This document shows, in pieces, positions 1 to 64,000 of a DNA stretch of 64,000 nt (position 1 is its first letter; each line of letters begins with the position of its first letter). The stretch lies in the NCBI RefSeq assembly GCF_900106065.1, contig NZ_LT629796.1, forward strand, positions 5,680,501 to 5,744,500. The letters run 5' to 3'. This DNA comes from Pseudomonas mandelii. GTDB lineage: Bacteria; Pseudomonadota; Gammaproteobacteria; Pseudomonadales; Pseudomonadaceae. Made by a program: the position numbers and the translations under genes. The notes beneath the pieces are model-generated. The model did no database searches. It had not been told where the DNA came from and saw only the letters and a program-made list of their open reading frames with translations.

Positions 1-922
1 CCTCGGTGAAAAACGCCAAGCGTGAAAGGCCTGTGCTCATGGATGTGTTCCAGAACAAGGCGAGCAGGCTGTGCAAGTGCGGCGTGAAGCTCTGCGCGAT
101 TTCTTTCACCGCGCTTTCCCACGTCAGGTTATCCGCGTCGTTGCTGACGCTGTGCTCGGGATTGGCGAAGACTCTTGAATCGCCGGTGGGCCACTGGTTG
201 GTCAGATAGAAGTGCAGAAGTGCATCGCTCAAAGGGATCGAGGAAATTGTGTGCAGGTCTTCGTTGCCGTCGAAGGCTGAAACGGTCTTCACGAAGCTCT
301 TGAGCCGGGTCAGACGCTGGTCCAGCGCGGGAAATGCCTTGTGCAACGCGTGCTTGAGGGTGTCATCGAGCATCGATTGCAGGGTTGGCGTCTTCAGCAG
401 CTCAGCCTTCATCGCTTTGATGTTCTGTTCCTGATTGTGATCGAGGGTCAGTTGCTGATCCTGGAACACCGCGTCTTCGATGTCTTTCGTGGCAATGTCG
501 GGAACGGTGGCGGCGGGTAAAGCGCTGCGTTGTTCGATGGAGAGAAAGCGCAACAGCTCGCGTTTGCCTGTGGCCTGCGTCAGCCATTCCTTGAGTTTGC
601 TTTTGAGGTCGGCCATATCGGCAAACTTGATCAAGCCTTTCCACGGTGTGTAAAGGATGACCTCTCCATTTTCGGGCCGGCTCAGGGCAAAGGCTCCGGC
701 CAATGGAATGTCTGTTTTGCCGGTTACTTTCAACAACAGTTGGCAGGCCTGCATGGGCTCTTTTTGCGCGACGCGAGCAGCGTGGGTGGCCAAATACACG
801 TGCTTCAGCCATTTCAGGTCGTCGAGGGTGAAGTTCAGCGTGTTTTCGCGTTCACCGGGTTGTCTGGCATTGGCTGCGCGTTCAGCCTCGTCGAAAAAAT
901 AGGGCTCAGCGGGGGTGGTCAT
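1..922 (-). CDS. DUF6543 / dermonecrotic-toxin-like large protein, 5' part (runs off window)
   Basis: An open frame with no stop runs leftwards from an ATG at 920-922 to base 1, giving about 307 residues of a longer protein. The start reads MTTPAEPYFFDEAERAANAR and is followed by helical, Lys/Leu-rich sequence with no signal peptide or obvious membrane segment. Later parts (KSFVKTVSAFDG, PLSDALLHFYL, NPEHSV) resemble the N-terminal region of the very large Pseudomonas proteins annotated as DUF6543 or dermonecrotic toxin domain proteins, which are suspected secreted effectors. The family call is from recognition only, because the C-terminal part is missing. Short ORFs in other frames here are shadows. 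Confidence 0.6.
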   Translation of the reverse strand, partial: MTTPAEPYFFDEAERAANARQPGERENTLNFTLDDLKWLKHVYLATHAARVAQKEPMQACQLLLKVTGKTDIPLAGAFALSRPENGEVILYTPWKGLIKFADMADLKSKLKEWLTQATGKRELLRFLSIEQRSALPAATVPDIATKDIEDAVFQDQQLTLDHNQEQNIKAMKAELLKTPTLQSMLDDTLKHALHKAFPALDQRLTRLKSFVKTVSAFDGNEDLHTISSIPLSDALLHFYLTNQWPTGDSRVFANPEHSVSNDADNLTWESAVKEIAQSFTPHLHSLLALFWNTSMSTGLSRLAFFTE

Positions 923-1149
923 GGATGTTCCTCATTGGCTGCGATCAGTGGCCATCGCAGGCTATTGGTTGAGGAAAAACATTAAGGTCAGCGGAGTGCT
1001 TCGGTGCGGTACATATTGCTTGAGCCGATCAGGTGCTCGAGACTTGACAGGACGCCGGTACAACAGCGCTTAATCGACGTCTGCTGTTGGTTGCCGAGCA
1101 ACCTCGTTTCCCCTGGTGCCCGTATTCAATAATAAAACTGGAGCTTCAG

Positions 1150-2190
1150 ATGACCGCAACGCCCGAAGTGGCCGTCAGTTCGACCACCCCATCGCTCGAT
1201 TTCGACGCGCTTGTTGTATTGCTTGAGCAAATTTTCCTGCGCCATGGCACCTCCGCCGATGTCGCCAAGACCCTGGCGTTGAACTGCGCCGGCGCTGAAC
1301 GCGATGGCGCCCACAGCCATGGCGTGTTTCGTATTCCAGGTTATGTCTCGACACTCAAGAGCGGCTGGGTCAACGGCCAGGCCGTGCCCGTGGTCGAGGA
1401 CGTCGCCTCGGGGTTTGTCCGGGTCGACGCGGCTAACGGTTTTGCCCAACCCGCGCTGGCGGCCGCCCGGGCTCTGCTGGTGGAAAAGGCCCGCAGCGCC
1501 GGGATTGCGGTGTTGGCGATCCGCAACTCCCATCATTTCGCGGCACTGTGGCCGGATGTCGAGCCGTTTGCCTATGAAGGGCTGGTGGCGCTGAGCGTAG
1601 TGAACAGCATGACGTGCGTGGTGCCCCACGGCGCCGACCGGCCGCTGTTCGGCACCAACCCGATCGCCTTCGCCGCACCCCGGGCTGACGGTGAGCCGAT
1701 TGTCTTTGACCTGGCCACCAGCGCCATCGCCCATGGCGATGTGCAGATTGCCGCGCAAAAAGGTGAACGCTTGCCGGCAGGCATGGGCGTGGACAGCCTT
1801 GGCCAGCCGACTGAGGATCCGAAGGCGATTCTGGAGGGGGGCGCGCTGCTGCCGTTTGGTGGGCACAAGGGTTCAGCGCTGTCGATGATGGTCGAATTGT
1901 TGGCGGCGGCCCTGACCGGCGGCAATTTCTCCTTCGAGTTCGACTGGAAGAACCATCCGGGAGCCAAAACGCCATGGACCGGCCAACTGCTGATCGTGAT
2001 CGATCCGAGCAAGGCCGCCGGGCAGAATTTCGCCGAACGCAGCCAGGAACTGGTGCGTCAGATGCACAGCGTAGGGCTCAAGCGCCTGCCGGGTGATCGA
2101 CGTCACCACCAGCGAGCTCAGTCCAACGCTCAAGGCATTCAGCTGAACGCTCAGACGTTGGCTAACCTGCGAGAACTGGCAGGGCTCTGA
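1150..2190 (+). CDS. dpkA: Delta1-piperideine-2-carboxylate / delta1-pyrroline-2-carboxylate reductase
   Basis: This 346-residue protein belongs to the malate/L-lactate dehydrogenase-like (Ldh2/YlbC) NAD(P)H oxidoreductases and closely resembles Pseudomonas DpkA. DpkA reduces cyclic imino acids to L-pipecolate or L-proline, in D-lysine and D-proline catabolism. Family hallmarks are visible: RDGAHSHGVFRIPGY near residue 55, SHHFAALWPDVEPFA near 120, MTCVVPHG near 155, FGTNPIAF, and GGHKGSALSMMVELL near 240. The ATG at 1150 is preferred over an upstream in-frame start at 1087 because known homologues start here. It stands alone with no operon partner; a REP hairpin follows. Confidence 0.88.
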   Translation: MTATPEVAVSSTTPSLDFDALVVLLEQIFLRHGTSADVAKTLALNCAGAERDGAHSHGVFRIPGYVSTLKSGWVNGQAVPVVEDVASGFVRVDAANGFAQPALAAARALLVEKARSAGIAVLAIRNSHHFAALWPDVEPFAYEGLVALSVVNSMTCVVPHGADRPLFGTNPIAFAAPRADGEPIVFDLATSAIAHGDVQIAAQKGERLPAGMGVDSLGQPTEDPKAILEGGALLPFGGHKGSALSMMVELLAAALTGGNFSFEFDWKNHPGAKTPWTGQLLIVIDPSKAAGQNFAERSQELVRQMHSVGLKRLPGDRRHHQRAQSNAQGIQLNAQTLANLRELAGL

Positions 2191-2198
2191 AACGTTTT

Positions 2199-2274
2199 TT
2201 GTAGAAGCCAGGCTTGCCGGCGAAGGCGCATTTGAAATCGCCTTCGCCAGCAAGCCTGGCCCCTACAGGTTCGA
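2199..2274. repeat. REP/REPIN-type inverted repeat
   Basis: Two inverted arms, GCCAGGCTTGCCGGCGAAGGC and its near reverse complement, are separated by a short loop (about 2207-2268) between dpkA and the DUF883 gene. This is the usual Pseudomonas extragenic palindrome. It may also act as a transcription end for the two convergent genes. Confidence 0.7.
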
Positions 2275-2285
2275 TGTGTTTCTGT

Positions 2286-2603
2286 TTAACGGCGGCCCAG
2301 CAGCAACCCGACCACCAGGCCGAACCCGGCGGAGATGGCCACGGTTTGCCATGGATGGCCACCGATGTAGGTCTCTGTCGCGTCGACCACCGGTTTGGTG
2401 CGGTCACGAACACTGGTGACCGAATCCCGGGCCTGCTGGAGTTTCTGAGAGATTTGCCCGCGAAGGGTCTCGGCTTCCTCACCCACCAGAGAAGCGCTGC
2501 TTTTGAGCAGTTTTTCCGATTCTTCGATCAGTGCCTGAAGTTCGCTGAATGCCTGATCCTTGATCTGGTCTTCGGCGGTTTGTGCGGCGGTTTTCCGGGC
2601 CAT
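2286..2603 (-). CDS. DUF883 family (ElaB/YqjD/YgaM-like) membrane-anchored protein
   Basis: The protein has 105 residues. The N-terminal 75 are charged, Gln/Glu-rich and predicted to form an amphipathic coiled coil. A glycine-rich C-terminal membrane segment (about 85-103) ends in a GRR tail. This is the architecture of ElaB/YqjD, inner-membrane proteins that bind ribosomes in stationary phase in E. coli. An AAGGAG ribosome site lies about 7 bases before the ATG. It is convergent with dpkA across a REP element. Confidence 0.85.
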   Translation of the reverse strand: MARKTAAQTAEDQIKDQAFSELQALIEESEKLLKSSASLVGEEAETLRGQISQKLQQARDSVTSVRDRTKPVVDATETYIGGHPWQTVAISAGFGLVVGLLLGRR

Positions 2604-2767
2604 TGGGTACTCCTTGCAGGTAAATGGGCAGTGAACAATGGAGTCTGCGGCAACTGAAAAAGTTGCAGCGACTTTGCGTATTGACTGTACGCCAAGGAAA
2701 AATCCCGAGTCGGATATTTCGTCCTACAGTGTAAGATGTCGCCTATTTTACGCAGCAGGTAACTCCC

Positions 2768-3019
2768 ATGAGCTTCAATCTGGCCGACAAACCCCTGGCT
2801 GAGCGCGCAGCGCTTGAAGATGAGAAATCCCGTCTGTTCGACCTCTGGCAAAGCAACCTTGGCAAATCCAAGGGCGAGGCCGCGCGGTTGTTTGGCGAAC
2901 GCGCCAAGCGCAAAGGCAAATGGGCTGAATGGGTTCGCGCCGAACTTGATGCCATGTCGCCCCCGGAATTCGCCAATATGGTGCGCAGTGAAGTGAATCG
3001 CTTGATGGCCGCCAAGTAA
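2768..3019 (+). CDS. Small conserved hypothetical protein
   Basis: An 83-residue, highly charged protein without signal peptide or membrane segment. The composition (many Lys, Arg, Glu, Ala; WAEWVRAEL in the middle) suggests a compact helical protein. I recognise it as a type of small ORF conserved in Pseudomonas but know no function. Its codon use matches its neighbours, and it lies between two other genes without overlap: divergent from the DUF883 gene and convergent with the LysR gene. Confidence 0.7.
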   Translation: MSFNLADKPLAERAALEDEKSRLFDLWQSNLGKSKGEAARLFGERAKRKGKWAEWVRAELDAMSPPEFANMVRSEVNRLMAAK

Positions 3020-3028
3020 GGCCTGCCT

Positions 3029-3937
3029 TCACGCAAAACTCGCGACAATGGCCTCGCGCACTTTCAACACCACCGGATCGAGCTGCGTGCTGGTGCGCCA
3101 GCCCAGTTCGATCGGGTAGCGCGGTAACGCCAAAGGGCAGGGCAGCAGCGCCAGACCGCAGAGCGTCGCGATGCTTTGAGCGGCGTGGGCCGGAATGGTC
3201 GCCACCGCCTGACTGCCCTTGAGCAAGTGTGGCAACGCCGCAAAGTGGGTGGTCGAGGCGCATACCCGCCGACTCAGCCCCAGCGCCGCCAACCCCTCAT
3301 CGGTGATCCCGATAAAGCCGCCGGACGACACCAGAATGTGCTCGCGGGCGACGAACTCCTCAAGCGTGAGAGTCTGTTGCCCCGGGGCCAGGCTGAGCGG
3401 ATCCACCAGGCACGAATAACTGCCTTCACCCAGCACCTGACGACTGAGCAACCGCTCGCTGAACCCGCCCGCGGTGATCGCCAGATCAATGCTGCGTTCC
3501 ATCAATGCCTGGGCGACGATCTGGCTGTGGGTTTGCCGAAAGATCAGGCGCAACTTCGGCGCGCTGCGCGCAATGGCCTCGATCAATCGCCGGCCGTAGG
3601 CCACCTCGAAATCATCCGATAACCCCACCGTGACCGAGCGCCCGTCGTAATGATTGGCCGCCGGATCGACCATTGCCAGGCTCTGACGGCATTTGTTCAG
3701 CGCATCGCTCACCACCGGTTTTAACTGATTGGCCTTGAGCGTCGGTGCCAGGCCACGGCCGGTGCGCACGAACAATTGATCGCCATACAGCTCGCGCAGT
3801 CGCCGCAACGCCGCGCTGACGGCCGATTGCGTCACGCCCAGGCGCAACGCCGCACGGCTGGCGCTGGACTCTTCATGCAGCGCTTCGAAAACTTTGAGCA
3901 GATTGAGGTCAACAGTGGCGATATTCATTTGGCTCAT
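3029..3937 (-). CDS. LysR-family transcriptional regulator, divergent from nitrilase
   Basis: A 302-residue LysR regulator. The winged helix-turn-helix occupies residues 8-66 ([13 protein letters not shown], then [21 protein letters not shown]), and the periplasmic-binding-like effector domain starts near residue 95. It is divergent from the nitrilase gene with about 85 bases between the two start codons, the usual arrangement for a LysR regulator controlling its neighbour, so the nitrilase is the likely target and a nitrile or amide the likely inducer (inference). A second Met at residue 4 is an alternative start. Confidence 0.87.
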
Positions 3938-4022
3938 ATCATTCAGCAGTGAGTCGGGCTTTATTCATGATCCCGTGGCGCATGAGAATGGGCAACACCT
4001 CAACGCTTTCGGAGAGATCGCC

Positions 4023-4946
4023 ATGCCAAAATCCATTGTCGCAGCGTTACAAATCGGCGCCTTGCCCGGCGGCAAGACCGAGACCCTGGAACAGATTCTT
4101 GCCTGGGAAAACGCGATTATCGAATCCGGCGCCGCGCTGGTGGTGATGCCCGAAGCGTTGCTCGGGGGTTATCCCAAAGGCGAGACGTTCGGCACTCAGC
4201 TGGGCTACCGACTGCCGGAAGGTCGCGAAGCGTTTGCCCGCTATTTTGCCAACGCCATCGACGTGCCCGGGGTCGAAACCGACGCCCTGGCCGGGTTGTC
4301 GGCGCGCACCGGGGCCAACCTGGTCATCGGCGTGATCGAGCGCGCCGGGAGCACGTTGCATTGCACGGCGCTGTATTTCGATCCGCAGGCCGGCCTGGTC
4401 GCCAAGCATCGCAAACTGATGCCCACGGGCATTGAGCGATTGATCTGGGGCAAGGGCGATGGCTCGACGTTGCCGGTGATCGACAGCCAGGTCGGGCGAA
4501 TCGGCGCGGTGGTGTGCTGGGAAAACATGATGCCGCTGCTGCGCACCGCGATGTACGCCAAAGGCATCGAGGTCTGGTGCGCGCCGACCGTGGATGAGCG
4601 CGAGATGTGGCAGGTCAGCATGCGCCACATCGCTCATGAAGGCCGTTGTTTTGTGGTCAGCGCTTGCCAGGTTCAGGATTCACCGCAAGCCCTGGGCGTG
4701 GAGATTGCCAACTGGCCGGCGGATCGGCCGCTGATTGCGGGCGGCAGTGTGATCGTCGGGCCCATGGGCGACATTCTGGCGGGGCCGTTGCGTGACGGGG
4801 CCGGGTTGCTCACCGCTGAAATTGACACCGACGACCTGGTCCGCGCGCGTTATGACTACGACGTGGTCGGTCACTACGCGCGCCCGGATGTGTTCGAGTT
4901 GAGCGTCGACGAGCGCGCCAGGCCCGGCGTCCGTTTCACCACATAA
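4023..4946 (+). CDS. Nitrilase (carbon-nitrogen hydrolase superfamily)
   Basis: A 307-residue nitrilase-superfamily enzyme with the full catalytic triad: Glu44 (MPEALLGGY), Lys131 (KHRKLMPTG) and Cys165 ([12 protein letters not shown]). The CWEN surrounding and the [10 protein letters not shown] stretch match true nitrilases, which convert nitriles to carboxylic acid and ammonia, rather than amidases. The exact substrate cannot be read. The ATG at 4023 is chosen because homology begins at [12 protein letters not shown]; the longer frame from 3894 would overlap the divergent LysR start. The final 105 bases lie in a long direct repeat whose decayed copy is at 36191-36260. Confidence 0.85.
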
Positions 4947-4972
4947 CCGTCACTGGTTGAACAGCATCATCC

Positions 4973-5071
4973 CTGTAGGAGCGAACCTGCTCGCGAATGC
5001 GGTGTGTCAGAAAACACATGTATTGACTGACACTCCGCATTCGCGAGCAGGCTCGCTCTCACAGGGGATAT
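4973..5071. repeat. REPIN hairpin, left copy
   Basis: Inverted arms carrying GCGAACCTGCTCGCGAATGCG and its near complement (GCATTCGCGAGCAGG...) flank a loop of about 40 bases. The loop at 4999-5038 is the reverse complement of the loop in the right copy (36313-36352), while the arms keep the same orientation; see findings. Confidence 0.85.
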
Positions 5072-5324
5072 TCATTGTCGGTATGGCCGAGTTCCGGCTG
5101 TCGACCCCGGCAAGCTCAGTTTTCCGGTGTCGACGAAGCGCACCGTTCCAAACCCGCCAGTTTGCCGCGTAACACGTAGGGAAGATTATTCAGTGTCTGC
5201 GTCTGGCTCAGCCCCAACGTCTGGCGCAACACCGAGAACGCCGAAACGCTCAGCACGGTTTCGGAAAAGCGTGCAATCGAGCCCGATTGATCGCTGACGC
5301 CGGACGCCATGCCATGGCTGGCCA
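5072..5324 (-). pseudogene. Broken 3' fragment of LEA type 2 lipoprotein gene
   Basis: In reverse, this encodes the C-terminal part of the LEA/WHy lipoprotein found intact at 36386-36871 (shared GVSDQSGSIARFSETVLS and SVLRQTLGLSQTQTLNNLPY). The N-terminal half, including the lipobox, is missing. A 12-base deletion removes four residues, and a 7-base deletion near 5153 shifts the frame before the end. An ORF at 5116-5388 reads through this fragment into unrelated sequence and is not a real gene. Confidence 0.88.
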
Positions 5325-5354
5325 CGCTGCTGACCCAACAGCATTCACGTGCTG

Positions 5355-5588
5355 TCATCGGTTGTTCTTGTCCCTGGTATGCAACCATTCCTGCCAGGCT
5401 TGTCGGTATTTTTCATCCGCCCGTTTTTTCGCGTCAGAAAATTTATGGATGGTCTGCGCCGAAACGGGCTCGTTCAACAATGTGTAGGCTTGATCGTTCA
5501 AACGGTCGGCTTCAAAAAACAACGCCCTGCTATGGCTGATCGATTTAAGGTTGGTTGCATGCGGCGAGGCTGATTCATTGATGGCCAT
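5355..5588 (-). CDS. Small hypothetical protein at island left edge
   Basis: A 77-residue soluble, charged protein (MAINESASPHATNLKSISHS at the start; KRADEKYRQAWQEWLHT near the end) with no signal peptide. An AAGGAG ribosome site sits just upstream of the ATG at 5586-5588, which supports translation. It lies right inside the left island boundary, downstream of the zinc-ribbon gene and in the same direction, so the two may share a transcript. I do not recognise the family. Confidence 0.6.
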   Translation of the reverse strand: MAINESASPHATNLKSISHSRALFFEADRLNDQAYTLLNEPVSAQTIHKFSDAKKRADEKYRQAWQEWLHTRDKNNR

Positions 5589-5676
5589 GGTCGTACTCCT
5601 TCTGGAAGCACAAGAAGGTGAGCTCGGTGTCCTGATCCCCCCTCAACTTTCCATATTGAGACAACCGCGCCCGGTT

Positions 5677-6174
5677 CTATTCGTCACGTGTCCAGTTGAC
5701 GCTCAAGCCATACTTATCATCGCCGTACCGGTAATCAGAGTTCCCTTTGAACGCGGCTTCCAGTGCATGGCCCAGGCGATTCGCGAGATGGATGCCGGTC
5801 GTGGTCACGATTAGAGCAGCCGCTGAGTCGGTAAGGCCGATGATGCGCTCCAGGGCATGCTCGGCTTTTTCCTTTTTTTCGGTGTTTTTGATCAGGTTGA
5901 TGATTTCATTTCGATGCTTGAGCAAGAAGCTGCCCGATAACGTGAGCGTCCCCGCTGGCATGTTGTCATCGATGCGTCGGCAGGCTGGGCACGTCACTGT
6001 TTGCGCATCATGAATGACCGTGTTTTCGGGGTGTTTCCAAGTCCAGTTCCCGGCTTGATAGACCGCGTCACACTGCGGGCAGATGGCTGAACCTTCAACC
6101 CGCTGCGAGCAATAGGGGTCATGAGTGGATGTTTTGAACAGCTTGCTTTTTTGACTCTGCTGAAACTTGTCCAT
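5677..6174 (-). CDS. BCAM0308-like zinc-ribbon protein
   Basis: A 165-residue protein with two CxxC pairs, CPQCDAVY near residue 33 and CPACRRID near residue 63, forming a likely zinc ribbon. A Trp-rich NWTWKHP segment lies between them, followed by a helical region (KKEKAEHALERIIGLTD) and an LANRLGHALEAAF stretch. This matches the family NCBI names BCAM0308, whose namesake lies in the low-oxygen-activated locus of Burkholderia cenocepacia (from memory). Function is unknown. An Anr-like box at 6310-6323 is suitably placed upstream for this minus-strand gene. Confidence 0.75.
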   Translation of the reverse strand: MDKFQQSQKSKLFKTSTHDPYCSQRVEGSAICPQCDAVYQAGNWTWKHPENTVIHDAQTVTCPACRRIDDNMPAGTLTLSGSFLLKHRNEIINLIKNTEKKEKAEHALERIIGLTDSAAALIVTTTGIHLANRLGHALEAAFKGNSDYRYGDDKYGLSVNWTRDE

Positions 6175-6309
6175 GGCTTTTCTCCTCGCGCATCAAATGG
6201 GAAAAGATCTCACCTGTAACCGTGAAACCGTGACTGAAAAACAGATCCCTTCTCCTTTCAGCCTGCTGAACACACACCTTCATTTGGACTCTGTTTCTTG
6301 CTGCGCGAA

Positions 6310-6323
6310 TTGATCTTTGTCAA
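6310..6323 (-). promoter_or_regulatory. Anr/FNR-like box
   Basis: TTGATCTTTGTCAA matches TTGAT-N4-ATCAA with one mismatch. If centred at -41.5, transcription leftwards would start near 6275, about 100 bases before the zinc-ribbon gene ATG. Confidence 0.6.
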
Positions 6324-6408
6324 TTCCGGGACGTGAACTGACAGTCGGTCATCCCGACGGTGCGCGCATTGTTTGGGCCGTCTGGGGCGCGGTGGCGTTG
6401 TGAGTTTG

Positions 6409-6422
6409 TTGATAAAAGTCAA
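6409..6422 (+). promoter_or_regulatory. Anr/FNR-like box upstream of groEL paralogue
   Basis: TTGATAAAAGTCAA matches TTGAT-N4-ATCAA with one mismatch. Centring at -41.5 would put the transcription start near 6457, giving a leader of about 36 bases before the GroEL ATG. Confidence 0.65.
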
Positions 6423-6492
6423 CGTCGCCCGGGCCAGTTCATAGAAGCTGCCAAAACGCACTTGTTGTAAAACTGGCCAGGAGAACACCCTG

Positions 6493-8109
6493 ATGGCTCA
6501 CACTAAAATCGTGTTTCGTGCTGCAGCCCGCGAGAAAATCCTGAGTGGCGCCACACAGTTGGCAGACGCCGTGCGAGTGACGTTGGGGCCAAAATCAAAA
6601 TCGGTGCTGATCCAGAGTAAATGGGGCAATCCAACGGTCTGCAATGATGGCGTCACGATCGCCAAACGCATTGACTTGCTCGACCCCGAGGAAAACCTGG
6701 GCGCGCAAATGCTGCGTCAGGCGGCCGAACGCACAGGCGATGCGGTAGGGGACGGGACCAGTACGTCAACGGTGCTGGCCCATGCAATCCTGGCCGATGG
6801 CATCCGTAACGTCGTCGCGGGTGCCAGTGCAATCGACCTCAAGCGCGGCCTGGATCGCGGGCTGTCGTTGGTCGTCGAATCCCTGGCCGCCCAGTCACGT
6901 CCGGTCAGCACCCCCAAGGAAAAGGCCCAGGTCGCCACGCTGTCGGCGCATAACGATGCCGTCATCGGTCAGCTGGTGGCAGACGCCCTGGAAAAGGTCG
7001 GCGTTGAAGGCGTCGTCAGTGTCGAGGAATCCAAGACCACCGAAACAGTGGTCGAAGTCATGGAAGGCATGCGGTTTGACCGGGGTTATGTCTCACCCTA
7101 TTTCGTGACCGATGCCGAGAAGATGCAGGTCGAACTCGATGACGCCTACTTGCTGCTTTGTGACCATAAGATCGGTGCACTCAAAGACTTGCTGCCCTTG
7201 CTTGAACTCGTGGCTAAAAGCGGGCAACCACTGGTTTTGATCGCGGATGATATCGAGGGAGAGGCGTTGACCACGCTAGTCGTCAACCAGATACGCGGTG
7301 TTCTGCGAGCGGTGGCGATCAAGGCTCCGGGCTTTGGTGATCGGCGCAAGGAAATGTTGCAGGACATGGCCGTTCTGACGGGGGCAACGGTGGTTTCCAG
7401 CGAACTGGGCGTCACTCTGGAACAGGTGGAACTGAACCAGTTGGGACGTGCACATCGAGTCGTGGTGCAAAAAGACAGCACGGCGCTGATAGGGGGCGCC
7501 GGTACGCGCGAGGCCATCGAGGCGCGTTTGCAGCAGATCCGTGCGCAACTAGACAGTACCACCAGCGATTACGACCGTGAAAAGCTTCAGGAACGACTGG
7601 CAAGGCTGTCTGGCGGTGTTGCGGTGATCCGGGTCGGGGCGCCTTCCGAAGCCGAAATGAAGGCGCGCAAGGATGCGCTGGATGATGCCATCTCAGCGAC
7701 CCGGGCGGCGATCGCCGAAGGCATTGTGCCGGGGGGTGGTCTTGCGTTGCTCAAGGCCGTCCCGATTATCGCAGCCGAAGAGGCCCGATATGAGGGCGAT
7801 GCCAGGACCGGCTTGCAGATTCTTCGCCGGGCGCTGGAAGCTCCGGCCAGACTCATCGCTGAAAATTCGGCAGTGGATGCCGGCGTCGTGGTTGCGCGCA
7901 TGCTCGCGGAACCTGGGAACATTGGCTTCGATGCGTCTGCCAATTGCTATGTCGACATGTACGAAGCCGGCATCATTGACCCGACCAAGGTGGTGCGTAT
8001 TGCCCTCGAAAATGCTGTTTCAGTCGCCAGTATCTTGCTGCTGACCGAGGCGACCATGACGGATATTCCGGAAAAGGAATCACCAGCCCAGGCCCCTTTC
8101 CCTGAATGA
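6493..8109 (+). CDS. groEL: GroEL-type chaperonin paralogue (no GroES partner)
   Basis: A 538-residue Hsp60 chaperonin. The start ([20 protein letters not shown]) and the ATPase motifs [11 protein letters not shown] (Asp87) and [10 protein letters not shown] (Asp52) are intact. The apical domain and the GGGLALLKA segment of the second equatorial half are present. It lacks the Gly-Gly-Met C-terminal tail of housekeeping GroEL and ends in Pro/Glu-rich sequence. No groES lies next to it, and the Anr-like box upstream replaces the usual heat-shock context, so it is probably an accessory, low-oxygen-induced chaperonin. Whether it makes homo-rings, or mixed rings with the main GroEL, cannot be told. 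Confidence 0.92.
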
Positions 8110-8129
8110 AACGCCCATCGTGGGTAACG

Positions 8130-9182
8130 TCATGTATAGGAGGCCGCCTCAGACATCGCCAGGTGATTGAGAATCGGGTTTTCGCCGTGCAAGTAACTCA
8201 GTGACTGGTGCATCAACTGGACAGCTTTTTCTTTTTTCTCGTATCGCTTGGCCGGATCGGCATGACGTAGCGCTGCACCCGCAAGGGAGAAGCTGCGCGT
8301 GGCAGCCCGCAAAGAAAGGAAAAACGCCAAGGGTTTGCAGTCTTCCTGCACATCACTGTGGTTGAGGTAACTGGACAACAGCCGAGCACCTAACCTGTTC
8401 AGGCCATGGTGTTGCAGGTCCATCAGCACAAAAGCCAGGTCGTAGAGCACATCGATGCAGGAAAGCCGCTCACTGAACTCGATGCCATCGAAGAGGGTGG
8501 GCTGACCGTCGAGCAGGCAGATATTGGCCAAGCGCATATCACCATGGCAACGGCGAACGCGGCCCTCACGGCGGCGATCTTCGAGGCAGCCGGTCAACGA
8601 CTCCAACAGGGTCCGGGAGGTATGAGCAATCGCGGTGACTGTCGCGAAATCGAGGATGGGTGGGTAGCGAGACATTTCCCGATGGTTTTTCTCGATTTCT
8701 TCATACAGGTCCGGGATGTGACCGTAAGAAGGAGTGATGGGTGCATTGGCATGAAAGCGGGCGATCTCAGCCCCCAACTGTTCCATCATCGGTTCAGTCA
8801 GACGTCCTTCAATGGCCATACGGTCAAACAGCCGATCCTGAGCGAAGCGGCGCATCACCACGAGCCAGTCAACCGCTGGTCCGCAACCGTTGAGCGCCAA
8901 CTGGCCATTCGCCTGGCGATTGATCGGACACAGGCTCAAATACAGCGTCGGCGCAGTCCGTCGATTGAGCAGTAACTCTGCCTCACAGGCGTTTTTGCGG
9001 CTTTCCAGGCTGAGGAAATCCAGCTCGGCAAACGCCACGGCGCGTTTGAGTTTGTAGGCGCGGTTGGCATGCAGAAAAATCACCGAACCATGGGTCTCGA
9101 TACGCTCCACGGGCTGGTTTGACGTGCCATAGCTGGACGGCCTGGAAAGAAAGGCTATGACCTCGTCTTGCGGGGTGTGCAT
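8130..9182 (-). CDS. APH-fold phosphotransferase (aminoglycoside phosphotransferase-like kinase)
   Basis: A 350-residue protein with the kinase-like APH fold. The catalytic HGD...N motif appears as CHGDMRLANICLL near residue 240 and the metal-binding Asp as LFDGIEF. The family often occurs fused to a C-terminal P-loop kinase; here only the APH half is present. The start at 9182 is chosen for its GGAGG site; a longer frame from 9257 would cover the Anr box. The substrate is unknown and there is no reason to infer antibiotic resistance. It is divergent from the first Usp gene, each side with its own Anr box. Confidence 0.78.
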   Translation of the reverse strand: MHTPQDEVIAFLSRPSSYGTSNQPVERIETHGSVIFLHANRAYKLKRAVAFAELDFLSLESRKNACEAELLLNRRTAPTLYLSLCPINRQANGQLALNGCGPAVDWLVVMRRFAQDRLFDRMAIEGRLTEPMMEQLGAEIARFHANAPITPSYGHIPDLYEEIEKNHREMSRYPPILDFATVTAIAHTSRTLLESLTGCLEDRRREGRVRRCHGDMRLANICLLDGQPTLFDGIEFSERLSCIDVLYDLAFVLMDLQHHGLNRLGARLLSSYLNHSDVQEDCKPLAFFLSLRAATRSFSLAGAALRHADPAKRYEKKEKAVQLMHQSLSYLHGENPILNHLAMSEAASYT

Positions 9183-9243
9183 TCTCGCCTCCACGTCGTC
9201 TGCGGACTTTTCGGCAGTGTGAAGAAGGGAAGGCCCGCTCCGA

Positions 9244-9257
9244 TTGATATTGATCAA
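9244..9257 (-). promoter_or_regulatory. Anr/FNR box (perfect palindrome), for the kinase gene
   Basis: TTGATATTGATCAA is an exact TTGAT-N4-ATCAA. Centred at -41.5, it predicts a leftward start near 9209, 27 bases before the phosphotransferase ATG. The same 14-mer with similar flanks recurs at 27803. Confidence 0.75.
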
Positions 9258-9306
9258 GTACGGTGGAATGAAAGGCTGCTCCTCTTATGGGGGCTCACGT
9301 CGGTAG

Positions 9307-9320
9307 TTGATATTTATCAA
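9307..9320 (+). promoter_or_regulatory. Anr/FNR box (perfect palindrome), for Usp gene 1 operon
   Basis: TTGATATTTATCAA is an exact match. Predicted rightward start near 9355, about 87 bases before the Usp ATG. Confidence 0.75.
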
Positions 9321-9441
9321 CGTCAGGCACTTTCCGGCGGAGCAACCTGAATCAGCGCTGGTGCTTGGTCCGGCGTGGACGCAACGGCTGAGCCCTACGA
9401 GGCCAACGGCAGGCGTTGAACCCTCTGCCTGGAGTCAGACC

Positions 9442-10329
9442 ATGAGCCAGTATCAACAACTGTTACTCATCCTCCACCTGGCCCTGCGCCATTCTCCGGC
9501 AATCGACCATGCAGCAGCGCTCGCCAGGGCCAGCGGTGCACGTTTGCATATTGCGACGTTGATTCCTGCGTTGAAACTGTTGTCGCTGCTCGAAGAAGGC
9601 GACCGGGAAAAGGCTCGGGAGCGTTACCTGCAGGACCATCACGATTGGCTGGAGGACCAGTCCAAACTTCTGCGTGGCAGAGGGATCGAGGTGACCACCG
9701 AGGTGGCGTGGGCTGATGACATGGAGCAAGACATCCTGGATCACGTCAAGGAATTGCAGCCCGACCTGTTGATTAAGGAAATCCAGCAAGAATCAGCGCT
9801 CAAGCGCACGTTTTTCACCCCGCTGGACTGGCACTTGCTGCGCCACTGTCCGGTACCGGTTTATCTGGTGGGCGGGGCTCACCATGTCCTGCCGCGCAGG
9901 ATTGTGGCGGCGGTTGATGCTTCGGCGGGTGGGCCTGAGAACAGTGAGTTGAATGACCGCATTATCCACCAGGCTTCCAGCCTCGCCATACAGTGTGATG
10001 CCGAGTTGCACCTGCTGTATGCCTATGACATTACGGAAGACTACCTGGAGGAATTGGGCGGTGGCTTGAAACTGTCGGAGCTGACCAAGGGGCTGCGCAA
10101 AGAGCTGGAACAATCGTTTCTGAAACTCGCCGGTCGGTACGGTGTGCCTGCTAACCGTCGACATTTCATTCTGGGACATCCCGTTTCGGCGCTGAGCGAG
10201 TTCGCCAACAAGCACAACATAGATGTGATCGTGATGGGCAGAGTCCAGTACCACGGGGTGGAGAAACTGCTGGGCAGCACGACCGAACATATTCTGTATC
10301 AGGTGCCCTGCAGTGTCCTGGCGGTCTAG
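9442..10329 (+). CDS. Tandem universal stress protein 1 (UspE-like)
   Basis: A 295-residue protein with two Usp domains. The first covers about 1-145, with a degenerate ATP site. The second covers about 150-295 and ends VMGRVQYHGVEKLLGSTTEH, which carries the G-x-G and GST-type phosphate-binding pattern. Double-domain Usp proteins of this type are Anr-controlled and needed for anaerobic survival in P. aeruginosa (established for PA3309 and PA4352). The ATG follows a GGAG site; the long upstream extension to 9307 is rejected because it would read through the Anr box. It is about 75% similar by eye to the gene at 28020 and probably leads the operon that follows. Confidence 0.9.
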   Translation: MSQYQQLLLILHLALRHSPAIDHAAALARASGARLHIATLIPALKLLSLLEEGDREKARERYLQDHHDWLEDQSKLLRGRGIEVTTEVAWADDMEQDILDHVKELQPDLLIKEIQQESALKRTFFTPLDWHLLRHCPVPVYLVGGAHHVLPRRIVAAVDASAGGPENSELNDRIIHQASSLAIQCDAELHLLYAYDITEDYLEELGGGLKLSELTKGLRKELEQSFLKLAGRYGVPANRRHFILGHPVSALSEFANKHNIDVIVMGRVQYHGVEKLLGSTTEHILYQVPCSVLAV

Positions 10330-10361
10330 GGACGGACCGAAGACGACTCAAGGTGGCAAAC

Positions 10362-12121
<1,760 letters not shown>

Positions 12122-12125
<4 letters not shown>

Positions 12126-13105
12126 GCCTCCCACCGCGGTCCCAGGACATTGCTCTCGACCTGCTGCGGGACATGGTGCGTATCCGTCGTCTTGAGGAGC
12201 GCGCTGGCGAGTTGTACGGGGAGGGCAAGATTCGTGGCTTTCTGCACCTGTACATCGGTGAAGAAGCGGTCGCCGTCGGCGTACTGCATGCACTGGCAGC
12301 CAACGATGCGGTGGTCGCGACGTATCGCGAACATGGCCACGCCCTGATCAAGGGCGTCCCCATGAAAGCAATCATGGCCGAAATGTATGGGCACCAGGAA
12401 GGATGCTCGCGAGGGCGCGGCGGCTCAATGCACCTGTTTGATGCCACGACACGATTCTTCGGGGGCAATGCCATTGTCGCGGGTGGCTTGCCACTGACGG
12501 TGGGTCTGGCACTCGCTGAACGTATGCAAGGTGGAGCGCGTCTTTCAGCCTGTTTTTTTGGTGAAGGCGCGATGGCGGAAGGGGCTTTCCACGAGTCCAT
12601 CAACCTGGCCGCATTGTGGCAACTGCCGATGCTGTTTTGCTGTGAAAACAACCTCTATGCGATGGGGACTGCCCTGGACCGTTCGCAGTCGCAAACGGAC
12701 CTGTGTGTGAAAGCCTCGGCCTACAAAGTCGATACCCGGTCCGTCGATGGCATGGACGTGATCGCGGTGTATGACGCCGCTCGTGATGCGGTTGAACACA
12801 TCCGTGCGGGGCGTGGGCCTTTTTTTCTGGAGTTTCGCACCTATCGGTTTCGCGCCCATTCGATGTTCGACCCACAGCTGTATCGTGACAAGGACGAGGT
12901 GGAGCAATGGAAGACCCATGGGCCGATCCATACGTACAGTGCACAGCTTAAGGCCGAGGGCCTTTTGGACGAACCCGGATTTCTGGCGATCCTCGCCCAG
13001 GTGGACGCTGAAGTGGAAGCCGCCGTTACTTATGCCGAAAGCGGTAGCCTGGAGCCGCTCGAGGATTTGTCTCGCGATGTCTACACCCCAAGGGCGGCGC
13101 CATGA
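12122..13105 (+). CDS. 2-oxoacid/acetoin dehydrogenase E1 component, alpha subunit
   Basis: A 327-residue thiamine-diphosphate enzyme subunit of the PDH/AcoA type. The ThDP/Mg motif spans 147-177 ([17 protein letters not shown] to CENN), with the [10 protein letters not shown] active-site segment near 98-107 and phosphorylation-loop-like FRAHSMFDP near 245. The start and end overlap both neighbours by four bases (ATGA), so translation is coupled. Pyruvate, acetoin or a branched 2-oxoacid are all possible substrates; the small size and GGSMH segment fit pyruvate or acetoin. Confidence 0.87.
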
Positions 13106-14088
13106 GCATTCGTATGAGCTATCGCGAGGCGCTGCGCGAGGCAATACGTGAGGCGCTGCAGCGGGACCCACGGGTATTTCTGATGGGCGAAGACGTCGGT
13201 CGCTACGGTGGCAGTTATGCCGTGTCCCTGGGGTTGCTTGAGGCGTTTGGCCCCGAGCGCATTCGAGACGCGCCATTGTCCGAGCTGGGTTTCGTGGGAG
13301 CCGGTATAGGGGCGGCTTTGGGGGGCATGCGGCCGATTGTCGAAATCATGACCGTGAACTTCAGTCTGCTCGCCCTCGATCCGTTGATGAATACGGCTGC
13401 TGCCTTGAGGCACATGTCCGGTGGACAGTTCTCCGTGCCCCTGGTTGTGCGCATGGCGACAGGCGCCGGACGCCAGCTTGCGGCGCAACATTCGCACAGC
13501 CTGGAGGGCTGGTACGCCCATATTCCCGGGCTGAAAATCCTGGCGCCGGCGACCATCGAAGATGCACGCGGCATGCTCTGGCCAGCGCTGCTGGATCCGG
13601 ACCCGGTGCTGATATTCGAACACGCCCAGCTCTACAACCTGGAGGGTGATGCGGGCGAGTGGGAGACGGTGGACATCAGCTCCGCCAAGGTCCGCCGAAC
13701 CGGCAAGGACCTGACCCTGATCACTTACGGCGGCACACTCGGCAAGACCTTGGAGGCTGCGCAGGTACTGGCCGGGGAGGGCATTGATTGCGAAGTCATC
13801 GACCTGCGTGTCCTGCGCCCTCTGGATGACAAGACTTTGATGGCTTCTGTCTGCAAGACCCGTCGGGCCCTGGTGGTCGATGAGGGATGGCGCAGCGGCA
13901 GTCTATCCGCCGAGATCATTACACGGATCATAGAACAAGGCTTTTTCGAGCTGGATGCACCGCCGGCACGGGTGTGCAGCGCCGAAGTGCCGATACCTTA
14001 TCCCCGGCATCTGGAAGAGGCAGCCCTGCCACAAGTGTCGACGATCGTCGCGGCCGCTCATGAACTGTGCCGGGGGACATCAGGGTGA
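13102..14088 (+). CDS. 2-oxoacid/acetoin dehydrogenase E1 component, beta subunit
   Basis: A 328-residue transketolase-type beta subunit, partner of the upstream alpha gene. Family segments are clear: [20 protein letters not shown] at the start, [31 protein letters not shown] near 55-75, and [20 protein letters not shown] near 230. The C-terminal domain ([15 protein letters not shown]) binds E2 in related complexes. Start overlaps the alpha gene by four bases. There is a short gap of 46 bases before E2. Confidence 0.88.
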
Positions 14089-14134
14089 GCGCAATGACGT
14101 GGCGTATTCAAGTATCAGGCCAGGAAGGTAAACG

Positions 14135-15253
14135 ATGATCGAATTCAAATTGCCCTCTCTGGGGGCTGATATGGATGAAGGCACGTTGCTGGAGTGGAAA
14201 GTCCATCCGGGCGATGTGGTCAAGCCGGGCCAGGTGATTGCCGTCGTCGATACCGCCAAGGCCGCCATCGATGTCGAGTGCTGGCATGAGGGCACGGTGT
14301 CGCAACTGCTGATCGATATCGGCGCCAAAGTCCCGGTCGGTACCACCATCGCCCGGTTGTTGGAACCGGGCGAAGATCCGCACAGTGCGCGACGAACAAC
14401 GACGGCGGCGCCGCTGCTGATCGAAGAGCAGGCATCGTCCGGCAGACGCCCGCGGATATCTCCCGCGGCGCGCAAGCGTGCTGCCGAGCTAGGCGTCAGC
14501 ACCGCTGATGTGAAAGGCCATGGGCCACAGGGAGTCGTTACCCTGGAGGACATCGAGGCAGCCGCTCATGTGGCGCACCCGCCGGACCCCGACCAGGCCA
14601 TGCGGCACGCCATTGCGGCGGCCATGACTCGTTCAAAACGCGAGATTCCCCATTACTACCTCAGCGAAACCATCGCCCTGGATAAAGCCATGGCCTGGCT
14701 GCAGGCACACAATGCGCAAAGCACACTTCAAGAGCGCCTGCTGCCCAGCGTCTTGCTGCTCAAAGCAGTGGCGCTGGCCTTGCGCGACTATCCGCAGCTC
14801 AATGGTTTCTGGCTGGATAACGCCTTCAAGCCCGCACTCGATACCGACCTTGGGGTGGCAATCACCTTGCGCCAGGGTGGCCTGGTCGCCCCGGTGCTGC
14901 ATCATGTGGCGGACACATCCTTGACTCATTTGATGAGTGAACTGGCCAGCCTGGTCGAGCGCGCCCGCAGCGGATCCCTGCGCAGCTCCGAGCTGGGAGG
15001 CGCCGGCATGACGGTCACTCAACTCGGCGATCAGGGCGTGGACAGCGTATTGGGGGTGATCTATCCGCCCCAGGTTGCCTTGGTCGGTTTCGGTCGTATC
15101 AGTGAGCGGCCCTGGGTGAAAGAGGGCCAGCTGTGTGTCATGCCCACTGTCATTAGCAGTTTGTCCGCCGATCATCGAGTCAGCGACGGTCATTACGGCG
15201 CACGTTTTCTGGGCGAAGTTCGTCGTTTGCTGCAGACGCCAGAGGCGCTTTGA
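14135..15253 (+). CDS. Dihydrolipoyl acyltransferase (E2)
   Basis: A 372-residue E2. It has one lipoyl domain (1-80) with lipoyl-lysine Lys42 in a DTAKAAID context in place of the usual DKA. A peripheral-subunit-binding domain lies around 108-145 (RISPAARKRAAELGV, GHGPQGVVTLEDI), and the acyltransferase core carries the catalytic His347 and Asp351 in DHRVSDG. It transfers acyl groups from E1 to CoA. An E3 (lipoamide dehydrogenase) is not encoded anywhere in this island, so it must borrow one. A GGAAGG ribosome site precedes the ATG. Confidence 0.88.
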   Translation: MIEFKLPSLGADMDEGTLLEWKVHPGDVVKPGQVIAVVDTAKAAIDVECWHEGTVSQLLIDIGAKVPVGTTIARLLEPGEDPHSARRTTTAAPLLIEEQASSGRRPRISPAARKRAAELGVSTADVKGHGPQGVVTLEDIEAAAHVAHPPDPDQAMRHAIAAAMTRSKREIPHYYLSETIALDKAMAWLQAHNAQSTLQERLLPSVLLLKAVALALRDYPQLNGFWLDNAFKPALDTDLGVAITLRQGGLVAPVLHHVADTSLTHLMSELASLVERARSGSLRSSELGGAGMTVTQLGDQGVDSVLGVIYPPQVALVGFGRISERPWVKEGQLCVMPTVISSLSADHRVSDGHYGARFLGEVRRLLQTPEAL

Positions 15254-15264
15254 GGAGAGGGCAT

Positions 15265-15543
15265 ATGAACCCGCAAATGATCCGCGATGAAGTATTGAAA
15301 GCCTTGAAAAGCATTGCCCTGGAACTTGAAATCGAGCAGTTGCGATCTGATCGGTCACTGCGCGAAGAGGTTGATCTGGATTCCATGGATTGGCTTCGTG
15401 TCATCGAGGCTCTGAATCGGAGCCTGGGAATTGCAATTCCTGAAAGCGATTACCAACACGTGGACACCCTGGACAAGCTCATCGCCTATCTGGGGCAAAA
15501 GGCGAAATCCGGCGAAGCCGAGCCTTCGATCCGCAAGGGGTGA
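15265..15543 (+). CDS. Acyl carrier protein-like protein
   Basis: A 92-residue acidic protein with the carrier fold. The phosphopantetheine site is Ser40 in EVDLDSMDWLRVIEAL, similar to the DSL/DSM of acyl carrier proteins. It starts at an ATG after a strong GAGGAGAGG site, 11 bases past the E2 stop, so it is the last gene of the synthetase-E1-E2 operon. A carrier protein inside a 2-oxoacid dehydrogenase operon is unusual; it may take acyl groups from the synthetase or from E2. Its C-terminal tail (SGEAEPSIRKG) extends past the usual domain end. Confidence 0.82.
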   Translation: MNPQMIRDEVLKALKSIALELEIEQLRSDRSLREEVDLDSMDWLRVIEALNRSLGIAIPESDYQHVDTLDKLIAYLGQKAKSGEAEPSIRKG

Positions 15544-15632
15544 AGGTACCGGGCAGCAGTGCCGTCACGCATTGTTTGCCACTCAAACGGTGAGCCGATC
15601 GAATCGTCGGTTGCCACCGGTTCCGCCCTGAT

Positions 15633-15646
15633 CTGATTTAAATCAG
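15633..15646 (+). promoter_or_regulatory. Anr/FNR-like box upstream of nitroreductase
   Basis: CTGATTTAAATCAG is a perfect palindrome with the TGAT-N4-ATCA core. Centred at -41.5, it predicts a start near 15681, 24 bases before the ATG, so the nitroreductase probably has its own promoter. Confidence 0.65.
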
Positions 15647-15704
15647 CAGCAGGTCTGCGTGAGTGGACGACGTTATGAAATGACCTACCTTGAGGTATGC
15701 ACTC

Positions 15705-16265
15705 ATGAACATCGACAAGGCAATCTCCGGCCGGCGCTCCACGCGTGAATACACGACAGAAGCCGTTGATGAAAATGTCATTCGTCGTTTGATCAATGCC
15801 GCTGCCCAGGCGCCCAGCGCGGTCAACCAACAACCGTGGACGTTCACGGTGATCCGAGACCAAGCAGTGCTGGATCGGATCTCGCGGGAAGCAAAGGCCT
15901 ACATGCTCAAGACGATGCCCGCTGGCCCCCATTCCGCGCACTTCCATTCGTTACTCAATGACGAAAACTTTCACATCTTCTACCACGCGCCAGTACTCAT
16001 CCTTATTTCGGGGAACGCGCCAGGTCAGTGGATCGTCGAAGACTGCGCATTGGCTGCCGAAAACCTGATGCTCGCTGCGTACGCTGACGGGCTGGGTACC
16101 TGCTGGATCGGTTTCGCCCAACGTTTTCTTGATACGCCACAGGGGAAGCATGCACTGGGCCTTCCTGCCGAGTGGACGCCAGTGGCGCCCATTATCGTTG
16201 GCCATCCGAAATCGGCGCCTGCACCGGTCTCGCACAAGGCGCCGGAGATTCGCTGGGTCGGCTGA
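15705..16265 (+). CDS. Nitroreductase-family FMN oxidoreductase
   Basis: A 186-residue nitroreductase. FMN-binding signatures are RRSTREYT near 10, APSAVNQQPWTF near 37-48 and GLGTCWIGFAQRF near 131. These enzymes reduce nitro groups, quinones or enones with NAD(P)H; the physiological substrate is unknown. The ATG at 15705 follows GAGGT; a TTG start five codons upstream is less likely. Anr control fits use as an electron sink at low oxygen. A decayed relative lies at about 25413-25510. Confidence 0.85.
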   Translation: MNIDKAISGRRSTREYTTEAVDENVIRRLINAAAQAPSAVNQQPWTFTVIRDQAVLDRISREAKAYMLKTMPAGPHSAHFHSLLNDENFHIFYHAPVLILISGNAPGQWIVEDCALAAENLMLAAYADGLGTCWIGFAQRFLDTPQGKHALGLPAEWTPVAPIIVGHPKSAPAPVSHKAPEIRWVG

Positions 16266-16307
16266 TCGCAAAACACGCACAGCATGTGCCTCACCGGCAT
16301 TTAGCGC

Positions 16308-16430
16308 TGAACTCGGCTACCGTGGCGAGCTTGCATATTGCCGCTTTCGTAAAATCGTCACTGCTTGAGGAATCGCGCGGGAAAAAGCCCGACCTGTTAG
16401 TCAAGGACGTGCAATACGAATCAACGCTCT
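16308..16430 (+). pseudogene. Remnant of a universal stress protein gene
   Basis: Right after the nitroreductase, one frame encodes ASLHIAAFVKSSLLEESRGKKP and DLLVKDVQYESTL, matching the Usp gene at 28020 (SLHIAALVKPLEILSLL; PDLLIKEVQHESAL). The stretch between these blocks is deleted and the rest of the gene is gone. The remnant ends abruptly where a DNA polymerase X-type sequence begins in another frame. Confidence 0.75.
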
Positions 16431-16439
16431 TATCAGGCC

Positions 16440-17279
16440 TTGGGATTGGTATGGATCACACCGGAACTGCGCGAAGATCGCGGTGAAGTCGAGGCGGCAC
16501 TGACAGGTCGTTTACCGAGGCTGATTGAGTTGAGCGACCTCAAAGGTGACTTGCATGCTCATACCCGTGACTCGGATGGAGGCAATAGCCTGGAAGAGAT
16601 GGCATTTGCGGCGCAGCACGCCGGACTGGAATACCTGGCGATTACCGACCACTCCCGGTCCCTTAGGGTGGCCCATGGCCTGGACATTGATCGATTGTTG
16701 AAGCAAATCGACCAGATCGATGCGCTCAACGCCCGCTTGCAGGGCATGACCTTGCTCAAGGGCGTTGAGGTCGACATTCTCGAAGACGGTCGCCTGGATC
16801 TGCCAGATGACATTCTGGGGCGCCTGGACCTGGTGGTGGGCGCCGTCCACAGTCATTTCGGCTTGACGCTGCATCAACAAACCCAACGCCTGCTCAGGGC
16901 CATGGATCATCGCTACTTCAGCGTACTGGCACATCCCCTATGTCGGTTGATCAATGAACGCGCGCCCCTGAACATGGACCTGCCTGCAATCATCAAGGCA
17001 GCCTCTGAGCGTGGTTGCTGCCTGGAACTCAACTCGCAGCCCCAGCGCATGGATCTGTTTGACCTTCAGTGCCAATACGCCAAGGATCAAGGCGTGCTCA
17101 TCAGCATCAATTCGGACGCCCATCGCGCCGCGGATTTTTCCTGTTTGCGCTACGGCGTCGCTCAGGCGCGTCGAGCCTGGCTGGAAAAACACGATGTGCT
17201 CAATACCCGTTCGCTGACCTCACTCAAGAAGTTTTTACGCGATGGCGGTGGCGGTCGACCTCAAAGCGCACAAAACTGA
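16440..17279 (+). CDS. PHP-domain phosphoesterase, C-terminal part of a PolX-type polymerase
   Basis: About 279 residues match the C-terminal PHP domain of bacterial/archaeal DNA polymerase X, including the linker ahead of it (SYQALG, then TPELREDRGEVEAAL). The PHP metal ligands are present: DLHAHTRDSDG, ITDHS, KGVEVDI, GAVHSHFG, LAHPLCR and INSDAHR. The N-terminal polymerase and fingers domains are missing; sequence before about 16428 belongs to a Usp remnant. No good ribosome site or ATG is visible (first usable codon TTG at 16440), so this is either a 5'-truncated pseudogene or a domain now expressed by read-through. Confidence 0.7.
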   Translation: MGLVWITPELREDRGEVEAALTGRLPRLIELSDLKGDLHAHTRDSDGGNSLEEMAFAAQHAGLEYLAITDHSRSLRVAHGLDIDRLLKQIDQIDALNARLQGMTLLKGVEVDILEDGRLDLPDDILGRLDLVVGAVHSHFGLTLHQQTQRLLRAMDHRYFSVLAHPLCRLINERAPLNMDLPAIIKAASERGCCLELNSQPQRMDLFDLQCQYAKDQGVLISINSDAHRAADFSCLRYGVAQARRAWLEKHDVLNTRSLTSLKKFLRDGGGGRPQSAQN

Positions 17280-17414
17280 TGTCAGGCCGTTGAGCGCCTT
17301 GTTGTCCGGGGCAGCCCCACGATCGGCACCTCATTTGAGCTCAAACGATCACCGTCGGCGGGTTGACCGGGGTGCCGGTGCTTTACAGCACTTGTCGGCG
17401 AGCCATCGAATCCT

Positions 17415-18650
17415 TCAGGGGATTAGGCGCGGGGCGGATCGACCTTGCTGATTGGCTGGCTCTGTCAGGCGCAGGGCATCGAGCGCCGTGACCCATTCTT
17501 CGTTGGTGGCTTCGACCACCACCTTGACTCGGCTGGCCGGGGTCGAGATCACTGAGGCATTGGCCCGGTTCGCCGTTTCGTTCAGTTCGACGCCCAGATA
17601 CTGCAGGCCAGCGCACATACGAGAGCGAATCGCCGCGTTGTGTTCGCCAATACCTGCCGTGAACACCAGCATGTCCAGACCACCCAGTGCCGCGACAAGG
17701 GCACCGGCTTCGTGGATGAACCGGCGCAGGTACAACGCAAGGGCCATGGCCGCGCGAGGCTCAGTGGCTTCGACTTTGAGCAGTTCGCGCGGGTCGCTGG
17801 AAATGCCGGAAACTCCCAGCAGGCCAGACTCGTGATACAGAATATGGCTGACCCGCTCCAGGCTCAGCTTCCAGATTTCCATCAGGAAAATCACCGCGCC
17901 AGGGTCCAGCGCCCCGCAGCGGGAGCCCATCATCAAACCGTCCAGCGCTGAGAAACCCATGGTGGTGGCAACGCTTTTCAAGTCCCGCATACCGCACAGG
18001 CTGGCACCGCTGCCCAGGTGCGCGACCAGCGTCCGGCCGCGCGCCTGATCGCCATAACGTTCGGCGAGCGCAATGGATTGATAGCAATAGGAAAGTCCGT
18101 GAAACCCGTAACGACGCAAGCCGCTTTCCCAGGCCGACCAAGGCAGTGGCAGGATTTTCTCCACGTCTGGCAGGGTCTGGTGGAAGGCGGTATCGAAACA
18201 CACCACTTGTGGCAGGTCGGGGTGGGTTTGCAGCAGCGTTTCGATGGCCTCCAGTGCGAAGGGCTGATGCAGAGGGGCTAGCGGGATGTAGCTTTTAAGG
18301 TCGGCCAGCACCTGCGTGTCGATCAATACCGGTTTCGAGTATTTAATCCCTCCATGCACGACGCGGTGGGCGATGGCCCTGATCGAACGGCCTACCAGTT
18401 GAGTTCGCAACCGCTCACGAATATACCCAAGGGCATCGTGATAAGGATGTTTTGCATCGAGGGTCAGTGGCTGATCGTCGCCGCCGTTTTCGCTGACCAC
18501 CGAGTTTGGCCCCGTGATGCCGTCGACCTTTGCGCGCCACAGTGGTGTGCGAGCCAAAGGGCTGCAGGTGGCGTCGAACAGGGCGAACTTGATGCTCGAC
18601 GACCCCGCATTGAGGACCAGGATCACTTCACCGTTATCCGTGTCGTTCAT
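17415..18650 (-). CDS. ackA: Acetate kinase
   Basis: A 411-residue acetate/propionate kinase. Sugar-kinase-fold motifs: NAGSSSIKFALFD (Asn14), AHRVVHGG near 95, CFDTAFHQTLP near 150, the RRYGFHGLS signature, HLGSGASLCG near 210, and FTAGIGEHNAAIR near 330. It turns acetyl phosphate plus ADP into acetate plus ATP. Its ATG overlaps the stop of the phosphotransacetylase fusion gene (ATGA), so both are made together in the order phosphotransacetylase then kinase. The 135 bases between its stop and the PHP gene hold nothing recognised. Confidence 0.93.
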   Translation of the reverse strand: MNDTDNGEVILVLNAGSSSIKFALFDATCSPLARTPLWRAKVDGITGPNSVVSENGGDDQPLTLDAKHPYHDALGYIRERLRTQLVGRSIRAIAHRVVHGGIKYSKPVLIDTQVLADLKSYIPLAPLHQPFALEAIETLLQTHPDLPQVVCFDTAFHQTLPDVEKILPLPWSAWESGLRRYGFHGLSYCYQSIALAERYGDQARGRTLVAHLGSGASLCGMRDLKSVATTMGFSALDGLMMGSRCGALDPGAVIFLMEIWKLSLERVSHILYHESGLLGVSGISSDPRELLKVEATEPRAAMALALYLRRFIHEAGALVAALGGLDMLVFTAGIGEHNAAIRSRMCAGLQYLGVELNETANRANASVISTPASRVKVVVEATNEEWVTALDALRLTEPANQQGRSAPRLIP

Positions 18651-20074
18651 GGCGGGGTGACCCGATAGTGATGGGCGACCAGCGCGGCGATGGCGCAGGA
18701 CGCGATGCGCGATTCAACGGAGTCGGCGCGGCTGGTCAGGACAATCGGCACTTTGGCGCCAAGCACGATACCCGCGCTGGAGGCACCGCCCAGGTATTCC
18801 AGTTGCTTGACGAGCATATTGCCGCTTTCCAGATCAGGCACGACGAGAATGTCGGCTTTACCGGAAACAGCTGAGTGAATGCCCTTGATACGCGCCGCCG
18901 CCAGGGAGATGGCGTTGTCGAACGCCAGCGGCCCGTCAAGGACCGCGCCAGTGATCTGGCCGCGATCAGCCATTTTGCACAGCGCTGCGGCATCAAGGGT
19001 GGCGGGCATGTTGGCATTCACCGTTTCCACGGCAGCGAGAATCGCCACGTGGGGATTACTGACGCCGAGGATATGTGCCAGATCGATGGCGTTACGCACG
19101 ATGTCCACTTTGTCGACCAACGCCGGCGCGATATTGATCGCTGCATCGGTGATGATGAAGGGGCGCGGATAAAAAGGCGTCTGCATCACGAAGCAGTGGG
19201 TGATGCGCCGCTTGGTACGCAGTAGCGCCGACGACGGCACCACGGCGGACATCAATTCGTCGGTGTGAAGGCTACCTTTCATCAACGCTTCGACTAGACC
19301 ATCACGGGCCATTTGCGCACCGCGCAGGGCGGCAGCATGGCTGTGGGGCACGTATTCAATGGTGAGACCGCAAAGGTCGTGGCCGCCCTTGGCCGCCAAG
19401 GCTTCTAGTTTGCCTCTTGGGCCAATCAGGACCGGGTCGATCAACCCAGCATCGCGGGCATCAAGGGCCGCCTCGAAACTCACCTCGTCGCATGGATGTA
19501 CCACCGCAACGCGGATCGGTTCCAGCGTCTGGCAGGCTTGCAACAAACGATTCAGACCGTCGGCGCTGTGGCGCAGTTCTATACCCGGCAGGCTGGCTCG
19601 ATGCACATCGATATGCTCGCCGGCCGCGTGGACCAGGGATTCACCTTCCAGCACGACCACGCCTTCCTGATTGATGCCGGTACAGGCCAGCGTGAGCAGA
19701 TACCGCGCTACGTCGCGAGCAGTAACCGTCACCGAGACCGTCAGTGTGTCACCGATGCGTACCGGGGCAAGGAACTTGAGGGTTTGCCCCAAGGGCACCG
19801 AACCGGGCCCTGGCAACTGCGTACCAATCAACGCCGAAATCAACGCTCCCCCCCACATGCCATGGGCGAAAACAGTGTTGAAGTGGGTGGTGGCAGCAAA
19901 TTCCGGATCGACGTACAGCGGGTTCACATCGCCCGAGACCAGTGCGAACAGCTGAATGTCTTGAGCTGTCAGGGTGCGCTCCAGAGAGGCGGACTCGCCG
20001 ATGACGATTTCCTCGAACGATCGATTATGCAGTCGCTCCAGATCGTCGGCGTTTACAGGAACAGAACGGGTCAT
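18647..20074 (-). CDS. MaoC-like hydratase / phosphate acetyl(butyryl)transferase fusion
   Basis: A two-domain protein of about 475 residues. Residues 1-150 form a MaoC/hot-dog hydratase domain (FALVSGDVNPLYVDPEFA; FAHGMWGGALIS holds the catalytic Asp/His type motif). Residues 165-475 are a phosphate acetyl/butyryltransferase (ARDAGLIDPVLIGP, FIITDAAINIAP, ADILVVPDLESGNML). This layout is annotated elsewhere as bifunctional enoyl-CoA hydratase/phosphate acetyltransferase. With the coupled acetate kinase it would convert acyl-CoA to acyl-phosphate, then ATP. The MTRSVPV start at 20074 is preferred; an in-frame ATG at 20122 is possible. Confidence 0.88.
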   Translation of the reverse strand: MTRSVPVNADDLERLHNRSFEEIVIGESASLERTLTAQDIQLFALVSGDVNPLYVDPEFAATTHFNTVFAHGMWGGALISALIGTQLPGPGSVPLGQTLKFLAPVRIGDTLTVSVTVTARDVARYLLTLACTGINQEGVVVLEGESLVHAAGEHIDVHRASLPGIELRHSADGLNRLLQACQTLEPIRVAVVHPCDEVSFEAALDARDAGLIDPVLIGPRGKLEALAAKGGHDLCGLTIEYVPHSHAAALRGAQMARDGLVEALMKGSLHTDELMSAVVPSSALLRTKRRITHCFVMQTPFYPRPFIITDAAINIAPALVDKVDIVRNAIDLAHILGVSNPHVAILAAVETVNANMPATLDAAALCKMADRGQITGAVLDGPLAFDNAISLAAARIKGIHSAVSGKADILVVPDLESGNMLVKQLEYLGGASSAGIVLGAKVPIVLTSRADSVESRIASCAIAALVAHHYRVTPP

Positions 20075-20269
20075 GGGTTTGATCCTGAATAGGATGGCGG
20101 ACGGCTCGGCTACATCATTCAACGCTCAATCGGCGCAGGTGACCAGAGCTGGCAGCCATTGCAGACGGTGAGGTCTTGGTAGCGGCGGTACTTCTCGTCC
20201 AGCTACGCCCTCTGCATACATCAAAAAGCGGGCTGATACTCCCGGCTATTGCTGCTCAAAGGGCGCTCA

Positions 20270-20283
20270 TTGATCTAAATCAA
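20270..20283. promoter_or_regulatory. Anr/FNR box (perfect palindrome) between pta-like and pps genes
   Basis: TTGATCTAAATCAA is an exact TTGAT-N4-ATCAA. Rightwards it predicts a start near 20318 (54-base leader for PEP synthase). It could also serve the leftward pta-ackA operon with a longer leader of about 160 bases. Only one box was found in this divergent region. Confidence 0.75.
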
Positions 20284-20371
20284 CACACGCAGACGGCATC
20301 AAGCCATAAAGCTCTATATCAAGTAGAAGCGGCCGACAAAGTCTCCCCCCATCAAATGGAGAAATATCGTG

Positions 20372-22798
20372 ATGCATTCACATATCCGCTGGTTCAAAGA
20401 GCTGGGTATCAACGATGTATCGCTGGTCGGTGGCAAGAACGCCTCGCTGGGTGAGATGTACCAGAACCTCACGACTGAGGGTGTATGCATCCCCAACGGT
20501 TTTGCCATCACCGTTGAGGCGTATCGTTATGTGCTTGATCACAATGGCGCCTGGCAGCCTCTGCATGCGGCACTTGACGGACTCGACCCCGACAACATCA
20601 AGGATTTGCAGGCGCGGGGGAAAAAGGCGAGGGCGATCGTATATGGCTGTTCATTGCCGGAAGATCTAAAGACGGCGATTTTGCAAAGTTATGCCCAACT
20701 CAAACAGGAATACGGCGAAAACATTTCATTGGCGGTGCGGTCCTCGGCGACCGCCGAGGATTCGCCGCAGGCCTCATTTGCCGGGCAGAACGATACCTAT
20801 CTCAACATCGCCACTGACGGTGATCTGCTCGATGCCTACAAACGTTGCCTGGCGTCCAACTTTACCGACCGCTCCATCCACTACAAATACGACAATGGCT
20901 TTGATTACTACAAGGTCTATCTCGCCGTCGTGGTCATGAAGATGGTGCGTAGCGATATAGGGGCCAGTGGCGTGATGTTTTCGCTGGACACGGAAACAGG
21001 CTTCAGGGATGTCGTCTTCATCAATGCCGCGCTGGGGCTCGGCGAGAATGTCGTGCAGGGCACGATAGACCCCGACAGTTTCTATGTGCACAAACCCAGC
21101 TTTCTGCAGGGTTATCGTGCTGTCTTGAAGCGCAGCCTGGGTAGCAAAGCAAAGAAGATGATTTTTGCCGGCGAGCTCAATACCGGCACTATCGCGGTGG
21201 AATACACCAAGAATATTGATACGCCCGGCGAAGAACGAACCCGCTTCTGCATCTCTGATGCGGATGTGATGGTGCTGGCCGACTATGCCATCAAGGTTGA
21301 AAACCACTATTCGGGCAAAGCCGGTTTTTACAAACCCATGGATATGGAATGGGCCAAAGACGGCATCGATGGCCGGTTATATATAGTGCAGGCGCGACCG
21401 GAAACGGTGGAGTCGCAAAAGAAAGGCAACGTGCTTGAGATTTACCATCTCAAGCAAAGATCGACAGTGCTGCTTAAGGGCAGGGCGGTCGGCACCAGAA
21501 TTGGCGCCGGCAAGGCGCGTGTCATCAACGATGCCAAGCATCTCAGTGATTTTCAACCGGGCGAGGTGCTGGTCTCAGATACCACGGCACCCGACTGGGA
21601 ACCTGTCATGAAAACTGCCGCGGCTATCGTGACGAGCAGGGGCGGACGTACTTGTCACGCCGCCATCGTCTCGCGTGAACTGGGCATTCCCGCCATCGTG
21701 GGAACCGCAAACGCGGCAGACAAAATAGAAACCGGCACACCGATCACCATTAGCTGCGCCGAAGGCGAAACCGGAAATGTCTATGAAGGCATTCTGGGTT
21801 TTGACATTCAGCACACCGATCTCAGCGAGCTGGGACATCCAAAAACAAAGATTATGATGAACCTGGGCAATCCTGATCAGGCCTTTAGTCTTGCCTCGCT
21901 ACCGGTGGATGGCATTGGTCTGGCGCGTATGGAATTCATTATTAATGAATACATCAAGGTGCATCCGATGGCGCTCGTACACCCGGAAAAGGTGGATGAC
22001 GCAACACGTGAAAAAATCGCGGCCTTGAGCATTGCTTACAATGATCCTGCAGATTTTTTCGTCAAGACCTTGGCCGAAGGCGTGGCCACAATTGCGGCGG
22101 CGGTGTATCCAAAACCCTGCGTAGTGCGCATGAGCGACTTCAAAAGCAACGAATACGCGACCCTGCTGGGCGGTCAGTATTTCGAGCCGGAAGAAGACAA
22201 CCCAATGATCGGTTTTCGTGGGGCGTCCCGTTATACCCATAGTGCCTATGCCGAAGGTTTTGCGCTGGAATGCGCGGCAATGAAGCGGGTGCGCGACGAG
22301 ATAGGCCTGACTAACGTCAAGTTGATGATCCCTTTTTGCCGCAGAGTGGAGGAGGGCGAAAAGGTATTGGCAGCGATGGCCAGCCATGGCCTCAAGCGCG
22401 GAGAAAACGGACTGGAGGTCTACGTCATGTGCGAGATCCCCAACAACGTCATCCTGATCGACGCCTTCGCCAAACTGTTCGACGGATTCTCCATCGGCTC
22501 CAATGACTTGACCCAGCTGACGCTCGGCGTGGATCGCGATTCGGAAATCGTCGCCTTCGATTTCGATGAACGCGATCCGGGGGTTAAACAGATGATTCGC
22601 CTGGCGGTGGAGGGAGCAAAACGTAACGGCCGCCACTCCGGTATTTGCGGACAGGCGCCGTCTGACTATCCCGAGATGGCTGAATTTCTGGTGGAAATTG
22701 GCATCGACTCGATAAGCCTGAATCCGGATGCAGTGCTCGCCACCACTCGGCATGTTCTGGCGGTGGAAAAGCGCCTGTCACTTAATCGCACACCGTAA
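20372..22798 (+). CDS. ppsA: Phosphoenolpyruvate synthase (pyruvate, water dikinase)
   Basis: An 808-residue PEP synthase. The N-terminal ATP-grasp part begins GGKNASLGEMYQNL with RSSATAEDSPQASFAGQ near 125. The phosphohistidine is His429 in GGRTCHAAIVSRELG, and the PEP/pyruvate barrel ends with GSNDLTQLTLGVDRD and CGQAPSDYPEMAEFL, which holds the catalytic Cys. It makes PEP, AMP and Pi from pyruvate and ATP. Start codon is ATG 20372 or the adjacent GTG 20369; a GGAG site lies at 20358. The 5' half looks AT-richer than neighbouring genes. Probably an extra copy beside the core ppsA (inference). Confidence 0.9.
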   Translation: MHSHIRWFKELGINDVSLVGGKNASLGEMYQNLTTEGVCIPNGFAITVEAYRYVLDHNGAWQPLHAALDGLDPDNIKDLQARGKKARAIVYGCSLPEDLKTAILQSYAQLKQEYGENISLAVRSSATAEDSPQASFAGQNDTYLNIATDGDLLDAYKRCLASNFTDRSIHYKYDNGFDYYKVYLAVVVMKMVRSDIGASGVMFSLDTETGFRDVVFINAALGLGENVVQGTIDPDSFYVHKPSFLQGYRAVLKRSLGSKAKKMIFAGELNTGTIAVEYTKNIDTPGEERTRFCISDADVMVLADYAIKVENHYSGKAGFYKPMDMEWAKDGIDGRLYIVQARPETVESQKKGNVLEIYHLKQRSTVLLKGRAVGTRIGAGKARVINDAKHLSDFQPGEVLVSDTTAPDWEPVMKTAAAIVTSRGGRTCHAAIVSRELGIPAIVGTANAADKIETGTPITISCAEGETGNVYEGILGFDIQHTDLSELGHPKTKIMMNLGNPDQAFSLASLPVDGIGLARMEFIINEYIKVHPMALVHPEKVDDATREKIAALSIAYNDPADFFVKTLAEGVATIAAAVYPKPCVVRMSDFKSNEYATLLGGQYFEPEEDNPMIGFRGASRYTHSAYAEGFALECAAMKRVRDEIGLTNVKLMIPFCRRVEEGEKVLAAMASHGLKRGENGLEVYVMCEIPNNVILIDAFAKLFDGFSIGSNDLTQLTLGVDRDSEIVAFDFDERDPGVKQMIRLAVEGAKRNGRHSGICGQAPSDYPEMAEFLVEIGIDSISLNPDAVLATTRHVLAVEKRLSLNRTP

Positions 22799-22863
22799 AA
22801 CCGTTGCCTCATGGCACGCCTGATCAAGATCCGCAAAACTGCCGATTACATTGAGGTATCGAC

Positions 22864-25365
22864 GTGTTCGCCTTCTTGCCACGTGAGTTGCCAGAGCAAC
22901 TCTGCGCACTGACCGAACTCGCGCTTAACCTGCGCTGGACCTGGAATCATGCACTCGACGACCTGTGGAAATCGATTGACCCAGAACTTTGGGTGCGTAC
23001 CCATAATCCGTGGATGATTCTGCAGAATGCTTCGCAGCAGCGTCTTGACGAACTCTGCCGAGATCCTGACTTCTCGCAGAAACTGGCGCACGCCATCGCA
23101 GAGCACCGGCGTTATCTCGACGACTCAGGCTGGTATGCACAGCAGCAAGGGGCCAGGGATTCGGCGCGGATCGCCTATTTCAGCATGGAGTACGGTTTGA
23201 GTGAGGCCTTTCCGCTCTACGCCGGCGGACTCGGTGTGCTTGCAGGAGATTATCTGAAGACGGCGAGCGACATGGGCGTTCCGATACTTGGGGTGGGTTT
23301 GCTCTATCAGGAAGGCTATTTTCGGCAATACATCGACGCGCAAGGCAGGCAGCATGAGGCCTATCCTTACAACGACGCCACCAGCCTGCCGATTCAGCCA
23401 ACGATCGGAAATGACGGCGCCTGGCTGAAAATCGTGCTGCAACTTCCCGGTCGCACTTTGTATTTGCGTATATGGCAGGCCATTGTCGGACGTACGCGCC
23501 TGTATCTGCTGGATAGTAACGATCTGCGCAATGGGCCCGCCGACCGCGGTATCACCTCTAAGTTGTATGGCGGCGGCTCGGAAATGCGTTTGCTCCAGGA
23601 AGTGGTGCTCGGCATTGGTGGCTGGGCGGTACTCGACGCACTGGGTATCGACGTTGACGTGTGCCACCTTAACGAAGGTCACGCCGCACTGCTTGTGCTG
23701 GAACGTGCCCGTCGCTTTATGCACAAGATGGGTACATCGTTCTGGGAAGCATGGTGGGCAACGCGTGCAGGTAACGTATTCACAACGCATACGCCAGTGG
23801 CTGTGGGTTTCGACTTATTTCCACCCTCGCTCATTTACAAGTACGCGCGTGAGTATCTCGAAGACTGTCGCATTTCATTGCGCGAGCTGCTTGCGTTGGG
23901 CCGGCGTGATCCGGCGGACGACGATGAGCCGTTCAACATGGCTTTTCTGGCATTGCGTGGGTGCGCCCAGTGCAATGCCGTGAGTCGTTTGCATGGCGAG
24001 GTCAGCCGTCAATTGTTCAGTGATCTTTATCCACGCTGGCCGCTTCAAGAGATACCTGTGGGGCACATTACCAACGGCGTCCATGTGCCATCCTGGGATT
24101 CGGTGTGGTCCGATCACCTATGGACTAGCACCTGTGGCAAGGAACGTTGGCTCGGCACGGTGGAGTCTCTCTCAGGGACGGTCTCCCACAGTGATGACAG
24201 GGCCTTGTGGACGATGGCCGCCGAGCAACGCCGCGATCTGGTGCATTACACGCGTCACCGTTTGGCATGGCACCTTGGACAGCGTGGCGAGTCACCTCAG
24301 CGGGTCGAAGAAGCCGCGCAGGTGCTCGATCCCAATTGCCTTACGCTCGGCTTCGCGCGGCGATTCACCGACTATAAGCGACCGAATTTGTTGCTGCATG
24401 ACCCGGAGCGCCTGAGCCGCCTGCTAACCGATGAGCATCGACCCGTCCAACTGATCATCGCCGGTAAAGCCCATCCCAGTGACGAGCAGGGCAAGCAGCT
24501 GATCCAGGCATGGATGGAGTTTGTTCATCGTCCAAATCTGCGAAGGCATGTCGTGTTCCTGGAGGATTACGACATTGAACAGGCCCAACATCTGGTGCAA
24601 GGCGTCGATGTCTGGATCAATACACCGCGACGACCATGGGAAGCCTGTGGCACCAGTGGGATGAAGGTTCTGGTCAATGGCGGACTTAACCTGTCCCAAC
24701 TGGACGGTTGGTGGGCGGAGGCGTACCAGCCCACCTGCGGTTGGGCAATCGGCGACGACGCCCCCAGCGACGATGTAGCCGACGCCGAGTGCTTGTACCG
24801 CCTGCTCGAAGAAGAAGTAGTGCCCACCTTTTACACACGCGACACGCAGGGAATTCCACGAGACTGGGTGCAACGCATGCGCGCCAGCATGTCGCAACTG
24901 GGGCCGCAATTCAGTAGCAATCGCATGCTGCTCGAATACCTGGGTTGTTGTTACCAACCGGCGATCCAGGCGTTCCGACGCCGTAGCAAGGATAAGGCTG
25001 AACTCGCACGTGGGCTTCATGCCTGGCACAAGGCGGTTGCCTTGGGATGGGACAACATACATTTCGGCACGGTCGATGCGAAACACGACGGCGAGTGGCT
25101 GTACATCAGCGTGCCGGTCTATCTGGGGGAGATCGCACCGGAGTGGGTAAGGGTGGAACTCTATGCCGCCCCGTGCGATGGACACCCGGCAGAATGCCTG
25201 CCGATGAACGCTGTCGGCCCCATACCCGGCGCCATCCAAGGCTATATCTTTTCCACCTCGGTCGCTGCCACGCGGCCCGTGGATGGCTACACCCCTCGGG
25301 TACGCGCCTGGCACTCAGACGCCTTTCTGCCAGCGGAAAATGCACTTATTGCGTGGCAACGTTGA
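22864..25365 (+). CDS. glgP: Alpha-glucan (glycogen) phosphorylase
   Basis: An 833-residue alpha-glucan phosphorylase of the shorter type that starts with a DUF3417-like N-terminal domain (RELPEQLCALTELALNLRWTWNH). It cuts glycogen or maltodextrin with phosphate, releasing glucose-1-phosphate. The pyridoxal-phosphate lysine is Lys601 in EACGTSGMKVLVNGG; YFSMEYGLSEAFPLYAGGLGVL and TNGVHVPSW are also typical. It starts with GTG after a TGAGGT site, 65 bases after ppsA, so both probably share one Anr-controlled transcript. Phosphorolysis saves ATP compared with hydrolysis, which fits an oxygen-limited module. Confidence 0.9.
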   Translation: MFAFLPRELPEQLCALTELALNLRWTWNHALDDLWKSIDPELWVRTHNPWMILQNASQQRLDELCRDPDFSQKLAHAIAEHRRYLDDSGWYAQQQGARDSARIAYFSMEYGLSEAFPLYAGGLGVLAGDYLKTASDMGVPILGVGLLYQEGYFRQYIDAQGRQHEAYPYNDATSLPIQPTIGNDGAWLKIVLQLPGRTLYLRIWQAIVGRTRLYLLDSNDLRNGPADRGITSKLYGGGSEMRLLQEVVLGIGGWAVLDALGIDVDVCHLNEGHAALLVLERARRFMHKMGTSFWEAWWATRAGNVFTTHTPVAVGFDLFPPSLIYKYAREYLEDCRISLRELLALGRRDPADDDEPFNMAFLALRGCAQCNAVSRLHGEVSRQLFSDLYPRWPLQEIPVGHITNGVHVPSWDSVWSDHLWTSTCGKERWLGTVESLSGTVSHSDDRALWTMAAEQRRDLVHYTRHRLAWHLGQRGESPQRVEEAAQVLDPNCLTLGFARRFTDYKRPNLLLHDPERLSRLLTDEHRPVQLIIAGKAHPSDEQGKQLIQAWMEFVHRPNLRRHVVFLEDYDIEQAQHLVQGVDVWINTPRRPWEACGTSGMKVLVNGGLNLSQLDGWWAEAYQPTCGWAIGDDAPSDDVADAECLYRLLEEEVVPTFYTRDTQGIPRDWVQRMRASMSQLGPQFSSNRMLLEYLGCCYQPAIQAFRRRSKDKAELARGLHAWHKAVALGWDNIHFGTVDAKHDGEWLYISVPVYLGEIAPEWVRVELYAAPCDGHPAECLPMNAVGPIPGAIQGYIFSTSVAATRPVDGYTPRVRAWHSDAFLPAENALIAWQR

Positions 25366-25412
25366 CGCTGGCTCGCCTTCACCTGACAGGTCTCAACGTA
25401 TTACCCGGAAGG

Positions 25413-25510
25413 CTTTTATTAACGCTCGGGAACGCACCAGGTCAGTGACTCGTCGATGACTGTTCATTGCCTGCCAAGTGGACGCCGGTGGCGCTCATTA
25501 TCATTGACTA
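25413..25510 (+). pseudogene. Short remnant of a nitroreductase gene
   Basis: The sequence resembles two separate parts of the nitroreductase gene at 15705-16265, joined by a deletion: the GNAPGQ-IVEDC region, here with a stop after GNAPGQ, directly followed by the LPAEWTPVAPIIVG region. Similarity ends at about 25510, inside the 3' end of the flavin reductase gene on the other strand. Confidence 0.72.
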
Positions 25511-26049
25511 ACCACCTGGACACCCTCTGGTAGCTTCGACTGCATCATTTCTCTTCTATCCAGTTTGCGTCCGTCCACGACAAAGGAACCATCACCCACT
25601 GAATGAAGGGTTCGTGTCTCTTTGCGTGACTCATCGATGTAGGCGGCGAGGCCTTCGAGGACAACAATGTTGTGTTTCTCGATGATATCGACAACCTTGC
25701 ATTCGATATTGGCCAGGCATTCCTTAATCAAGGGTGACCTGACATGTTTGCCTTTCACGGGCGTCAATCCGAAGGTTGCAAACTTGTCTGTGTCGGCACC
25801 AGAACAGGTTCCCACACCAATAACGCAATCGATCAAATCGACAGTGGGGATTGAAATGACGCACTCCTTGGTTTTCAGAAGCGCGGCGTACGAATAGTTC
25901 CAGGGCCCGGTGGTGATGGCAAAAATCGGCGTGAAGCCCATCACCATGGTCCACGAGATGGTCATAATGTTGTTCTTGCGGCCATCATTTGTGGTGACGA
26001 AGACCACCGGGCCTGGCTCCATCAGTGTGAATGCTGTGTTGATTTTCAT
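25501..26049 (-). CDS. Flavin reductase-like FMN-binding protein
   Basis: A split-barrel flavin reductase-like protein of about 182 residues. Typical parts are TLMEPGPVVFVTTNDGRKNNIMTISW at the start (split here by the FMN-binding turn) and ALLKTKECVISIP near 65. Such proteins bind FMN and reduce it or pass electrons on. The start is uncertain: ATG 26049 fits family alignments, but in-frame starts at 26097 (ATG) and 26124 (GTG, overlapping the upstream gene) are open and none has a strong ribosome site. It is the third gene of a leftward set after the PyrR-like and PRPP synthetase genes. Confidence 0.8.
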   Translation of the reverse strand: MKINTAFTLMEPGPVVFVTTNDGRKNNIMTISWTMVMGFTPIFAITTGPWNYSYAALLKTKECVISIPTVDLIDCVIGVGTCSGADTDKFATFGLTPVKGKHVRSPLIKECLANIECKVVDIIEKHNIVVLEGLAAYIDESRKETRTLHSVGDGSFVVDGRKLDRREMMQSKLPEGVQVVSQ

Positions 26050-26101
26050 CTTTTTCAACGTCAGGCACTCCCCATTGTCTTTGATCGGCCTCTTCATCTG
26101 C

Positions 26102-27067
26102 TCAAACGGTATCGAATGCTCCACTTTCAGCCAGCAAGGTGGCTATCAGGGCGGTGCTGTCGATTACGTGCACGTGCTGCGTCACGCACTCGGGGGATAG
26201 GCGAAATGGAGGCACGCTGTCAGAGATCGCAATGTGCTCGAAAAGCGGCTTGTCGAACAGATGGCTGCCCGCCGTGAACAAACCATGGGTCGCCGCGGCA
26301 AACAATCGGCTGGCTCCACCCTTTTGACAGGCAAGGCCCGCATGCTTCAGCGTTTCACCGGTACTGATCAGATCGTCGAAAACAATGGCTGTCTTACCCG
26401 ATACGTCGCCCACCAACAGGGCGCCTGTCAGCGTCGCGTGAGCACGGTGCTTTTCCATCAGCGCACTGCCCACTGAGCGTCCCAGATGTCGTTCGAGGGC
26501 CTGACGAAACTGTTCGGCGCGCTTGGCACCACCGGAATCCGGGGACACCGCCACCACGTCGGCGTCGCCGACGAACCTGGCGAAATGCTCGGCGAATAAT
26601 TCTGTGCACTGCACGTTCCACGTTGGAATGCGAAAGGCATTGTCGAACGCGGCCGGATTATGCACCTCCAGGGCAACCAGACGATCAACGTGGCAGGCTT
26701 CAATCATGGCCGCCAGGTAGCGGGTGATCGTGGGGTCTTGAGGTTGGCTGCGACGATCTTTTCGTCCATAGCAGAGGTAGGGTGTTACGACCTGCACATG
26801 GCGAGCGCCGGCATCCTTGAGTGCTCCGCAAAAGAACAACAGGCGACACAACTTATCGTTAGCGCTCTGCCGGTCATCCCCATACAAAGCATGGAACACC
26901 ACGACCTCGCGACCGTTAACCGACGCCAGCGGTCGGCATTTATGTTCGCCATCTTCATAGTCGCGCTCTTCATGCAGGGCCAGTTGGCAGCCAAGCCGCT
27001 GCGCGACGCGTGTTGCATAGTGCTCACTGCCTTGCAGGGCAAAAAGAAGCGGGCGGTCGGTGAGCAT
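26102..27067 (-). CDS. Ribose-phosphate pyrophosphokinase-like (PRPP synthetase) paralogue
   Basis: A 321-residue protein of the Prs family, which makes PRPP from ribose-5-phosphate and ATP. Seen: TPYLCYGRKDRRSQPQDP near 90-107 (the ATP/Arg loop), VVAVSPDSGGAKRAEQF near 150, and the PRPP loop AIVFDDLISTGETL near 217, where housekeeping Prs has VDDMIDTGGT. The start at 27067 follows AAAGGAG; an upstream extension is unneeded. It is divergent enough from the core enzyme to suggest a specialised role. It lies between the PyrR-like and flavin reductase genes. Confidence 0.85.
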   Translation of the reverse strand: MLTDRPLLFALQGSEHYATRVAQRLGCQLALHEERDYEDGEHKCRPLASVNGREVVVFHALYGDDRQSANDKLCRLLFFCGALKDAGARHVQVVTPYLCYGRKDRRSQPQDPTITRYLAAMIEACHVDRLVALEVHNPAAFDNAFRIPTWNVQCTELFAEHFARFVGDADVVAVSPDSGGAKRAEQFRQALERHLGRSVGSALMEKHRAHATLTGALLVGDVSGKTAIVFDDLISTGETLKHAGLACQKGGASRLFAAATHGLFTAGSHLFDKPLFEHIAISDSVPPFRLSPECVTQHVHVIDSTALIATLLAESGAFDTV

Positions 27068-27105
27068 GCATTGGCTCCTTTGAGGCTTATCGAACAGTTG
27101 CGCCA

Positions 27106-27672
27106 TCATCGGGCAGCACCATGACGCAACACTTCAATGCAGAACTCCATTTCGTAGGGCGGGACGTTGCATTCGACGATGTCATGGGCGGCAACTTGCA
27201 GGTGCACGCCGACAATGTCGGCACGGATCGGTTGCTGGCAAACATGCCGGTCAACCAATACCGCAGTGTAGACCCGACGAGCGCCCAGCTGCGCCAAATA
27301 GGCACAGGTGCGCAGAAGGGAGTGGCCTTCAAAAAGCACATCGTCGACAACAAGCAGGGTGGTATTGGCAAGGTCCAGCTCGCCCAGAAGTGGGTTCTCA
27401 GTCAATTCCGTCTGTGCATGCAGGACCTTGAGGTCATCGGCATAACGCTTGACCTTCAGGGGGTAAAGCGGCAGTTCTGGCTGGCCGGTCTGACGCGAAA
27501 GATGCTGCTGTAAGCGCTGTGCCAGCGGCTCGCCGCGACGCTGGATGCCAATCAGTGCCGATTGAGCGGGCGGCAACAATATCGCCGCTTGGCGAGCCAT
27601 CGCCTGCAGCACGCCATCGAGTTCATCGCTGTCGTACAAGCGCAAACGCTGACTCGCAAGTTGGGTCGACAT
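27106..27672 (-). CDS. PyrR-like phosphoribosyltransferase
   Basis: A 188-residue type I phosphoribosyltransferase similar to PyrR (uracil phosphoribosyltransferase / pyr attenuator). Typical segments are ALIGIQRRGEPLAQRL near 40 and the loop TLLVVDDVLFEGHSLLRT near 105-122. In PyrR the loop normally reads VDDVLYTGRT; here TGRT is replaced by EGHS, so PRPP binding may differ. Tandem placement with a PRPP synthetase suggests the two work together in nucleotide salvage (inference). A strong AGGAGA site precedes the ATG. Confidence 0.8.
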   Translation of the reverse strand: MSTQLASQRLRLYDSDELDGVLQAMARQAAILLPPAQSALIGIQRRGEPLAQRLQQHLSRQTGQPELPLYPLKVKRYADDLKVLHAQTELTENPLLGELDLANTTLLVVDDVLFEGHSLLRTCAYLAQLGARRVYTAVLVDRHVCQQPIRADIVGVHLQVAAHDIVECNVPPYEMEFCIEVLRHGAAR

Positions 27673-27802
27673 TGTCGTCTCCTGTCGAAAGCCGGTGCGG
27701 TGGGGGCATCACACCATCAAGGAACCGGCAAGCATCAAAGTCCTGAGCACAGCAAAAATGCCGTCCCATTTTGCCAACGTAATCCTGCTCGGCCCGGCCC
27801 TG

Positions 27803-27816
27803 TTGATATTGATCAA
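27803..27816 (-). promoter_or_regulatory. Anr/FNR box (perfect palindrome) for PyrR-like/Prs operon
   Basis: TTGATATTGATCAA is identical to the box at 9244, and the flanks (AAGTACGGTG-AATGAAA) are also shared. Predicted leftward start near 27768. Confidence 0.75.
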
Positions 27817-27881
27817 GTACGGTGAAATGAAAGCCCGATCCATGACCCGCATTGGTCCAATGAACGGCGTTACGCGGGGAT

Positions 27882-27895
27882 TTGATATAAATCAA
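27882..27895 (+). promoter_or_regulatory. Anr/FNR box (perfect palindrome) for Usp gene 2
   Basis: TTGATATAAATCAA is an exact match. Predicted rightward start near 27930, about 90 bases before the Usp ATG, the same spacing as at the first Usp gene. Confidence 0.75.
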
Positions 27896-28019
27896 CGCCA
27901 GGGCGACATCAACAGAGGACGCTGAATCAACGCGGGTGCCTGATCCGGCGCAGGCGTTACGACTAGTCTCAGCAATGGGGCAGCGATGGACGTCGAGTCC
28001 CCCTGTATGGAGTCAGATC

Positions 28020-28904
28020 ATGAGCCAATATCAACGCTTGTTACTCATCATCAACCCGGCCCTGCGCCATTCCCCAGCGATAAACCATGCGGCCGCTCTG
28101 GCCAAGGCCAGCGGCGCGAGCTTGCATATTGCTGCGCTTGTAAAGCCGTTGGAGATACTGTCACTGCTTGACGAAGGCGTGCAGGAAAAAGCCCGGGAAA
28201 GCTACCTTCAGGACCATCGCGACTGGCTGAAAAACCAGGCAACCAATCTCAATGCGCTGGGGCTCAAAGTGACGACAGAGGTGATGTGGGCCGACGACAT
28301 GAAGCAAGACATTCTTGATCACGTCACGGAAATGCAGCCCGACCTGCTGATCAAAGAAGTGCAGCACGAATCAGCGCTCAAACGCGCGTTCTTCACCCCG
28401 CTGGATTGGCATTTGTTGCGCCACTGCCCGATACCAGTCTATCTGGTGGGCGGCGGTGGTCATGCCTTGCCGCGCAAGGTCGTGGCGGCGGTTGACGCGT
28501 CGGATACGGCGCCTGCGGACAGCGAGCTGAACGAGCGGATCATTCAGCAAGCCACCAATCTGGCGTTGCAGTGCGATGCCGAGCTGCACCTGCTGTATGC
28601 CTGCGATCTTTCAGGGGTCTATCTGGCAGACATGGGGGGGCTGGCGCTTCCAGACATCACCAAAGAGTTGCGCACCACCGAGGAACAATCGTTCAGCAAA
28701 TTGGCCGGTCGGTACGGCGTCCCCTCTGACCGTCGGCATTTTGTTCTCGGACATCCGGTCGCGGCGTTGAGCGATTTTGCCAACGAGCAGCAGGTGGATG
28801 TGATCGTGATGGGCCGAGTCCAGTACCACGGCCTGGAGAAGCTGCTGGGCAGCACGACCGAACATATTCTGTACCAGGTGCCTTGCAGTGTTCTGGCAGT
28901 CTAG
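28020..28904 (+). CDS. Tandem universal stress protein 2 (UspE-like)
   Basis: A 294-residue double Usp-domain protein and close paralogue of the gene at 9442. Shared blocks include SPAINHAAALAKASGA, FFTPLDWHLLRHCP and VMGRVQYHGLEKLLGSTTEH; the last ends the second domain and carries the ATP-phosphate pattern. Upstream sequences of both genes, including two Anr boxes each and the GGAGTCAGA leader, are also alike, so the whole promoter-gene unit was duplicated. Likely cytoplasmic and induced when oxygen runs out. Confidence 0.9.
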   Translation: MSQYQRLLLIINPALRHSPAINHAAALAKASGASLHIAALVKPLEILSLLDEGVQEKARESYLQDHRDWLKNQATNLNALGLKVTTEVMWADDMKQDILDHVTEMQPDLLIKEVQHESALKRAFFTPLDWHLLRHCPIPVYLVGGGGHALPRKVVAAVDASDTAPADSELNERIIQQATNLALQCDAELHLLYACDLSGVYLADMGGLALPDITKELRTTEEQSFSKLAGRYGVPSDRRHFVLGHPVAALSDFANEQQVDVIVMGRVQYHGLEKLLGSTTEHILYQVPCSVLAV

Positions 28905-28961
28905 CCGGACAAGGCCATGGTGTAACGAAACGACAGGCGTCATCGCCTGAGGAGGTTTTTC

Positions 28962-29669
28962 ATGAGTCAAAGCCCCTCATTACAAACCACATTGGAGGAC
29001 CGGGCAGAAGCCGGTCGACGTCTGGTGGAACCGTTGCTCAAATACGCCCATCGACCCGATGTCATCGTCCTCGCCTTGCCCCGTGGCGGCGTTCCGGTTG
29101 CCTATGAAGTGGTCAAGGCCCTGGACGTGCGCCTGGACCTGATGCTGGTGCGCAAACTGGGCGTGCCGTCCAACCCCGAGTTCGCCATGGGTGCCATCGC
29201 CAGTGGCGGTATCCAGATCCGAAATGAAGAAGCGCTGCGGGCTCACCCGATTTCCCCGGCCGCATTCGACGCCGTGGTCGCGCGTGAAACACGGGAATTG
29301 CAGCGGCGGGAGCACCTGTACCGGGGCGCCCGGCCACCCTTGCAGCTCAAGGGGCAGGTGGTGATTCTGGTGGATGACGGCCTGGCGACGGGCGCCTCGA
29401 TGATGGCGGCGATCCGCGCGGTGCGTATGCAGGCACCTGCTCGTATCGTCGTTGCCGTACCGGTTGCGCCGCGGGAAACGGTGGACACGCTGAGCTTCGA
29501 AGTCGATGAGGTGATCTGCCCACTCATACCTGAATGGATGATGTCGATCGGGTATTGGTACTTGAGTTTCCCCCAGACCTCGGACGAAGAAGTCATTGAT
29601 TTGTTGCAACGGGCCTGGCAGCGAGAAGCCGCCACCGATTCCGCCTCGCGGGAACCTTTCGATGATTAA
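28962..29669 (+). CDS. Phosphoribosyltransferase-domain protein
   Basis: A 235-residue protein with a type I phosphoribosyltransferase core. VLALPRGGVPVAYEV near 27-41 and the canonical PRPP loop VILVDDGLATGASM near 136-149 are intact. MSIGYWYLSFPQTSDEEVIDLL near the end is typical of a group often fused to, or next to, alpha/beta hydrolase and erythromycin-esterase-like domains. The substrate base is unknown. It starts 57 bases after the Usp gene behind a GAGGAGG site and overlaps the next gene by 8 bases. Confidence 0.85.
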   Translation: MSQSPSLQTTLEDRAEAGRRLVEPLLKYAHRPDVIVLALPRGGVPVAYEVVKALDVRLDLMLVRKLGVPSNPEFAMGAIASGGIQIRNEEALRAHPISPAAFDAVVARETRELQRREHLYRGARPPLQLKGQVVILVDDGLATGASMMAAIRAVRMQAPARIVVAVPVAPRETVDTLSFEVDEVICPLIPEWMMSIGYWYLSFPQTSDEEVIDLLQRAWQREAATDSASREPFDD

Positions 29670-30318
29670 GCCTCAATCTCGACAGCTGGAATTGCGTGAG
29701 GTTGAGTTATCGGCCGATCTGCGTCTGCCGCTGCAGACTGACGGTCTGGTGATCTTCGTGCACGGTAGCGGCAGTGGCCGTCTGAGCCCACGCAATCAGT
29801 TTGTCGCAGAGTCCTTGGCCAAGCGGGGGCTGGCGTCGCTGCTGTTCGACCTGCTCACGGAGCCAGAGCAACGCCTGGACAACCTCACCGGGGAGCTGCG
29901 TTTCGATATTGCCTTGCTCGCCAGGCGACTGGTGGACGTCATCGACTGGGTCGGTCGGGACGTGGAGTTGCACTCGCTGCGAATCGGTCTGTTCGGCGCA
30001 AGCACCGGTGCTGCGGCGGCGTTGTTGGCGGCGGCCGTGCGCCCGGAGGTGGTGCATGCGGTGGTCAGCCGCGGAGGGCGCACCGACCTGGCGGGGGCGG
30101 CATTGTCGCAGGTGAGGGCACCCACTCTGCAAATCGTAGGTGCCCAGGACCCGGTGGTGCTCGAACTGAATGATCAAAGCAGTCAGGCCTTGCGGTGTGA
30201 GCAGCAGCTGGAAATTGTGGCGGGCGCGACTCATCTTTTCGAAGAACCTGGAGCCCTTGAAGAAGTCGCCAGACTCGCTGGCGACTGGTTCGAGAAGTAT
30301 TTGCACGACCCCGCCTGA
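29662..30318 (+). CDS. Dienelactone-hydrolase-like alpha/beta hydrolase
   Basis: A 218-residue alpha/beta hydrolase. The oxyanion HGSGSGRLSPRN loop lies near 32-43, the nucleophile elbow is GLFGASTGAAAA near 113-124 (Ser in GAST-G), followed by the acid in VGAQDPVV near 158 and the His in GATHLFEEPGAL near 194. The start ATG 29662 lies inside the phosphoribosyltransferase 3' end (8-base overlap), so translation is coupled. Substrate unknown. Confidence 0.85.
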   Translation: MIKPQSRQLELREVELSADLRLPLQTDGLVIFVHGSGSGRLSPRNQFVAESLAKRGLASLLFDLLTEPEQRLDNLTGELRFDIALLARRLVDVIDWVGRDVELHSLRIGLFGASTGAAAALLAAAVRPEVVHAVVSRGGRTDLAGAALSQVRAPTLQIVGAQDPVVLELNDQSSQALRCEQQLEIVAGATHLFEEPGALEEVARLAGDWFEKYLHDPA

Positions 30319-30334
30319 CAACGCCTGATCGGCC

Positions 30335-31702
30335 TCACACGCCAAACGGATAGGTTTCGTCTTCCGGTTCGAGTCTCTGGCTTTTCGGTAGCGCCAGTGC
30401 TGTCACGGGTTGGGTCTGTTCAATCCAGATCATGGCGTCGAACTGTTCGGCCAGCGTCGCTTCGAAGTAGTGACTGCCACGCTCGGTTTCAGGGCGGTAA
30501 ATCACCCCGATGGCCCGTTCCAGCAACGGTTTGGACAGCACACGGCGCAGCGCTTTGCGCGTTGGGTCTCGCCAGTCGGTCAATGACGCCGGCACACCCG
30601 CCTTGAGAAACTGGTGCTCCCAACTGTCCGGGCGAGAGGGCCGGATGTCCTTGATGAGCATGTCGCCGTCCCAGTCATCGGCTGCGGCCACCTGGCCACG
30701 GTCGGTGCTCATGCCGATCAGTACGGCATCGCGCCCATAAGCACTGCGGCACAGCTGACCGATGTTGAACTGACCCTTCCAGCCCATTTCCGTCGCAGCC
30801 GCGTTGCCGATATGAGAATTGTGCGCCCAGACCACGGCTTTGGCTTGTGGACCCCGGTGCTCAAGCAGTGCCCGAAGTGTGTCGAACATGTGCCGGTCAC
30901 GCAGGTTCCACGAGGCGGTCGACCCTCGATAAATCGCACGGTAATACTGTTCCGCCGCCTGCACCACCCGAGCGTTTTGCGCCGCATTGAAGAAGGCCTC
31001 GTCGTTCTGGATAAGCCCGGCCAGTTGTTCGGCCAGCATGGCGTCGAGCTGTTCAATCACCGGTTGCTCACAAGGCATCAAGCCGGCACGTTCGACGAAG
31101 TGACCATACAACGCGGGATCATCCTGCCAAGGGGTCAGACAGCCATAGCGCCGCCGGGCCTCGTGGGCCAGCTGTGGGTCGACCCGGTCCAGATAACTCA
31201 GCACCTCATGGATGGAGTTGCGCAAGCTGTAGACGTCCAGCCCGCGGAACTCGACGCGACGTTCAGTGGCGAGGGTGTGGTTGTAGAGATGCAGCCAGTG
31301 GGCGAATGCTCTCACGTCGGTGTTGCGCCACATCCAGGTCGGGAATCGGCTGAAGATGTGACGTTTCCACGCCGAGTGTGCCAACCCCCGGACATACTGG
31401 TCGACATGGCCGGCGTCCGGCCAGTCGGCTTCAACGGCCACAATGTTGAACCCGTGTTGCTCAATCAGCCTTTGGGTGATCGCTGCCCGGGTTCGATAAA
31501 AATCACTGGTGCCATGACTGGCCTCACCAATCATCACCACGCGCGCATCCGCATAGCGATCGAACATTTCACCAAAGGCGGATGAGTCCAGCGCCGGCAG
31601 AGGCTCAGCGTATTGGCGCAGAAGCGGTGCGATGGCAGCCTGGTCAATGTGCCGAGGTGAGCCATACAGGTTATCCAGCATGTCTTGGGAGGGTGTGTTC
31701 AT
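30335..31702 (-). CDS. Erythromycin-esterase-like (EreA/ChaN superfamily) protein
   Basis: A 455-residue member of the erythromycin esterase family. Catalytic-site residues are seen in MIGEASHGTSDFYRTRAA near 57 (Glu/His), VEADWPDAGHVDQY near 89, and WAHNSHIGNAA near 292 (His). Most members are not antibiotic esterases, and together with the adjacent phosphoribosyltransferase and hydrolase (domains fused in some bacteria) this one is more likely part of a metabolic or repair unit. It is convergent with the hydrolase (17-base gap). Confidence 0.83.
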   Translation of the reverse strand: MNTPSQDMLDNLYGSPRHIDQAAIAPLLRQYAEPLPALDSSAFGEMFDRYADARVVMIGEASHGTSDFYRTRAAITQRLIEQHGFNIVAVEADWPDAGHVDQYVRGLAHSAWKRHIFSRFPTWMWRNTDVRAFAHWLHLYNHTLATERRVEFRGLDVYSLRNSIHEVLSYLDRVDPQLAHEARRRYGCLTPWQDDPALYGHFVERAGLMPCEQPVIEQLDAMLAEQLAGLIQNDEAFFNAAQNARVVQAAEQYYRAIYRGSTASWNLRDRHMFDTLRALLEHRGPQAKAVVWAHNSHIGNAAATEMGWKGQFNIGQLCRSAYGRDAVLIGMSTDRGQVAAADDWDGDMLIKDIRPSRPDSWEHQFLKAGVPASLTDWRDPTRKALRRVLSKPLLERAIGVIYRPETERGSHYFEATLAEQFDAMIWIEQTQPVTALALPKSQRLEPEDETYPFGV

Positions 31703-31992
31703 GACCGTCGTCCCCGTAAGGGTGGGTTACCGCCAGCGGTATTGCGCTTGCGCACAACCGCCGGAGATCGATCCGCAGGTCCTCGACACATTGTGTTTAA
31801 ACGCAAACTTTTGTGTCGATTCATCACCTGTTTGATTATTCCTACGCCTTGCTCCAGATGAACAATTGAGTTTCGTCAATAAAGGGTGCAAAGGCTTGAG
31901 AGAAGGTGTCGGGGGCCAGATTCCTCGCCTGGCGGGTCAATAGGCCGCTTATATGAGTCGCCGGATCAAGGTGCTTCAACAGACCCGTTGTT

Positions 31993-32523
31993 TTACAGGT
32001 ACAGGCAGTGAATCACCTGACGGGTATCGTAGGGATCGTCGCGCGTCTCGAAGCCCAGTGATCTGGCCAGGTCGCGCATCGGGGCATTGCTGGAGGCGTC
32101 GAGCGCATACATCTGGTGAAAACCGTTCTTGCGCGCGGCCGTGATCAAATGTTCCAGCAATAGCGTACCCAAACCCAGACGCTTCCATTGATCGGCGACT
32201 GTCACCGTACATTCACACTTGTATTCGCCCGTGGCGACATACCGGCTGACGCCGATCTCGATCAATTGGCCATTTTCGTGGACCAGTGCGATGTATGCCA
32301 GGCACTGCTTGTTGCCGGGTTCGTTGCTCTGCATGAGAAAGCGCATGTGCCGGGACTCAGGGCACAGATGTTTGATGAAGCGGTACTCTCGCTCGCGGTC
32401 TTTTTCCGTCAGTTGCCGGATCAACACGTGACGACCATCCTTGAGCGCTTCGATCCAGTATTTCCCAGTGACTTTGGAATAGGCTTCAGAGGCCCGATCA
32501 TTATGGTCTTTGACAGTGAGCAT
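31993..32523 (-). CDS. GNAT-family N-acetyltransferase
   Basis: A 176-residue GNAT enzyme. The acetyl-CoA loop is WKRLGLGTLLLEHLITAA near 113-130, preceded by IGVSRYVATGEYKCECTVTVAD and followed by the motif-B part NAPMRDLARSLGFE. The N-terminal strand DGRHVLIRQLTEKDREREY is typical of acyltransferases linked to metabolic enzyme control. Acetylation of an acetyl-CoA synthetase is a possible job here, since one is encoded in the island (inference). GGAGG lies 8 bases before the ATG; an Anr-like box sits at 32613. Confidence 0.83.
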   Translation of the reverse strand: MLTVKDHNDRASEAYSKVTGKYWIEALKDGRHVLIRQLTEKDREREYRFIKHLCPESRHMRFLMQSNEPGNKQCLAYIALVHENGQLIEIGVSRYVATGEYKCECTVTVADQWKRLGLGTLLLEHLITAARKNGFHQMYALDASSNAPMRDLARSLGFETRDDPYDTRQVIHCLYL

Positions 32524-32612
32524 GATGCGATCCTCCAGCCGTCTTCATAGGTTGGCGCGCAGTGGCAAATCTCGCGATTCACTTCTTTCTACTCCGCTGA
32601 CTGCGCCTGAAT

Positions 32613-32626
32613 ATGATCTGGATCAG
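32613..32626 (-). promoter_or_regulatory. Anr/FNR-like box for the GNAT gene
   Basis: ATGATCTGGATCAG keeps the TGAT-N4-ATCA core and its symmetry but lacks both outer pairs. Centred at -41.5, it predicts a leftward start near 32578, 55 bases before the ATG. Confidence 0.5.
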
Positions 32627-32659
32627 ATCTCTTGTGACAGTGCACTCAATTGCCTGGAT

Positions 32660-32673
32660 TTGATGTAAATCAA
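32660..32673 (+). promoter_or_regulatory. Anr/FNR box (perfect palindrome) for Usp gene 3
   Basis: TTGATGTAAATCAA is an exact match. Predicted rightward start near 32708, 40 bases before the Usp ATG. Confidence 0.75.
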
Positions 32674-32747
32674 ACAGGCATAGGGCGCAACGAGCGCAGT
32701 CTTTGAACATGGCCACGCTATGGGCCGGTGTATAGACGAGGTGTGTC

Positions 32748-33674
32748 ATGGCCCACTATCAACGCTTGCTGCTGATCGCCAACCCAAACCTCAAAGAGGC
32801 CCCAGCCTTGCTGCGTGCCATCGCCCTGGCCAGGGCCAGTGGAGCCATGCTGGATGTACGAGCCTTTATCGAACCGGCGGCCATGGCGCATGTGTGGGAA
32901 GAGAACAGAGACGAGGAGGGGGACCAGCGATATCAGCGCCATTATCTCCACTGGAGGGACCAGACACTTCAGGGGCTCAATGCACAGGGATTGGACGTGA
33001 ACGTGCAAGTTGTCTTCACCTGCGAACCACTGCTCGACATCGTGAAGTGTGTAGAAGAGCTCAAGCCCGACCTGGTCATCAAGGATGTCACGGTGGACCC
33101 GGTACTTGGACGGGTGTTCGTCACACCTCTGGATTACCATTTGCTGCGCGGGTGTCCCGTTGCGTTGCACCTGGTCAACCAGGTCCATGATGAGTTGCCT
33201 CATCAGATCGTCGCCGCTGTGGACCTGTTTGATACGGTCACACAAATCCGTGATGTGAACGATGCCATTATTCAGGCAGCTCATACGCTGGCCGTGCAAT
33301 GCGACGCATCGCTGCACCTGCTTTACGCCTATGACTTATCGCCTGCATTCAATGGCGATACGCCGCTGATCACCGGCTGCTGGAATGTGGCCTTCATGGA
33401 TGAGTTGCGAGCGTCCCTTCATCAGGCCTTCAACACCCTGGCTGAGCGCTATGGCATTGCTCCAGAGCGCCGGCATTTTTTCATGGGGCTGCCGATGCCG
33501 GTGATCAGTGCATTTGTCGATGATTACCAGGCTGACGTCGTGGTGATGGGCACCTTGCATCGGGTGGGTACTAATCGATTCATCGGCAGCACTATGGAGC
33601 GCGCGCTGTATTCGTTGCAGGGCAGCATTCTGGCGGTCAGACAATCAGACTCGTTCGTGGAAGAGAAGATGTGA
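32748..33674 (+). CDS. Tandem universal stress protein 3 (UspE-like)
   Basis: A 308-residue double Usp-domain protein, more distant from the other two. The first domain begins YQRLLLIANPNLKEAPALL; FVTPLDYHLLRGCPVAL ends it. The second ends VVMGTLHRVGTNRFIGSTMERAL, which keeps the G-x9-GST phosphate-binding pattern. A charged tail (SDSFVEEKM) extends beyond the domain. It may be transcribed with the P-type ATPase downstream, although 223 bases separate them. Confidence 0.9.
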   Translation: MAHYQRLLLIANPNLKEAPALLRAIALARASGAMLDVRAFIEPAAMAHVWEENRDEEGDQRYQRHYLHWRDQTLQGLNAQGLDVNVQVVFTCEPLLDIVKCVEELKPDLVIKDVTVDPVLGRVFVTPLDYHLLRGCPVALHLVNQVHDELPHQIVAAVDLFDTVTQIRDVNDAIIQAAHTLAVQCDASLHLLYAYDLSPAFNGDTPLITGCWNVAFMDELRASLHQAFNTLAERYGIAPERRHFFMGLPMPVISAFVDDYQADVVVMGTLHRVGTNRFIGSTMERALYSLQGSILAVRQSDSFVEEKM

Positions 33675-33897
33675 TCGCAGCGTTAACGCACGCCTTGCTT
33701 CAGCCTTTTGCACTGTCTAGTCCTGAAACAGGTTTACACCTGGTTCGTCCGGGCACAACCGCGACTTCTGTTGTGTCCAGCGCTGAAATTGCGGCGCGCC
33801 GGGGACACGAAAGACATTCGAGTCCTAAGCTATACCTCGATGAGCGACAGCTGTTTTACAGCGAGGCCTGCAAATCGCTTTTGAGGAACTCACTTCG

Positions 33898-36180
33898 ATG
33901 CTCAGTAAGTGGCTGGACCCTGTTCTGTTGCTGCTCACCGCACTGACGCTGCTGGCCGGCGGCATTGCGTATGTTGCGCAAGCACCTGATTGGGCATCGA
34001 GGTGCTGGGCCGCCGGAAGTCTGGTGATGGCTGCGGTACTGCTCCTTGAAATCGTCAGGCGCCTGGCCCGGCGCGAGGCCGGTGTCGACCTGATCGCGCT
34101 GCTGTCGATCACTGCCGCCCTGGTCTTTGATCAGACACTGGTGGCAGCGGTGATTGCGTTAATGCTGGCGACCGGACGGACCCTGGAGTTTTTCACCAAG
34201 CAACGCGCCGACCGTGAGCTTCGTGCGCTCATCGACCGGGCGCCACGTTTTGCCTGGCTGCAGGAGGAGGGCGGCTTACGCGAGATCCCCGTTGAGCAGG
34301 TCCAGCTGAATCAGACATTGCTGGTGCGGCTGGGGGAGGTGATACCGGTCGACGGTCGGTTGCTAAGTCCTGCGGCCATTCTGGACGAATCGGCGCTCAG
34401 CGGTGAGTCGTTGCCCGTCACCCGTCGAGAAGGAGAGCAACTGCCCAGCGGCGTTTCCAATGTCGGTGCCCCCATCCTGATAATCGCCACGCGAACGGCC
34501 GCGCAGAGTACCTATGCCGGCATAGTGCGGCTGGCCGAGGAGGCACGTCGTTCACGCGCACCTTTCGTGCGCCTGGCCGACCGCTATGCATTGTTCTTCA
34601 TCCCGCTGACGTTGCTGATTGCCGGATTGGCCTGGCAATTGAGTGGTGATCCTTTGCGAGCGCTGGCGGTACTGGTGGTGGCCACACCTTGCCCTTTGAT
34701 TCTGGCCGTACCGATTGCCATCATGTCGGGGATTTCCAGGGCAGCGCGGCGCGGGATACTGATCAAGGACGGCGTGACCCTGGAAGCGTTGGCCGGAGTC
34801 AAGCAGGTGTTCCTCGACAAGACCGGCACGCTGACCAGCGGCCATGCCCGTCTGCAGTCGATAGAGGTCAACGGACTGGTCGATCCGCAGCGCCTGCTTG
34901 GCCTGGCCGCTTCGCTGGCGCAGGCCTCGACGCACCCTGTCTCCCAGGCCATCGTTGAGGCGGCGCATCAGCGTCAATTGCCTCTGAGCGTCCCACAGGA
35001 AGTAGAAGAAAGCCCCGGCTCTGGACTTTGTGGGCAAGTCGATGGCGTGCAGGTGCGTTTCGGCTCGTTGTCTTTCGCTCACAAAGACGCCCCTGAAACT
35101 GACTGGGTCGCCGCCATGCTGCGCCACATGGATTACCTGGCGTGCAGTGGAAGCTTCATCGATGTGGATGGGCAACTCGCGGGCCTGCTGGTTTTCTCGG
35201 ACAAGGTTCGGCGCGAAACGCCACAGACTCTGCATCGACTGCGTAATCGGGGCATCGAAAAGATAGTCATGCTCACCGGGGATCGCCTGGAAACCGCCGA
35301 GATGATTGCGCTATCTGCCGGGATTGACGAGCTGCGTGCCGGGTTGACCCCTGAGGATAAAGTGCGTGCTGTACAGGAAGGTTGCCTGCGCACCAGCACA
35401 CTGATGGTCGGTGATGGCATCAACGATGCCCCGGCCCTGGCGGCGGCCACCGTCGGCGTAGCCATGGGGGCCAGCGGTGCCACTGCTTCTGCACAAGCCG
35501 CAGGTGTTGTGTTGCTGGTGGATCGGCTGGATCGTCTGGTCGAGGCGCTGGACATTGCCCGACGCACCCGCTACATCGCCCGTCAGGGTGTGCTGGTCGG
35601 CATGGGGATGTCGTTGCTGGCCATGGCGGTGGCGGCCCTCGGTTACCTGCCGCCGCTGATTGGCGCCGTGGTGCAGGAGGGTATCGACGTGGTGATTATC
35701 CTTAACGCCTTGCGGGCACTGGGGCCGTTGTGGGTGCTGAGGAAACGAAAGCTTGCCGCAGAACATATCGATCGCCTGCAAGATGAACACCAGCAACTCT
35801 CCACCGTACTGAGCGATCTGCATCAACTGGCCAATGACTTCGCCCGGCGTCCACTGGCGCAAGCACAGACCGACCTGGTGCAACTGGTCGACAAGCTGCA
35901 AACATCACTGGCGCAGCATGAACACGAAGATGAAAACATACTGTACCCGCTGCTGACGCGAAGCATGCCGGGCGAGGACCCGATGTCGGCTATGAGCCAC
36001 GCTCACCGGGAGATTTTTCGCCTTATCCATTTACTGACGCGCATGAGTAACGACTTCAGTTCCGACCCCGCAACGGCATCTGCTGATGAGATCCAGCATC
36101 AGTTGATTCGTCTGGATACCCTCGTGCGACTGCACTTTGATCAGGAGGAGGAACTGTTTCGTTATCTGGATTGGCGCTAG
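33898..36180 (+). CDS. P1B-type cation ATPase with C-terminal hemerythrin domain
   Basis: A 760-residue heavy-metal-type P-ATPase. The ion site is TPCP with Cys265, the phosphorylated Asp307 lies in DKTGTLTSG, and the hinge is MVGDGINDAPAL near 503. There is no N-terminal CxxC metal domain; the protein starts directly with membrane helices. After the last helices (ends NALRALGPLWVL) residues 622-760 form a hemerythrin/HHE-like helical bundle with iron-ligand candidates His631, His674, Glu678 region, AHREIF and HFDQEEELF. That domain could sense oxygen or iron and gate transport (inference). The ion is not predictable. Confidence 0.87.
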   Translation: MLSKWLDPVLLLLTALTLLAGGIAYVAQAPDWASRCWAAGSLVMAAVLLLEIVRRLARREAGVDLIALLSITAALVFDQTLVAAVIALMLATGRTLEFFTKQRADRELRALIDRAPRFAWLQEEGGLREIPVEQVQLNQTLLVRLGEVIPVDGRLLSPAAILDESALSGESLPVTRREGEQLPSGVSNVGAPILIIATRTAAQSTYAGIVRLAEEARRSRAPFVRLADRYALFFIPLTLLIAGLAWQLSGDPLRALAVLVVATPCPLILAVPIAIMSGISRAARRGILIKDGVTLEALAGVKQVFLDKTGTLTSGHARLQSIEVNGLVDPQRLLGLAASLAQASTHPVSQAIVEAAHQRQLPLSVPQEVEESPGSGLCGQVDGVQVRFGSLSFAHKDAPETDWVAAMLRHMDYLACSGSFIDVDGQLAGLLVFSDKVRRETPQTLHRLRNRGIEKIVMLTGDRLETAEMIALSAGIDELRAGLTPEDKVRAVQEGCLRTSTLMVGDGINDAPALAAATVGVAMGASGATASAQAAGVVLLVDRLDRLVEALDIARRTRYIARQGVLVGMGMSLLAMAVAALGYLPPLIGAVVQEGIDVVIILNALRALGPLWVLRKRKLAAEHIDRLQDEHQQLSTVLSDLHQLANDFARRPLAQAQTDLVQLVDKLQTSLAQHEHEDENILYPLLTRSMPGEDPMSAMSHAHREIFRLIHLLTRMSNDFSSDPATASADEIQHQLIRLDTLVRLHFDQEEELFRYLDWR

Positions 36181-36190
36181 AAGATCAAGT

Positions 36191-36260
36191 CGCGCGCGTT
36201 AGGACTACGACGTGATCGGTCACTACGCGCGCCCGGCCCGGCGTCCGTTGCACCGCATAA
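36191..36260 (+). pseudogene. Nitrilase 3'-end remnant
   Basis: The frame corresponds to the last residues of the nitrilase at 4023-4946 ([12 protein letters not shown] then PGVRFTT in the intact gene), but 35 bases are missing inside and nothing upstream belongs to a nitrilase. It is the leftover of the core gene end in the right repeat copy. Confidence 0.85.
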
Positions 36261-36285
36261 CCGTCACTGGTTGAACAGCATCACC

Positions 36286-36383
36286 CCTGTGGGAGCGAGC
36301 CTGCTCGCGAAGACGGAGTGTCAGTCAATGCATGTGTTTTCTGACACACCGCATTCGCGAGCAGGCTCGCTCCCACAGGGGAT
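36286..36383. repeat. REPIN hairpin, right copy
   Basis: Arms GGGAGCGAGCCTGCTCGCGA and complement GCGAGCAGGCTCGCTCCCAC surround a 40-base loop (36313-36352), which is inverted compared with the left copy at 4999-5038. Confidence 0.85.
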
Positions 36384-36385
36384 AT

Positions 36386-36871
36386 TCATTGTCGGTATGA
36401 CCGAGTTCCGGCTGTCGACCCCGGCAAACTCAGCTTCCCGGTGTCCACGAAGCGCACCGTTCCAAACAAGCCGCCCGCCAGTTTGCCGCGTAACACGTAG
36501 GGAAGATTATTCAGTGTCTGCGTCTGGCTCAGCCCCAACGTCTGGCGTAACACCGAGAACGCCGAAACGCTCACCGGCACGCTCAGCACGGTTTCGGAAA
36601 AGCGTGCAATCGAGCCCGACTGATCGCTGACGCCGGACGCCAGTGGCTGGCCATTGACTTCCAGATCCAGCGCCACGCCGTTGTAGTCGATCGGCGTTTC
36701 GTTGGGGTTCTGTACCCGGATCTTCACGGCAAAGCGCACTTCCATATCCTGGCTTTGCAGCGGCTCGATGCCGACCACGTTGATGTTCAACGGATCGCGA
36801 TGGGGGAAGAGGGCGCAGGCGCTCAGGGAGAGCAACAGCAGAGAAAGGATGACGGCGTGGACGCTGCGCAT
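36386..36871 (-). CDS. LEA type 2 / WHy-domain lipoprotein
   Basis: A 161-residue lipoprotein. The signal peptide runs to the lipobox LSLSAC (Cys about 19), followed by a Water-stress/Hypersensitive-response (LEA_2) beta-sandwich domain with VVGIEPLQSQDMEVRFAV and VQNPNETPIDYNGVALD. Such proteins are periplasmic, membrane-anchored and linked to desiccation tolerance in some bacteria; function here is unproven. Its 3' half lies in the right direct repeat, and a broken copy of that half is at 5072-5324. The gene itself is complete. Confidence 0.88.
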   Translation of the reverse strand: MRSVHAVILSLLLLSLSACALFPHRDPLNINVVGIEPLQSQDMEVRFAVKIRVQNPNETPIDYNGVALDLEVNGQPLASGVSDQSGSIARFSETVLSVPVSVSAFSVLRQTLGLSQTQTLNNLPYVLRGKLAGGLFGTVRFVDTGKLSLPGSTAGTRSYRQ

Positions 36872-36928
36872 GTAGACGCTCTCATAAATAAAAGGGCTGA
36901 GCCGCCACGGGCTCAGACCTCGAGCTTT

Positions 36929-38401
36929 CTAGCGGTTCAACTGTGCGACTGCCGCAGGCCGTGGGGGTTCACCCTTGGCCGGGACATCGGGGTTTTCCAT
37001 GACCTGCAAGATCGACGCTTCCGGATCGAAATCGTCCTCTTCCAGCTCGATGAATTCCTCGGGCAGGAAGATGTTCAGCACGATAGCGCACAACGCCCCG
37101 ACGGTGATCGGTGATTCGAAGATGTTGTGCAGCGCCTTGGGCAGCTCGCGCAGCACTTCGGGCACCGCTGCGACCCCCAGGCCCATGCCGATGGAAATCG
37201 CCACGATCAGCATGTTGCGCCGATGCAGACCGGCCTCGGCGAGGATCTTGATGCCGGCCACCGCCACGGTGCCGAACATCACCAGTTCCGCGCCGCCGAG
37301 CACCGGTTTGGGCATCAATTGCAGCACCGCGCCAATCATCGGGAACAGCCCCAGCAACACCAGCAGGCCGGCGATGAAGAACGCCACGTAACGGCTGGCC
37401 ACGCCGGTGAGCTGGATCACTCCGTTGTTTTGCGCGAAGGTCACCATCGGCATGCTGTTGAACACCGCCGCCATGGCCGAGTTCAGGCCGTCAGCCAGCA
37501 GGCCGGACTTGATCCGGCGGATGTAAATCGGACCCTTGACCGGTTGCCGGGAAATCATCGAGTTGGCGGTCAGGTCACCGGCGGCTTCCAGCGGCGACAC
37601 CAGGAAAATCACCGCCACCGGCACAAACGCCACCCAGTCAAAATTGAAGCCGTACTTGAACGGCACCGGCACGCTCATCAGCGGCACGTCGGGCAGGCTG
37701 GCGAAATTGACGTCGCCCATCAGCCAGGCCACGACGTAACCGAGGGTCAGGCCAATGACAATCGCCCCCAGGCGCAGGAACGGCACATCGACCCGGTTCA
37801 GCACCACGATCGTGCCGAGCACCAACGCCGCCAACCCCAGATGACTGGCCGCGCCAAGGTCCGCCGCGCCAAAGCCGCCGGCGATGTCGGTCATCGCGAC
37901 CTTGATCAGCGAAAGCCCCATCAGGGTAATGATGGTGCCGGTCACCACGGGTGTGATCAGCATCCGCAGCTTGCCGATGAACTGGCTCAACACCACTTCG
38001 ATAAATGCCGCGAAAAAGCACACGCCGAAAATCGTCGAGAGGATTTCATCGGTGCCGCCACCCCGGGCCTTGACCATGAACCCGGCGCTGAGAATCACGC
38101 TGATGAACGAGAAACTGGTGCCTTGCAGGCACAACAGGCCGGAACCGATCGGGCCGAACCGACGCGCCTGAACAAAGGTGCCCAGGCCCGAGACAAACAG
38201 CGCCATGCTGATCAGGTACGGCACTTCGCTTTGCAGGCCCAGAGCACCGCCCATGATCAGGGTGGGCGTGATGATGCCGACAAAACTCGCCAGCACATGC
38301 TGCAAGGCGGCGAAGACCGTGGCGGTGAGGTGTGGGCGGTCGTTGAGGCCGTAGATCAGGTCGGAACGGGGCTGGGGTTTTGCGTGTTCGGAAGAGGTCA
38401 C
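36929..38401 (-). CDS. NCS2-family purine (xanthine/uracil-type) permease
   Basis: A roughly 490-residue inner-membrane nucleobase/cation symporter with 12-14 hydrophobic segments. NCS2 signature parts: LQHVLASFVGIITPTLIMGG near 28-47, FVQARRFGPIGSGLLCLQGTSF near 80, and the motif SPLEAAGDLTANSMISRQPV near 300 with Glu for purine binding, then NSMPMVTFAQNNGVIQLTGV. The start is uncertain: GTG at 38401 gives a family-like N-terminus (SSEHAKPQPRSDLIYGLNDR); the longer frame to 38593 would read through a REP element. Substrate likely xanthine or urate. Confidence 0.83.
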   Translation of the reverse strand: MTSSEHAKPQPRSDLIYGLNDRPHLTATVFAALQHVLASFVGIITPTLIMGGALGLQSEVPYLISMALFVSGLGTFVQARRFGPIGSGLLCLQGTSFSFISVILSAGFMVKARGGGTDEILSTIFGVCFFAAFIEVVLSQFIGKLRMLITPVVTGTIITLMGLSLIKVAMTDIAGGFGAADLGAASHLGLAALVLGTIVVLNRVDVPFLRLGAIVIGLTLGYVVAWLMGDVNFASLPDVPLMSVPVPFKYGFNFDWVAFVPVAVIFLVSPLEAAGDLTANSMISRQPVKGPIYIRRIKSGLLADGLNSAMAAVFNSMPMVTFAQNNGVIQLTGVASRYVAFFIAGLLVLLGLFPMIGAVLQLMPKPVLGGAELVMFGTVAVAGIKILAEAGLHRRNMLIVAISIGMGLGVAAVPEVLRELPKALHNIFESPITVGALCAIVLNIFLPEEFIELEEDDFDPEASILQVMENPDVPAKGEPPRPAAVAQLNR

Positions 38402-38485
38402 GAGGAAAGCGCCAGGGGCCAGGTCAAAAAATGGAGGCGCAGGATGCCAGCAGCGGGCACCGAGGGCAAACGATACACACGGAGC

Positions 38486-38608
38486 TGTGGCGAGGGAGCT
38501 TGCTCCCGTTGGGCTGCGTAGCGGCCCCCGGCATTCCTTCAACCACACCTTGTGTGCAGATCTTGCGACGTCTGCGCCGCCGAACGGGAGCAAGCTCCCT
38601 CGCCACAG
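38486..38608. repeat. REPIN-type inverted repeat
   Basis: Arms TGGCGAGGGAGCTTGCTCCCG (about 38488-38508) and CGGGAGCAAGCTCCCTCGCCA (about 38585-38605) are near-perfect complements around a 75-base spacer. Typical Pseudomonas REP doublet between the permease and LysR genes. Confidence 0.85.
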
Positions 38609-38620
38609 GTCCGTGCGTGT

Positions 38621-39514
38621 TCATTCAAACGCGGCGAGCAGGTCTTCTTCAAAGGCTTTCTGCGCATCCCCCGGCACCTGGGCACGATGGCGCGCCAGAT
38701 GAAACGCCACATCAAAACTCAGGTCATCCCGGCGCACGGCGCGCAGCAAACCTTTGTCTTCCCAGCTGCGGGCAAAATGTTCAGGCAAATAGCCGACATG
38801 CTTGCCGGACAGGATGAAGGCGAGGGTGCCTTCGACCTGCTCGGACCGTGCCGAACATAATTTGCCTTGAAACGGCTCGTCACTGCGCAGAAAACGATAG
38901 GGATGATCGACCCGGTCGCACGCCTGCAACGCCAGATCGTCCGGCGCGTCGTCGGTGAACAACGGATGACCCGGGGCGCAGTACAGGTGCTGGGTTTCGC
39001 TGAACAGTTCGCGGTAGTCAAACGCGCTTTGCACTTGGGAGAAATAGCCGATCGCCAGGTCCAGCCGTTGTTGCAGCAACAGGCGTTCCATTTCACCGGG
39101 CATGGCGCTCATCAACTCGATGCGCACCGATTCGTCCCGTTCACGAAAGCGACGGATGGCATCGGCGACTTTTTGCAGCACCGATTGATCAAGCGCTTCG
39201 GACAAACCCAGGCGCACTTCGCCGATCAACCGACCCGCCACACCGTTGGATTGATGACGGAACGCTTCGATGGACTCAAACAGCCCGCGCGTCGCGCTCA
39301 GCAACTGTTCGCCCTTGGGCGTGACCCGGAATCCACCCTTGCCGCGACTGCACAAACGATAGCCGAGCCGGGTTTCGAGTCTGGCCATTTGCTGGCTGAT
39401 GCTCGACTGGCTCAACCCCAGTTCACCTTGCGCTGCGCTGAACCCGCCGCATTCCACCACGCGGACAAACAGGCGCAGCAGTTGCAGGTCGAGGTCGTGG
39501 AGTTGACCGAGCAT
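38621..39514 (-). CDS. LysR-family regulator divergent from polyamine genes
   Basis: A 297-residue LysR regulator. The helix-turn-helix is residues 8-66 (LRLFVRVVECGGFSAAQGEL, LSQSSISQQMARLET), and the effector-binding domain begins near residue 90 (GEVRLGLSEALDQSVL). ATG 39514 is used; the TTG just before it is less likely. It is divergent, with about 100 bases between starts, from the polyamine-binding protein and agmatinase genes, which are its probable targets. Confidence 0.87.
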   Translation of the reverse strand: MLGQLHDLDLQLLRLFVRVVECGGFSAAQGELGLSQSSISQQMARLETRLGYRLCSRGKGGFRVTPKGEQLLSATRGLFESIEAFRHQSNGVAGRLIGEVRLGLSEALDQSVLQKVADAIRRFRERDESVRIELMSAMPGEMERLLLQQRLDLAIGYFSQVQSAFDYRELFSETQHLYCAPGHPLFTDDAPDDLALQACDRVDHPYRFLRSDEPFQGKLCSARSEQVEGTLAFILSGKHVGYLPEHFARSWEDKGLLRAVRRDDLSFDVAFHLARHRAQVPGDAQKAFEEDLLAAFE

Positions 39515-39615
39515 CAAACATTACTCCGCAATAAAGTCAGGTTAACAAACTTGGTATTTCGCCAATGTATCCGAGGGCGCACGCTGCAACCACTTCCTCT
39601 GGTCAGGTGTTCGTC

Positions 39616-40707
39616 ATGGCTCCCGTATTCAAACTGGGTTTACCCGCGCTCTTTCTCGCCATGGCCGCGTCGGCCCAGGCAGAGGAAAAAACCCTCAACC
39701 TCTACAGTTGGGCCGATTACGTGCCGCCTGAAACCCTGCAGCATTTCGAAAAGGAAACCGGCATTCATGTGCGTTACGACACGTTCGATTCTTCGGAAGT
39801 GCTGGAAACCAAACTGCTCACCGGCGGCAGCGGTTATGACGTGGTGGTGCCGTCCTCCAGCGTGCTGGCCCGTGGTCTGGCGGCCGGTGCGCTGAAGGAG
39901 ATTCCCCACGAAGGGCTCAAGGGCTACGCCAACCTCGACCCGGACCTGCTGGAAAAACTGGCGGCTGTCGACCCCGGCAATCGTTATGGCGTGCCGTATA
40001 CCTGGGGCACGCTGGGGCTGGGGATGAACGTCGAGGCGGTGCAAAAACGCTTGCCCGGTGTGCCGCTCAACAGCCTCGATCTGCTGTTCAAACCGCAATA
40101 CGCCGGCAAGCTGAAGGATTGCGGCATTGCGATTCTCGATTCGCCCCAGGAAGTGATTGGCCTGGCGTTGCACTATCTCGGTAAAGATCCCTACAGCACC
40201 GACAAGGCAGATCTGACCGCCGCCGAGGCGTTGTTGCATCAGTTGCAGCCCAATGTGCTGTACGTCGCCACCGGGCGGCAGATCAGCGATCTGGCCAATG
40301 GCAGCGTGTGCCTGGCCTTGACCTATAACGGCGACGCCAGCATGGCCGCCGACCAGGCGCGCAAGGCCAACAAACCGTTCGAGGTGGCCTACCGGATTCC
40401 GAAGGAAGGCACGCTGGTCTGGCAGGACAACCTGGCGATACCCAAGGACGCGCCGCACCCCGAAGCGGCTCGGGCATTCATTGAATTCATGTTGCGCCCC
40501 GAGTCCGTCGCGGCGCTGACCAACACGCTGTTCTTTGCCACGGCCAACCGTGCAGCGACGCCACTGGTGGACGAAGCCGTGCGGACCGACCCGGACATCT
40601 ACCCCCTGGCCGACACCCGCGAACGGCTGTACGCCGACCGCAGCATGAGCCTCAAGGACATGCGCTCGCGCACTCGCCTGTGGACCACTTTCCGTAGCCG
40701 CCAATAA
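39616..40707 (+). CDS. Spermidine/putrescine-type periplasmic binding protein
   Basis: A 363-residue PotD/PotF-like solute-binding protein with a Sec signal peptide cleaved after SAQA (about residue 22). Seen: NLYSWADYVPPETLQHFEKETG near 28, YDVVVPSSSVLARG near 78, YGVPYTWGTLGLGMN near 128, and ANGSVCLALTYNGDA near 235. No permease or ATPase genes are nearby, so it must use transporter parts encoded elsewhere. Seventeen bases separate it from the agmatinase gene, so the pair is probably one operon for agmatine or another guanidino compound. A longer frame from 39565 is unlikely. Confidence 0.86.
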   Translation: MAPVFKLGLPALFLAMAASAQAEEKTLNLYSWADYVPPETLQHFEKETGIHVRYDTFDSSEVLETKLLTGGSGYDVVVPSSSVLARGLAAGALKEIPHEGLKGYANLDPDLLEKLAAVDPGNRYGVPYTWGTLGLGMNVEAVQKRLPGVPLNSLDLLFKPQYAGKLKDCGIAILDSPQEVIGLALHYLGKDPYSTDKADLTAAEALLHQLQPNVLYVATGRQISDLANGSVCLALTYNGDASMAADQARKANKPFEVAYRIPKEGTLVWQDNLAIPKDAPHPEAARAFIEFMLRPESVAALTNTLFFATANRAATPLVDEAVRTDPDIYPLADTRERLYADRSMSLKDMRSRTRLWTTFRSRQ

Positions 40708-40723
40708 ATAATAAGGAGATCCC

Positions 40724-41683
40724 ATGGACGTCCCGATGCAAAACGATCAGGCCCTGACCCGCGACAGCCTCTTTGGTACTGCCGCCGAAAGTACTTACGC
40801 CGGTATCACCAGTTTCATGCGTCGTCGCTATAGCCGTGATTTGCGCGGCGTCGACGTGGTGGTCAGCGGTGTGCCGTTCGACACCGCCACCAGCAACCGT
40901 CCCGGTGCGCGCTTCGGCCCGCGCGGCATTCGCGCCGCATCGACCGGGATTGCCTGGGAACGCCACTGGCCGTGGACCTTTGACCCGTTCGATCATCTGG
41001 CTGTGATCGACTACGGTGATTGCGCCTTCGATTACGGCTCGCCGCACTCGGTGCCGGAAAGCATCGAGGCCCACGCCGAGCAGATCCTGAACGGCGGTTG
41101 CGCGATGTTGACGTTCGGCGGCGATCACTTCATCAGCTACCCGCTGCTCAAGGCCCATGCGCGCAAACATGGTTCGCTGTCGCTGATTCACTTCGACGCG
41201 CACAGCGACACCTGGCCGGACGAAGAGGGCAAGCGCGTCGATCACGGGACGATGTTCTGGCACGCGGCCAAGGAAGGTTTGGTGGATCCGTCGCGCTCGG
41301 TGCAGATCGGCTTGCGCACCACCAATGATGATCACCAGGGCTTCCAGGTGCTGGATGCGCGGCAGGTGCATCGGCAAGGGTGTGAGGCGATTGTCGAGGC
41401 GATTCGTGCGCGGGTGGGGGATAACCCGGTGTACCTGACGTTCGATATCGATTGCCTCGACCCGGCGTTCGCACCGGGCACCGGAACGCCGGTGTGTGGA
41501 GGCTTGAGCACGGTGCAGGCGCTGGAAATTCTCGGCGGGTTGCGCGGGATCAATCTGGTGGGGATGGACGTGGTGGAAGTCGCGCCGGCCTACGACCATG
41601 CGGACATTACGTCACTGGCGGCGGCGACATTGGCGATGGAGATGCTGTGCCTGTATGCGGCCAGGCACAAAATAGACCGGTAA
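40724..41683 (+). CDS. speB: Agmatinase / ureohydrolase
   Basis: A 319-residue ureohydrolase with all binuclear-manganese motifs: FGGDHFISYP near 128, HFDAHSDTW near 153-161 and FDIDCLDPAFAPGTGTP near 238. It would cut agmatine to putrescine and urea, or a similar guanidino acid (guanidinobutyrase/propionase are equally possible in Pseudomonas). GVPFDTATSNRPGARFGP near 50 is typical. AAGGAG lies just upstream of the ATG. Its partner is a periplasmic polyamine-type binding protein. Confidence 0.85.
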   Translation: MDVPMQNDQALTRDSLFGTAAESTYAGITSFMRRRYSRDLRGVDVVVSGVPFDTATSNRPGARFGPRGIRAASTGIAWERHWPWTFDPFDHLAVIDYGDCAFDYGSPHSVPESIEAHAEQILNGGCAMLTFGGDHFISYPLLKAHARKHGSLSLIHFDAHSDTWPDEEGKRVDHGTMFWHAAKEGLVDPSRSVQIGLRTTNDDHQGFQVLDARQVHRQGCEAIVEAIRARVGDNPVYLTFDIDCLDPAFAPGTGTPVCGGLSTVQALEILGGLRGINLVGMDVVEVAPAYDHADITSLAAATLAMEMLCLYAARHKIDR

Positions 41684-41729
41684 GACGCTTTCTTGTGGCG
41701 AACACAAAGTCTGTGAACGCCACAAATCT

Positions 41730-41757
41730 GTAGGAGCGAGGCTTGCCCGCGAAGCTT
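41730..41757. repeat. Half REP element
   Basis: A single arm, TAGGAGCGAGGCTTGCCCGC, followed by GAAGC, sits between agmatinase and the aldo/keto reductase. It matches one arm of the hairpin at 56228-56287. Confidence 0.6.
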
Positions 41758-41759
41758 TT

Positions 41760-42812
41760 TCATGCCACCGGAATGATTGGCAGGTCAAGGGTTTCAGCCC
41801 CTGTATACCGCGCCGCCGAACCGGTAATCGTTTCATGTGGCACGCCCTTCGGCACGTTGCTGACCCCATCAAGCCGCGACAATTGCTCCGGGCTCAATTG
41901 CACCGTCAACGCGCCCAATGTTGCATCCAGTTGCTCACGAGTGCGCGAACCCAGAATCGGAATCAGCGCCGTCGTCGAACGCTTGGCCTTTTCCCGCAGC
42001 CAGGCAATGGCCACATGAGTCGGCGTGGCTTCAAGCTCCGCTGCCACTGCGAGCAAGGTGTCGAGCAGGGCGGTTTCGTGGGCGCTTTTCTCGGTGTGGA
42101 CCAGCATGCCGAGTTTGGCGGCGCGGTTGTTGTCATCATTGCTGCGGTACTTGCCCGTGAGAAACCCGCCACCCAGCGGCGACCAGATCGTAGCCGCCAG
42201 CCCGAGCGCTTCGGCCATCGGCAGCAACTCACGTTCGGCGGTGCGTTCGGCCAGGCTGTATTCGGCCTGAATCGCTGCAATCGGCGCGAAACCGCGTACT
42301 TCGGCCAGGACATCGGCGCGAGCAATGCGCCAGGCCGGGAAATTCGACAGCCCGGCGTAGTGAATCTTGCCGGCGCGCACCAGGTCGTCGAAGCCGCGCA
42401 GGATCTCTTCCATCGGCGTCACGCCGTCACTGATGTGCGCCCAGAACAGGTCGATGTGATCGGTGTTGAGCCGTTTCAGGCTTTCTTCCACGGCACGAAC
42501 CATGTTCTTGCGGCTGTTGCCGGTGTGGGAAATGCCCGCGGCTGGCGTGGTACCCATGGTGTATTTGGTGGCGATAACCAGGTGATCGCGTTCCGGTGCG
42601 ATGAACTCGCTGAGCATGGCTTCCGACTGGCCGGCCTGATAACCGTTGGCGGTGTCGATGAAGTTGCCGCCGGCTTCCAGGTAACCGTCGAAAATGCGCT
42701 TGGCTTCGTCACGCTCGGCGCCATGCCCCCAGCCGGTGCCGAAGTTACCGGCGCCCAGCGCCAGTTCCGAAACCCGCAAGCCGGTTTTGCGGCCGAAGAC
42801 TGTGTAATGCAT
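41760..42812 (-). CDS. Aldo/keto reductase
   Basis: A 350-residue NADPH-dependent aldo/keto reductase of the YajO/Tas-like class. Catalytic tetrad residues are in NFIDTANGYQAGQSE (Asp, Tyr), VIATKYTMG (Lys) and LFWAHISDG (His). The NADPH loop PILGSRTREQLDATLGAL lies near 290. ATG 42812 follows CAGGAG; an upstream extension is unneeded. It is divergent from a YafY-type regulator, with 200 AT-rich bases between that include likely promoters; the regulator probably controls it. Confidence 0.88.
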   Translation of the reverse strand: MHYTVFGRKTGLRVSELALGAGNFGTGWGHGAERDEAKRIFDGYLEAGGNFIDTANGYQAGQSEAMLSEFIAPERDHLVIATKYTMGTTPAAGISHTGNSRKNMVRAVEESLKRLNTDHIDLFWAHISDGVTPMEEILRGFDDLVRAGKIHYAGLSNFPAWRIARADVLAEVRGFAPIAAIQAEYSLAERTAERELLPMAEALGLAATIWSPLGGGFLTGKYRSNDDNNRAAKLGMLVHTEKSAHETALLDTLLAVAAELEATPTHVAIAWLREKAKRSTTALIPILGSRTREQLDATLGALTVQLSPEQLSRLDGVSNVPKGVPHETITGSAARYTGAETLDLPIIPVA

Positions 42813-43012
42813 GAGGTAACTCCTGAGGAACGACGCCGGGGGCAATTTAAATGACTAGCAACATGTATTTAATATGATGCGAGTAATATGGCTCGTCAAG
42901 GCGCTTTTCCATGCAGGGCAAAACAGCTGACCACCAGGGCGGCGCTCCTGCCAACTTCTGACAGCGGCCTCTGCTAAGCTCCGACGACTTTTCAGGAAAG
43001 AGCCTGCCGATC

Positions 43013-43729
43013 GTGTCGCGTACCACTCGTTTACTCACGTTGTTGCAAGTACTGCGGGGTAAAAGTCGTCCGGCCACGGCCGCGACGCTCGCCGGGGAAT
43101 TGCAGATTTCCGAACGCACGTTGTACCGCGACATCGCCGAGTTGACCGCGCTGGGCGCACCCATCTTCGGCGAAGCAGGGGTCGGCTACGTGTTGCGCAG
43201 CGGGTTGTTCCTGCCGCCTCTGATGCTCAATGCCGACGAAACCGAAGCCATCGTGCTCGGATTGCGTTACGTCGATCAGCGTGGCGACGAGGTGTTGAGC
43301 AAAGCCGCGGCCGATGCCCTGGCGAAGATTGCCGCCGTGTTGGCGCCTGAAGCTCAGGATGCTTTGCGCAACCCGACGGTGTTGCCGGGCCCGCGCGGCT
43401 ATGGGTATCCGCAAAACGCCGTGCCGTTGAACGTGTTTCGTCAGGCGATTCGCGATCAATCCAAGCTGAACATCGATTATGCAGACGCTCAACAGGTGCC
43501 CAGTCAGCGGCTGATCTGGCCATTGGCGCTGGGTTTTCTCAATGAGGTGCGGATCATTGTCGCCTGGTGCGAATTGCGCAGTGCCTACCGCACGTTTCGT
43601 ACCGACCGGATCTCGGCCGCTCACGAGCAGGGCGAGCGCTATCCGGGGCGACGCAGCGACCTGTTGCGCACCTGGCACAAGCAGATGCAACTGGATGACG
43701 CCGGGCGTTTCACTCCTGACAAGAACTGA
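43013..43729 (+). CDS. YafY-family DeoR-type HTH/WYL-domain regulator
   Basis: A 238-residue regulator. The N-terminal winged helix (TTRLLTLLQVLRGKSRPATA, ELQISERTLYRDIAEL) is followed by a WYL domain from about 140 (IRDQSKLNIDYADAQQ, IWPLALGFLNEVRIIVAWCELR). WYL domains bind ligands, often nucleic acid or oxidised molecules. The start is GTG 43013. It is divergent from the aldo/keto reductase gene. Confidence 0.86.
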   Translation: MSRTTRLLTLLQVLRGKSRPATAATLAGELQISERTLYRDIAELTALGAPIFGEAGVGYVLRSGLFLPPLMLNADETEAIVLGLRYVDQRGDEVLSKAAADALAKIAAVLAPEAQDALRNPTVLPGPRGYGYPQNAVPLNVFRQAIRDQSKLNIDYADAQQVPSQRLIWPLALGFLNEVRIIVAWCELRSAYRTFRTDRISAAHEQGERYPGRRSDLLRTWHKQMQLDDAGRFTPDKN

Positions 43730-43781
43730 CACAGACCTGTTCTAGCATGGCTCCAGAATCAAACAACAAGGAGCCGCACCC

Positions 43782-44123
43782 ATGTCCAATCCAGCCTCTT
43801 CACTGGCACCCGCCATCGCCGCCTACATTGCTGCCGCCAATGCCCGCGACACCTCGCGGGTCGGCAGTTTTTTTGCTGAGGACGCCAACGTGTTCGATGA
43901 GGGCCAACACCGGATCGGCACGCAAGCCATCGCCCAATGGATGCAAGACACCGCGCAACGTTATGAACCACGGGTCGAAGTGCTCGACGTTCAGCAACGT
44001 ACCGGCAAAGTCCTAGTGCACAACCTGATTTCCGGGACCTTTCCCGGCAGTCCGCTGGAACTGCGCTACATGTTCCGCCTCAACGAGCAGGGCAAGATCG
44101 CCCGGCTGGACATCTCTCTGTAA
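43782..44123 (+). CDS. SnoaL/NTF2-like small protein
   Basis: A 113-residue protein of the NTF2-like cone fold (SnoaL-like). The start has YIAAANARDTSRVGSFFAED, followed by IGTQAIAQWMQDTAQRY and a beta-rich tail ending YMFRLNEQGKIARLDIS. Such proteins are ligand-binding or small isomerase/hydrolase enzymes; substrate unknown. AAGGAG precedes the ATG. It follows the YafY regulator by 52 bases. Confidence 0.8.
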   Translation: MSNPASSLAPAIAAYIAAANARDTSRVGSFFAEDANVFDEGQHRIGTQAIAQWMQDTAQRYEPRVEVLDVQQRTGKVLVHNLISGTFPGSPLELRYMFRLNEQGKIARLDISL

Positions 44124-44150
44124 ACCCGAGCGCATGGCATACTGCCGCGC

Positions 44151-45269
44151 ATGAATGTCGACTCTCCCCTAAGCGCCTGGCAACACGCCATTGAACAGAA
44201 GGGCTTCGTCCAGGACGAAGCCCAGGAACATGCCGTGTGGGCGCTGCAAAAATGCCACGAAGCCCTGCATGAAGGCCGCACGCCGATCACCGGCGTTTAC
44301 CTCTGGGGGCCGGTCGGACGGGGCAAGACCTGGTTGATGGATCAGTTCTACCAAAACCTCAAGGTCCCGGCCCGACGCCAACACTTTCACCATTTCATGG
44401 GCTGGGTGCATCAGCGCTCGTTCCAACTGACCGGCACCGCCGACCCGTTGAAGGCGCTGGCCCGTGAGTTGAGCCAGGAAGTGCGGGTGCTGTGTTTCGA
44501 TGAACTGTTCGTCAACGACATCGGCGACGCGATCATTCTCGGGCGTTTGTTTCAGGTGATGTTCGAGCAGGGCGTGGTGGTGGTCTGCACCTCCAATCAA
44601 CCGCCGGACCAGCTATACGCCGATGGCTTCAACCGTGACCGCTTCGTGCCCGCCATCGAAGCGATCAAAAAACACATGCAGGTGATCGCGGTGGATGGCG
44701 GCGAAGACCATCGCCTGCATCCCGGCGCGGGTCTGCAACGGTATTGGGTGGCGGCGCCCGGGCAGCCGAGCGCGCTCGGTGAGGTGTTCAACGGGTTGAC
44801 CGCAGGCCAGCCCACGTCCAGCGATCCGATCACGGTTGGTTACCGCTCGGTCACTGTGGTGCAGGCCAGTTCGACAGTACTCTGGTGCCGCTACGCCGAC
44901 CTGTGCGAACAACCGTTCGCCGCCATGGACTTCATGGCGCTGTGCGACACCTTCAGCGCTATTCTGTTGAGTGAAGTGCCAAATCTGAGCGCACAGAAAC
45001 GTGAAGGACGCATCGCCCGAGGCACGGAAGACGGTGCCGAACGGGTCGTGGCCGGTGATCGCGAGCTGCCGCAATTGTCGGTGCATGACGACGGTGTCCG
45101 GCGTTTCATTGCCCTGGTGGACGAGTGCTACGACCGCAAGGTGCCGCTGTACCTCGAAGCGCAGGTGCCGATGGCGGCGTTGTACACCGAGGGTTATCTC
45201 GAATTCCCGTTCCGCCGCACGTTAAGCCGTTTACAGGAAATGCAGTTGCAACGTTTCGCCGAAGCCTGA
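44151..45269 (+). CDS. zapE: Cell division ATPase ZapE (AFG1 family)
   Basis: A 372-residue AAA-like ATPase of the ZapE/AFG1 family. The P-loop is GPVGRGKTW (53-61), the Walker B is VLCFDELFVNDIGDAIIL near 121, and TSNQPPDQLYADG is sensor-like. In E. coli ZapE acts at the Z-ring under low oxygen and other stress. There is weak ribosome-site evidence, but the start MNVDSPLSAWQHAIEQKG fits homologues. Housekeeping zapE in Pseudomonas is usually elsewhere, so this may be a second copy (not verifiable here). Confidence 0.85.
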   Translation: MNVDSPLSAWQHAIEQKGFVQDEAQEHAVWALQKCHEALHEGRTPITGVYLWGPVGRGKTWLMDQFYQNLKVPARRQHFHHFMGWVHQRSFQLTGTADPLKALARELSQEVRVLCFDELFVNDIGDAIILGRLFQVMFEQGVVVVCTSNQPPDQLYADGFNRDRFVPAIEAIKKHMQVIAVDGGEDHRLHPGAGLQRYWVAAPGQPSALGEVFNGLTAGQPTSSDPITVGYRSVTVVQASSTVLWCRYADLCEQPFAAMDFMALCDTFSAILLSEVPNLSAQKREGRIARGTEDGAERVVAGDRELPQLSVHDDGVRRFIALVDECYDRKVPLYLEAQVPMAALYTEGYLEFPFRRTLSRLQEMQLQRFAEA

Positions 45270-45287
45270 TGGCCGGGAGCCGCGAAT

Positions 45288-45869
45288 ATGAATCAGCCTC
45301 TGTCTCACCATTTGCTGACCATGGCCTATCAGAATGCTTGGGCCAATTACCGACTCGCCAAGGCCTGGACTCAGCTGAGCCCGGCCGAACTGGCGGCACC
45401 GCGAGTGAGCTTCTTCCCCAGCCTGATCGCCACCCTCAACCACATCCTGACGTGCGACTGGTTTTACGTGGATGCGCTGGAGCGGGAACTGCGCGGGGAC
45501 GATCCGCATCCTGATTGCTATGTGTTCTTTGCCAAAGACGAGCCGTTCGCTGCGGCTGCCGACTTGCAGCGTGAACAAGCGCATGTGGACCGTCGCCTGA
45601 TTGCCTATTGCGAACAATTGCGCGACGCCGACCTGGGACGCATCGTGACCATCGCCCGGGACACGCCGCAACATGACAGCCGTCTGCGCCTGCTGTCGCA
45701 TTTGTTCGAACACCAGCTGCATCATCGCGGCCAGGTCCACGCGATGCTCAGCGGCACCTCGGTCACGCCGCCGCAGCTGGACGAGTTTTTCTGTGCCGGG
45801 GAGTCGCACCTGAGGGCTGAGGATTTTGCCGAGTTGGGCTGGACCGAAACGCTGATCTGGGGCGTTTGA
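45288..45869 (+). CDS. DinB-family protein
   Basis: A 193-residue DinB/YfiT-like four-helix protein. Metal-ligand histidines are seen in SLIATLNHILTCDWFYVDAL near 45 and HQLHHRGQVHAML near 146-158. Members are often thiol-dependent S-transferases or metal enzymes; the reaction here is unknown. A GGGAG site precedes the ATG. It lies 18 bases after zapE, in a run of same-direction genes. Confidence 0.85.
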   Translation: MNQPLSHHLLTMAYQNAWANYRLAKAWTQLSPAELAAPRVSFFPSLIATLNHILTCDWFYVDALERELRGDDPHPDCYVFFAKDEPFAAAADLQREQAHVDRRLIAYCEQLRDADLGRIVTIARDTPQHDSRLRLLSHLFEHQLHHRGQVHAMLSGTSVTPPQLDEFFCAGESHLRAEDFAELGWTETLIWGV

Positions 45870-45965
45870 AACAGGTTCGGGTTGCCGCCGAATGCACCTC
45901 GCGATAATGTCCGTCGACCTCCCGGCGCGAGCGACGCGCTGGGCCAATTTGACGGGACGTTGACG

Positions 45966-46463
45966 ATGGAAATGGAATCCGCAGACATTCTGGTGCTTCA
46001 GGCCAGCTACACCAATGGGCTGCATGCCGAGGCGATCGGTGTGGTGCTCAATGCCTACGCCGAAGACCCGATGGGCGGCGGGCACCCACTGCCCGAAGAC
46101 ATCCTGCGGCAACTGCCGGGGGAACTGGCCAAGCGTCCTCATGCATTCAGCGTGCTGGCGTTTGTCGGTGGCGAACCGGCCGGGCTGGTCAATTGCTTCG
46201 AAGGTTTCTCGACGTTTGCCTGCCGGCCGCTGGTCAACGTGCACGATGTGGCGGTGATGCCCAGGTTTCGCGGCCTGGGGTTGAGCCAGAAGATGCTGCA
46301 AAAAGTTGAAGACATCGCCCGCCAGCGCGGCTGCTGCAAGATCACCCTGGAAGTCCTCGAGGGTAATGCCGTCGCGCAGGCGTCTTATGGCAAGTTCGGA
46401 TTTGCCCCCGGCATGTTCGACCCGGCCCATGGCCGAATGCTGTTTTGGACCAAGGACCTTTAA
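45966..46463 (+). CDS. GNAT-family N-acetyltransferase
   Basis: A 165-residue GNAT enzyme. The acetyl-CoA site is HDVAVMPRFRGLGLSQKML near 93-111, with GNAVAQASYGKFGF near 134. The ATG at 45966 is preferred because the upstream extension (from 45882) does not look like GNAT sequence. Substrate unknown. It lies 6 bases before chrA. Confidence 0.85.
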   Translation: MEMESADILVLQASYTNGLHAEAIGVVLNAYAEDPMGGGHPLPEDILRQLPGELAKRPHAFSVLAFVGGEPAGLVNCFEGFSTFACRPLVNVHDVAVMPRFRGLGLSQKMLQKVEDIARQRGCCKITLEVLEGNAVAQASYGKFGFAPGMFDPAHGRMLFWTKDL

Positions 46464-46469
46464 CGCCAC

Positions 46470-47678
46470 ATGAGCCGCCTCGATGACGCGCAAGGCAGGG
46501 CACCCGTGAAAACGGACAAGCCGTGGGCGATTTTCCTGATCTTTCTGCGCCTGGGGCTGACCTCGTTTGGCGGTCCTGTCGCCCATCTGGGCTATTTTCG
46601 TGACGAGTTCGTGGCGCGTCGGCGCTGGCTCGGCGAAGCCGCCTACGCCGAACTGATTGCCCTGTGCCAGTTTCTGCCGGGCCCGGCGAGCAGCCAGGTG
46701 GGCATGGCGCTGGGTTTGTCCCGCGCCGGCTATTGGGGGGCATTGGCGGCGTGGGCAGGGTTTACCTTGCCCTCGGCGCTGATCCTGACGCTGCTGGCAT
46801 TGGGCATCACCCACGGTGGCTGGGCGTTGCCGGCGGGTTTGATTCACGGGCTGAAAATTGTCGCCGTCGCCGTGGTTGCCCAGGCCGTGTGGGGAATGGC
46901 CCGCACGTTATGCCGAGGTCCGGTGCAAGTGGCCATCACGCTGCTGGCGACTGCCGGGGTGTTGCTCTGGCCAACGATGGGCGGGCAACTGACGGTGATG
47001 GCCGTGGCGGCGCTGATCGGCCTGGTCTTGCTGCACAACGCCAATGCAGCGCCACGGGAGGGTTTGTCGATTCGGGTCAGTCGCGTGGCCGGCTGGCTGG
47101 CGATGGCTGTGTTCGTGACGTTGCTGTTGGGGTTGCCGTTGATTGCGCATTACTGGCCGGACTCGCTGACCAGCCTGTTCGACCGTTTCTACCGCACGGG
47201 GGCGCTGGTGTTTGGCGGCGGCCATGTGGTGTTGCCGCTGTTACAAAGCCAGGTCGTGAGCACGGGATTGCTCGACAATGACGTGTTTCTCGCCGGTTAC
47301 GCCGCCGCGCAAGCGATGCCAGGACCATTGTTCACGTTTGCGGCGTTCCTTGGCGCGTCCATCAGCGGCTGGAGCGGCGCGCTGGTGTGCGTCCTGGCGA
47401 TTTTCCTGCCGTCGCTGCTGCTGGTGATCGGCGTCCTGCCGTTCTGGCAGCGCTTGCGTGGCATTGGCCGAGTGCAAGCGGCGCTGGCCGGGGTCAACGC
47501 CGGGGTGGTGGGGTTGTTGCTGGCTGCGTTGTATCAGCCATTGTGGACCACCTCGATCCTCGGGCCGCTGGATGTTCTGATGGCGGTCCTGGCATTGATG
47601 GCGCTTCTGTTCTGGCGGTGCCAGCCGTGGTTACTGGTGCTGCTGGGCGGGTTTTGCGGGGTGCTGCTGGGCGCGTGA
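46470..47678 (+). CDS. chrA: Chromate transporter ChrA
   Basis: A 402-residue two-domain CHR-family membrane protein. Each half begins with the same type of sequence: FLRLGLTSFGGPVAHLGYF near 24 and YRTGALVFGGGHVVLPLL near 240. Both contain the PGP signature (FLPGPASSQVG, AMPGPLFTFAAF). It exports chromate with proton coupling in Pseudomonas ChrA; here the substrate may be chromate or sulfate-like anions. No chrB regulator is adjacent. Confidence 0.9.
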   Translation: MSRLDDAQGRAPVKTDKPWAIFLIFLRLGLTSFGGPVAHLGYFRDEFVARRRWLGEAAYAELIALCQFLPGPASSQVGMALGLSRAGYWGALAAWAGFTLPSALILTLLALGITHGGWALPAGLIHGLKIVAVAVVAQAVWGMARTLCRGPVQVAITLLATAGVLLWPTMGGQLTVMAVAALIGLVLLHNANAAPREGLSIRVSRVAGWLAMAVFVTLLLGLPLIAHYWPDSLTSLFDRFYRTGALVFGGGHVVLPLLQSQVVSTGLLDNDVFLAGYAAAQAMPGPLFTFAAFLGASISGWSGALVCVLAIFLPSLLLVIGVLPFWQRLRGIGRVQAALAGVNAGVVGLLLAALYQPLWTTSILGPLDVLMAVLALMALLFWRCQPWLLVLLGGFCGVLLGA

Positions 47679-47695
47679 AAACTGTCGAGCGGGCA

Positions 47696-47724
47696 TAAAA
47701 AAGGGCGTCCCTCAGAACGCCCGT
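47696..47724 (-). terminator. Rho-independent terminator (minus strand)
   Basis: Read on the minus strand, the stem GGGCGT/ACGCCC (loop of 8 bases) is followed by six T. It ends the small secreted protein gene, and the inverted stem could also slow transcripts from chrA. Confidence 0.75.
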
Positions 47725-47734
47725 TTGCCATCGT

Positions 47735-47944
47735 TTATGTCGGCCGATAGGTTTCGGTCACTTGCGCGGTCTGATCGTTCGGAACCCTCAGCTCGATCGT
47801 CCTGGTCTCGATGCCGTTGGCCTGCTGTTGTTTGAAGTGCAGGGTTTCGAAGTAATACCTCATGCGCTCGGCACCGCCTTCGGCAAAGGCTGCGGTCGAA
47901 CCGAACATCATCAGACTGGCAAGGATCAACGCGGTACGTTTCAT
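47735..47944 (-). CDS. Small secreted/periplasmic protein
   Basis: A 69-residue protein with a clear Sec signal peptide (MKRTALILASLMMFGSTAAF, cleavage after AFA). The mature part is about 47 residues, starting EGGAERMRYYFETLHFK. The EGGAER segment resembles the start of small periplasmic Pseudomonas proteins such as the PtrA group, but this is only a hint. No cysteines in the mature part. A terminator follows. Confidence 0.7.
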   Translation of the reverse strand: MKRTALILASLMMFGSTAAFAEGGAERMRYYFETLHFKQQQANGIETRTIELRVPNDQTAQVTETYRPT

Positions 47945-48040
47945 GGTGTGCCTCCTACTGCGGATAGGGTGCTCTTTCGTCCATGAACCAATGTTGCCTG
48001 GCCATTATCCGCCGATTCCGTCAGCTGGATATGATCTGCG

Positions 48041-50278
48041 TCAGAGCTTCCAGTCCAGGCTCAGGGTGACCGTGCGCGGGTCACCCCAGTAGACGCCGTT
48101 GTAGAAGCCGACGTTGTCGTAATACTTCTTGTCGAACAGGTTATCGACGTTCAGCGAAGCTGACAGGTGCTGATCAAATGCGTAGCGCGACATCAGTTTG
48201 ACCACCGTGTAGGCCTCCTGACGGATGTGGGTGCTGGCGGTAATGATCTCGCCATCGGCGCCACGGCCGACCGGGCGTCTGGCGGCGCGGTAGACGTCGC
48301 TTTGCCAGTTCACGGCGCCGCCCACGGTCAGTGCCTGCCAGTCGCCGGGCAAGCGGTAAGCCGTGGAGAAGCGGAACATGTTCAACGGCTGGTTGGTGTT
48401 GTTGCGCTGCTTCTCGCCATTGGCCGAGTGGGTGTAGGTGTAGCCGGCCGTCATGTTCCAGCCTGCCATCACTTCACCTGAGACCTCGGCTTCGAAACCC
48501 TGGACTTTGTTGCCTTTGCCGCCCGATTTAAAGAACTCCTCTCCGGTGACCGGGTCCGGTGGCACCGAGTCGTCGAGTTCGGCCACGTTATCCTGCTTGC
48601 TCCAGAACACCGCGGTGGCGAGGTTCAGTCGCTCTTCGAGCAGGCTGCCCTTGAGCCCCAGTTCATAGTTGCTGCCGACCACTGGCTCGAGGTAGTTGTG
48701 ATTGCTGTCACGCTCGTCCTGCGGCTTGAAAATATCGGTGTAGCTGACATAAGCGGTGTATTCAGGCGTGATGTCGTAGAGCAGCCCGGCGTAAGGTGTC
48801 CACATGTCGTTGTGCTTCTGGCTGGTGGATTCGACACCGGTCAGTTGCAGATTGCCGTCGTATTGGTTGGCCTTTCTTGAAATTTCCCACGTGCCATAGC
48901 GACTGCCGAGTACCGCGTGCAGGTCGTCGGTCAGGGTCAGTCGCGTGGCCAGGTAACCGGCCTTTTGCCGGGTGCTTTCATCGGAGCCTTTCAGGCCGGT
49001 GACGGTGTCCGGGAATTTGGGAATGCCGCCCATGTACTTCCAGTCGGGGACTTTCTCGTAATCCGGCGACCGCGGGCCGTCTACCGTGTAAGGGTTGTCT
49101 TCGATGCGTTCGGCTTCGCCATAGCCGATCATCATTTCGTGCTCACGCCCGAGCAGCGAATAAGGGCCGGACACGTTGAAGTCATAGGCTTTCATTTTTT
49201 GCGTGCCGACCATGTGGCTGACGTTGGCGATCATGCCGCTGCGATCTGCCTCGGGGAAGCCGCCACCGCCGTAGTAGATCTTGCCGTCGGTGTCACTCTC
49301 ACGGTGGGTGTAAGCGGCCTTGAGGTGCCAGCCGGCGCCCAGTTGCTGGTCCAGCGTGGCAAACGCGGTCTTGTCTTTCAGTGGCCAGGAACTCCACGGT
49401 GTGGCCATGTTGGTCGAGCGTCCGAGGTTGGCTTTGCTGCCGTCAGCATTCCAGTAGGGCACGGTGCCCCAAGAGGTGCCTTGCACCTGTTTGTTTTGGT
49501 AGTCATATCCCACGGCCAGCACGGTGTCATCAGTCAGGTCGGCTTCGAGAATCCCGTAGCCGACTTCCCGTTGCAACGCGTACTTGTCTCGGTAGGAACC
49601 GCTGTCGCGATAAGCCAGCACACCGCGACCGCGCAGGCGGCCGTCGAAGGCCAGCGGTCCGCCGACATCGACGTAACTGTAGTAATCGTCATAGCTGCCG
49701 CCGCTGACACCGGTCTGGGCCTCCCATTGTGCGGTCGGCCGTTTGCGCACCATGTTGATCGTCGCGGAAGGATCGCCGGCGCCCGTGGTCAGGCCGGTCG
49801 CGCCGCGAACCACTTCGATGCGGTCGTAAATAATGGTGTCGGAATCGGACTTCATGTAGCTGAAGGTGTTGAGCATTCCATCGATCTGGAAGTTGTTGAT
49901 CGAGTAACCACGGGACGAATAGCTGACGCGGTCCGAATCGTTGTGCTGAACCACCACGCCGGTGGTCTGGCTCATGGCTTCGGAAAGCGTGCCGAGTTTG
50001 AAGTCGTCCATTTGCTGGCGCGTGACTACGGACACCGATTGCGGCGTTTCCTTGATCGACAGGTTGAGCCGCGTAGCGGTGCTCATGGCACCGGTGGTGT
50101 ATGACTCGGTGTTTTCGGTGGTGCTGCCCAATCCCTGGGCTGTCACATTGGTTGCACCCAGTTCAAGGGTGTGGCTCGGCTCTTGATCCGGGGCGGTTTC
50201 AGCCAGCAGGTCGGGGCTCAGCGCAGCACTGCACAGGCCCAGGGTAAAGGTCATGGAACGGGTGATAGGCGCGAACAT
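48041..50278 (-). CDS. TonB-dependent siderophore receptor
   Basis: A 745-residue outer-membrane receptor. It has a signal peptide ending LLAETA, a plug domain (IKETPQSVSVVTRQQMDDF, then IDGMLNTFSYMKSD and IEVVRGATGLTTGAGDPSA) and a barrel ending with aromatic VTLSLDWKL. There is no N-terminal STN signalling domain, so it is not part of a sigma/anti-sigma loop. It is similar in type to FhuE/FoxA hydroxamate receptors; the siderophore is unknown. ATG 50278 follows AAGGAG. A Fur-like box lies upstream at 50356. Confidence 0.87.
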   Translation of the reverse strand: MFAPITRSMTFTLGLCSAALSPDLLAETAPDQEPSHTLELGATNVTAQGLGSTTENTESYTTGAMSTATRLNLSIKETPQSVSVVTRQQMDDFKLGTLSEAMSQTTGVVVQHNDSDRVSYSSRGYSINNFQIDGMLNTFSYMKSDSDTIIYDRIEVVRGATGLTTGAGDPSATINMVRKRPTAQWEAQTGVSGGSYDDYYSYVDVGGPLAFDGRLRGRGVLAYRDSGSYRDKYALQREVGYGILEADLTDDTVLAVGYDYQNKQVQGTSWGTVPYWNADGSKANLGRSTNMATPWSSWPLKDKTAFATLDQQLGAGWHLKAAYTHRESDTDGKIYYGGGGFPEADRSGMIANVSHMVGTQKMKAYDFNVSGPYSLLGREHEMMIGYGEAERIEDNPYTVDGPRSPDYEKVPDWKYMGGIPKFPDTVTGLKGSDESTRQKAGYLATRLTLTDDLHAVLGSRYGTWEISRKANQYDGNLQLTGVESTSQKHNDMWTPYAGLLYDITPEYTAYVSYTDIFKPQDERDSNHNYLEPVVGSNYELGLKGSLLEERLNLATAVFWSKQDNVAELDDSVPPDPVTGEEFFKSGGKGNKVQGFEAEVSGEVMAGWNMTAGYTYTHSANGEKQRNNTNQPLNMFRFSTAYRLPGDWQALTVGGAVNWQSDVYRAARRPVGRGADGEIITASTHIRQEAYTVVKLMSRYAFDQHLSASLNVDNLFDKKYYDNVGFYNGVYWGDPRTVTLSLDWKL

Positions 50279-50355
50279 CGCAGCCGACTCCTTGTCTTCG
50301 AGGGAAAAATTCCGTTTGTTCAAAGACGAAGGGGGGAGAGGGGATTTAGGTCTAA

Positions 50356-50375
50356 ACGAGAATTATTGTTATTTT
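50356..50375 (-). promoter_or_regulatory. Fur box-like AT-rich site
   Basis: AACGAGAATTATTGTTATTT reads on the minus strand as AAATAACAATAATTCTCGTT, close to the Fur consensus, about 78 bases before the receptor ATG. Confidence 0.6.
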
Positions 50376-50411
50376 AAGATGTTTCGGAGAGGTTATGGCG
50401 GGGGCTGGTGT

Positions 50412-50441
50412 AACCCTGTGGGAGCAAGCTCCCGCAGGGTT
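50412..50441. repeat. Short REP hairpin
   Basis: CCCTGTGGGAGCAAGCTCCC followed by GCAGGG forms a compact palindrome in the gap between the siderophore receptor and cptA. It may also help end cptA transcription. Confidence 0.75.
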
Positions 50442-50480
50442 CTCGACTGAGTGAAAGATCGGCGCCGATCCCTCAGCGCA

Positions 50481-52226
50481 TCATTTCTGCGCGACTGCCG
50501 GATCGGTCGGCGTGCTTTTCGGTTTCATCAGGCTGAAGTCGATCAGCGGGCGCGACTGACGCTCATACGGATTGCCGATCATCAATGGACGCGGCGTGAA
50601 GCTGTCGCTGACCAGGCTCTTGCTGCGGTCCAGCTCATCAAAACTCAGACCCGCCAGGTCCGCCCAGGTGTGGATCAGCTGCGAGCTGCTGTAAGGCCGT
50701 GCCAGGTCACCGGCAAAACTCCAGTCGTGGGTTTCACGCCATTTCGGCGAAGCCCAGGCCATGAACGGAATGGTGTACATCGGCGCCGTCGGCTTGGCCT
50801 CGTTGCGTCCCAGCGTGCTGTGGCCCACGGAGTCGAAGACATCTTCGCCGTGGTCCGAGAGATACATCAGGAAGCCGTTCGGATCTGACTTGGCGTAGTC
50901 CTTGATCAGGCTCGACACCACGAAGTCGTTGTACAGCACGGCGTTGTCATAGCTGTTGTACGTTGGTACCTGATCGTCACGCACGCCTTCCGGCACGCCT
51001 TTGCGATCGGTGAACTTGTTGAAGGTCGGTGGGTACCGGTACTGATAGCTCATGTGCGTGCCGAGCAAATGCACCACGATCAGCTTGCGCGGTGCGGCGT
51101 CTGCCAGGGCCTTGTTGAATGGTGCGATGACGTCGCCATCGTACTGCGCGGCGTTCTGGTTGCGGTTGTTGTTCAGGTACACCTGCTCGTCGGCCTGTTC
51201 GGAGAACGTGGTGAGCATGGTGTTGCGCTTGGTCATGGTTTGCTGGTTGGTGATCCAGAAGGTCTTGTAACCGGCCTGTTTCATCATGCTGACCAGTGAC
51301 GGTGTGGACAGGTAAAGGTCCGGGTTTTCTTCGTCGGCGAACGTCAGCACCTGCTGCAACGCCTCGATGGTGTACGGGCGCGGGGTGATGACGTTGTCGA
51401 AGACCGCCATCTGATCCTTGAGCTTGTCCAGTTCCGGCGTGGTTTCACGCGGGTAGCCATAGAGGCTCATGCGCTGACGGTTGGTGGACTCGCCGATCAC
51501 CAGCACCAGGGTCGCTGGCTGGTTGGCCATCGTGTCCTTGAGGTTCTTGAGCGGTGGGATCTTGCTCGCGCTGTCGAGCATGTCTTGCATGCCGGCCAGG
51601 GTGTCGAGGTAACGGTGATACGCCACTGCCATCTGCCAAGGCACCGCCGGCTCGATACGGGTTTCGAATTTTTCGAAGCCACCAGCCAGGCTGCCGGTAC
51701 GCGCGGTTTGCTTGATCAGCGGGTAACCGACCACGGCCACCAGAATGGCGGTTGCAGCCACCAGCGCACGTCCACGGGGCATGTACACCGGGCGCAAGCG
51801 GGTCCACAGGAAATAAGCAAACAGCGTGTGGGCGAGGAACGCCGCCACCATCCACCAGGCGAAATACTGGGTCATGTACTCGCCCGCTTCACTGATGTTC
51901 GATTCGAACATGATGAAGATGACGCTCTGGGAGAATTCCTGCTGATAGATGAAGAAGTAACCCAGGCTGGCCATCGAGCAGGCCCACAGCACCACGCCGA
52001 TCACCGCGGCCATGACGCGTGTCTGTCTAGGGAACAGCAGCATCGGCGCGAGCCAGATGGCGCTCATCACAAAGGCTTGGCGGAACCCGGTGAAGCCCGA
52101 GGTGCCCGTCAATTGAATGAGTAATTGGGTGATGCCGGAAAAATACCAGAAGAACAGGAACAACCAGAGAAATCCTGCCCAATCAAAACCTTTCGCAGTC
52201 GTATTGCTGCGTTTAAACACAGTCAT
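50481..52226 (-). CDS. cptA: Phosphoethanolamine transferase CptA
   Basis: A 581-residue inner-membrane sulfatase-like transferase, closely like Salmonella CptA, which adds phosphoethanolamine to the lipopolysaccharide core. There are about five N-terminal membrane helices (to about 170), then a periplasmic domain with the metal/nucleophile site GESTNRQRMSLYGY (Glu246, Thr248), and LSDHGEDVFD near 440. It is related to EptA/MCR enzymes but has the CptA-type sequence throughout. No PmrAB-type box was identified upstream. Confidence 0.88.
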   Translation of the reverse strand: MTVFKRSNTTAKGFDWAGFLWLFLFFWYFSGITQLLIQLTGTSGFTGFRQAFVMSAIWLAPMLLFPRQTRVMAAVIGVVLWACSMASLGYFFIYQQEFSQSVIFIMFESNISEAGEYMTQYFAWWMVAAFLAHTLFAYFLWTRLRPVYMPRGRALVAATAILVAVVGYPLIKQTARTGSLAGGFEKFETRIEPAVPWQMAVAYHRYLDTLAGMQDMLDSASKIPPLKNLKDTMANQPATLVLVIGESTNRQRMSLYGYPRETTPELDKLKDQMAVFDNVITPRPYTIEALQQVLTFADEENPDLYLSTPSLVSMMKQAGYKTFWITNQQTMTKRNTMLTTFSEQADEQVYLNNNRNQNAAQYDGDVIAPFNKALADAAPRKLIVVHLLGTHMSYQYRYPPTFNKFTDRKGVPEGVRDDQVPTYNSYDNAVLYNDFVVSSLIKDYAKSDPNGFLMYLSDHGEDVFDSVGHSTLGRNEAKPTAPMYTIPFMAWASPKWRETHDWSFAGDLARPYSSSQLIHTWADLAGLSFDELDRSKSLVSDSFTPRPLMIGNPYERQSRPLIDFSLMKPKSTPTDPAVAQK

Positions 52227-52435
52227 TCAGCGCTCCAGCCAAAAATATCAAATCGCGTCGACCCGTCGGGAGCCTTCCATGTTGCCGACGAACGGAAACC
52301 GCGCGGATACCGAGCGGCCATAATGAGCCGGAGTATCAACACGTCGATGTGAAAACTTTGTGAGTTGCCGCAAACGGCAAGGCTGGGAAGCGGTGTCGGA
52401 AACAGCAGAAGGCTGTTTCCGAGTCAGGCGGGGGA

Positions 52436-52618
52436 TCAGGCGTGTGGTGCGCGCGCGGTGACGGGCAAGGGCTGAGCCGAAGAGCTTTGTGTGAGTAAGC
52501 GCAGCTGCGCGAGCTCCTGCTTCAACAGGTCGCGCTCTTCTTTCAACTGGCGCAATTCATCACGACGGATCGTGACGTAAAGGGTTTGTGCTGGCCGTGC
52601 TGCTTGTACTGTGCCCAT
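52436..52618 (-). CDS. Small hypothetical coiled-coil protein
   Basis: A 60-residue protein whose middle (RRDELRQLKEERDLLKQELAQ broken by an Arg-rich start) is a clear heptad coiled coil; the last 20 residues are Ser/Pro/Ala-rich. A GAGGTGAG site lies before the ATG. I recognise only that similar short ORFs occur in Pseudomonas. It is divergent from gnd. Confidence 0.6.
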   Translation of the reverse strand: MGTVQAARPAQTLYVTIRRDELRQLKEERDLLKQELAQLRLLTQSSSAQPLPVTARAPHA

Positions 52619-52890
52619 TGCTCACCTCGCAAATGGCGTGCATCAACTGTAAAACCGCCCCGACATCGGGTGCTGTATTACTATCGGCACCGATTTTGAT
52701 TTCTTTTGCCCCTGAAGGGAACTTTTTTATTTTTCATGGTCGTTGTGTCTTGAGTTCGATTTCCGACGTTATCAGTCAGGATCGGGCACAATGCCCGGAA
52801 ACTTCACGCCAACGCTCTGGACTAACCCTCATTGGTCGCGTTGGGCTATAACCTTTGACACACTTTATTTGTAGTAGGGAGCATCAGCAC

Positions 52891-53871
52891 ATGCAACTCG
52901 GGATTATTGGACTGGGCCGCATGGGCGGAAATATTGCGCGTCGCCTGATGCTCAACGGGCATACCACCGTTGTTTACGACCGCAATACCGCCTTCGTCGA
53001 CACCCTGGCAGCAGAAGGCGCCAAGGGCGTCATCGACTTGCCGGCGCTGGTCGCAGGCCTGGCCAAGCCACGTGCGGTGTGGGTCATGCTGCCGGCCGGC
53101 GCGCCGACCGAAGACACCATCGACTCCCTGAGCACCTTGCTCGAAGCCGGCGACACCATCATCGACGGCGGCAACACCTTCTATAAGGACGACATCCGCC
53201 GGGCGAAAACCCTGTCGGAAAAAGGCCTGCACTACGTCGATGTCGGCACATCCGGCGGCGTCTGGGGCCTGGAGCGCGGTTACTGCATGATGATCGGCGG
53301 CGAAGCCGAGGTGGTGAAACGCCTAGATCCGCTGTTCGACAGCCTGGCCCCCGGCATAGGTGACATCCCGCGTACCAAGGACCGCAAGTCGGAAGACGAT
53401 CGCGCCGAGCGCGGTTACATCCACGCCGGCCCTGCAGGTTCTGGCCATTTCGTGAAGATGATCCACAACGGCATCGAGTACGGAATGATGCAGGCCTTTG
53501 CCGAAGGCTTCGACATCCTCAAGACCAAAGCCAGCGAAAACCTGCCGGAAGACCAACGTTTCGACCTGAACGTGGCCGACATCGCCGAAGTCTGGCGCCG
53601 TGGCAGCGTGGTGTCGTCGTGGTTGCTCGACCTGACCGCCGACGCACTGGCCAGCGATCCGAAACTCGACGGGTACTCCGGCTCCGTGGCTGACAGCGGT
53701 GAAGGCCGCTGGACCATCGAAGCCGCCATGGAGCAATCGGTGCCTGTACCGGTGCTGTCGAACTCGTTGTTCTCGCGCTACCGTTCGCGCGGCCAAGGCA
53801 CCTTTGGCGACAAGATCCTCTCGGCCCAGCGCTTCGGCTTCGGCGGCCACGTGGAGACTTCGAAAAAATGA
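52891..53871 (+). CDS. gnd: 6-phosphogluconate dehydrogenase (decarboxylating)
   Basis: A 326-residue short-type 6-phosphogluconate dehydrogenase (YqeC/GndA-like, usually NAD-preferring). The nucleotide fold is [14 protein letters not shown] near 6, the active-site [16 protein letters not shown] lies near 117, and the catalytic Lys/His pair is in [12 protein letters not shown] near 187. ATG 52891 is used because homology begins MQLGIIGLG. It is the first gene of a tight operon with zwf and a HAD phosphatase (each overlapping by 4 bases). It makes ribulose-5-phosphate, CO2 and NADH. Confidence 0.9.
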
Positions 53872-55391
53872 CCCGTTTGATCCGCAATAAGTCGAAAGCA
53901 GAACCCGCACCACCGACCACGCTGTTTCTGTTCGGTGCCCATGGTGACCTGGTCAAGCGCTTGCTGATGCCGGCGCTGTACAACCTGAGTCGCGACGGTC
54001 TGCTAGGCGATGGACTGCGGATCATCGGCGTTGACCACAACGCCATCAGTGACGAAGCCTTTGCGCGGAAGCTTGAAGATTTCATCCGCACCGAAGCGGC
54101 CACCAAAGTCGGCAAGGGCGATGAAGCCCTTGACCCGGCGCTGTGGGCCAAACTGGCCAAAGGCATCAGCTACGTCCAGGGCGATTTCCTGGACGACAGC
54201 ACATATCAAGCGCTGGCGGCGAAAATCGCCGCCAGCGGCACGGGCAATGCGGTGTTCTACCTGGCCACCGCGCCACGTTTCTTCAGTGAAGTGGTGCGCC
54301 GCCTCGGCGCCGCCGGCTTGCTGCAAGAGACACCCGAAGCGTTCAGAAGGGTGGTGATCGAAAAACCGTTCGGCTCCGATCTGCACACCGCCGAAGCGTT
54401 GAATGCATGTCTGCTCAAGGTGATGTCGGAAAACCAGATTTACCGGATCGATCACTACCTGGGCAAGGAAACCGTGCAGAACATTTTGATCAGCCGGTTC
54501 TCCAACAGCCTGTTCGAAGCGTTCTGGAACAACCATTACATTGACCACGTGCAGATCACCGCCGCCGAAACCGTCGGCGTGGAAACCCGTGGCAGTTTTT
54601 ATGAACACACGGGCGCCTTGCGGGACATGGTGCCCAATCACCTGTTCCAGTTGCTGGCGATGGTCGCGATGGAACCGCCGGCAGCCTTTGGCGCCGATGC
54701 AGTCCGTGGCGAGAAAGCCAAAGTGGTCGGCGCGATACGTCCGTGGTCCACGGAAGAGGCGCGGGCCAACTCGGTGCGTGGCCAATACACGGCCGGCGAA
54801 CTCGATGGCAAATCCTTGGCGGGTTATCGTGAGGAAGCCAACGTAGCGTCCGACAGCAACACTGAAACCTACGTCGCGCTCAAGGTCATGATCGACAACT
54901 GGCGTTGGGTCGGCGTGCCGTTTTACCTGCGCACAGGCAAACGCATGAGCGTGCGTGACACCGAGATCGTCATCTGCTTCAAACCTGCGCCCTACGCGCA
55001 GTTCCGCGATACCGAGGTCGATGAGCTGCAACCGACCTACCTGCGGATTCAGATTCAACCCAACGAAGGCATGTGGTTCGACCTGTTGGCCAAGCGGCCC
55101 GGGCCGGCCTTGAAAATGGCCAACATCGAGTTGGGTTTTGCCTACAAGGATTTCTTTGAAATGCAGCCGTCCACCGGCTACGAAACGCTGATCTACGATT
55201 GCCTGACGGGTGATCAGACGCTGTTCCAGCGCGCCGACAACATCGAGAACGGCTGGCGCGCCGTGCAGCCATTCCTCGATGCCTGGCAGCAGGACGCGAG
55301 CGTGCAGCGCTATCCGGCGGGCGAGAACGGCCCGGAGGCGGCTGATGAACTGCTGGCCCGCGACGGTCACGTCTGGCACAGCCTCGGATGA
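53868..55391 (+). CDS. zwf: Glucose-6-phosphate 1-dehydrogenase
   Basis: A 507-residue G6PDH. The NADP fold has [19 protein letters not shown] near 19, the active site is [13 protein letters not shown] near 194-206, and [14 protein letters not shown] near 165 is the conserved substrate loop. It makes 6-phosphogluconolactone for the Entner-Doudoroff and pentose phosphate routes. It overlaps gnd and the HAD gene by four bases each. There is no pgl (lactonase) next to it, unlike the core zwf-pgl-eda cluster of Pseudomonas, so this is probably a second zwf. Confidence 0.93.
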
Positions 55392-56212
55392 GTGACGTCA
55401 CGCCACAATCCATCCGTTTTCTGCTGAGCGACATGGACGGCACTTTGCTGCTGCCCGATCACAGCCTCAGTCAGCGCACCATCGAGGCCGTCCGTTCGTT
55501 ACGTGAGGCCGGCGTGCTGTTCAGCCTGGCCACCGGGCGTCCACCGAAAGCCATGCTGCAGCAGATCGAAGCCCTCGGTGTCGACCTGCCGACGGCGGCA
55601 TTCAATGGCGGCACGATCGTCCATCCGGACGGCAGCGTGCTGGTCGCGCATTATTTACCGGCCACGGCTGCGCTGACGGCGTTGGCGCTGTTTGCCGATC
55701 AGGCGGACGTGGAAATCTGGGTGTTCAGTGGCGGTGACTGGTTGCTGAAAGACCCGAGCGGGCCGATGGTCCCACGCGAGCAGCACGGCCTCGGCTATCC
55801 GCCGGTGGTGGTCGAGAGTTTCGAGCCCTATCTGACGCGCATCGACAAAATTGTTGCCACCAGCCACAACACGCAGTTGTTGATTGAGCTGGAAGCGCAG
55901 CTGCTGCCGAAAGTGGAAGGCCAGGCACAAGTCTCGCGGTCGCAACCGGTGTATCTGGACGTGACAGCGATGCTCGCCAACAAGGGTGCCGCACTGGCGA
56001 CACTGGCGGATTTTCTCGGTGTGCCGCTGGAGCAGACTGCCGCGATGGGCGATGGCGGCAATGACCCGGCGATGTTTCATCGTGCCGGGTTGTCAATTGC
56101 CATGGGGCAGGCGGAAGAAGCGGTGAAGCGCCAGGCCGACGTGGTGACAGGTGCCAATACCGAAGACGGCGCGGCCCAGGCGATCGAGCAATACATCCTC
56201 AACGTGGATTAA
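55388..56212 (+). CDS. Cof-type HAD-family sugar-phosphate phosphatase
   Basis: A 274-residue HAD hydrolase of the Cof/IIB type. The nucleophile is in LLSDMDGTLLLPDH near 14-27, motif II is LATGRPPK, and motif IV is MGDGGNDPAMF near 218. The C2b cap domain lies in the middle. It likely dephosphorylates a sugar phosphate linked to the two dehydrogenases before it. It overlaps zwf by four bases. A REP hairpin follows. Confidence 0.87.
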   Translation: MSDVTPQSIRFLLSDMDGTLLLPDHSLSQRTIEAVRSLREAGVLFSLATGRPPKAMLQQIEALGVDLPTAAFNGGTIVHPDGSVLVAHYLPATAALTALALFADQADVEIWVFSGGDWLLKDPSGPMVPREQHGLGYPPVVVESFEPYLTRIDKIVATSHNTQLLIELEAQLLPKVEGQAQVSRSQPVYLDVTAMLANKGAALATLADFLGVPLEQTAAMGDGGNDPAMFHRAGLSIAMGQAEEAVKRQADVVTGANTEDGAAQAIEQYILNVD

Positions 56213-56227
56213 ACCGCGTTATCGTTC

Positions 56228-56287
56228 TTCGCGGGCAAGCCTCGCTCCTACACTGACCTGTGGGAACGAGGCTTGCCCGCGAAGGCG
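56228..56287. repeat. REP hairpin between HAD gene and nhaB
   Basis: TTCGCGGGCAAGCCTCGCTC and GAGGCTTGCCCGCGAA are inverted complements around about 20 bases. It sits between convergent genes and may limit read-through. Confidence 0.85.
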
Positions 56288-56301
56288 TCAAACCTGCTAA
56301 C

Positions 56302-57804
56302 TCAAAGCCAGAAACTCACGGCGTACCAACCCAGCACACCCATCACCACCGTGTACGGCACCGCCATCCACACCATCCGCCCATACGACAGGCGAATCAG
56401 CGGCGCAATCGCCGACGTCAGCAAAAACAGAAACGCCGCCTGGCCATTGGGTGTCGCCACGCTCGGCAAGTTGGTGCCGGTATTGATCGCAATGGCCAGC
56501 GTTTCAAAATGCTCGCGGCTCATGTGGCCGGAGATGAACGCCTGTTTCACTTCGGTGATGTAAATGGTCGCCACAAACACGTTGTCGCTGATGGCCGACA
56601 GCAAGCCGTTGGCAATGAACAACATGCCCGGCTGTTGATCGGCCGGCAGCGCCAGCACCCACTGGATCAGCGGCGTGAACAGCTGCTGATCGTGGATAAC
56701 CGCAACCACCGCGAAGAACACCACCAACAGGGCCGTGAACGGCATCGCGTCCTTGAACGCGTTGCCGATGCGGTGCTCGTCGGTGATGCCGGTGAAGGCG
56801 GTGATCAACACGATCACCATCAAGCCGATCAGGCCGACCTCGGCGATATGAAACGCCAGCCCGGCAATCAGGATCAGCGCCGCCGCGCCTTGCACCAGCA
56901 AGGCTGCGCGCTGGCGTGAAGTGCGTTCGGCATTGTCTTCGGCGGCATAGTTGGCCAACACCGCGCGCACGTTGTCCGGCAGCAGCGTGCCATAACCGAA
57001 CCAGCGCAATTTCTCTAACAGCACGCACGTCACCAGGCCCGCTGCCAGCACGGGCAGCGACACCGGGGCGACCTTCAGGAAAAACTCGGCGAAGTGCCAG
57101 CCCATTTCATGGCCGATCAACAGGTTCTGCGGCTCGCCGACCAGCGTACAGACGCCACCCAATGCCGTGCCCACAGCGCCGTGCATCAGCAGGCTACGCA
57201 GGAAAGCACGGAACTGATCGAGGTCGTCATGGTGCAATTTGGGCAGGTGCTGGTCATCGCTGAACTCACTGTCCTGACGCGGATCATTGCCCGAGGCGAC
57301 GCGGTGATACACCGAGTAAAACCCCACGGCGGCACTGATGATCACCGCCGTCACCGTCAGGGCGTCGAGGAACGCCGACAGAAACGCCGAGAGAAAGCAG
57401 AACATCAAGGCCAGCAGGGCCTTGGAACGAACCCCCAGCAGCAGGCGCGAGAACAGAAACAGCAGCAGGTCTTTCATGAAGTAGATGCCCGCCACCATGA
57501 ACATCAGCAGCAGGATCACCGGAAAGTTGTGTATCAGTTCGTCATAGAGCGCCTGTGGCGTGGTCATTTTCAGCAGCAGCGCTTCAATCAGCAGCAACCC
57601 GCCGGGCATCAGCGGATAACATTTGAGCGCCATGGCCAGGGTGAAGATGAACTCCAGCACCAGCAGCCAACCGGCCGCCACCGGACCGACGGTCCACAAC
57701 ACCAGGGCGTTGAGAATCAGGAAACCGACAATGCTCGCCTTGTACCAGCGAGGAGAGTGCCCTAGAAAGTTGTGCGCGAAGGCCTGGGCCATTGAACCGG
57801 ACAT
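56302..57804 (-). CDS. nhaB: Na+/H+ antiporter NhaB
   Basis: A 500-residue NhaB antiporter with about 12 membrane helices. Seen: [21 protein letters not shown] near 141-160, [22 protein letters not shown] near 222 and [15 protein letters not shown] near 410, all typical. It exports sodium using the proton gradient and helps in alkaline or saline conditions. The start ([18 protein letters not shown]) matches known NhaB starts. It is downstream of the delta-60 repeat gene, 77 bases away, same strand. Confidence 0.93.
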
Positions 57805-57881
57805 CGGCTACTCCTTGTATTAAGAAGCGCGCAACTTGCCGTAAGCCGACGGGAAGATCAAGTGGGGGGAAAGTCGTTGGC

Positions 57882-59171
57882 TTAGCCGAGATAGCGCACC
57901 ACAACCGCCCGGTAGTTGCCGTCCAGCGAATAACCGCCTACGACGATGCCTCCATTCGGCTGAACGGCCACTGATGTGGCGGTGTCCAGGCTGCGCCCCA
58001 GACGGGTGCGAACCCAACAAGTGCCCTCGGCAAAACCAGGGTCGAGTTGCCCGCCCGGCAAGTACCGAGCCAGAAGAAAGTCGGCTTCGACTCCGCCAAT
58101 CGTGGCGCCAACCGCCAGCACACGGCCGTCCGGCTGGAGTTGGGCGGCGTTCCACTGGCAGCCACTGGGGCCGATTTTCAGCAGGTGGGGCTGGCCACCG
58201 TTGCAATGAACGTCCGGGCGACCGTTGCTGTGCAGTGTCAGCGCCAGGCAATGCATCGGGTCGCGGCTGCTGCCAAAACAATGCAAATCACCATTTTCCT
58301 GCTGGACGATCTGGCTGACCTGAGCGCTGTGCCCCTCAACACTGAAAGTCATGAAACCATCCACGGCGAAGTGATCATCCAGACTGCCGTCGGGCAGGTA
58401 GCGCGCCAGCAAGCCTTCTTCAGGGAAGTTGATCGATCCACCGACCATGATCCGGCCGTCCCGCTGCAACAGCAGGCTGCTGAGCCAGGTGTTCATCAGC
58501 AAATGCCTGACCATGACAAAGCCGCGGCCGTTGAAGGAGGTATCGAGCTCGCCAGCGTCGGTCAGGCGAATCAGCAGGCCGACGTGATCGGCCAGTTCGA
58601 AAGGGTGATTGGCCAGCAGCAGGATTCGGCCGTCAGCCTGTACCTGGACGTCGCAGGCTTCGGCCCCCGGTACGCCGGGAGGGAGCCAGGCGTCGCGCAC
58701 GCCCTGGGACAGATTCCCCGGCAGGCGTATGACGCAGCATCCATTGTCGCCAAAGTCCCTGACCGGGTGACCTTGCGCGTCGAACATCGCCAAGGCCGGC
58801 AGCGTCCGATGAGCGTCCTCATAGTGCAGGCCGGCGACCAGGATGTTCCCGTCGCCCAATACGAGGACTTTTCCCGCCATGGCCTCATGACCGCGCTGAA
58901 ATTGCCCGATGACGCTGCCATGAGCGCCGAATGCCAGGTCTGCCGAACCGTCTTCAAGCAAGCGAGCCAGGCCAAAGCAATGGCCGCTTCGAGTGCCGAC
59001 TTTCGCCGCTACCAGTACGCGACCGCTCGAGTCGATCGCCACGCCGTTGGCGATGCTCGACGTACTGCCGGCGAAATACACCTGGGTTTTGCCGTTGGAG
59101 GCGAAGCTTTTATCGAGGAGGCCGGCCGTGCGCTGCGCGGCAGGTCGGGCAAAAGCAGTCAGGGTGGGCAT
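57882..59171 (-). CDS. Delta-60 (SVD) repeat protein
   Basis: A 429-residue protein built of about 60-residue repeats, each ending in a GRILV-type strand followed by FGLARLLEDGSADLAF-like text (also GRIMVGG, GRVLAVG). This fits the delta-60 repeat family, which folds as a beta-propeller-like array. No signal peptide is seen. ATG 59171 follows an AAGGAG site; the longer frame from 59237 is unlikely. Function unknown; some relatives are surface-associated or large adhesins. Confidence 0.78.
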   Translation of the reverse strand: MPTLTAFARPAAQRTAGLLDKSFASNGKTQVYFAGSTSSIANGVAIDSSGRVLVAAKVGTRSGHCFGLARLLEDGSADLAFGAHGSVIGQFQRGHEAMAGKVLVLGDGNILVAGLHYEDAHRTLPALAMFDAQGHPVRDFGDNGCCVIRLPGNLSQGVRDAWLPPGVPGAEACDVQVQADGRILLLANHPFELADHVGLLIRLTDAGELDTSFNGRGFVMVRHLLMNTWLSSLLLQRDGRIMVGGSINFPEEGLLARYLPDGSLDDHFAVDGFMTFSVEGHSAQVSQIVQQENGDLHCFGSSRDPMHCLALTLHSNGRPDVHCNGGQPHLLKIGPSGCQWNAAQLQPDGRVLAVGATIGGVEADFLLARYLPGGQLDPGFAEGTCWVRTRLGRSLDTATSVAVQPNGGIVVGGYSLDGNYRAVVVRYLG

Positions 59172-59442
59172 GCGCGCATCTCCTTGCGAGCTGACCGAAA
59201 CCCGGGAACCGGGAGGGCAACTGCGTGTGCAGAACATTCAATCCCTGAACGCTCGATTGCACAACTGTCACAACTCACAGGTGGAGGGTCGCTTTGTGCC
59301 AGAACAGTGACTTTTCGAACCACTGACAAGCCTGCCAAGTAATTCGTGGCGGGCAAGTTGGAATGGGGGGGGCGTGACGACCGACGTAGTTCGCTAAAAG
59401 AAAGGAGAAGAGGCGGACAACTTAAGTCATCCGCCAACGTCC

Positions 59443-59709
59443 TTAGTGTGGCATCGACCACGATTGCAGGGTGTAACCTTCCTCGCTCAGTTCGGCGCGA
59501 GCTTCTTCAAGAATGTGTTCAAGTTGCGCGGGGTCGGAATAAGTACTGCTCGGAATTTGTGTGCGGCCAATGTGGGTATTGGTGCGGTCGATAATGGTCA
59601 GGCTGAGTTCGCCATTGCCGTCTTGTGGGGCCCAGGCCACGCATTGAAAAGGTTGGAATGCGCGGTTGGCAATCAAAAGAGCTTCGTTGATACGGAGCGG
59701 GGCAGTCAT
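59443..59709 (-). CDS. Conserved hypothetical small protein
   Basis: An 88-residue protein with a mixed alpha/beta pattern (RINEALLIANRAFQPF; GELSLTIIDRTNTHIGRT; EHILEEARAELSEEGYTLQ). No signal peptide, no cysteines apart from one near 23. Conserved in Pseudomonas to my recognition, with no known role. It lies between the delta-60 gene and the RpoN-dependent activator, on the opposite strand to the latter. Confidence 0.65.
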   Translation of the reverse strand: MTAPLRINEALLIANRAFQPFQCVAWAPQDGNGELSLTIIDRTNTHIGRTQIPSSTYSDPAQLEHILEEARAELSEEGYTLQSWSMPH

Positions 59710-60051
59710 GGGGTCTTCTCTCTATATGCCCAATCAAGTGACAGGCCGTCGGTTGGGCTTACCGTTCGGCTGGTTACTTGTACTGATGCCCTCAACCGGG
59801 GGTCAGGTCACACTCAATCAAAAGAAATTTCAACTTTCTTTCATATACTCAATGGCAGAGCGGTTTTTGAAAGCTGAATGAAAGGTTGAACTCGTTAGGT
59901 AACTAACAAACTCATTCTTATAACTAATAATGCGGTGTTCCTATAGTCAAACGGTACAAGGGTGCGTCAAATTCTTGCTAATGTTACAGCCAGATCCGCC
60001 AAACGACTGTTTTTAATAATATTTCCTAAAGTTTGGCGTCAAGGAACAGTC
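59710..60051. other. Intergenic region with inverted repeat upstream of the RpoN-type activator
   Basis: An AT-rich 342-base gap with no gene. It holds an 8-bp inverted repeat CGCCAAAC (59997-60004) / GTTTGGCG (60031-60038) with a 26-base AT-rich spacer, right before the AAGGA ribosome site. It also holds several GAAAG/CTTTC blocks near 59820-59885. The inverted repeat could be an operator or a leader hairpin. No clear RpoN (GG-N10-GC) promoter was found here. Confidence 0.5.
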
Positions 60052-61377
60052 ATGATCGAAACGCCTGCGTTACGACGTCTGTTAGTAGTGGATCCCTGCG
60101 ACGACTGCTATCGTCTGCTGCCGGGTCTGCGCTCTGTGGGCTGGGATGTTGACAGCTGTTCCCTGGAGAACGCCGCCGACCGAACGTGCGACGTCGGCCT
60201 CCTGCGATTACAACCTTTTCATCTGGAACGCCCGGAAGCGGTCAAAGAACTGATCAGCCGCAGCGGTACCGAGTGGATCGCCGTGCTCAACCAGGAAGTC
60301 CTGCGCCTGCAAAATGTCGGAGATTTCGTTTGCGAATGGTTTTTTGACTTCCATACCCTGCCGTTTGACGTGTCCCGGGTGCAAGTCACGTTGGGCCGCG
60401 CGTTCGGCATGGCGCGCCTGCGCGGGCAGGGCACGATTCATATTGATCAGCCTGAGCACGAGCTGCTTGGCGACAGCAAGCCGATTCGCGAGCTGCGCAA
60501 GTTACTGAGCAAGCTGGCGCCTACCGAGTCGCCGGTATTGATTCGTGGTGAAAGCGGAACCGGTAAAGAATTGGTCGCCCGCACGCTCCATCGACAATCC
60601 CAGCGTCACAACAAGCCGTTTGTGGCGATCAATTGCGGGGCCATTCCCGAACACTTGATCCAGTCGGAGCTGTTTGGTCATGAGAAGGGCGCCTTTACCG
60701 GCGCCCATCAGCGCAAGGTCGGTCGGATCGAAGCGGCGAATGGCGGCACATTGTTTCTCGACGAGATCGGTGACCTGCCACTGGAGTTGCAAGCCAATCT
60801 GCTGCGCTTTCTGCAGGAAAAACATATCGAGCATGTCGGCGGCAGCCAGCCGATTCCGGTGGATGTACGGGTGTTGGCGGCGACTCATGTCGACCTTGAG
60901 GCGGCCGTCGAGAAAAAAACCTTCCGTGAGGATTTGTACTACCGCCTTAACGTATTGCAGGTCGTCACCGCGCCGCTGCGTGAGCGTCATGGCGACTTAT
61001 CCATGCTGGCCAACCACTTTTCCCACTTCTACAGCCATGAAACCGGGCGCCGCCCCCGCAGCTTCAGCGACGACGCCTTGATTGCCATGGGCAAGCACGA
61101 CTGGCCGGGCAATGTTCGCGAGCTGGCCAACCGGGTACGTCGCGGGTTGGTACTGGCCGAAGGCCGGCAGATCGAAGCGCGAGACCTTGGGCTGATCAGC
61201 CAGCACGTCATTCCTGCGCCGATGGGCACGCTGGAAGACTACAAGACCCGCGCTGAACGCCAGGCCTTGTGCGATGTACTCAACCGCCACAGCGATAACT
61301 TGAGCATTGCCGCCAAAGTGTTGGGGATATCCAGGCCGACCTTTTACCGTTTGTTGCACAAACATCAGATCCGTTAG
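60052..61377 (+). CDS. RpoN (sigma-54)-dependent activator with degenerate receiver domain
   Basis: A 441-residue enhancer-binding protein. Residues 1-125 form a receiver-like domain lacking clear phosphorylation residues (VpsR-like, LLVVDPCDDCYRLLPGL). The AAA+ domain has the Walker A GESGTGKE (166-173), the sigma-54 loop GAFTGA (213-218) and GGTLFLDEIGDLPL; a Fis-type helix-turn-helix closes it (NLSIAAKVLGISRPTFYRLL). The VpsR-like front end fits c-di-GMP or other non-kinase control. It is convergent with the fap amyloid operon, which is a candidate target. The start 60052 follows AAGGA. Confidence 0.85.
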   Translation: MIETPALRRLLVVDPCDDCYRLLPGLRSVGWDVDSCSLENAADRTCDVGLLRLQPFHLERPEAVKELISRSGTEWIAVLNQEVLRLQNVGDFVCEWFFDFHTLPFDVSRVQVTLGRAFGMARLRGQGTIHIDQPEHELLGDSKPIRELRKLLSKLAPTESPVLIRGESGTGKELVARTLHRQSQRHNKPFVAINCGAIPEHLIQSELFGHEKGAFTGAHQRKVGRIEAANGGTLFLDEIGDLPLELQANLLRFLQEKHIEHVGGSQPIPVDVRVLAATHVDLEAAVEKKTFREDLYYRLNVLQVVTAPLRERHGDLSMLANHFSHFYSHETGRRPRSFSDDALIAMGKHDWPGNVRELANRVRRGLVLAEGRQIEARDLGLISQHVIPAPMGTLEDYKTRAERQALCDVLNRHSDNLSIAAKVLGISRPTFYRLLHKHQIR

Positions 61378-61401
61378 ACGCAGATTTAATGTTCCACACA
61401 C

Positions 61402-61440
61402 AAAAGCCCCGCTGGGATTGAAGTCGCAGCGGGGCTTTGT
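61402..61440. terminator. Bidirectional Rho-independent terminator
   Basis: AAAGCCCCGCTG and CAGCGGGGCTTT form a 12-bp stem around a 12-base loop between convergent genes, with A-rich and T-rich sides. It ends both the activator gene and the fap operon. Confidence 0.85.
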
Positions 61441-61449
61441 TGTGGTGGA

Positions 61450-62730
61450 TCAGAAGTAGTACGGGAATTTCAGGCTGAAGGAGAAGTCTGGCGAGTCGTC
61501 GGTCAGGCCGATGGCCAGGTTGGGTACGATCGTCAGGTTATCGGAGGCGGCCAGGGTCATGCCGATGTTGAAGTTGGCCGAGTTGTAGTCGCTGTTGGAA
61601 ATCGACTGCCAATCACCACCGTCCGGCCTGATCTTGCTCTTGCGGGCGAACTGATCGGTGAACGAGAACGACATACTCATCTTCTCGTTCAAGGCGAAGG
61701 CAATGCCGGCGCCGATCTGCCAGGAATCGCCCAGCTTTACGTCCCCTTTCACCTTGGAGCCGACCTGAGGGCTGATGTCGCTGAAAGAGTCCTGAACGTT
61801 GTAGGTGTAGGACAGGCTGCCGAACAGCACGGCAGGGTCGAAGGTCTTGACCAGCGAGATACCCGGGGTGATCGCCCAGACACCATTGCCGGTCGGCAAA
61901 TCCTCGGGGACCGACAGGTTATCGTTGGTAGGGTCGCTGACCAGCTTGATGCCGTAGGGGTCCTTGCCGGTCGGCGCCTTGACGCGCAGTGTAGCAACCG
62001 CATCGGGCAGGCTGACCGACTCATCCAGAAACTTGTAGGCAACGCCAACGTTCACATCGCCGATGGTCGGGTCGCGAGTCACGGTGGCGTCAGACGTCAC
62101 CGGACCAGCGCCACCAGCGCCGCCGGAGGAATACGTTGATTCGCGGTAAACCACGGGGACGTTAATGTCGAACTGCCAACGTTGTGCCACGTTGTAGCGG
62201 GCAGTCAGGTCCAGGGTCCAGTTGTCGGCCTTGATGCGGTCGAGGTTGATGTTGCCGAGGAAAATCGAGTCCAGTGCCAGGAAGCCGTTAAGCGTCAAGG
62301 CGCGGGTATCGTAGTGCGTGTAGGTCAGGCCGGTTTCGACGCTGAACTTGCCGCCACCGAAGAAGCCGCTGGCTTCGTCATACAGGTTGGAAACGCTTTG
62401 CGCAGGTTCCGAATCGTCCTTGAGCGATTGGCCATAGGAGCTGCCGGTGGTGCCCGGCGCACCAGCGGCGACCGCCTGGTTACCCCGGGAGGGTTCGGCG
62501 GGGGATTTGGTCAGGCGCTTGGGAACTGGTGGCTGCGGTGTTTCTTCGACTTGGCGAACGCGTTGCTCAAGTACCATCAACGCGTTCTGTTGTGCTTCGT
62601 AACGCTGTTTCAACTCCATGAGTTCTTGTTTTAGGATTTCGACCTGGGGGTCCGGTGCTGCGTATAGCATTGTGGCCGGGGCCAGGCTACTCAAACATAC
62701 CAAAGCTCTGAACGTTGAAGATCGTTGCAT
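61450..62730 (-). CDS. fapF: Fap amyloid outer-membrane export channel FapF
   Basis: A 426-residue protein: a signal peptide (ends MLYAAP), an N-terminal coiled coil ([18 protein letters not shown]) that forms a periplasmic trimer in FapF, a low-complexity plug/linker, and an outer-membrane barrel ending FSLKFPYYF. FapF carries the amyloid subunits FapC/FapB out of the cell. It is last in the fapABCDEF order, downstream of fapE and fapD here. The ATG follows AAGGGACGG. Confidence 0.93.
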
Positions 62731-62776
62731 GGGTTAGCCGTCCCTTCTGACTACATCTGATGAGACTGAGCGTAGA

Positions 62777-63529
62777 TCAGAATCCGAGAGTGCGAAGACC
62801 TTTGAGCTGGTCCAGATTGCCGCTCACCGATCCGGCTGACGGCACGTTGTCACGCAGCACGACATTGAAGGATGTGAGGTTGCGGACCTGGTTGCTACTG
62901 CCGAGCAATGTCGTGTTCTGCATCAGGCCACCCTGGGCCAGGCGTTGCACGGTATTGCCCTGGTTGTTGTTGGCCACGATGTTGAATTGCACACCCGTAC
63001 CGGTCGAGGTAACGCTCATTGAGCCCGCGCCATTGTTGCCGACCAACGTTGAGCCTGCGGCGAGTGCCTGGCCCTGCTGTTGCGTTGTTGGCGCTTGGTT
63101 TGCCTTGGTGACGTTGATATCAACGTTGTTGTAGGCCGTATTGTTGTCGCCGGCAGCCCGTACGACTTGAGTGACGCCTTCGGTGGTATTGAGGCCGTTG
63201 CCGCCAGTGACGGTGCCGGTGCCCGTGCTGGCGCCTTGCGAACGGGTTGATCCATTCCCTTTTTCGTCGATCATCGACACATAAAACTGTGGCTTGATGG
63301 TCGATTGTTGAATTTGCATCGTGGACGTTGCCCCGATCACTTCACCATTGGCATTTTGCCAAGTGCTGGTCATCGAAATGCCGAAACTGATAATCCGTCC
63401 TGGCATGACGTAGCGGCCTCGCAGAGTCGCCAGTTCCTGATCCTTCAGTTCAATGGGTTTGAACGTCTGTGCCTGGGTCGGCAGGCTGGCAGCCAGGCAG
63501 ACCACGGCCAGCCAGATTGGAGTCTTCAT
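62777..63529 (-). CDS. fapE: Fap amyloid minor component FapE
   Basis: A 250-residue secreted protein with a signal peptide cleaved after PTQA (about 20). The middle is rich in Asn, Gln, Thr and Gly (NGLNTTEGVTQVV; NNNQGNTVQRLAQGGLMQN) like amyloid components. It is found in the fibres in small amounts. It lies 46 bases before fapF and 33 after fapD, so all are in one operon. Confidence 0.92.
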   Translation of the reverse strand: MKTPIWLAVVCLAASLPTQAQTFKPIELKDQELATLRGRYVMPGRIISFGISMTSTWQNANGEVIGATSTMQIQQSTIKPQFYVSMIDEKGNGSTRSQGASTGTGTVTGGNGLNTTEGVTQVVRAAGDNNTAYNNVDINVTKANQAPTTQQQGQALAAGSTLVGNNGAGSMSVTSTGTGVQFNIVANNNQGNTVQRLAQGGLMQNTTLLGSSNQVRNLTSFNVVLRDNVPSAGSVSGNLDQLKGLRTLGF

Positions 63530-63562
63530 GGGATGCTCCCGGAGCGTCGTGCTCCCTTGTTA

Positions 63563-64000
63563 TTAGAAGAAGTCGCTTTGGATAAATCCAAAATCCATCA
63601 ACTCTGCGTCCTGCACTGGGCTAAAGGCGTTGACGCGGTTCCTGGCGGTCAGCGGCATGGGCGGGTCGAGCAACGCATTGGTTTTGTCGTAACCCTGGCC
63701 GATGACGGCAAAGATGATGCCGTTCCAGCCTTTGATGAAGTCGTCGACTTTGTAGCGTTTATGACCGAGCACCGGATCTCCGATGTAGACCCAGCCCTGA
63801 TGGACTCTTTGCATGACCACAAAGTGTTTGTAGCCACGGATATCCATGAGGACCACTACCGGGATTCTGATATCACTCAACGTTTCCGGTGCTACCCGAT
63901 AGCCACGGGCTCGCATGCCGATGCTTTCCACGTAACGCTTCATGTCGAGCATGGAGAAGCCCTGGACACGGACAAGATCTTGATCAGAGTGTGCCAGCAT
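63563..64000 (-). CDS. fapD: Fap-associated C39-like peptidase FapD, 3' part (start outside window)
   Basis: The last 145 residues of FapD. The C39-peptidase-like fold with the catalytic His in GYKHFVVMQRV near 58 and Asp in YIGDPVLGHKRY is present; the catalytic Cys would be in the part outside the window. A Met at 64000 is internal, not the start. FapD is needed for amyloid secretion in Pseudomonas. Confidence 0.88.
   Translation of the reverse strand: MLAHSDQDLVRVQGFSMLDMKRYVESIGMRARGYRVAPETLSDIRIPVVVLMDIRGYKHFVVMQRVHQGWVYIGDPVLGHKRYKVDDFIKGWNGIIFAVIGQGYDKTNALLDPPMPLTARNRVNAFSPVQDAELMDFGFIQSDFF

Follow-up and report, generated by a model that had tools for sequence, protein, structure and literature searches.

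A 31-kb lxa-type island in Pseudomonas mandelii flanked by two copies of a chromosomal gene junction, and its probable transfer between species

We propose, at a probability of roughly two in three, that a 31-kb segment of an lxa-type (low-oxygen-activated) gene cluster in Pseudomonas mandelii is an integrase-free island that carries its own target homology, being flanked by two copies of a nitrilase-REPIN-LEA junction and gap-repaired at the REPIN. The island lies in a window of 64,000 nucleotides, by which we mean the whole stretch of DNA that was analysed (NZ_LT629796.1, positions 5,680,501 to 5,744,500 of the forward strand). P. mandelii 6A1 has the island at the same site, together with repeat pieces of the window-lineage type, from which we infer that a molecule of 31-32 kb moved between species, entering at the nitrilase-LEA REPIN. 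The interpretation offered by a first-pass annotation of this DNA is partly supported.

Borders of the island

The direct repeats at 4842..5324 and 36191..36653 (both + strand, each delimited by local alignment with the other) are one locus present twice in the same orientation, as the first-pass annotation had described. Both copies consist of the nitrilase 3' end, a REPIN palindrome and the 3' half of the LEA gene. BLAST matches them at 88.6% over 431 bp (E 7e-161) and also at 95.7% over 46 bp (E 9e-14), and the indels of 35, 12 and 7 bases reported earlier are visible in the alignment, whose right edge has two further small gaps, of 1 and 3 bases. Among the 40 of 636 first-look candidates that were scored in the 7.04-Mb genome, there was no third copy of the repeat; the other matches listed correspond to the REPIN part of the query.

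The division of the locus also stands as annotated, with the nitrilase complete on the left and the LEA gene complete on the right. The intact nitrilase, a carbon-nitrogen hydrolase (4023..4946, + strand; PF00795), has 91% DNA identity with L009, a locus at which the nitrilase-LEA site is empty. It is followed by the 3' half of the LEA gene, a remnant (LEA'; 5083..5309, - strand) identified by comparison with the intact gene and with 6A1. On the right, a nitrilase remnant (nit'; 36191..36283, + strand) precedes the intact LEA-type lipoprotein gene (36386..36871, - strand; PF03168) and a xanthine/uracil permease gene (36929..38593, - strand; PF00860). A 35-bp deletion in nit' and a 12-bp deletion in LEA' are common to the window and 6A1 and are found in neither intact gene, whereas a further 7-bp deletion in the window's LEA' is absent from 6A1.

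The left REPIN (4971..5066) has 48-nt arms that are 85% complementary, and the right REPIN (36284..36381) has 41-nt arms that are 93% complementary. Both are strong hairpins when folded as DNA (4972-5066, -42.1 kcal/mol, z -12.7; 36285-36380, -49.2 kcal/mol, z -14.4). The palindrome has many copies in the genome of the window strain; within the window, four of the five matches to the REP pattern fall in the border REPINs, and the fifth, with 3 mismatches, falls within the island. The interiors of the two border REPINs are mutually inverted (91.8% identity inverted vs 83.7% direct), a feature missed in the earlier annotation.

That annotation had reported no integrase, transposase or tRNA at the ends. 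The window is free of tRNA genes, and a Pfam scan of 27 island frames returned no integrase, transposase, relaxase or phage domain. The scan was confined to frames of at least 100 aa, of which the island has 81; the other 54 overlap the 27 by half or more. Queried against plasmids, 5325-30000 matched 19 records, all from outside the genus (Rhodococcus, Leisingera, Paracoccus and others), with identities of about 70-83% over at most 10% of the query, and a phage search with 12000-20200 gave zero matches, so that these parts of the island yielded no candidate plasmid or phage carrier. Discrete borders and a patchy distribution could suit an old ICE/IME or prophage that has lost its integrase to decay. 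We regard such an origin as very improbable, given these domain, tRNA, plasmid and phage results and a repeat that is a chromosomal gene junction.

Cargo and its likeness to the lxa locus

The cargo (5325..36190) is of the lxa kind known from Burkholderia cenocepacia. Shared features are a BCAM0308-family gene, several universal stress proteins, FNR-type boxes and a presence limited to certain strains. The BCAM0308-family marker (5677..6174, - strand; NF040826, 176 bits, cut-off 100) occurs in 3 of 200 genomes of a phylum sample, the window's included, and in 0 of 14 control genomes. Pfam identifies three universal stress protein genes (PF00582; 9307..10329, 27936..28904 and 32748..33674, all + strand), compared to six in the B. 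cenocepacia locus (PMC6127331). The true start of the first is probably further downstream, because an Anr-type box occupies 9307-9320. Unlike the B. cenocepacia locus, which has about 50 genes and its own FNR protein, the island is a 31-kb part with 27 main frames scanned. CRP/FNR, phosphoketolase and FtsH domains were absent from these 27 frames (of 81 of at least 100 aa), and all three lie near collinear island genes in G383, another genome of the genus.

On the + strand the island further encodes a GroEL-type chaperonin (6493..8109; TIGR02348), an acetate--CoA ligase (10353..12125; NF003313), pyruvate-dehydrogenase-type E1 alpha (12122-13105), E1 beta (13102-14088) and E2 (14135-15253) subunits (together 12122..15253; PF00676, PF02779/PF02780, PF00198), a nitroreductase-family protein (15690..16265; PF00881), the PHP half of a PolX-type gene (16440..17279; NF006375, 279 bits, below the cut-off of 426 and covering profile positions 305-569 only), a PEP-synthase-type dikinase with an alpha-glucan phosphorylase (20369..25365; PF01326; TIGR02094), and a heavy-metal P-type ATPase with a C-terminal hemerythrin domain (33898..36180; PF00122/PF01814; TIGR01525). 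On the - strand are acetate kinase and a bifunctional enoyl-CoA hydratase/phosphate acetyltransferase (17415..20122; PF00871; NF006045), a flavin reductase-like protein, a ribose-phosphate diphosphokinase (TIGR01251) and a phosphoribosyltransferase (25501..27672), and an erythromycin-esterase-fold protein (30335..31702; PF05139). The earlier description of the island as rich in Anr boxes is borne out by eight Anr/FNR-type sites matching TTGATNNNNATCAA with at most 1 mismatch, six of them perfect (6310, 6409, 9244, 9307, 20270, 27803, 27882 and 32660, + strand). All lie within 6310-32673, and 1.33 are expected in the whole window. The cargo is predicted to support low-oxygen survival, probably under the control of the host's Anr.

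The empty site and the comparison with P. mandelii 6A1

The first-pass annotation had taken nitrilase-LEA to be the ancestral gene order and predicted an empty junction in other Pseudomonas. Of 80 named Pseudomonas loci, 54 indeed lack the island and have the two genes next to each other at a spacing of 22-2360 bp, which makes nitrilase-LEA the ancestral order. Among the 80, the island itself is present at one, that of 6A1. Of the 13 loci classed as other, 10 have the next regulator, R3, about 8.4-8.6 kb past the nitrilase, and the site is therefore filled by other DNA there. Across 398 genomes of the genus, 18 match island genes, the window's own among them, and in none of six other carriers examined are these genes at the nitrilase-LEA site.

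Outside one divergent patch, the island is 99.09% identical to that of 6A1 (29642/29913 sites, substitutions only; 99.1% when rounded), compared to 93.0% for the right flank (23170/24914) and 91.1% for the left flank (1897/2082), of which 6A1 offers just about 2.3 kb before its contig ends. In 1-kb windows without overlap, the island minimum, computed without the windows around the patch, is 97.8% and the right-flank maximum is 95.9%. The step from 91-93% to 99% falls within the repeats on both sides. One way to account for the shared island is ordinary replacement, in which linear chromosomal DNA from a strain with the island was exchanged by recombination in both of its flanks. Flanks homologous at 91-93% would permit such an exchange, and replacement flexible genomic islands swapped by homologous recombination are a published idea (PMC4033161). 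However, identity drops to background within the repeats, so that donor identity does not run into the flanks, and the 6A1 sequence directly left of its REPIN is like L009 and unlike the window. We therefore consider replacement, already disfavoured, to be unlikely.

Codons with synonymous differences make up 239 of 8723 (2.7%) in 22 island frames, or 147 of 7931 (1.9%) without the three frames that touch the patch, compared to 864 of 6518 (13.3%) in 16 flank frames. Four of the flank frames are probably not genes, because their non-synonymous changes outnumber the synonymous ones; the other 12 give 823 of 5046. These counts bear on the suggestion that the island dates back to an ancestor shared by the two species and was lost elsewhere, with selection maintaining the 99% identity. 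The identical site in both genomes fits common ancestry, but the low synonymous counts, the empty site at L009 and 53 other loci of the 80, and remnants within 6A1 that are not of 6A1 type make it hardly credible.

The remnants in fact resemble the window. LEA' of 6A1 shares 96.6% of 237 sites with the window's LEA and 90.8% of 239 sites with 6A1's own LEA. In the window, LEA' is 96.9% identical to the intact LEA (7/226 differences). The earlier annotation had the duplicated piece probably brought in from another strain. In the window strain, however, it is of the strain's own type, so that a distant-strain origin is not required there; the genome in which the piece is foreign is 6A1. The two LEA' remnants are 3.1% apart (7/227; interval 1.2-6.3%), compared to an island average of 0.9%; this departs from the 99% of a simple reading, with the qualification that the interval is wide and the remnant is free of coding constraint. 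Because the remnant-gene and remnant-remnant differences are equal (7/226 and 7/227), we abandoned percent identity as a means of dating the duplication.

Independent single crossovers at differing points in the two genomes were set aside, as the remnant comparison makes one transfer from a window-like lineage to 6A1 simpler. Nor is the window strain itself the direct donor in the simplest reading, because the PolX region of 6A1 is longer, with about 1 kb at 16429/16430 that is missing from the window, unless the window's loss came later. The divergent patch, of 0.95 kb (28850..29800), is 77% identical to 6A1 within the otherwise about 99% identical island. A search for its donor settled on none, the two versions being similarly distant from six other carriers; G383 is nearer the window's version (82% vs 79%).

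Junctions in the REPIN and mode of entry

Both 6A1 junctions lie inside the REPIN palindrome and retain an identical 35-bp stretch of REPIN sequence from the recipient, the pattern predicted for gap repair of an opened molecule into the site. The insert starts with CCCACAGGGG, and its opposite end is compatible with the inverse, with 3 of 10 bases unread; four bases read N at the right junction. Overlaps at the junctions, judged by eye, are about 4-5 bp, which is short for plain homologous exchange. The earlier proposal of a single exchange with a donor carrying nitrilase-LEA homology is borne out by 6A1, except that the exchange lies inside the REPIN and is no clean reciprocal crossover.

The proposed history begins with a 31-kb segment of an lxa-type cluster that would have gained two flanking nitrilase-REPIN-LEA junction copies in this Pseudomonas lineage. 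The moving molecule would have been opened at the REPIN, either as an excised circle broken there or in linear form after a cut at each REPIN. Both of its ends may then have paired with the recipient's nitrilase and LEA genes and been joined in by host recombination and gap repair. This 'ends-in gap repair' is read from one junction pair, because no more than two genomes proved to have the island at the nitrilase-LEA site. Campbell-type insertion with gap repair ('ends-in' integration) consists of one crossover plus gap repair and is known mainly from work on laboratory plasmids. The duplicated homology around the insert, hybrid repeats and recipient sequence at both junctions resemble it, although here they are read from natural genomes.

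Alternatively, the 35-bp repeat in 6A1 could be a target duplication. Together with the insert ends described above, it might point to a transposition-like move of a REP-bounded composite, with outward REP halves as ends and a REP-associated (Y1/HUH) transposase acting in trans; both genomes have three PF01797 matches each. REPINs are regarded as RAYT-linked mobile DNA (PMC3116915), which also favours such a move. Against this, the supposed ends amount to no more than the REP arms belonging to the homologous locus, and the insert sits at that very locus instead of at some arbitrary REPIN. IS200/IS605-type Y1 enzymes are not known to duplicate their target or to move 30 kb of DNA. Transposition thus seems quite improbable.

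For gap-repaired entry at the REPIN, the nearest precedent in mobility is the integrase-less microcin H47 genomic island of Escherichia coli, which likewise has long imperfect direct repeats at its borders and no recombinase found inside (27 frames scanned here). The H47 island (PMC3191183, PMC5426353) is 13 kb long and has repeats of 144-148 bp that are 76% identical. It recombines within their segments of identity with functions that the host supplies, and its excision and integration, shown by experiment, do not depend on RecA. In contrast, the present island is 31 kb, each of its repeats, about 0.46-0.48 kb long, is a REPIN-bearing chromosomal gene junction, and its between-species transfer is deduced from the sequences alone. 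As with other Pseudomonas REPINs, or REP doublets, the exchange site is a hairpin-forming REP doublet, and REPs have been named as possible recombination sites in the literature (PMC3116915, PMC3390384). Unlike known REPINs, this one is the junction of a whole 31-kb island and not itself the mobile element.

Genomic islands lacking an integrase were already known, but a direct reading of how they move is rare. In the present case, donor-type sequence is distinguishable from recipient-type sequence at each side of what appears to be one natural between-species transfer, with the switch in the palindrome. A cluster for low-oxygen survival, of the same kind as the lxa locus of Burkholderia, would thereby have moved between pseudomonads as a unit. 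We speculate, tentatively and with more doubt than confidence, that REPIN palindromes are natural break-and-join points, through which chromosomal gene blocks leave and enter Pseudomonas genomes without mobility genes, being released at REPINs through breakage or recombination and gap-repaired into the same REPIN of another species. If this were true, any two REPIN-bearing gene junctions could make a mobile island.

The insertion site and its direct repeats

The 31-kb lxa-type (low-oxygen-activated) island at 5325-36190 lies between direct repeats. As the first-pass annotation had claimed, 4842-5324 aligns with 36191-36653 on the same strand and with indels of 35, 7 and 12 bases, to which the alignment adds two small gaps at the edge. 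The genes said to be whole are also intact: the nitrilase gene in the left flank (4023-4946) and the LEA-type lipoprotein gene in the right flank (36386-36871), which also holds a permease gene. The matches listed for the 7.04-Mb genome, from 40 scored candidates out of 636, include no further copy of the repeat locus; the remaining ones correspond to the REPIN, the REP-doublet palindrome present in each repeat. Both REPINs (4971-5066 and 36284-36381) are predicted to form a strong hairpin. Their interiors are mutually inverted, with 91.8% identity when compared inverted and 83.7% when compared directly. This looks like a flipped palindrome loop, perhaps caused by template switching on the arms.

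The proposed ancestral order, nitrilase-LEA, is supported by relatives, because 54 of the 80 named loci compared, which surround the best 80 of 248 close relatives of the nitrilase, have both genes 22-2360 bp apart with no island; one contig yields two of these 54 (L033 and L034). At a further 8 loci the permease is next door with no LEA match, 4 reach a contig edge, and 13 have other content. Rather than being in place in all close relatives, the alternative raised in the first-pass annotation, the island occupies the site at a single one of these 80 loci (L052), that of P. mandelii 6A1. At ten loci (L042, L043, L045, L049, L050, L056, L064, L069, L074 and L018), the next regulator lies approximately 8.4-8.6 kb past the nitrilase, and the interval contains neither an LEA nor a permease match; other DNA fills the site.

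Comparison with the island of P. mandelii 6A1

The whole island is present on contig C197 of 6A1. Counting substitutions only and leaving out a 0.95-kb patch, the two islands are 99.09% identical (29642/29913 sites), compared to 93.0% for the right flank (23170/24914) and 91.1% for the left flank (1897/2082). In 1-kb windows, the island minimum, not counting windows around the patch, is 97.8% and exceeds the right-flank maximum (95.9%), and in 50-bp windows the identity step falls inside the repeats on both sides. Synonymous differences affect 239 of 8723 codons in 22 island frames (147/7931 without the three frames touching the patch), compared to 864 of 6518 in 16 flank frames, or 823/5046 in the 12 that remain when four frames resembling non-genes are removed. 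The patch itself (28850-29800, covering a universal stress protein (Usp) end, a phosphoribosyltransferase and a hydrolase start) is 77% identical, which points to a gene replacement that took place later in one of the lineages.

The cut gene pieces inside the island repeats bear on its source. A 12-bp deletion is common to the LEA remnants, and a 35-bp deletion to the nitrilase remnants, of both genomes; neither occurs in the intact genes, and the remnants therefore predate the parting of the two islands. The LEA remnant in 6A1 is closer to the window's intact LEA gene (96.6%, 237 sites) than to 6A1's own (90.8%, 239 sites), and the nitrilase end and spacer native to 6A1 resemble those of an empty-site locus (L009), so the molecule entering 6A1 appears, from these comparisons, to have come from a lineage like the window's. 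The 3.1% difference between the two LEA remnants (7/227, interval 1.2-6.3%), against an island average of 0.9%, fits such a source less well than the other figures do. This excess may reflect a lack of coding constraint, since synonymous change in the island also exceeds the island average. Because 6A1 keeps approximately 1 kb of a PolX-type gene that is missing from the window at 16429/16430, where the PHP half is left, the donor is likely to have been a relative in which this loss had not occurred.

At the left junction of 6A1, recipient REPIN passes to the donor side at CCCACAGGGG; at the right junction, where four bases are read as N, donor CACCCC...GCGA passes to recipient REPIN. After a clean reciprocal crossover, just one of the two sides would hold the recipient REPIN centre, whereas 6A1 has recipient sequence on both. 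Because of this, and because the donor centre is missing, we infer from this one event that a donor molecule open at its REPIN may have entered by ends-in insertion with gap repair. An identical 35 bp of recipient sequence is found at both junctions (C197 2270-2304 and 34665-34699), and a rival reading is that this repeat is a short target duplication.

Mobility, distribution and cargo

The closest precedent that we found is the microcin H47 island, which is without a recombinase, moves via long imperfect repeats by host functions, and was excised without RecA (PMC3191183, PMC5426353). By analogy, the host function moving the window island need not be RecA. REPINs have been described as REP doublets that form hairpins and are linked to RAYT transposases (PMC3116915), and REPs have been named as sites where recombination may occur (PMC3390384). 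Each of the two genomes has three matches to Y1-type transposases, so such enzymes might aid the island in trans.

Matches to a 3.45-kb island stretch occur in 18 of 398 sampled genomes of the genus, and matches to the left edge of the island in 14 of 293 relatives; both counts include the window's own genome. In the six carriers (of the 17 others) read over 35-60 kb, the island genes never have nitrilase or LEA as neighbours. Of ten of these 17 checked for the site, five have it island-free (G383, G211, G183, G355 and G114; nitrilase-LEA gap 155-1647 bp), and in the other five nitrilase and/or LEA was not found at the threshold used. The G383 cluster is collinear with the island at 84-95% identity, with some pieces missing. 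Because this cluster lies near further stress genes, a CRP/FNR-type regulator, a phosphoketolase and FtsH, the window island appears to be a section cut from a larger cluster of the lxa type.

Profile matches in the island include a GroEL-type chaperonin, three universal stress proteins, acetate-CoA ligase, a pyruvate-dehydrogenase-type complex, acetate kinase, phosphate acetyltransferase, a PEP-synthase-type dikinase, alpha-glucan phosphorylase, phosphoribosyl-transfer enzymes, a nitroreductase, a metal P-type ATPase with a hemerythrin domain, and a BCAM0308-family protein, a family that NCBIfam names lxa_BCAM0308. BCAM0308 falls within the lxa gene range of Burkholderia cenocepacia, BCAM0275-BCAM0323 (PMC6127331). 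According to PMC6127331, PMC4505428, PMC3759415 and PMC6829993, lxa comprises about 50 genes that encode, among others, six universal stress proteins together with an FNR protein; it is tied to anoxic survival, and is carried by only some strains. The richness in Anr boxes noted earlier holds, with eight putative Anr-type boxes in the island and none elsewhere in the window. Two of the Usp genes, together with their upstream Anr boxes, are duplicates of each other within the island (9232-10329 and 27791-28904, 74% identical), and 6A1 C171:5347-7031 is a second relative (73%) of the acetyltransferase and Usp region from 31993 to approximately 33640. The ATPase (33898-36180) is fused to the C-terminal hemerythrin domain, possibly coupling metal transport to oxygen/iron sensing.

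In a limited literature search on lxa, lxa in Pseudomonas, REPIN islands and REP recombination, we recognised no paper describing this island. The island is real and recently transferred, and apparently integrase-free; its cargo is of an already known kind, and its junctions are unusually readable.
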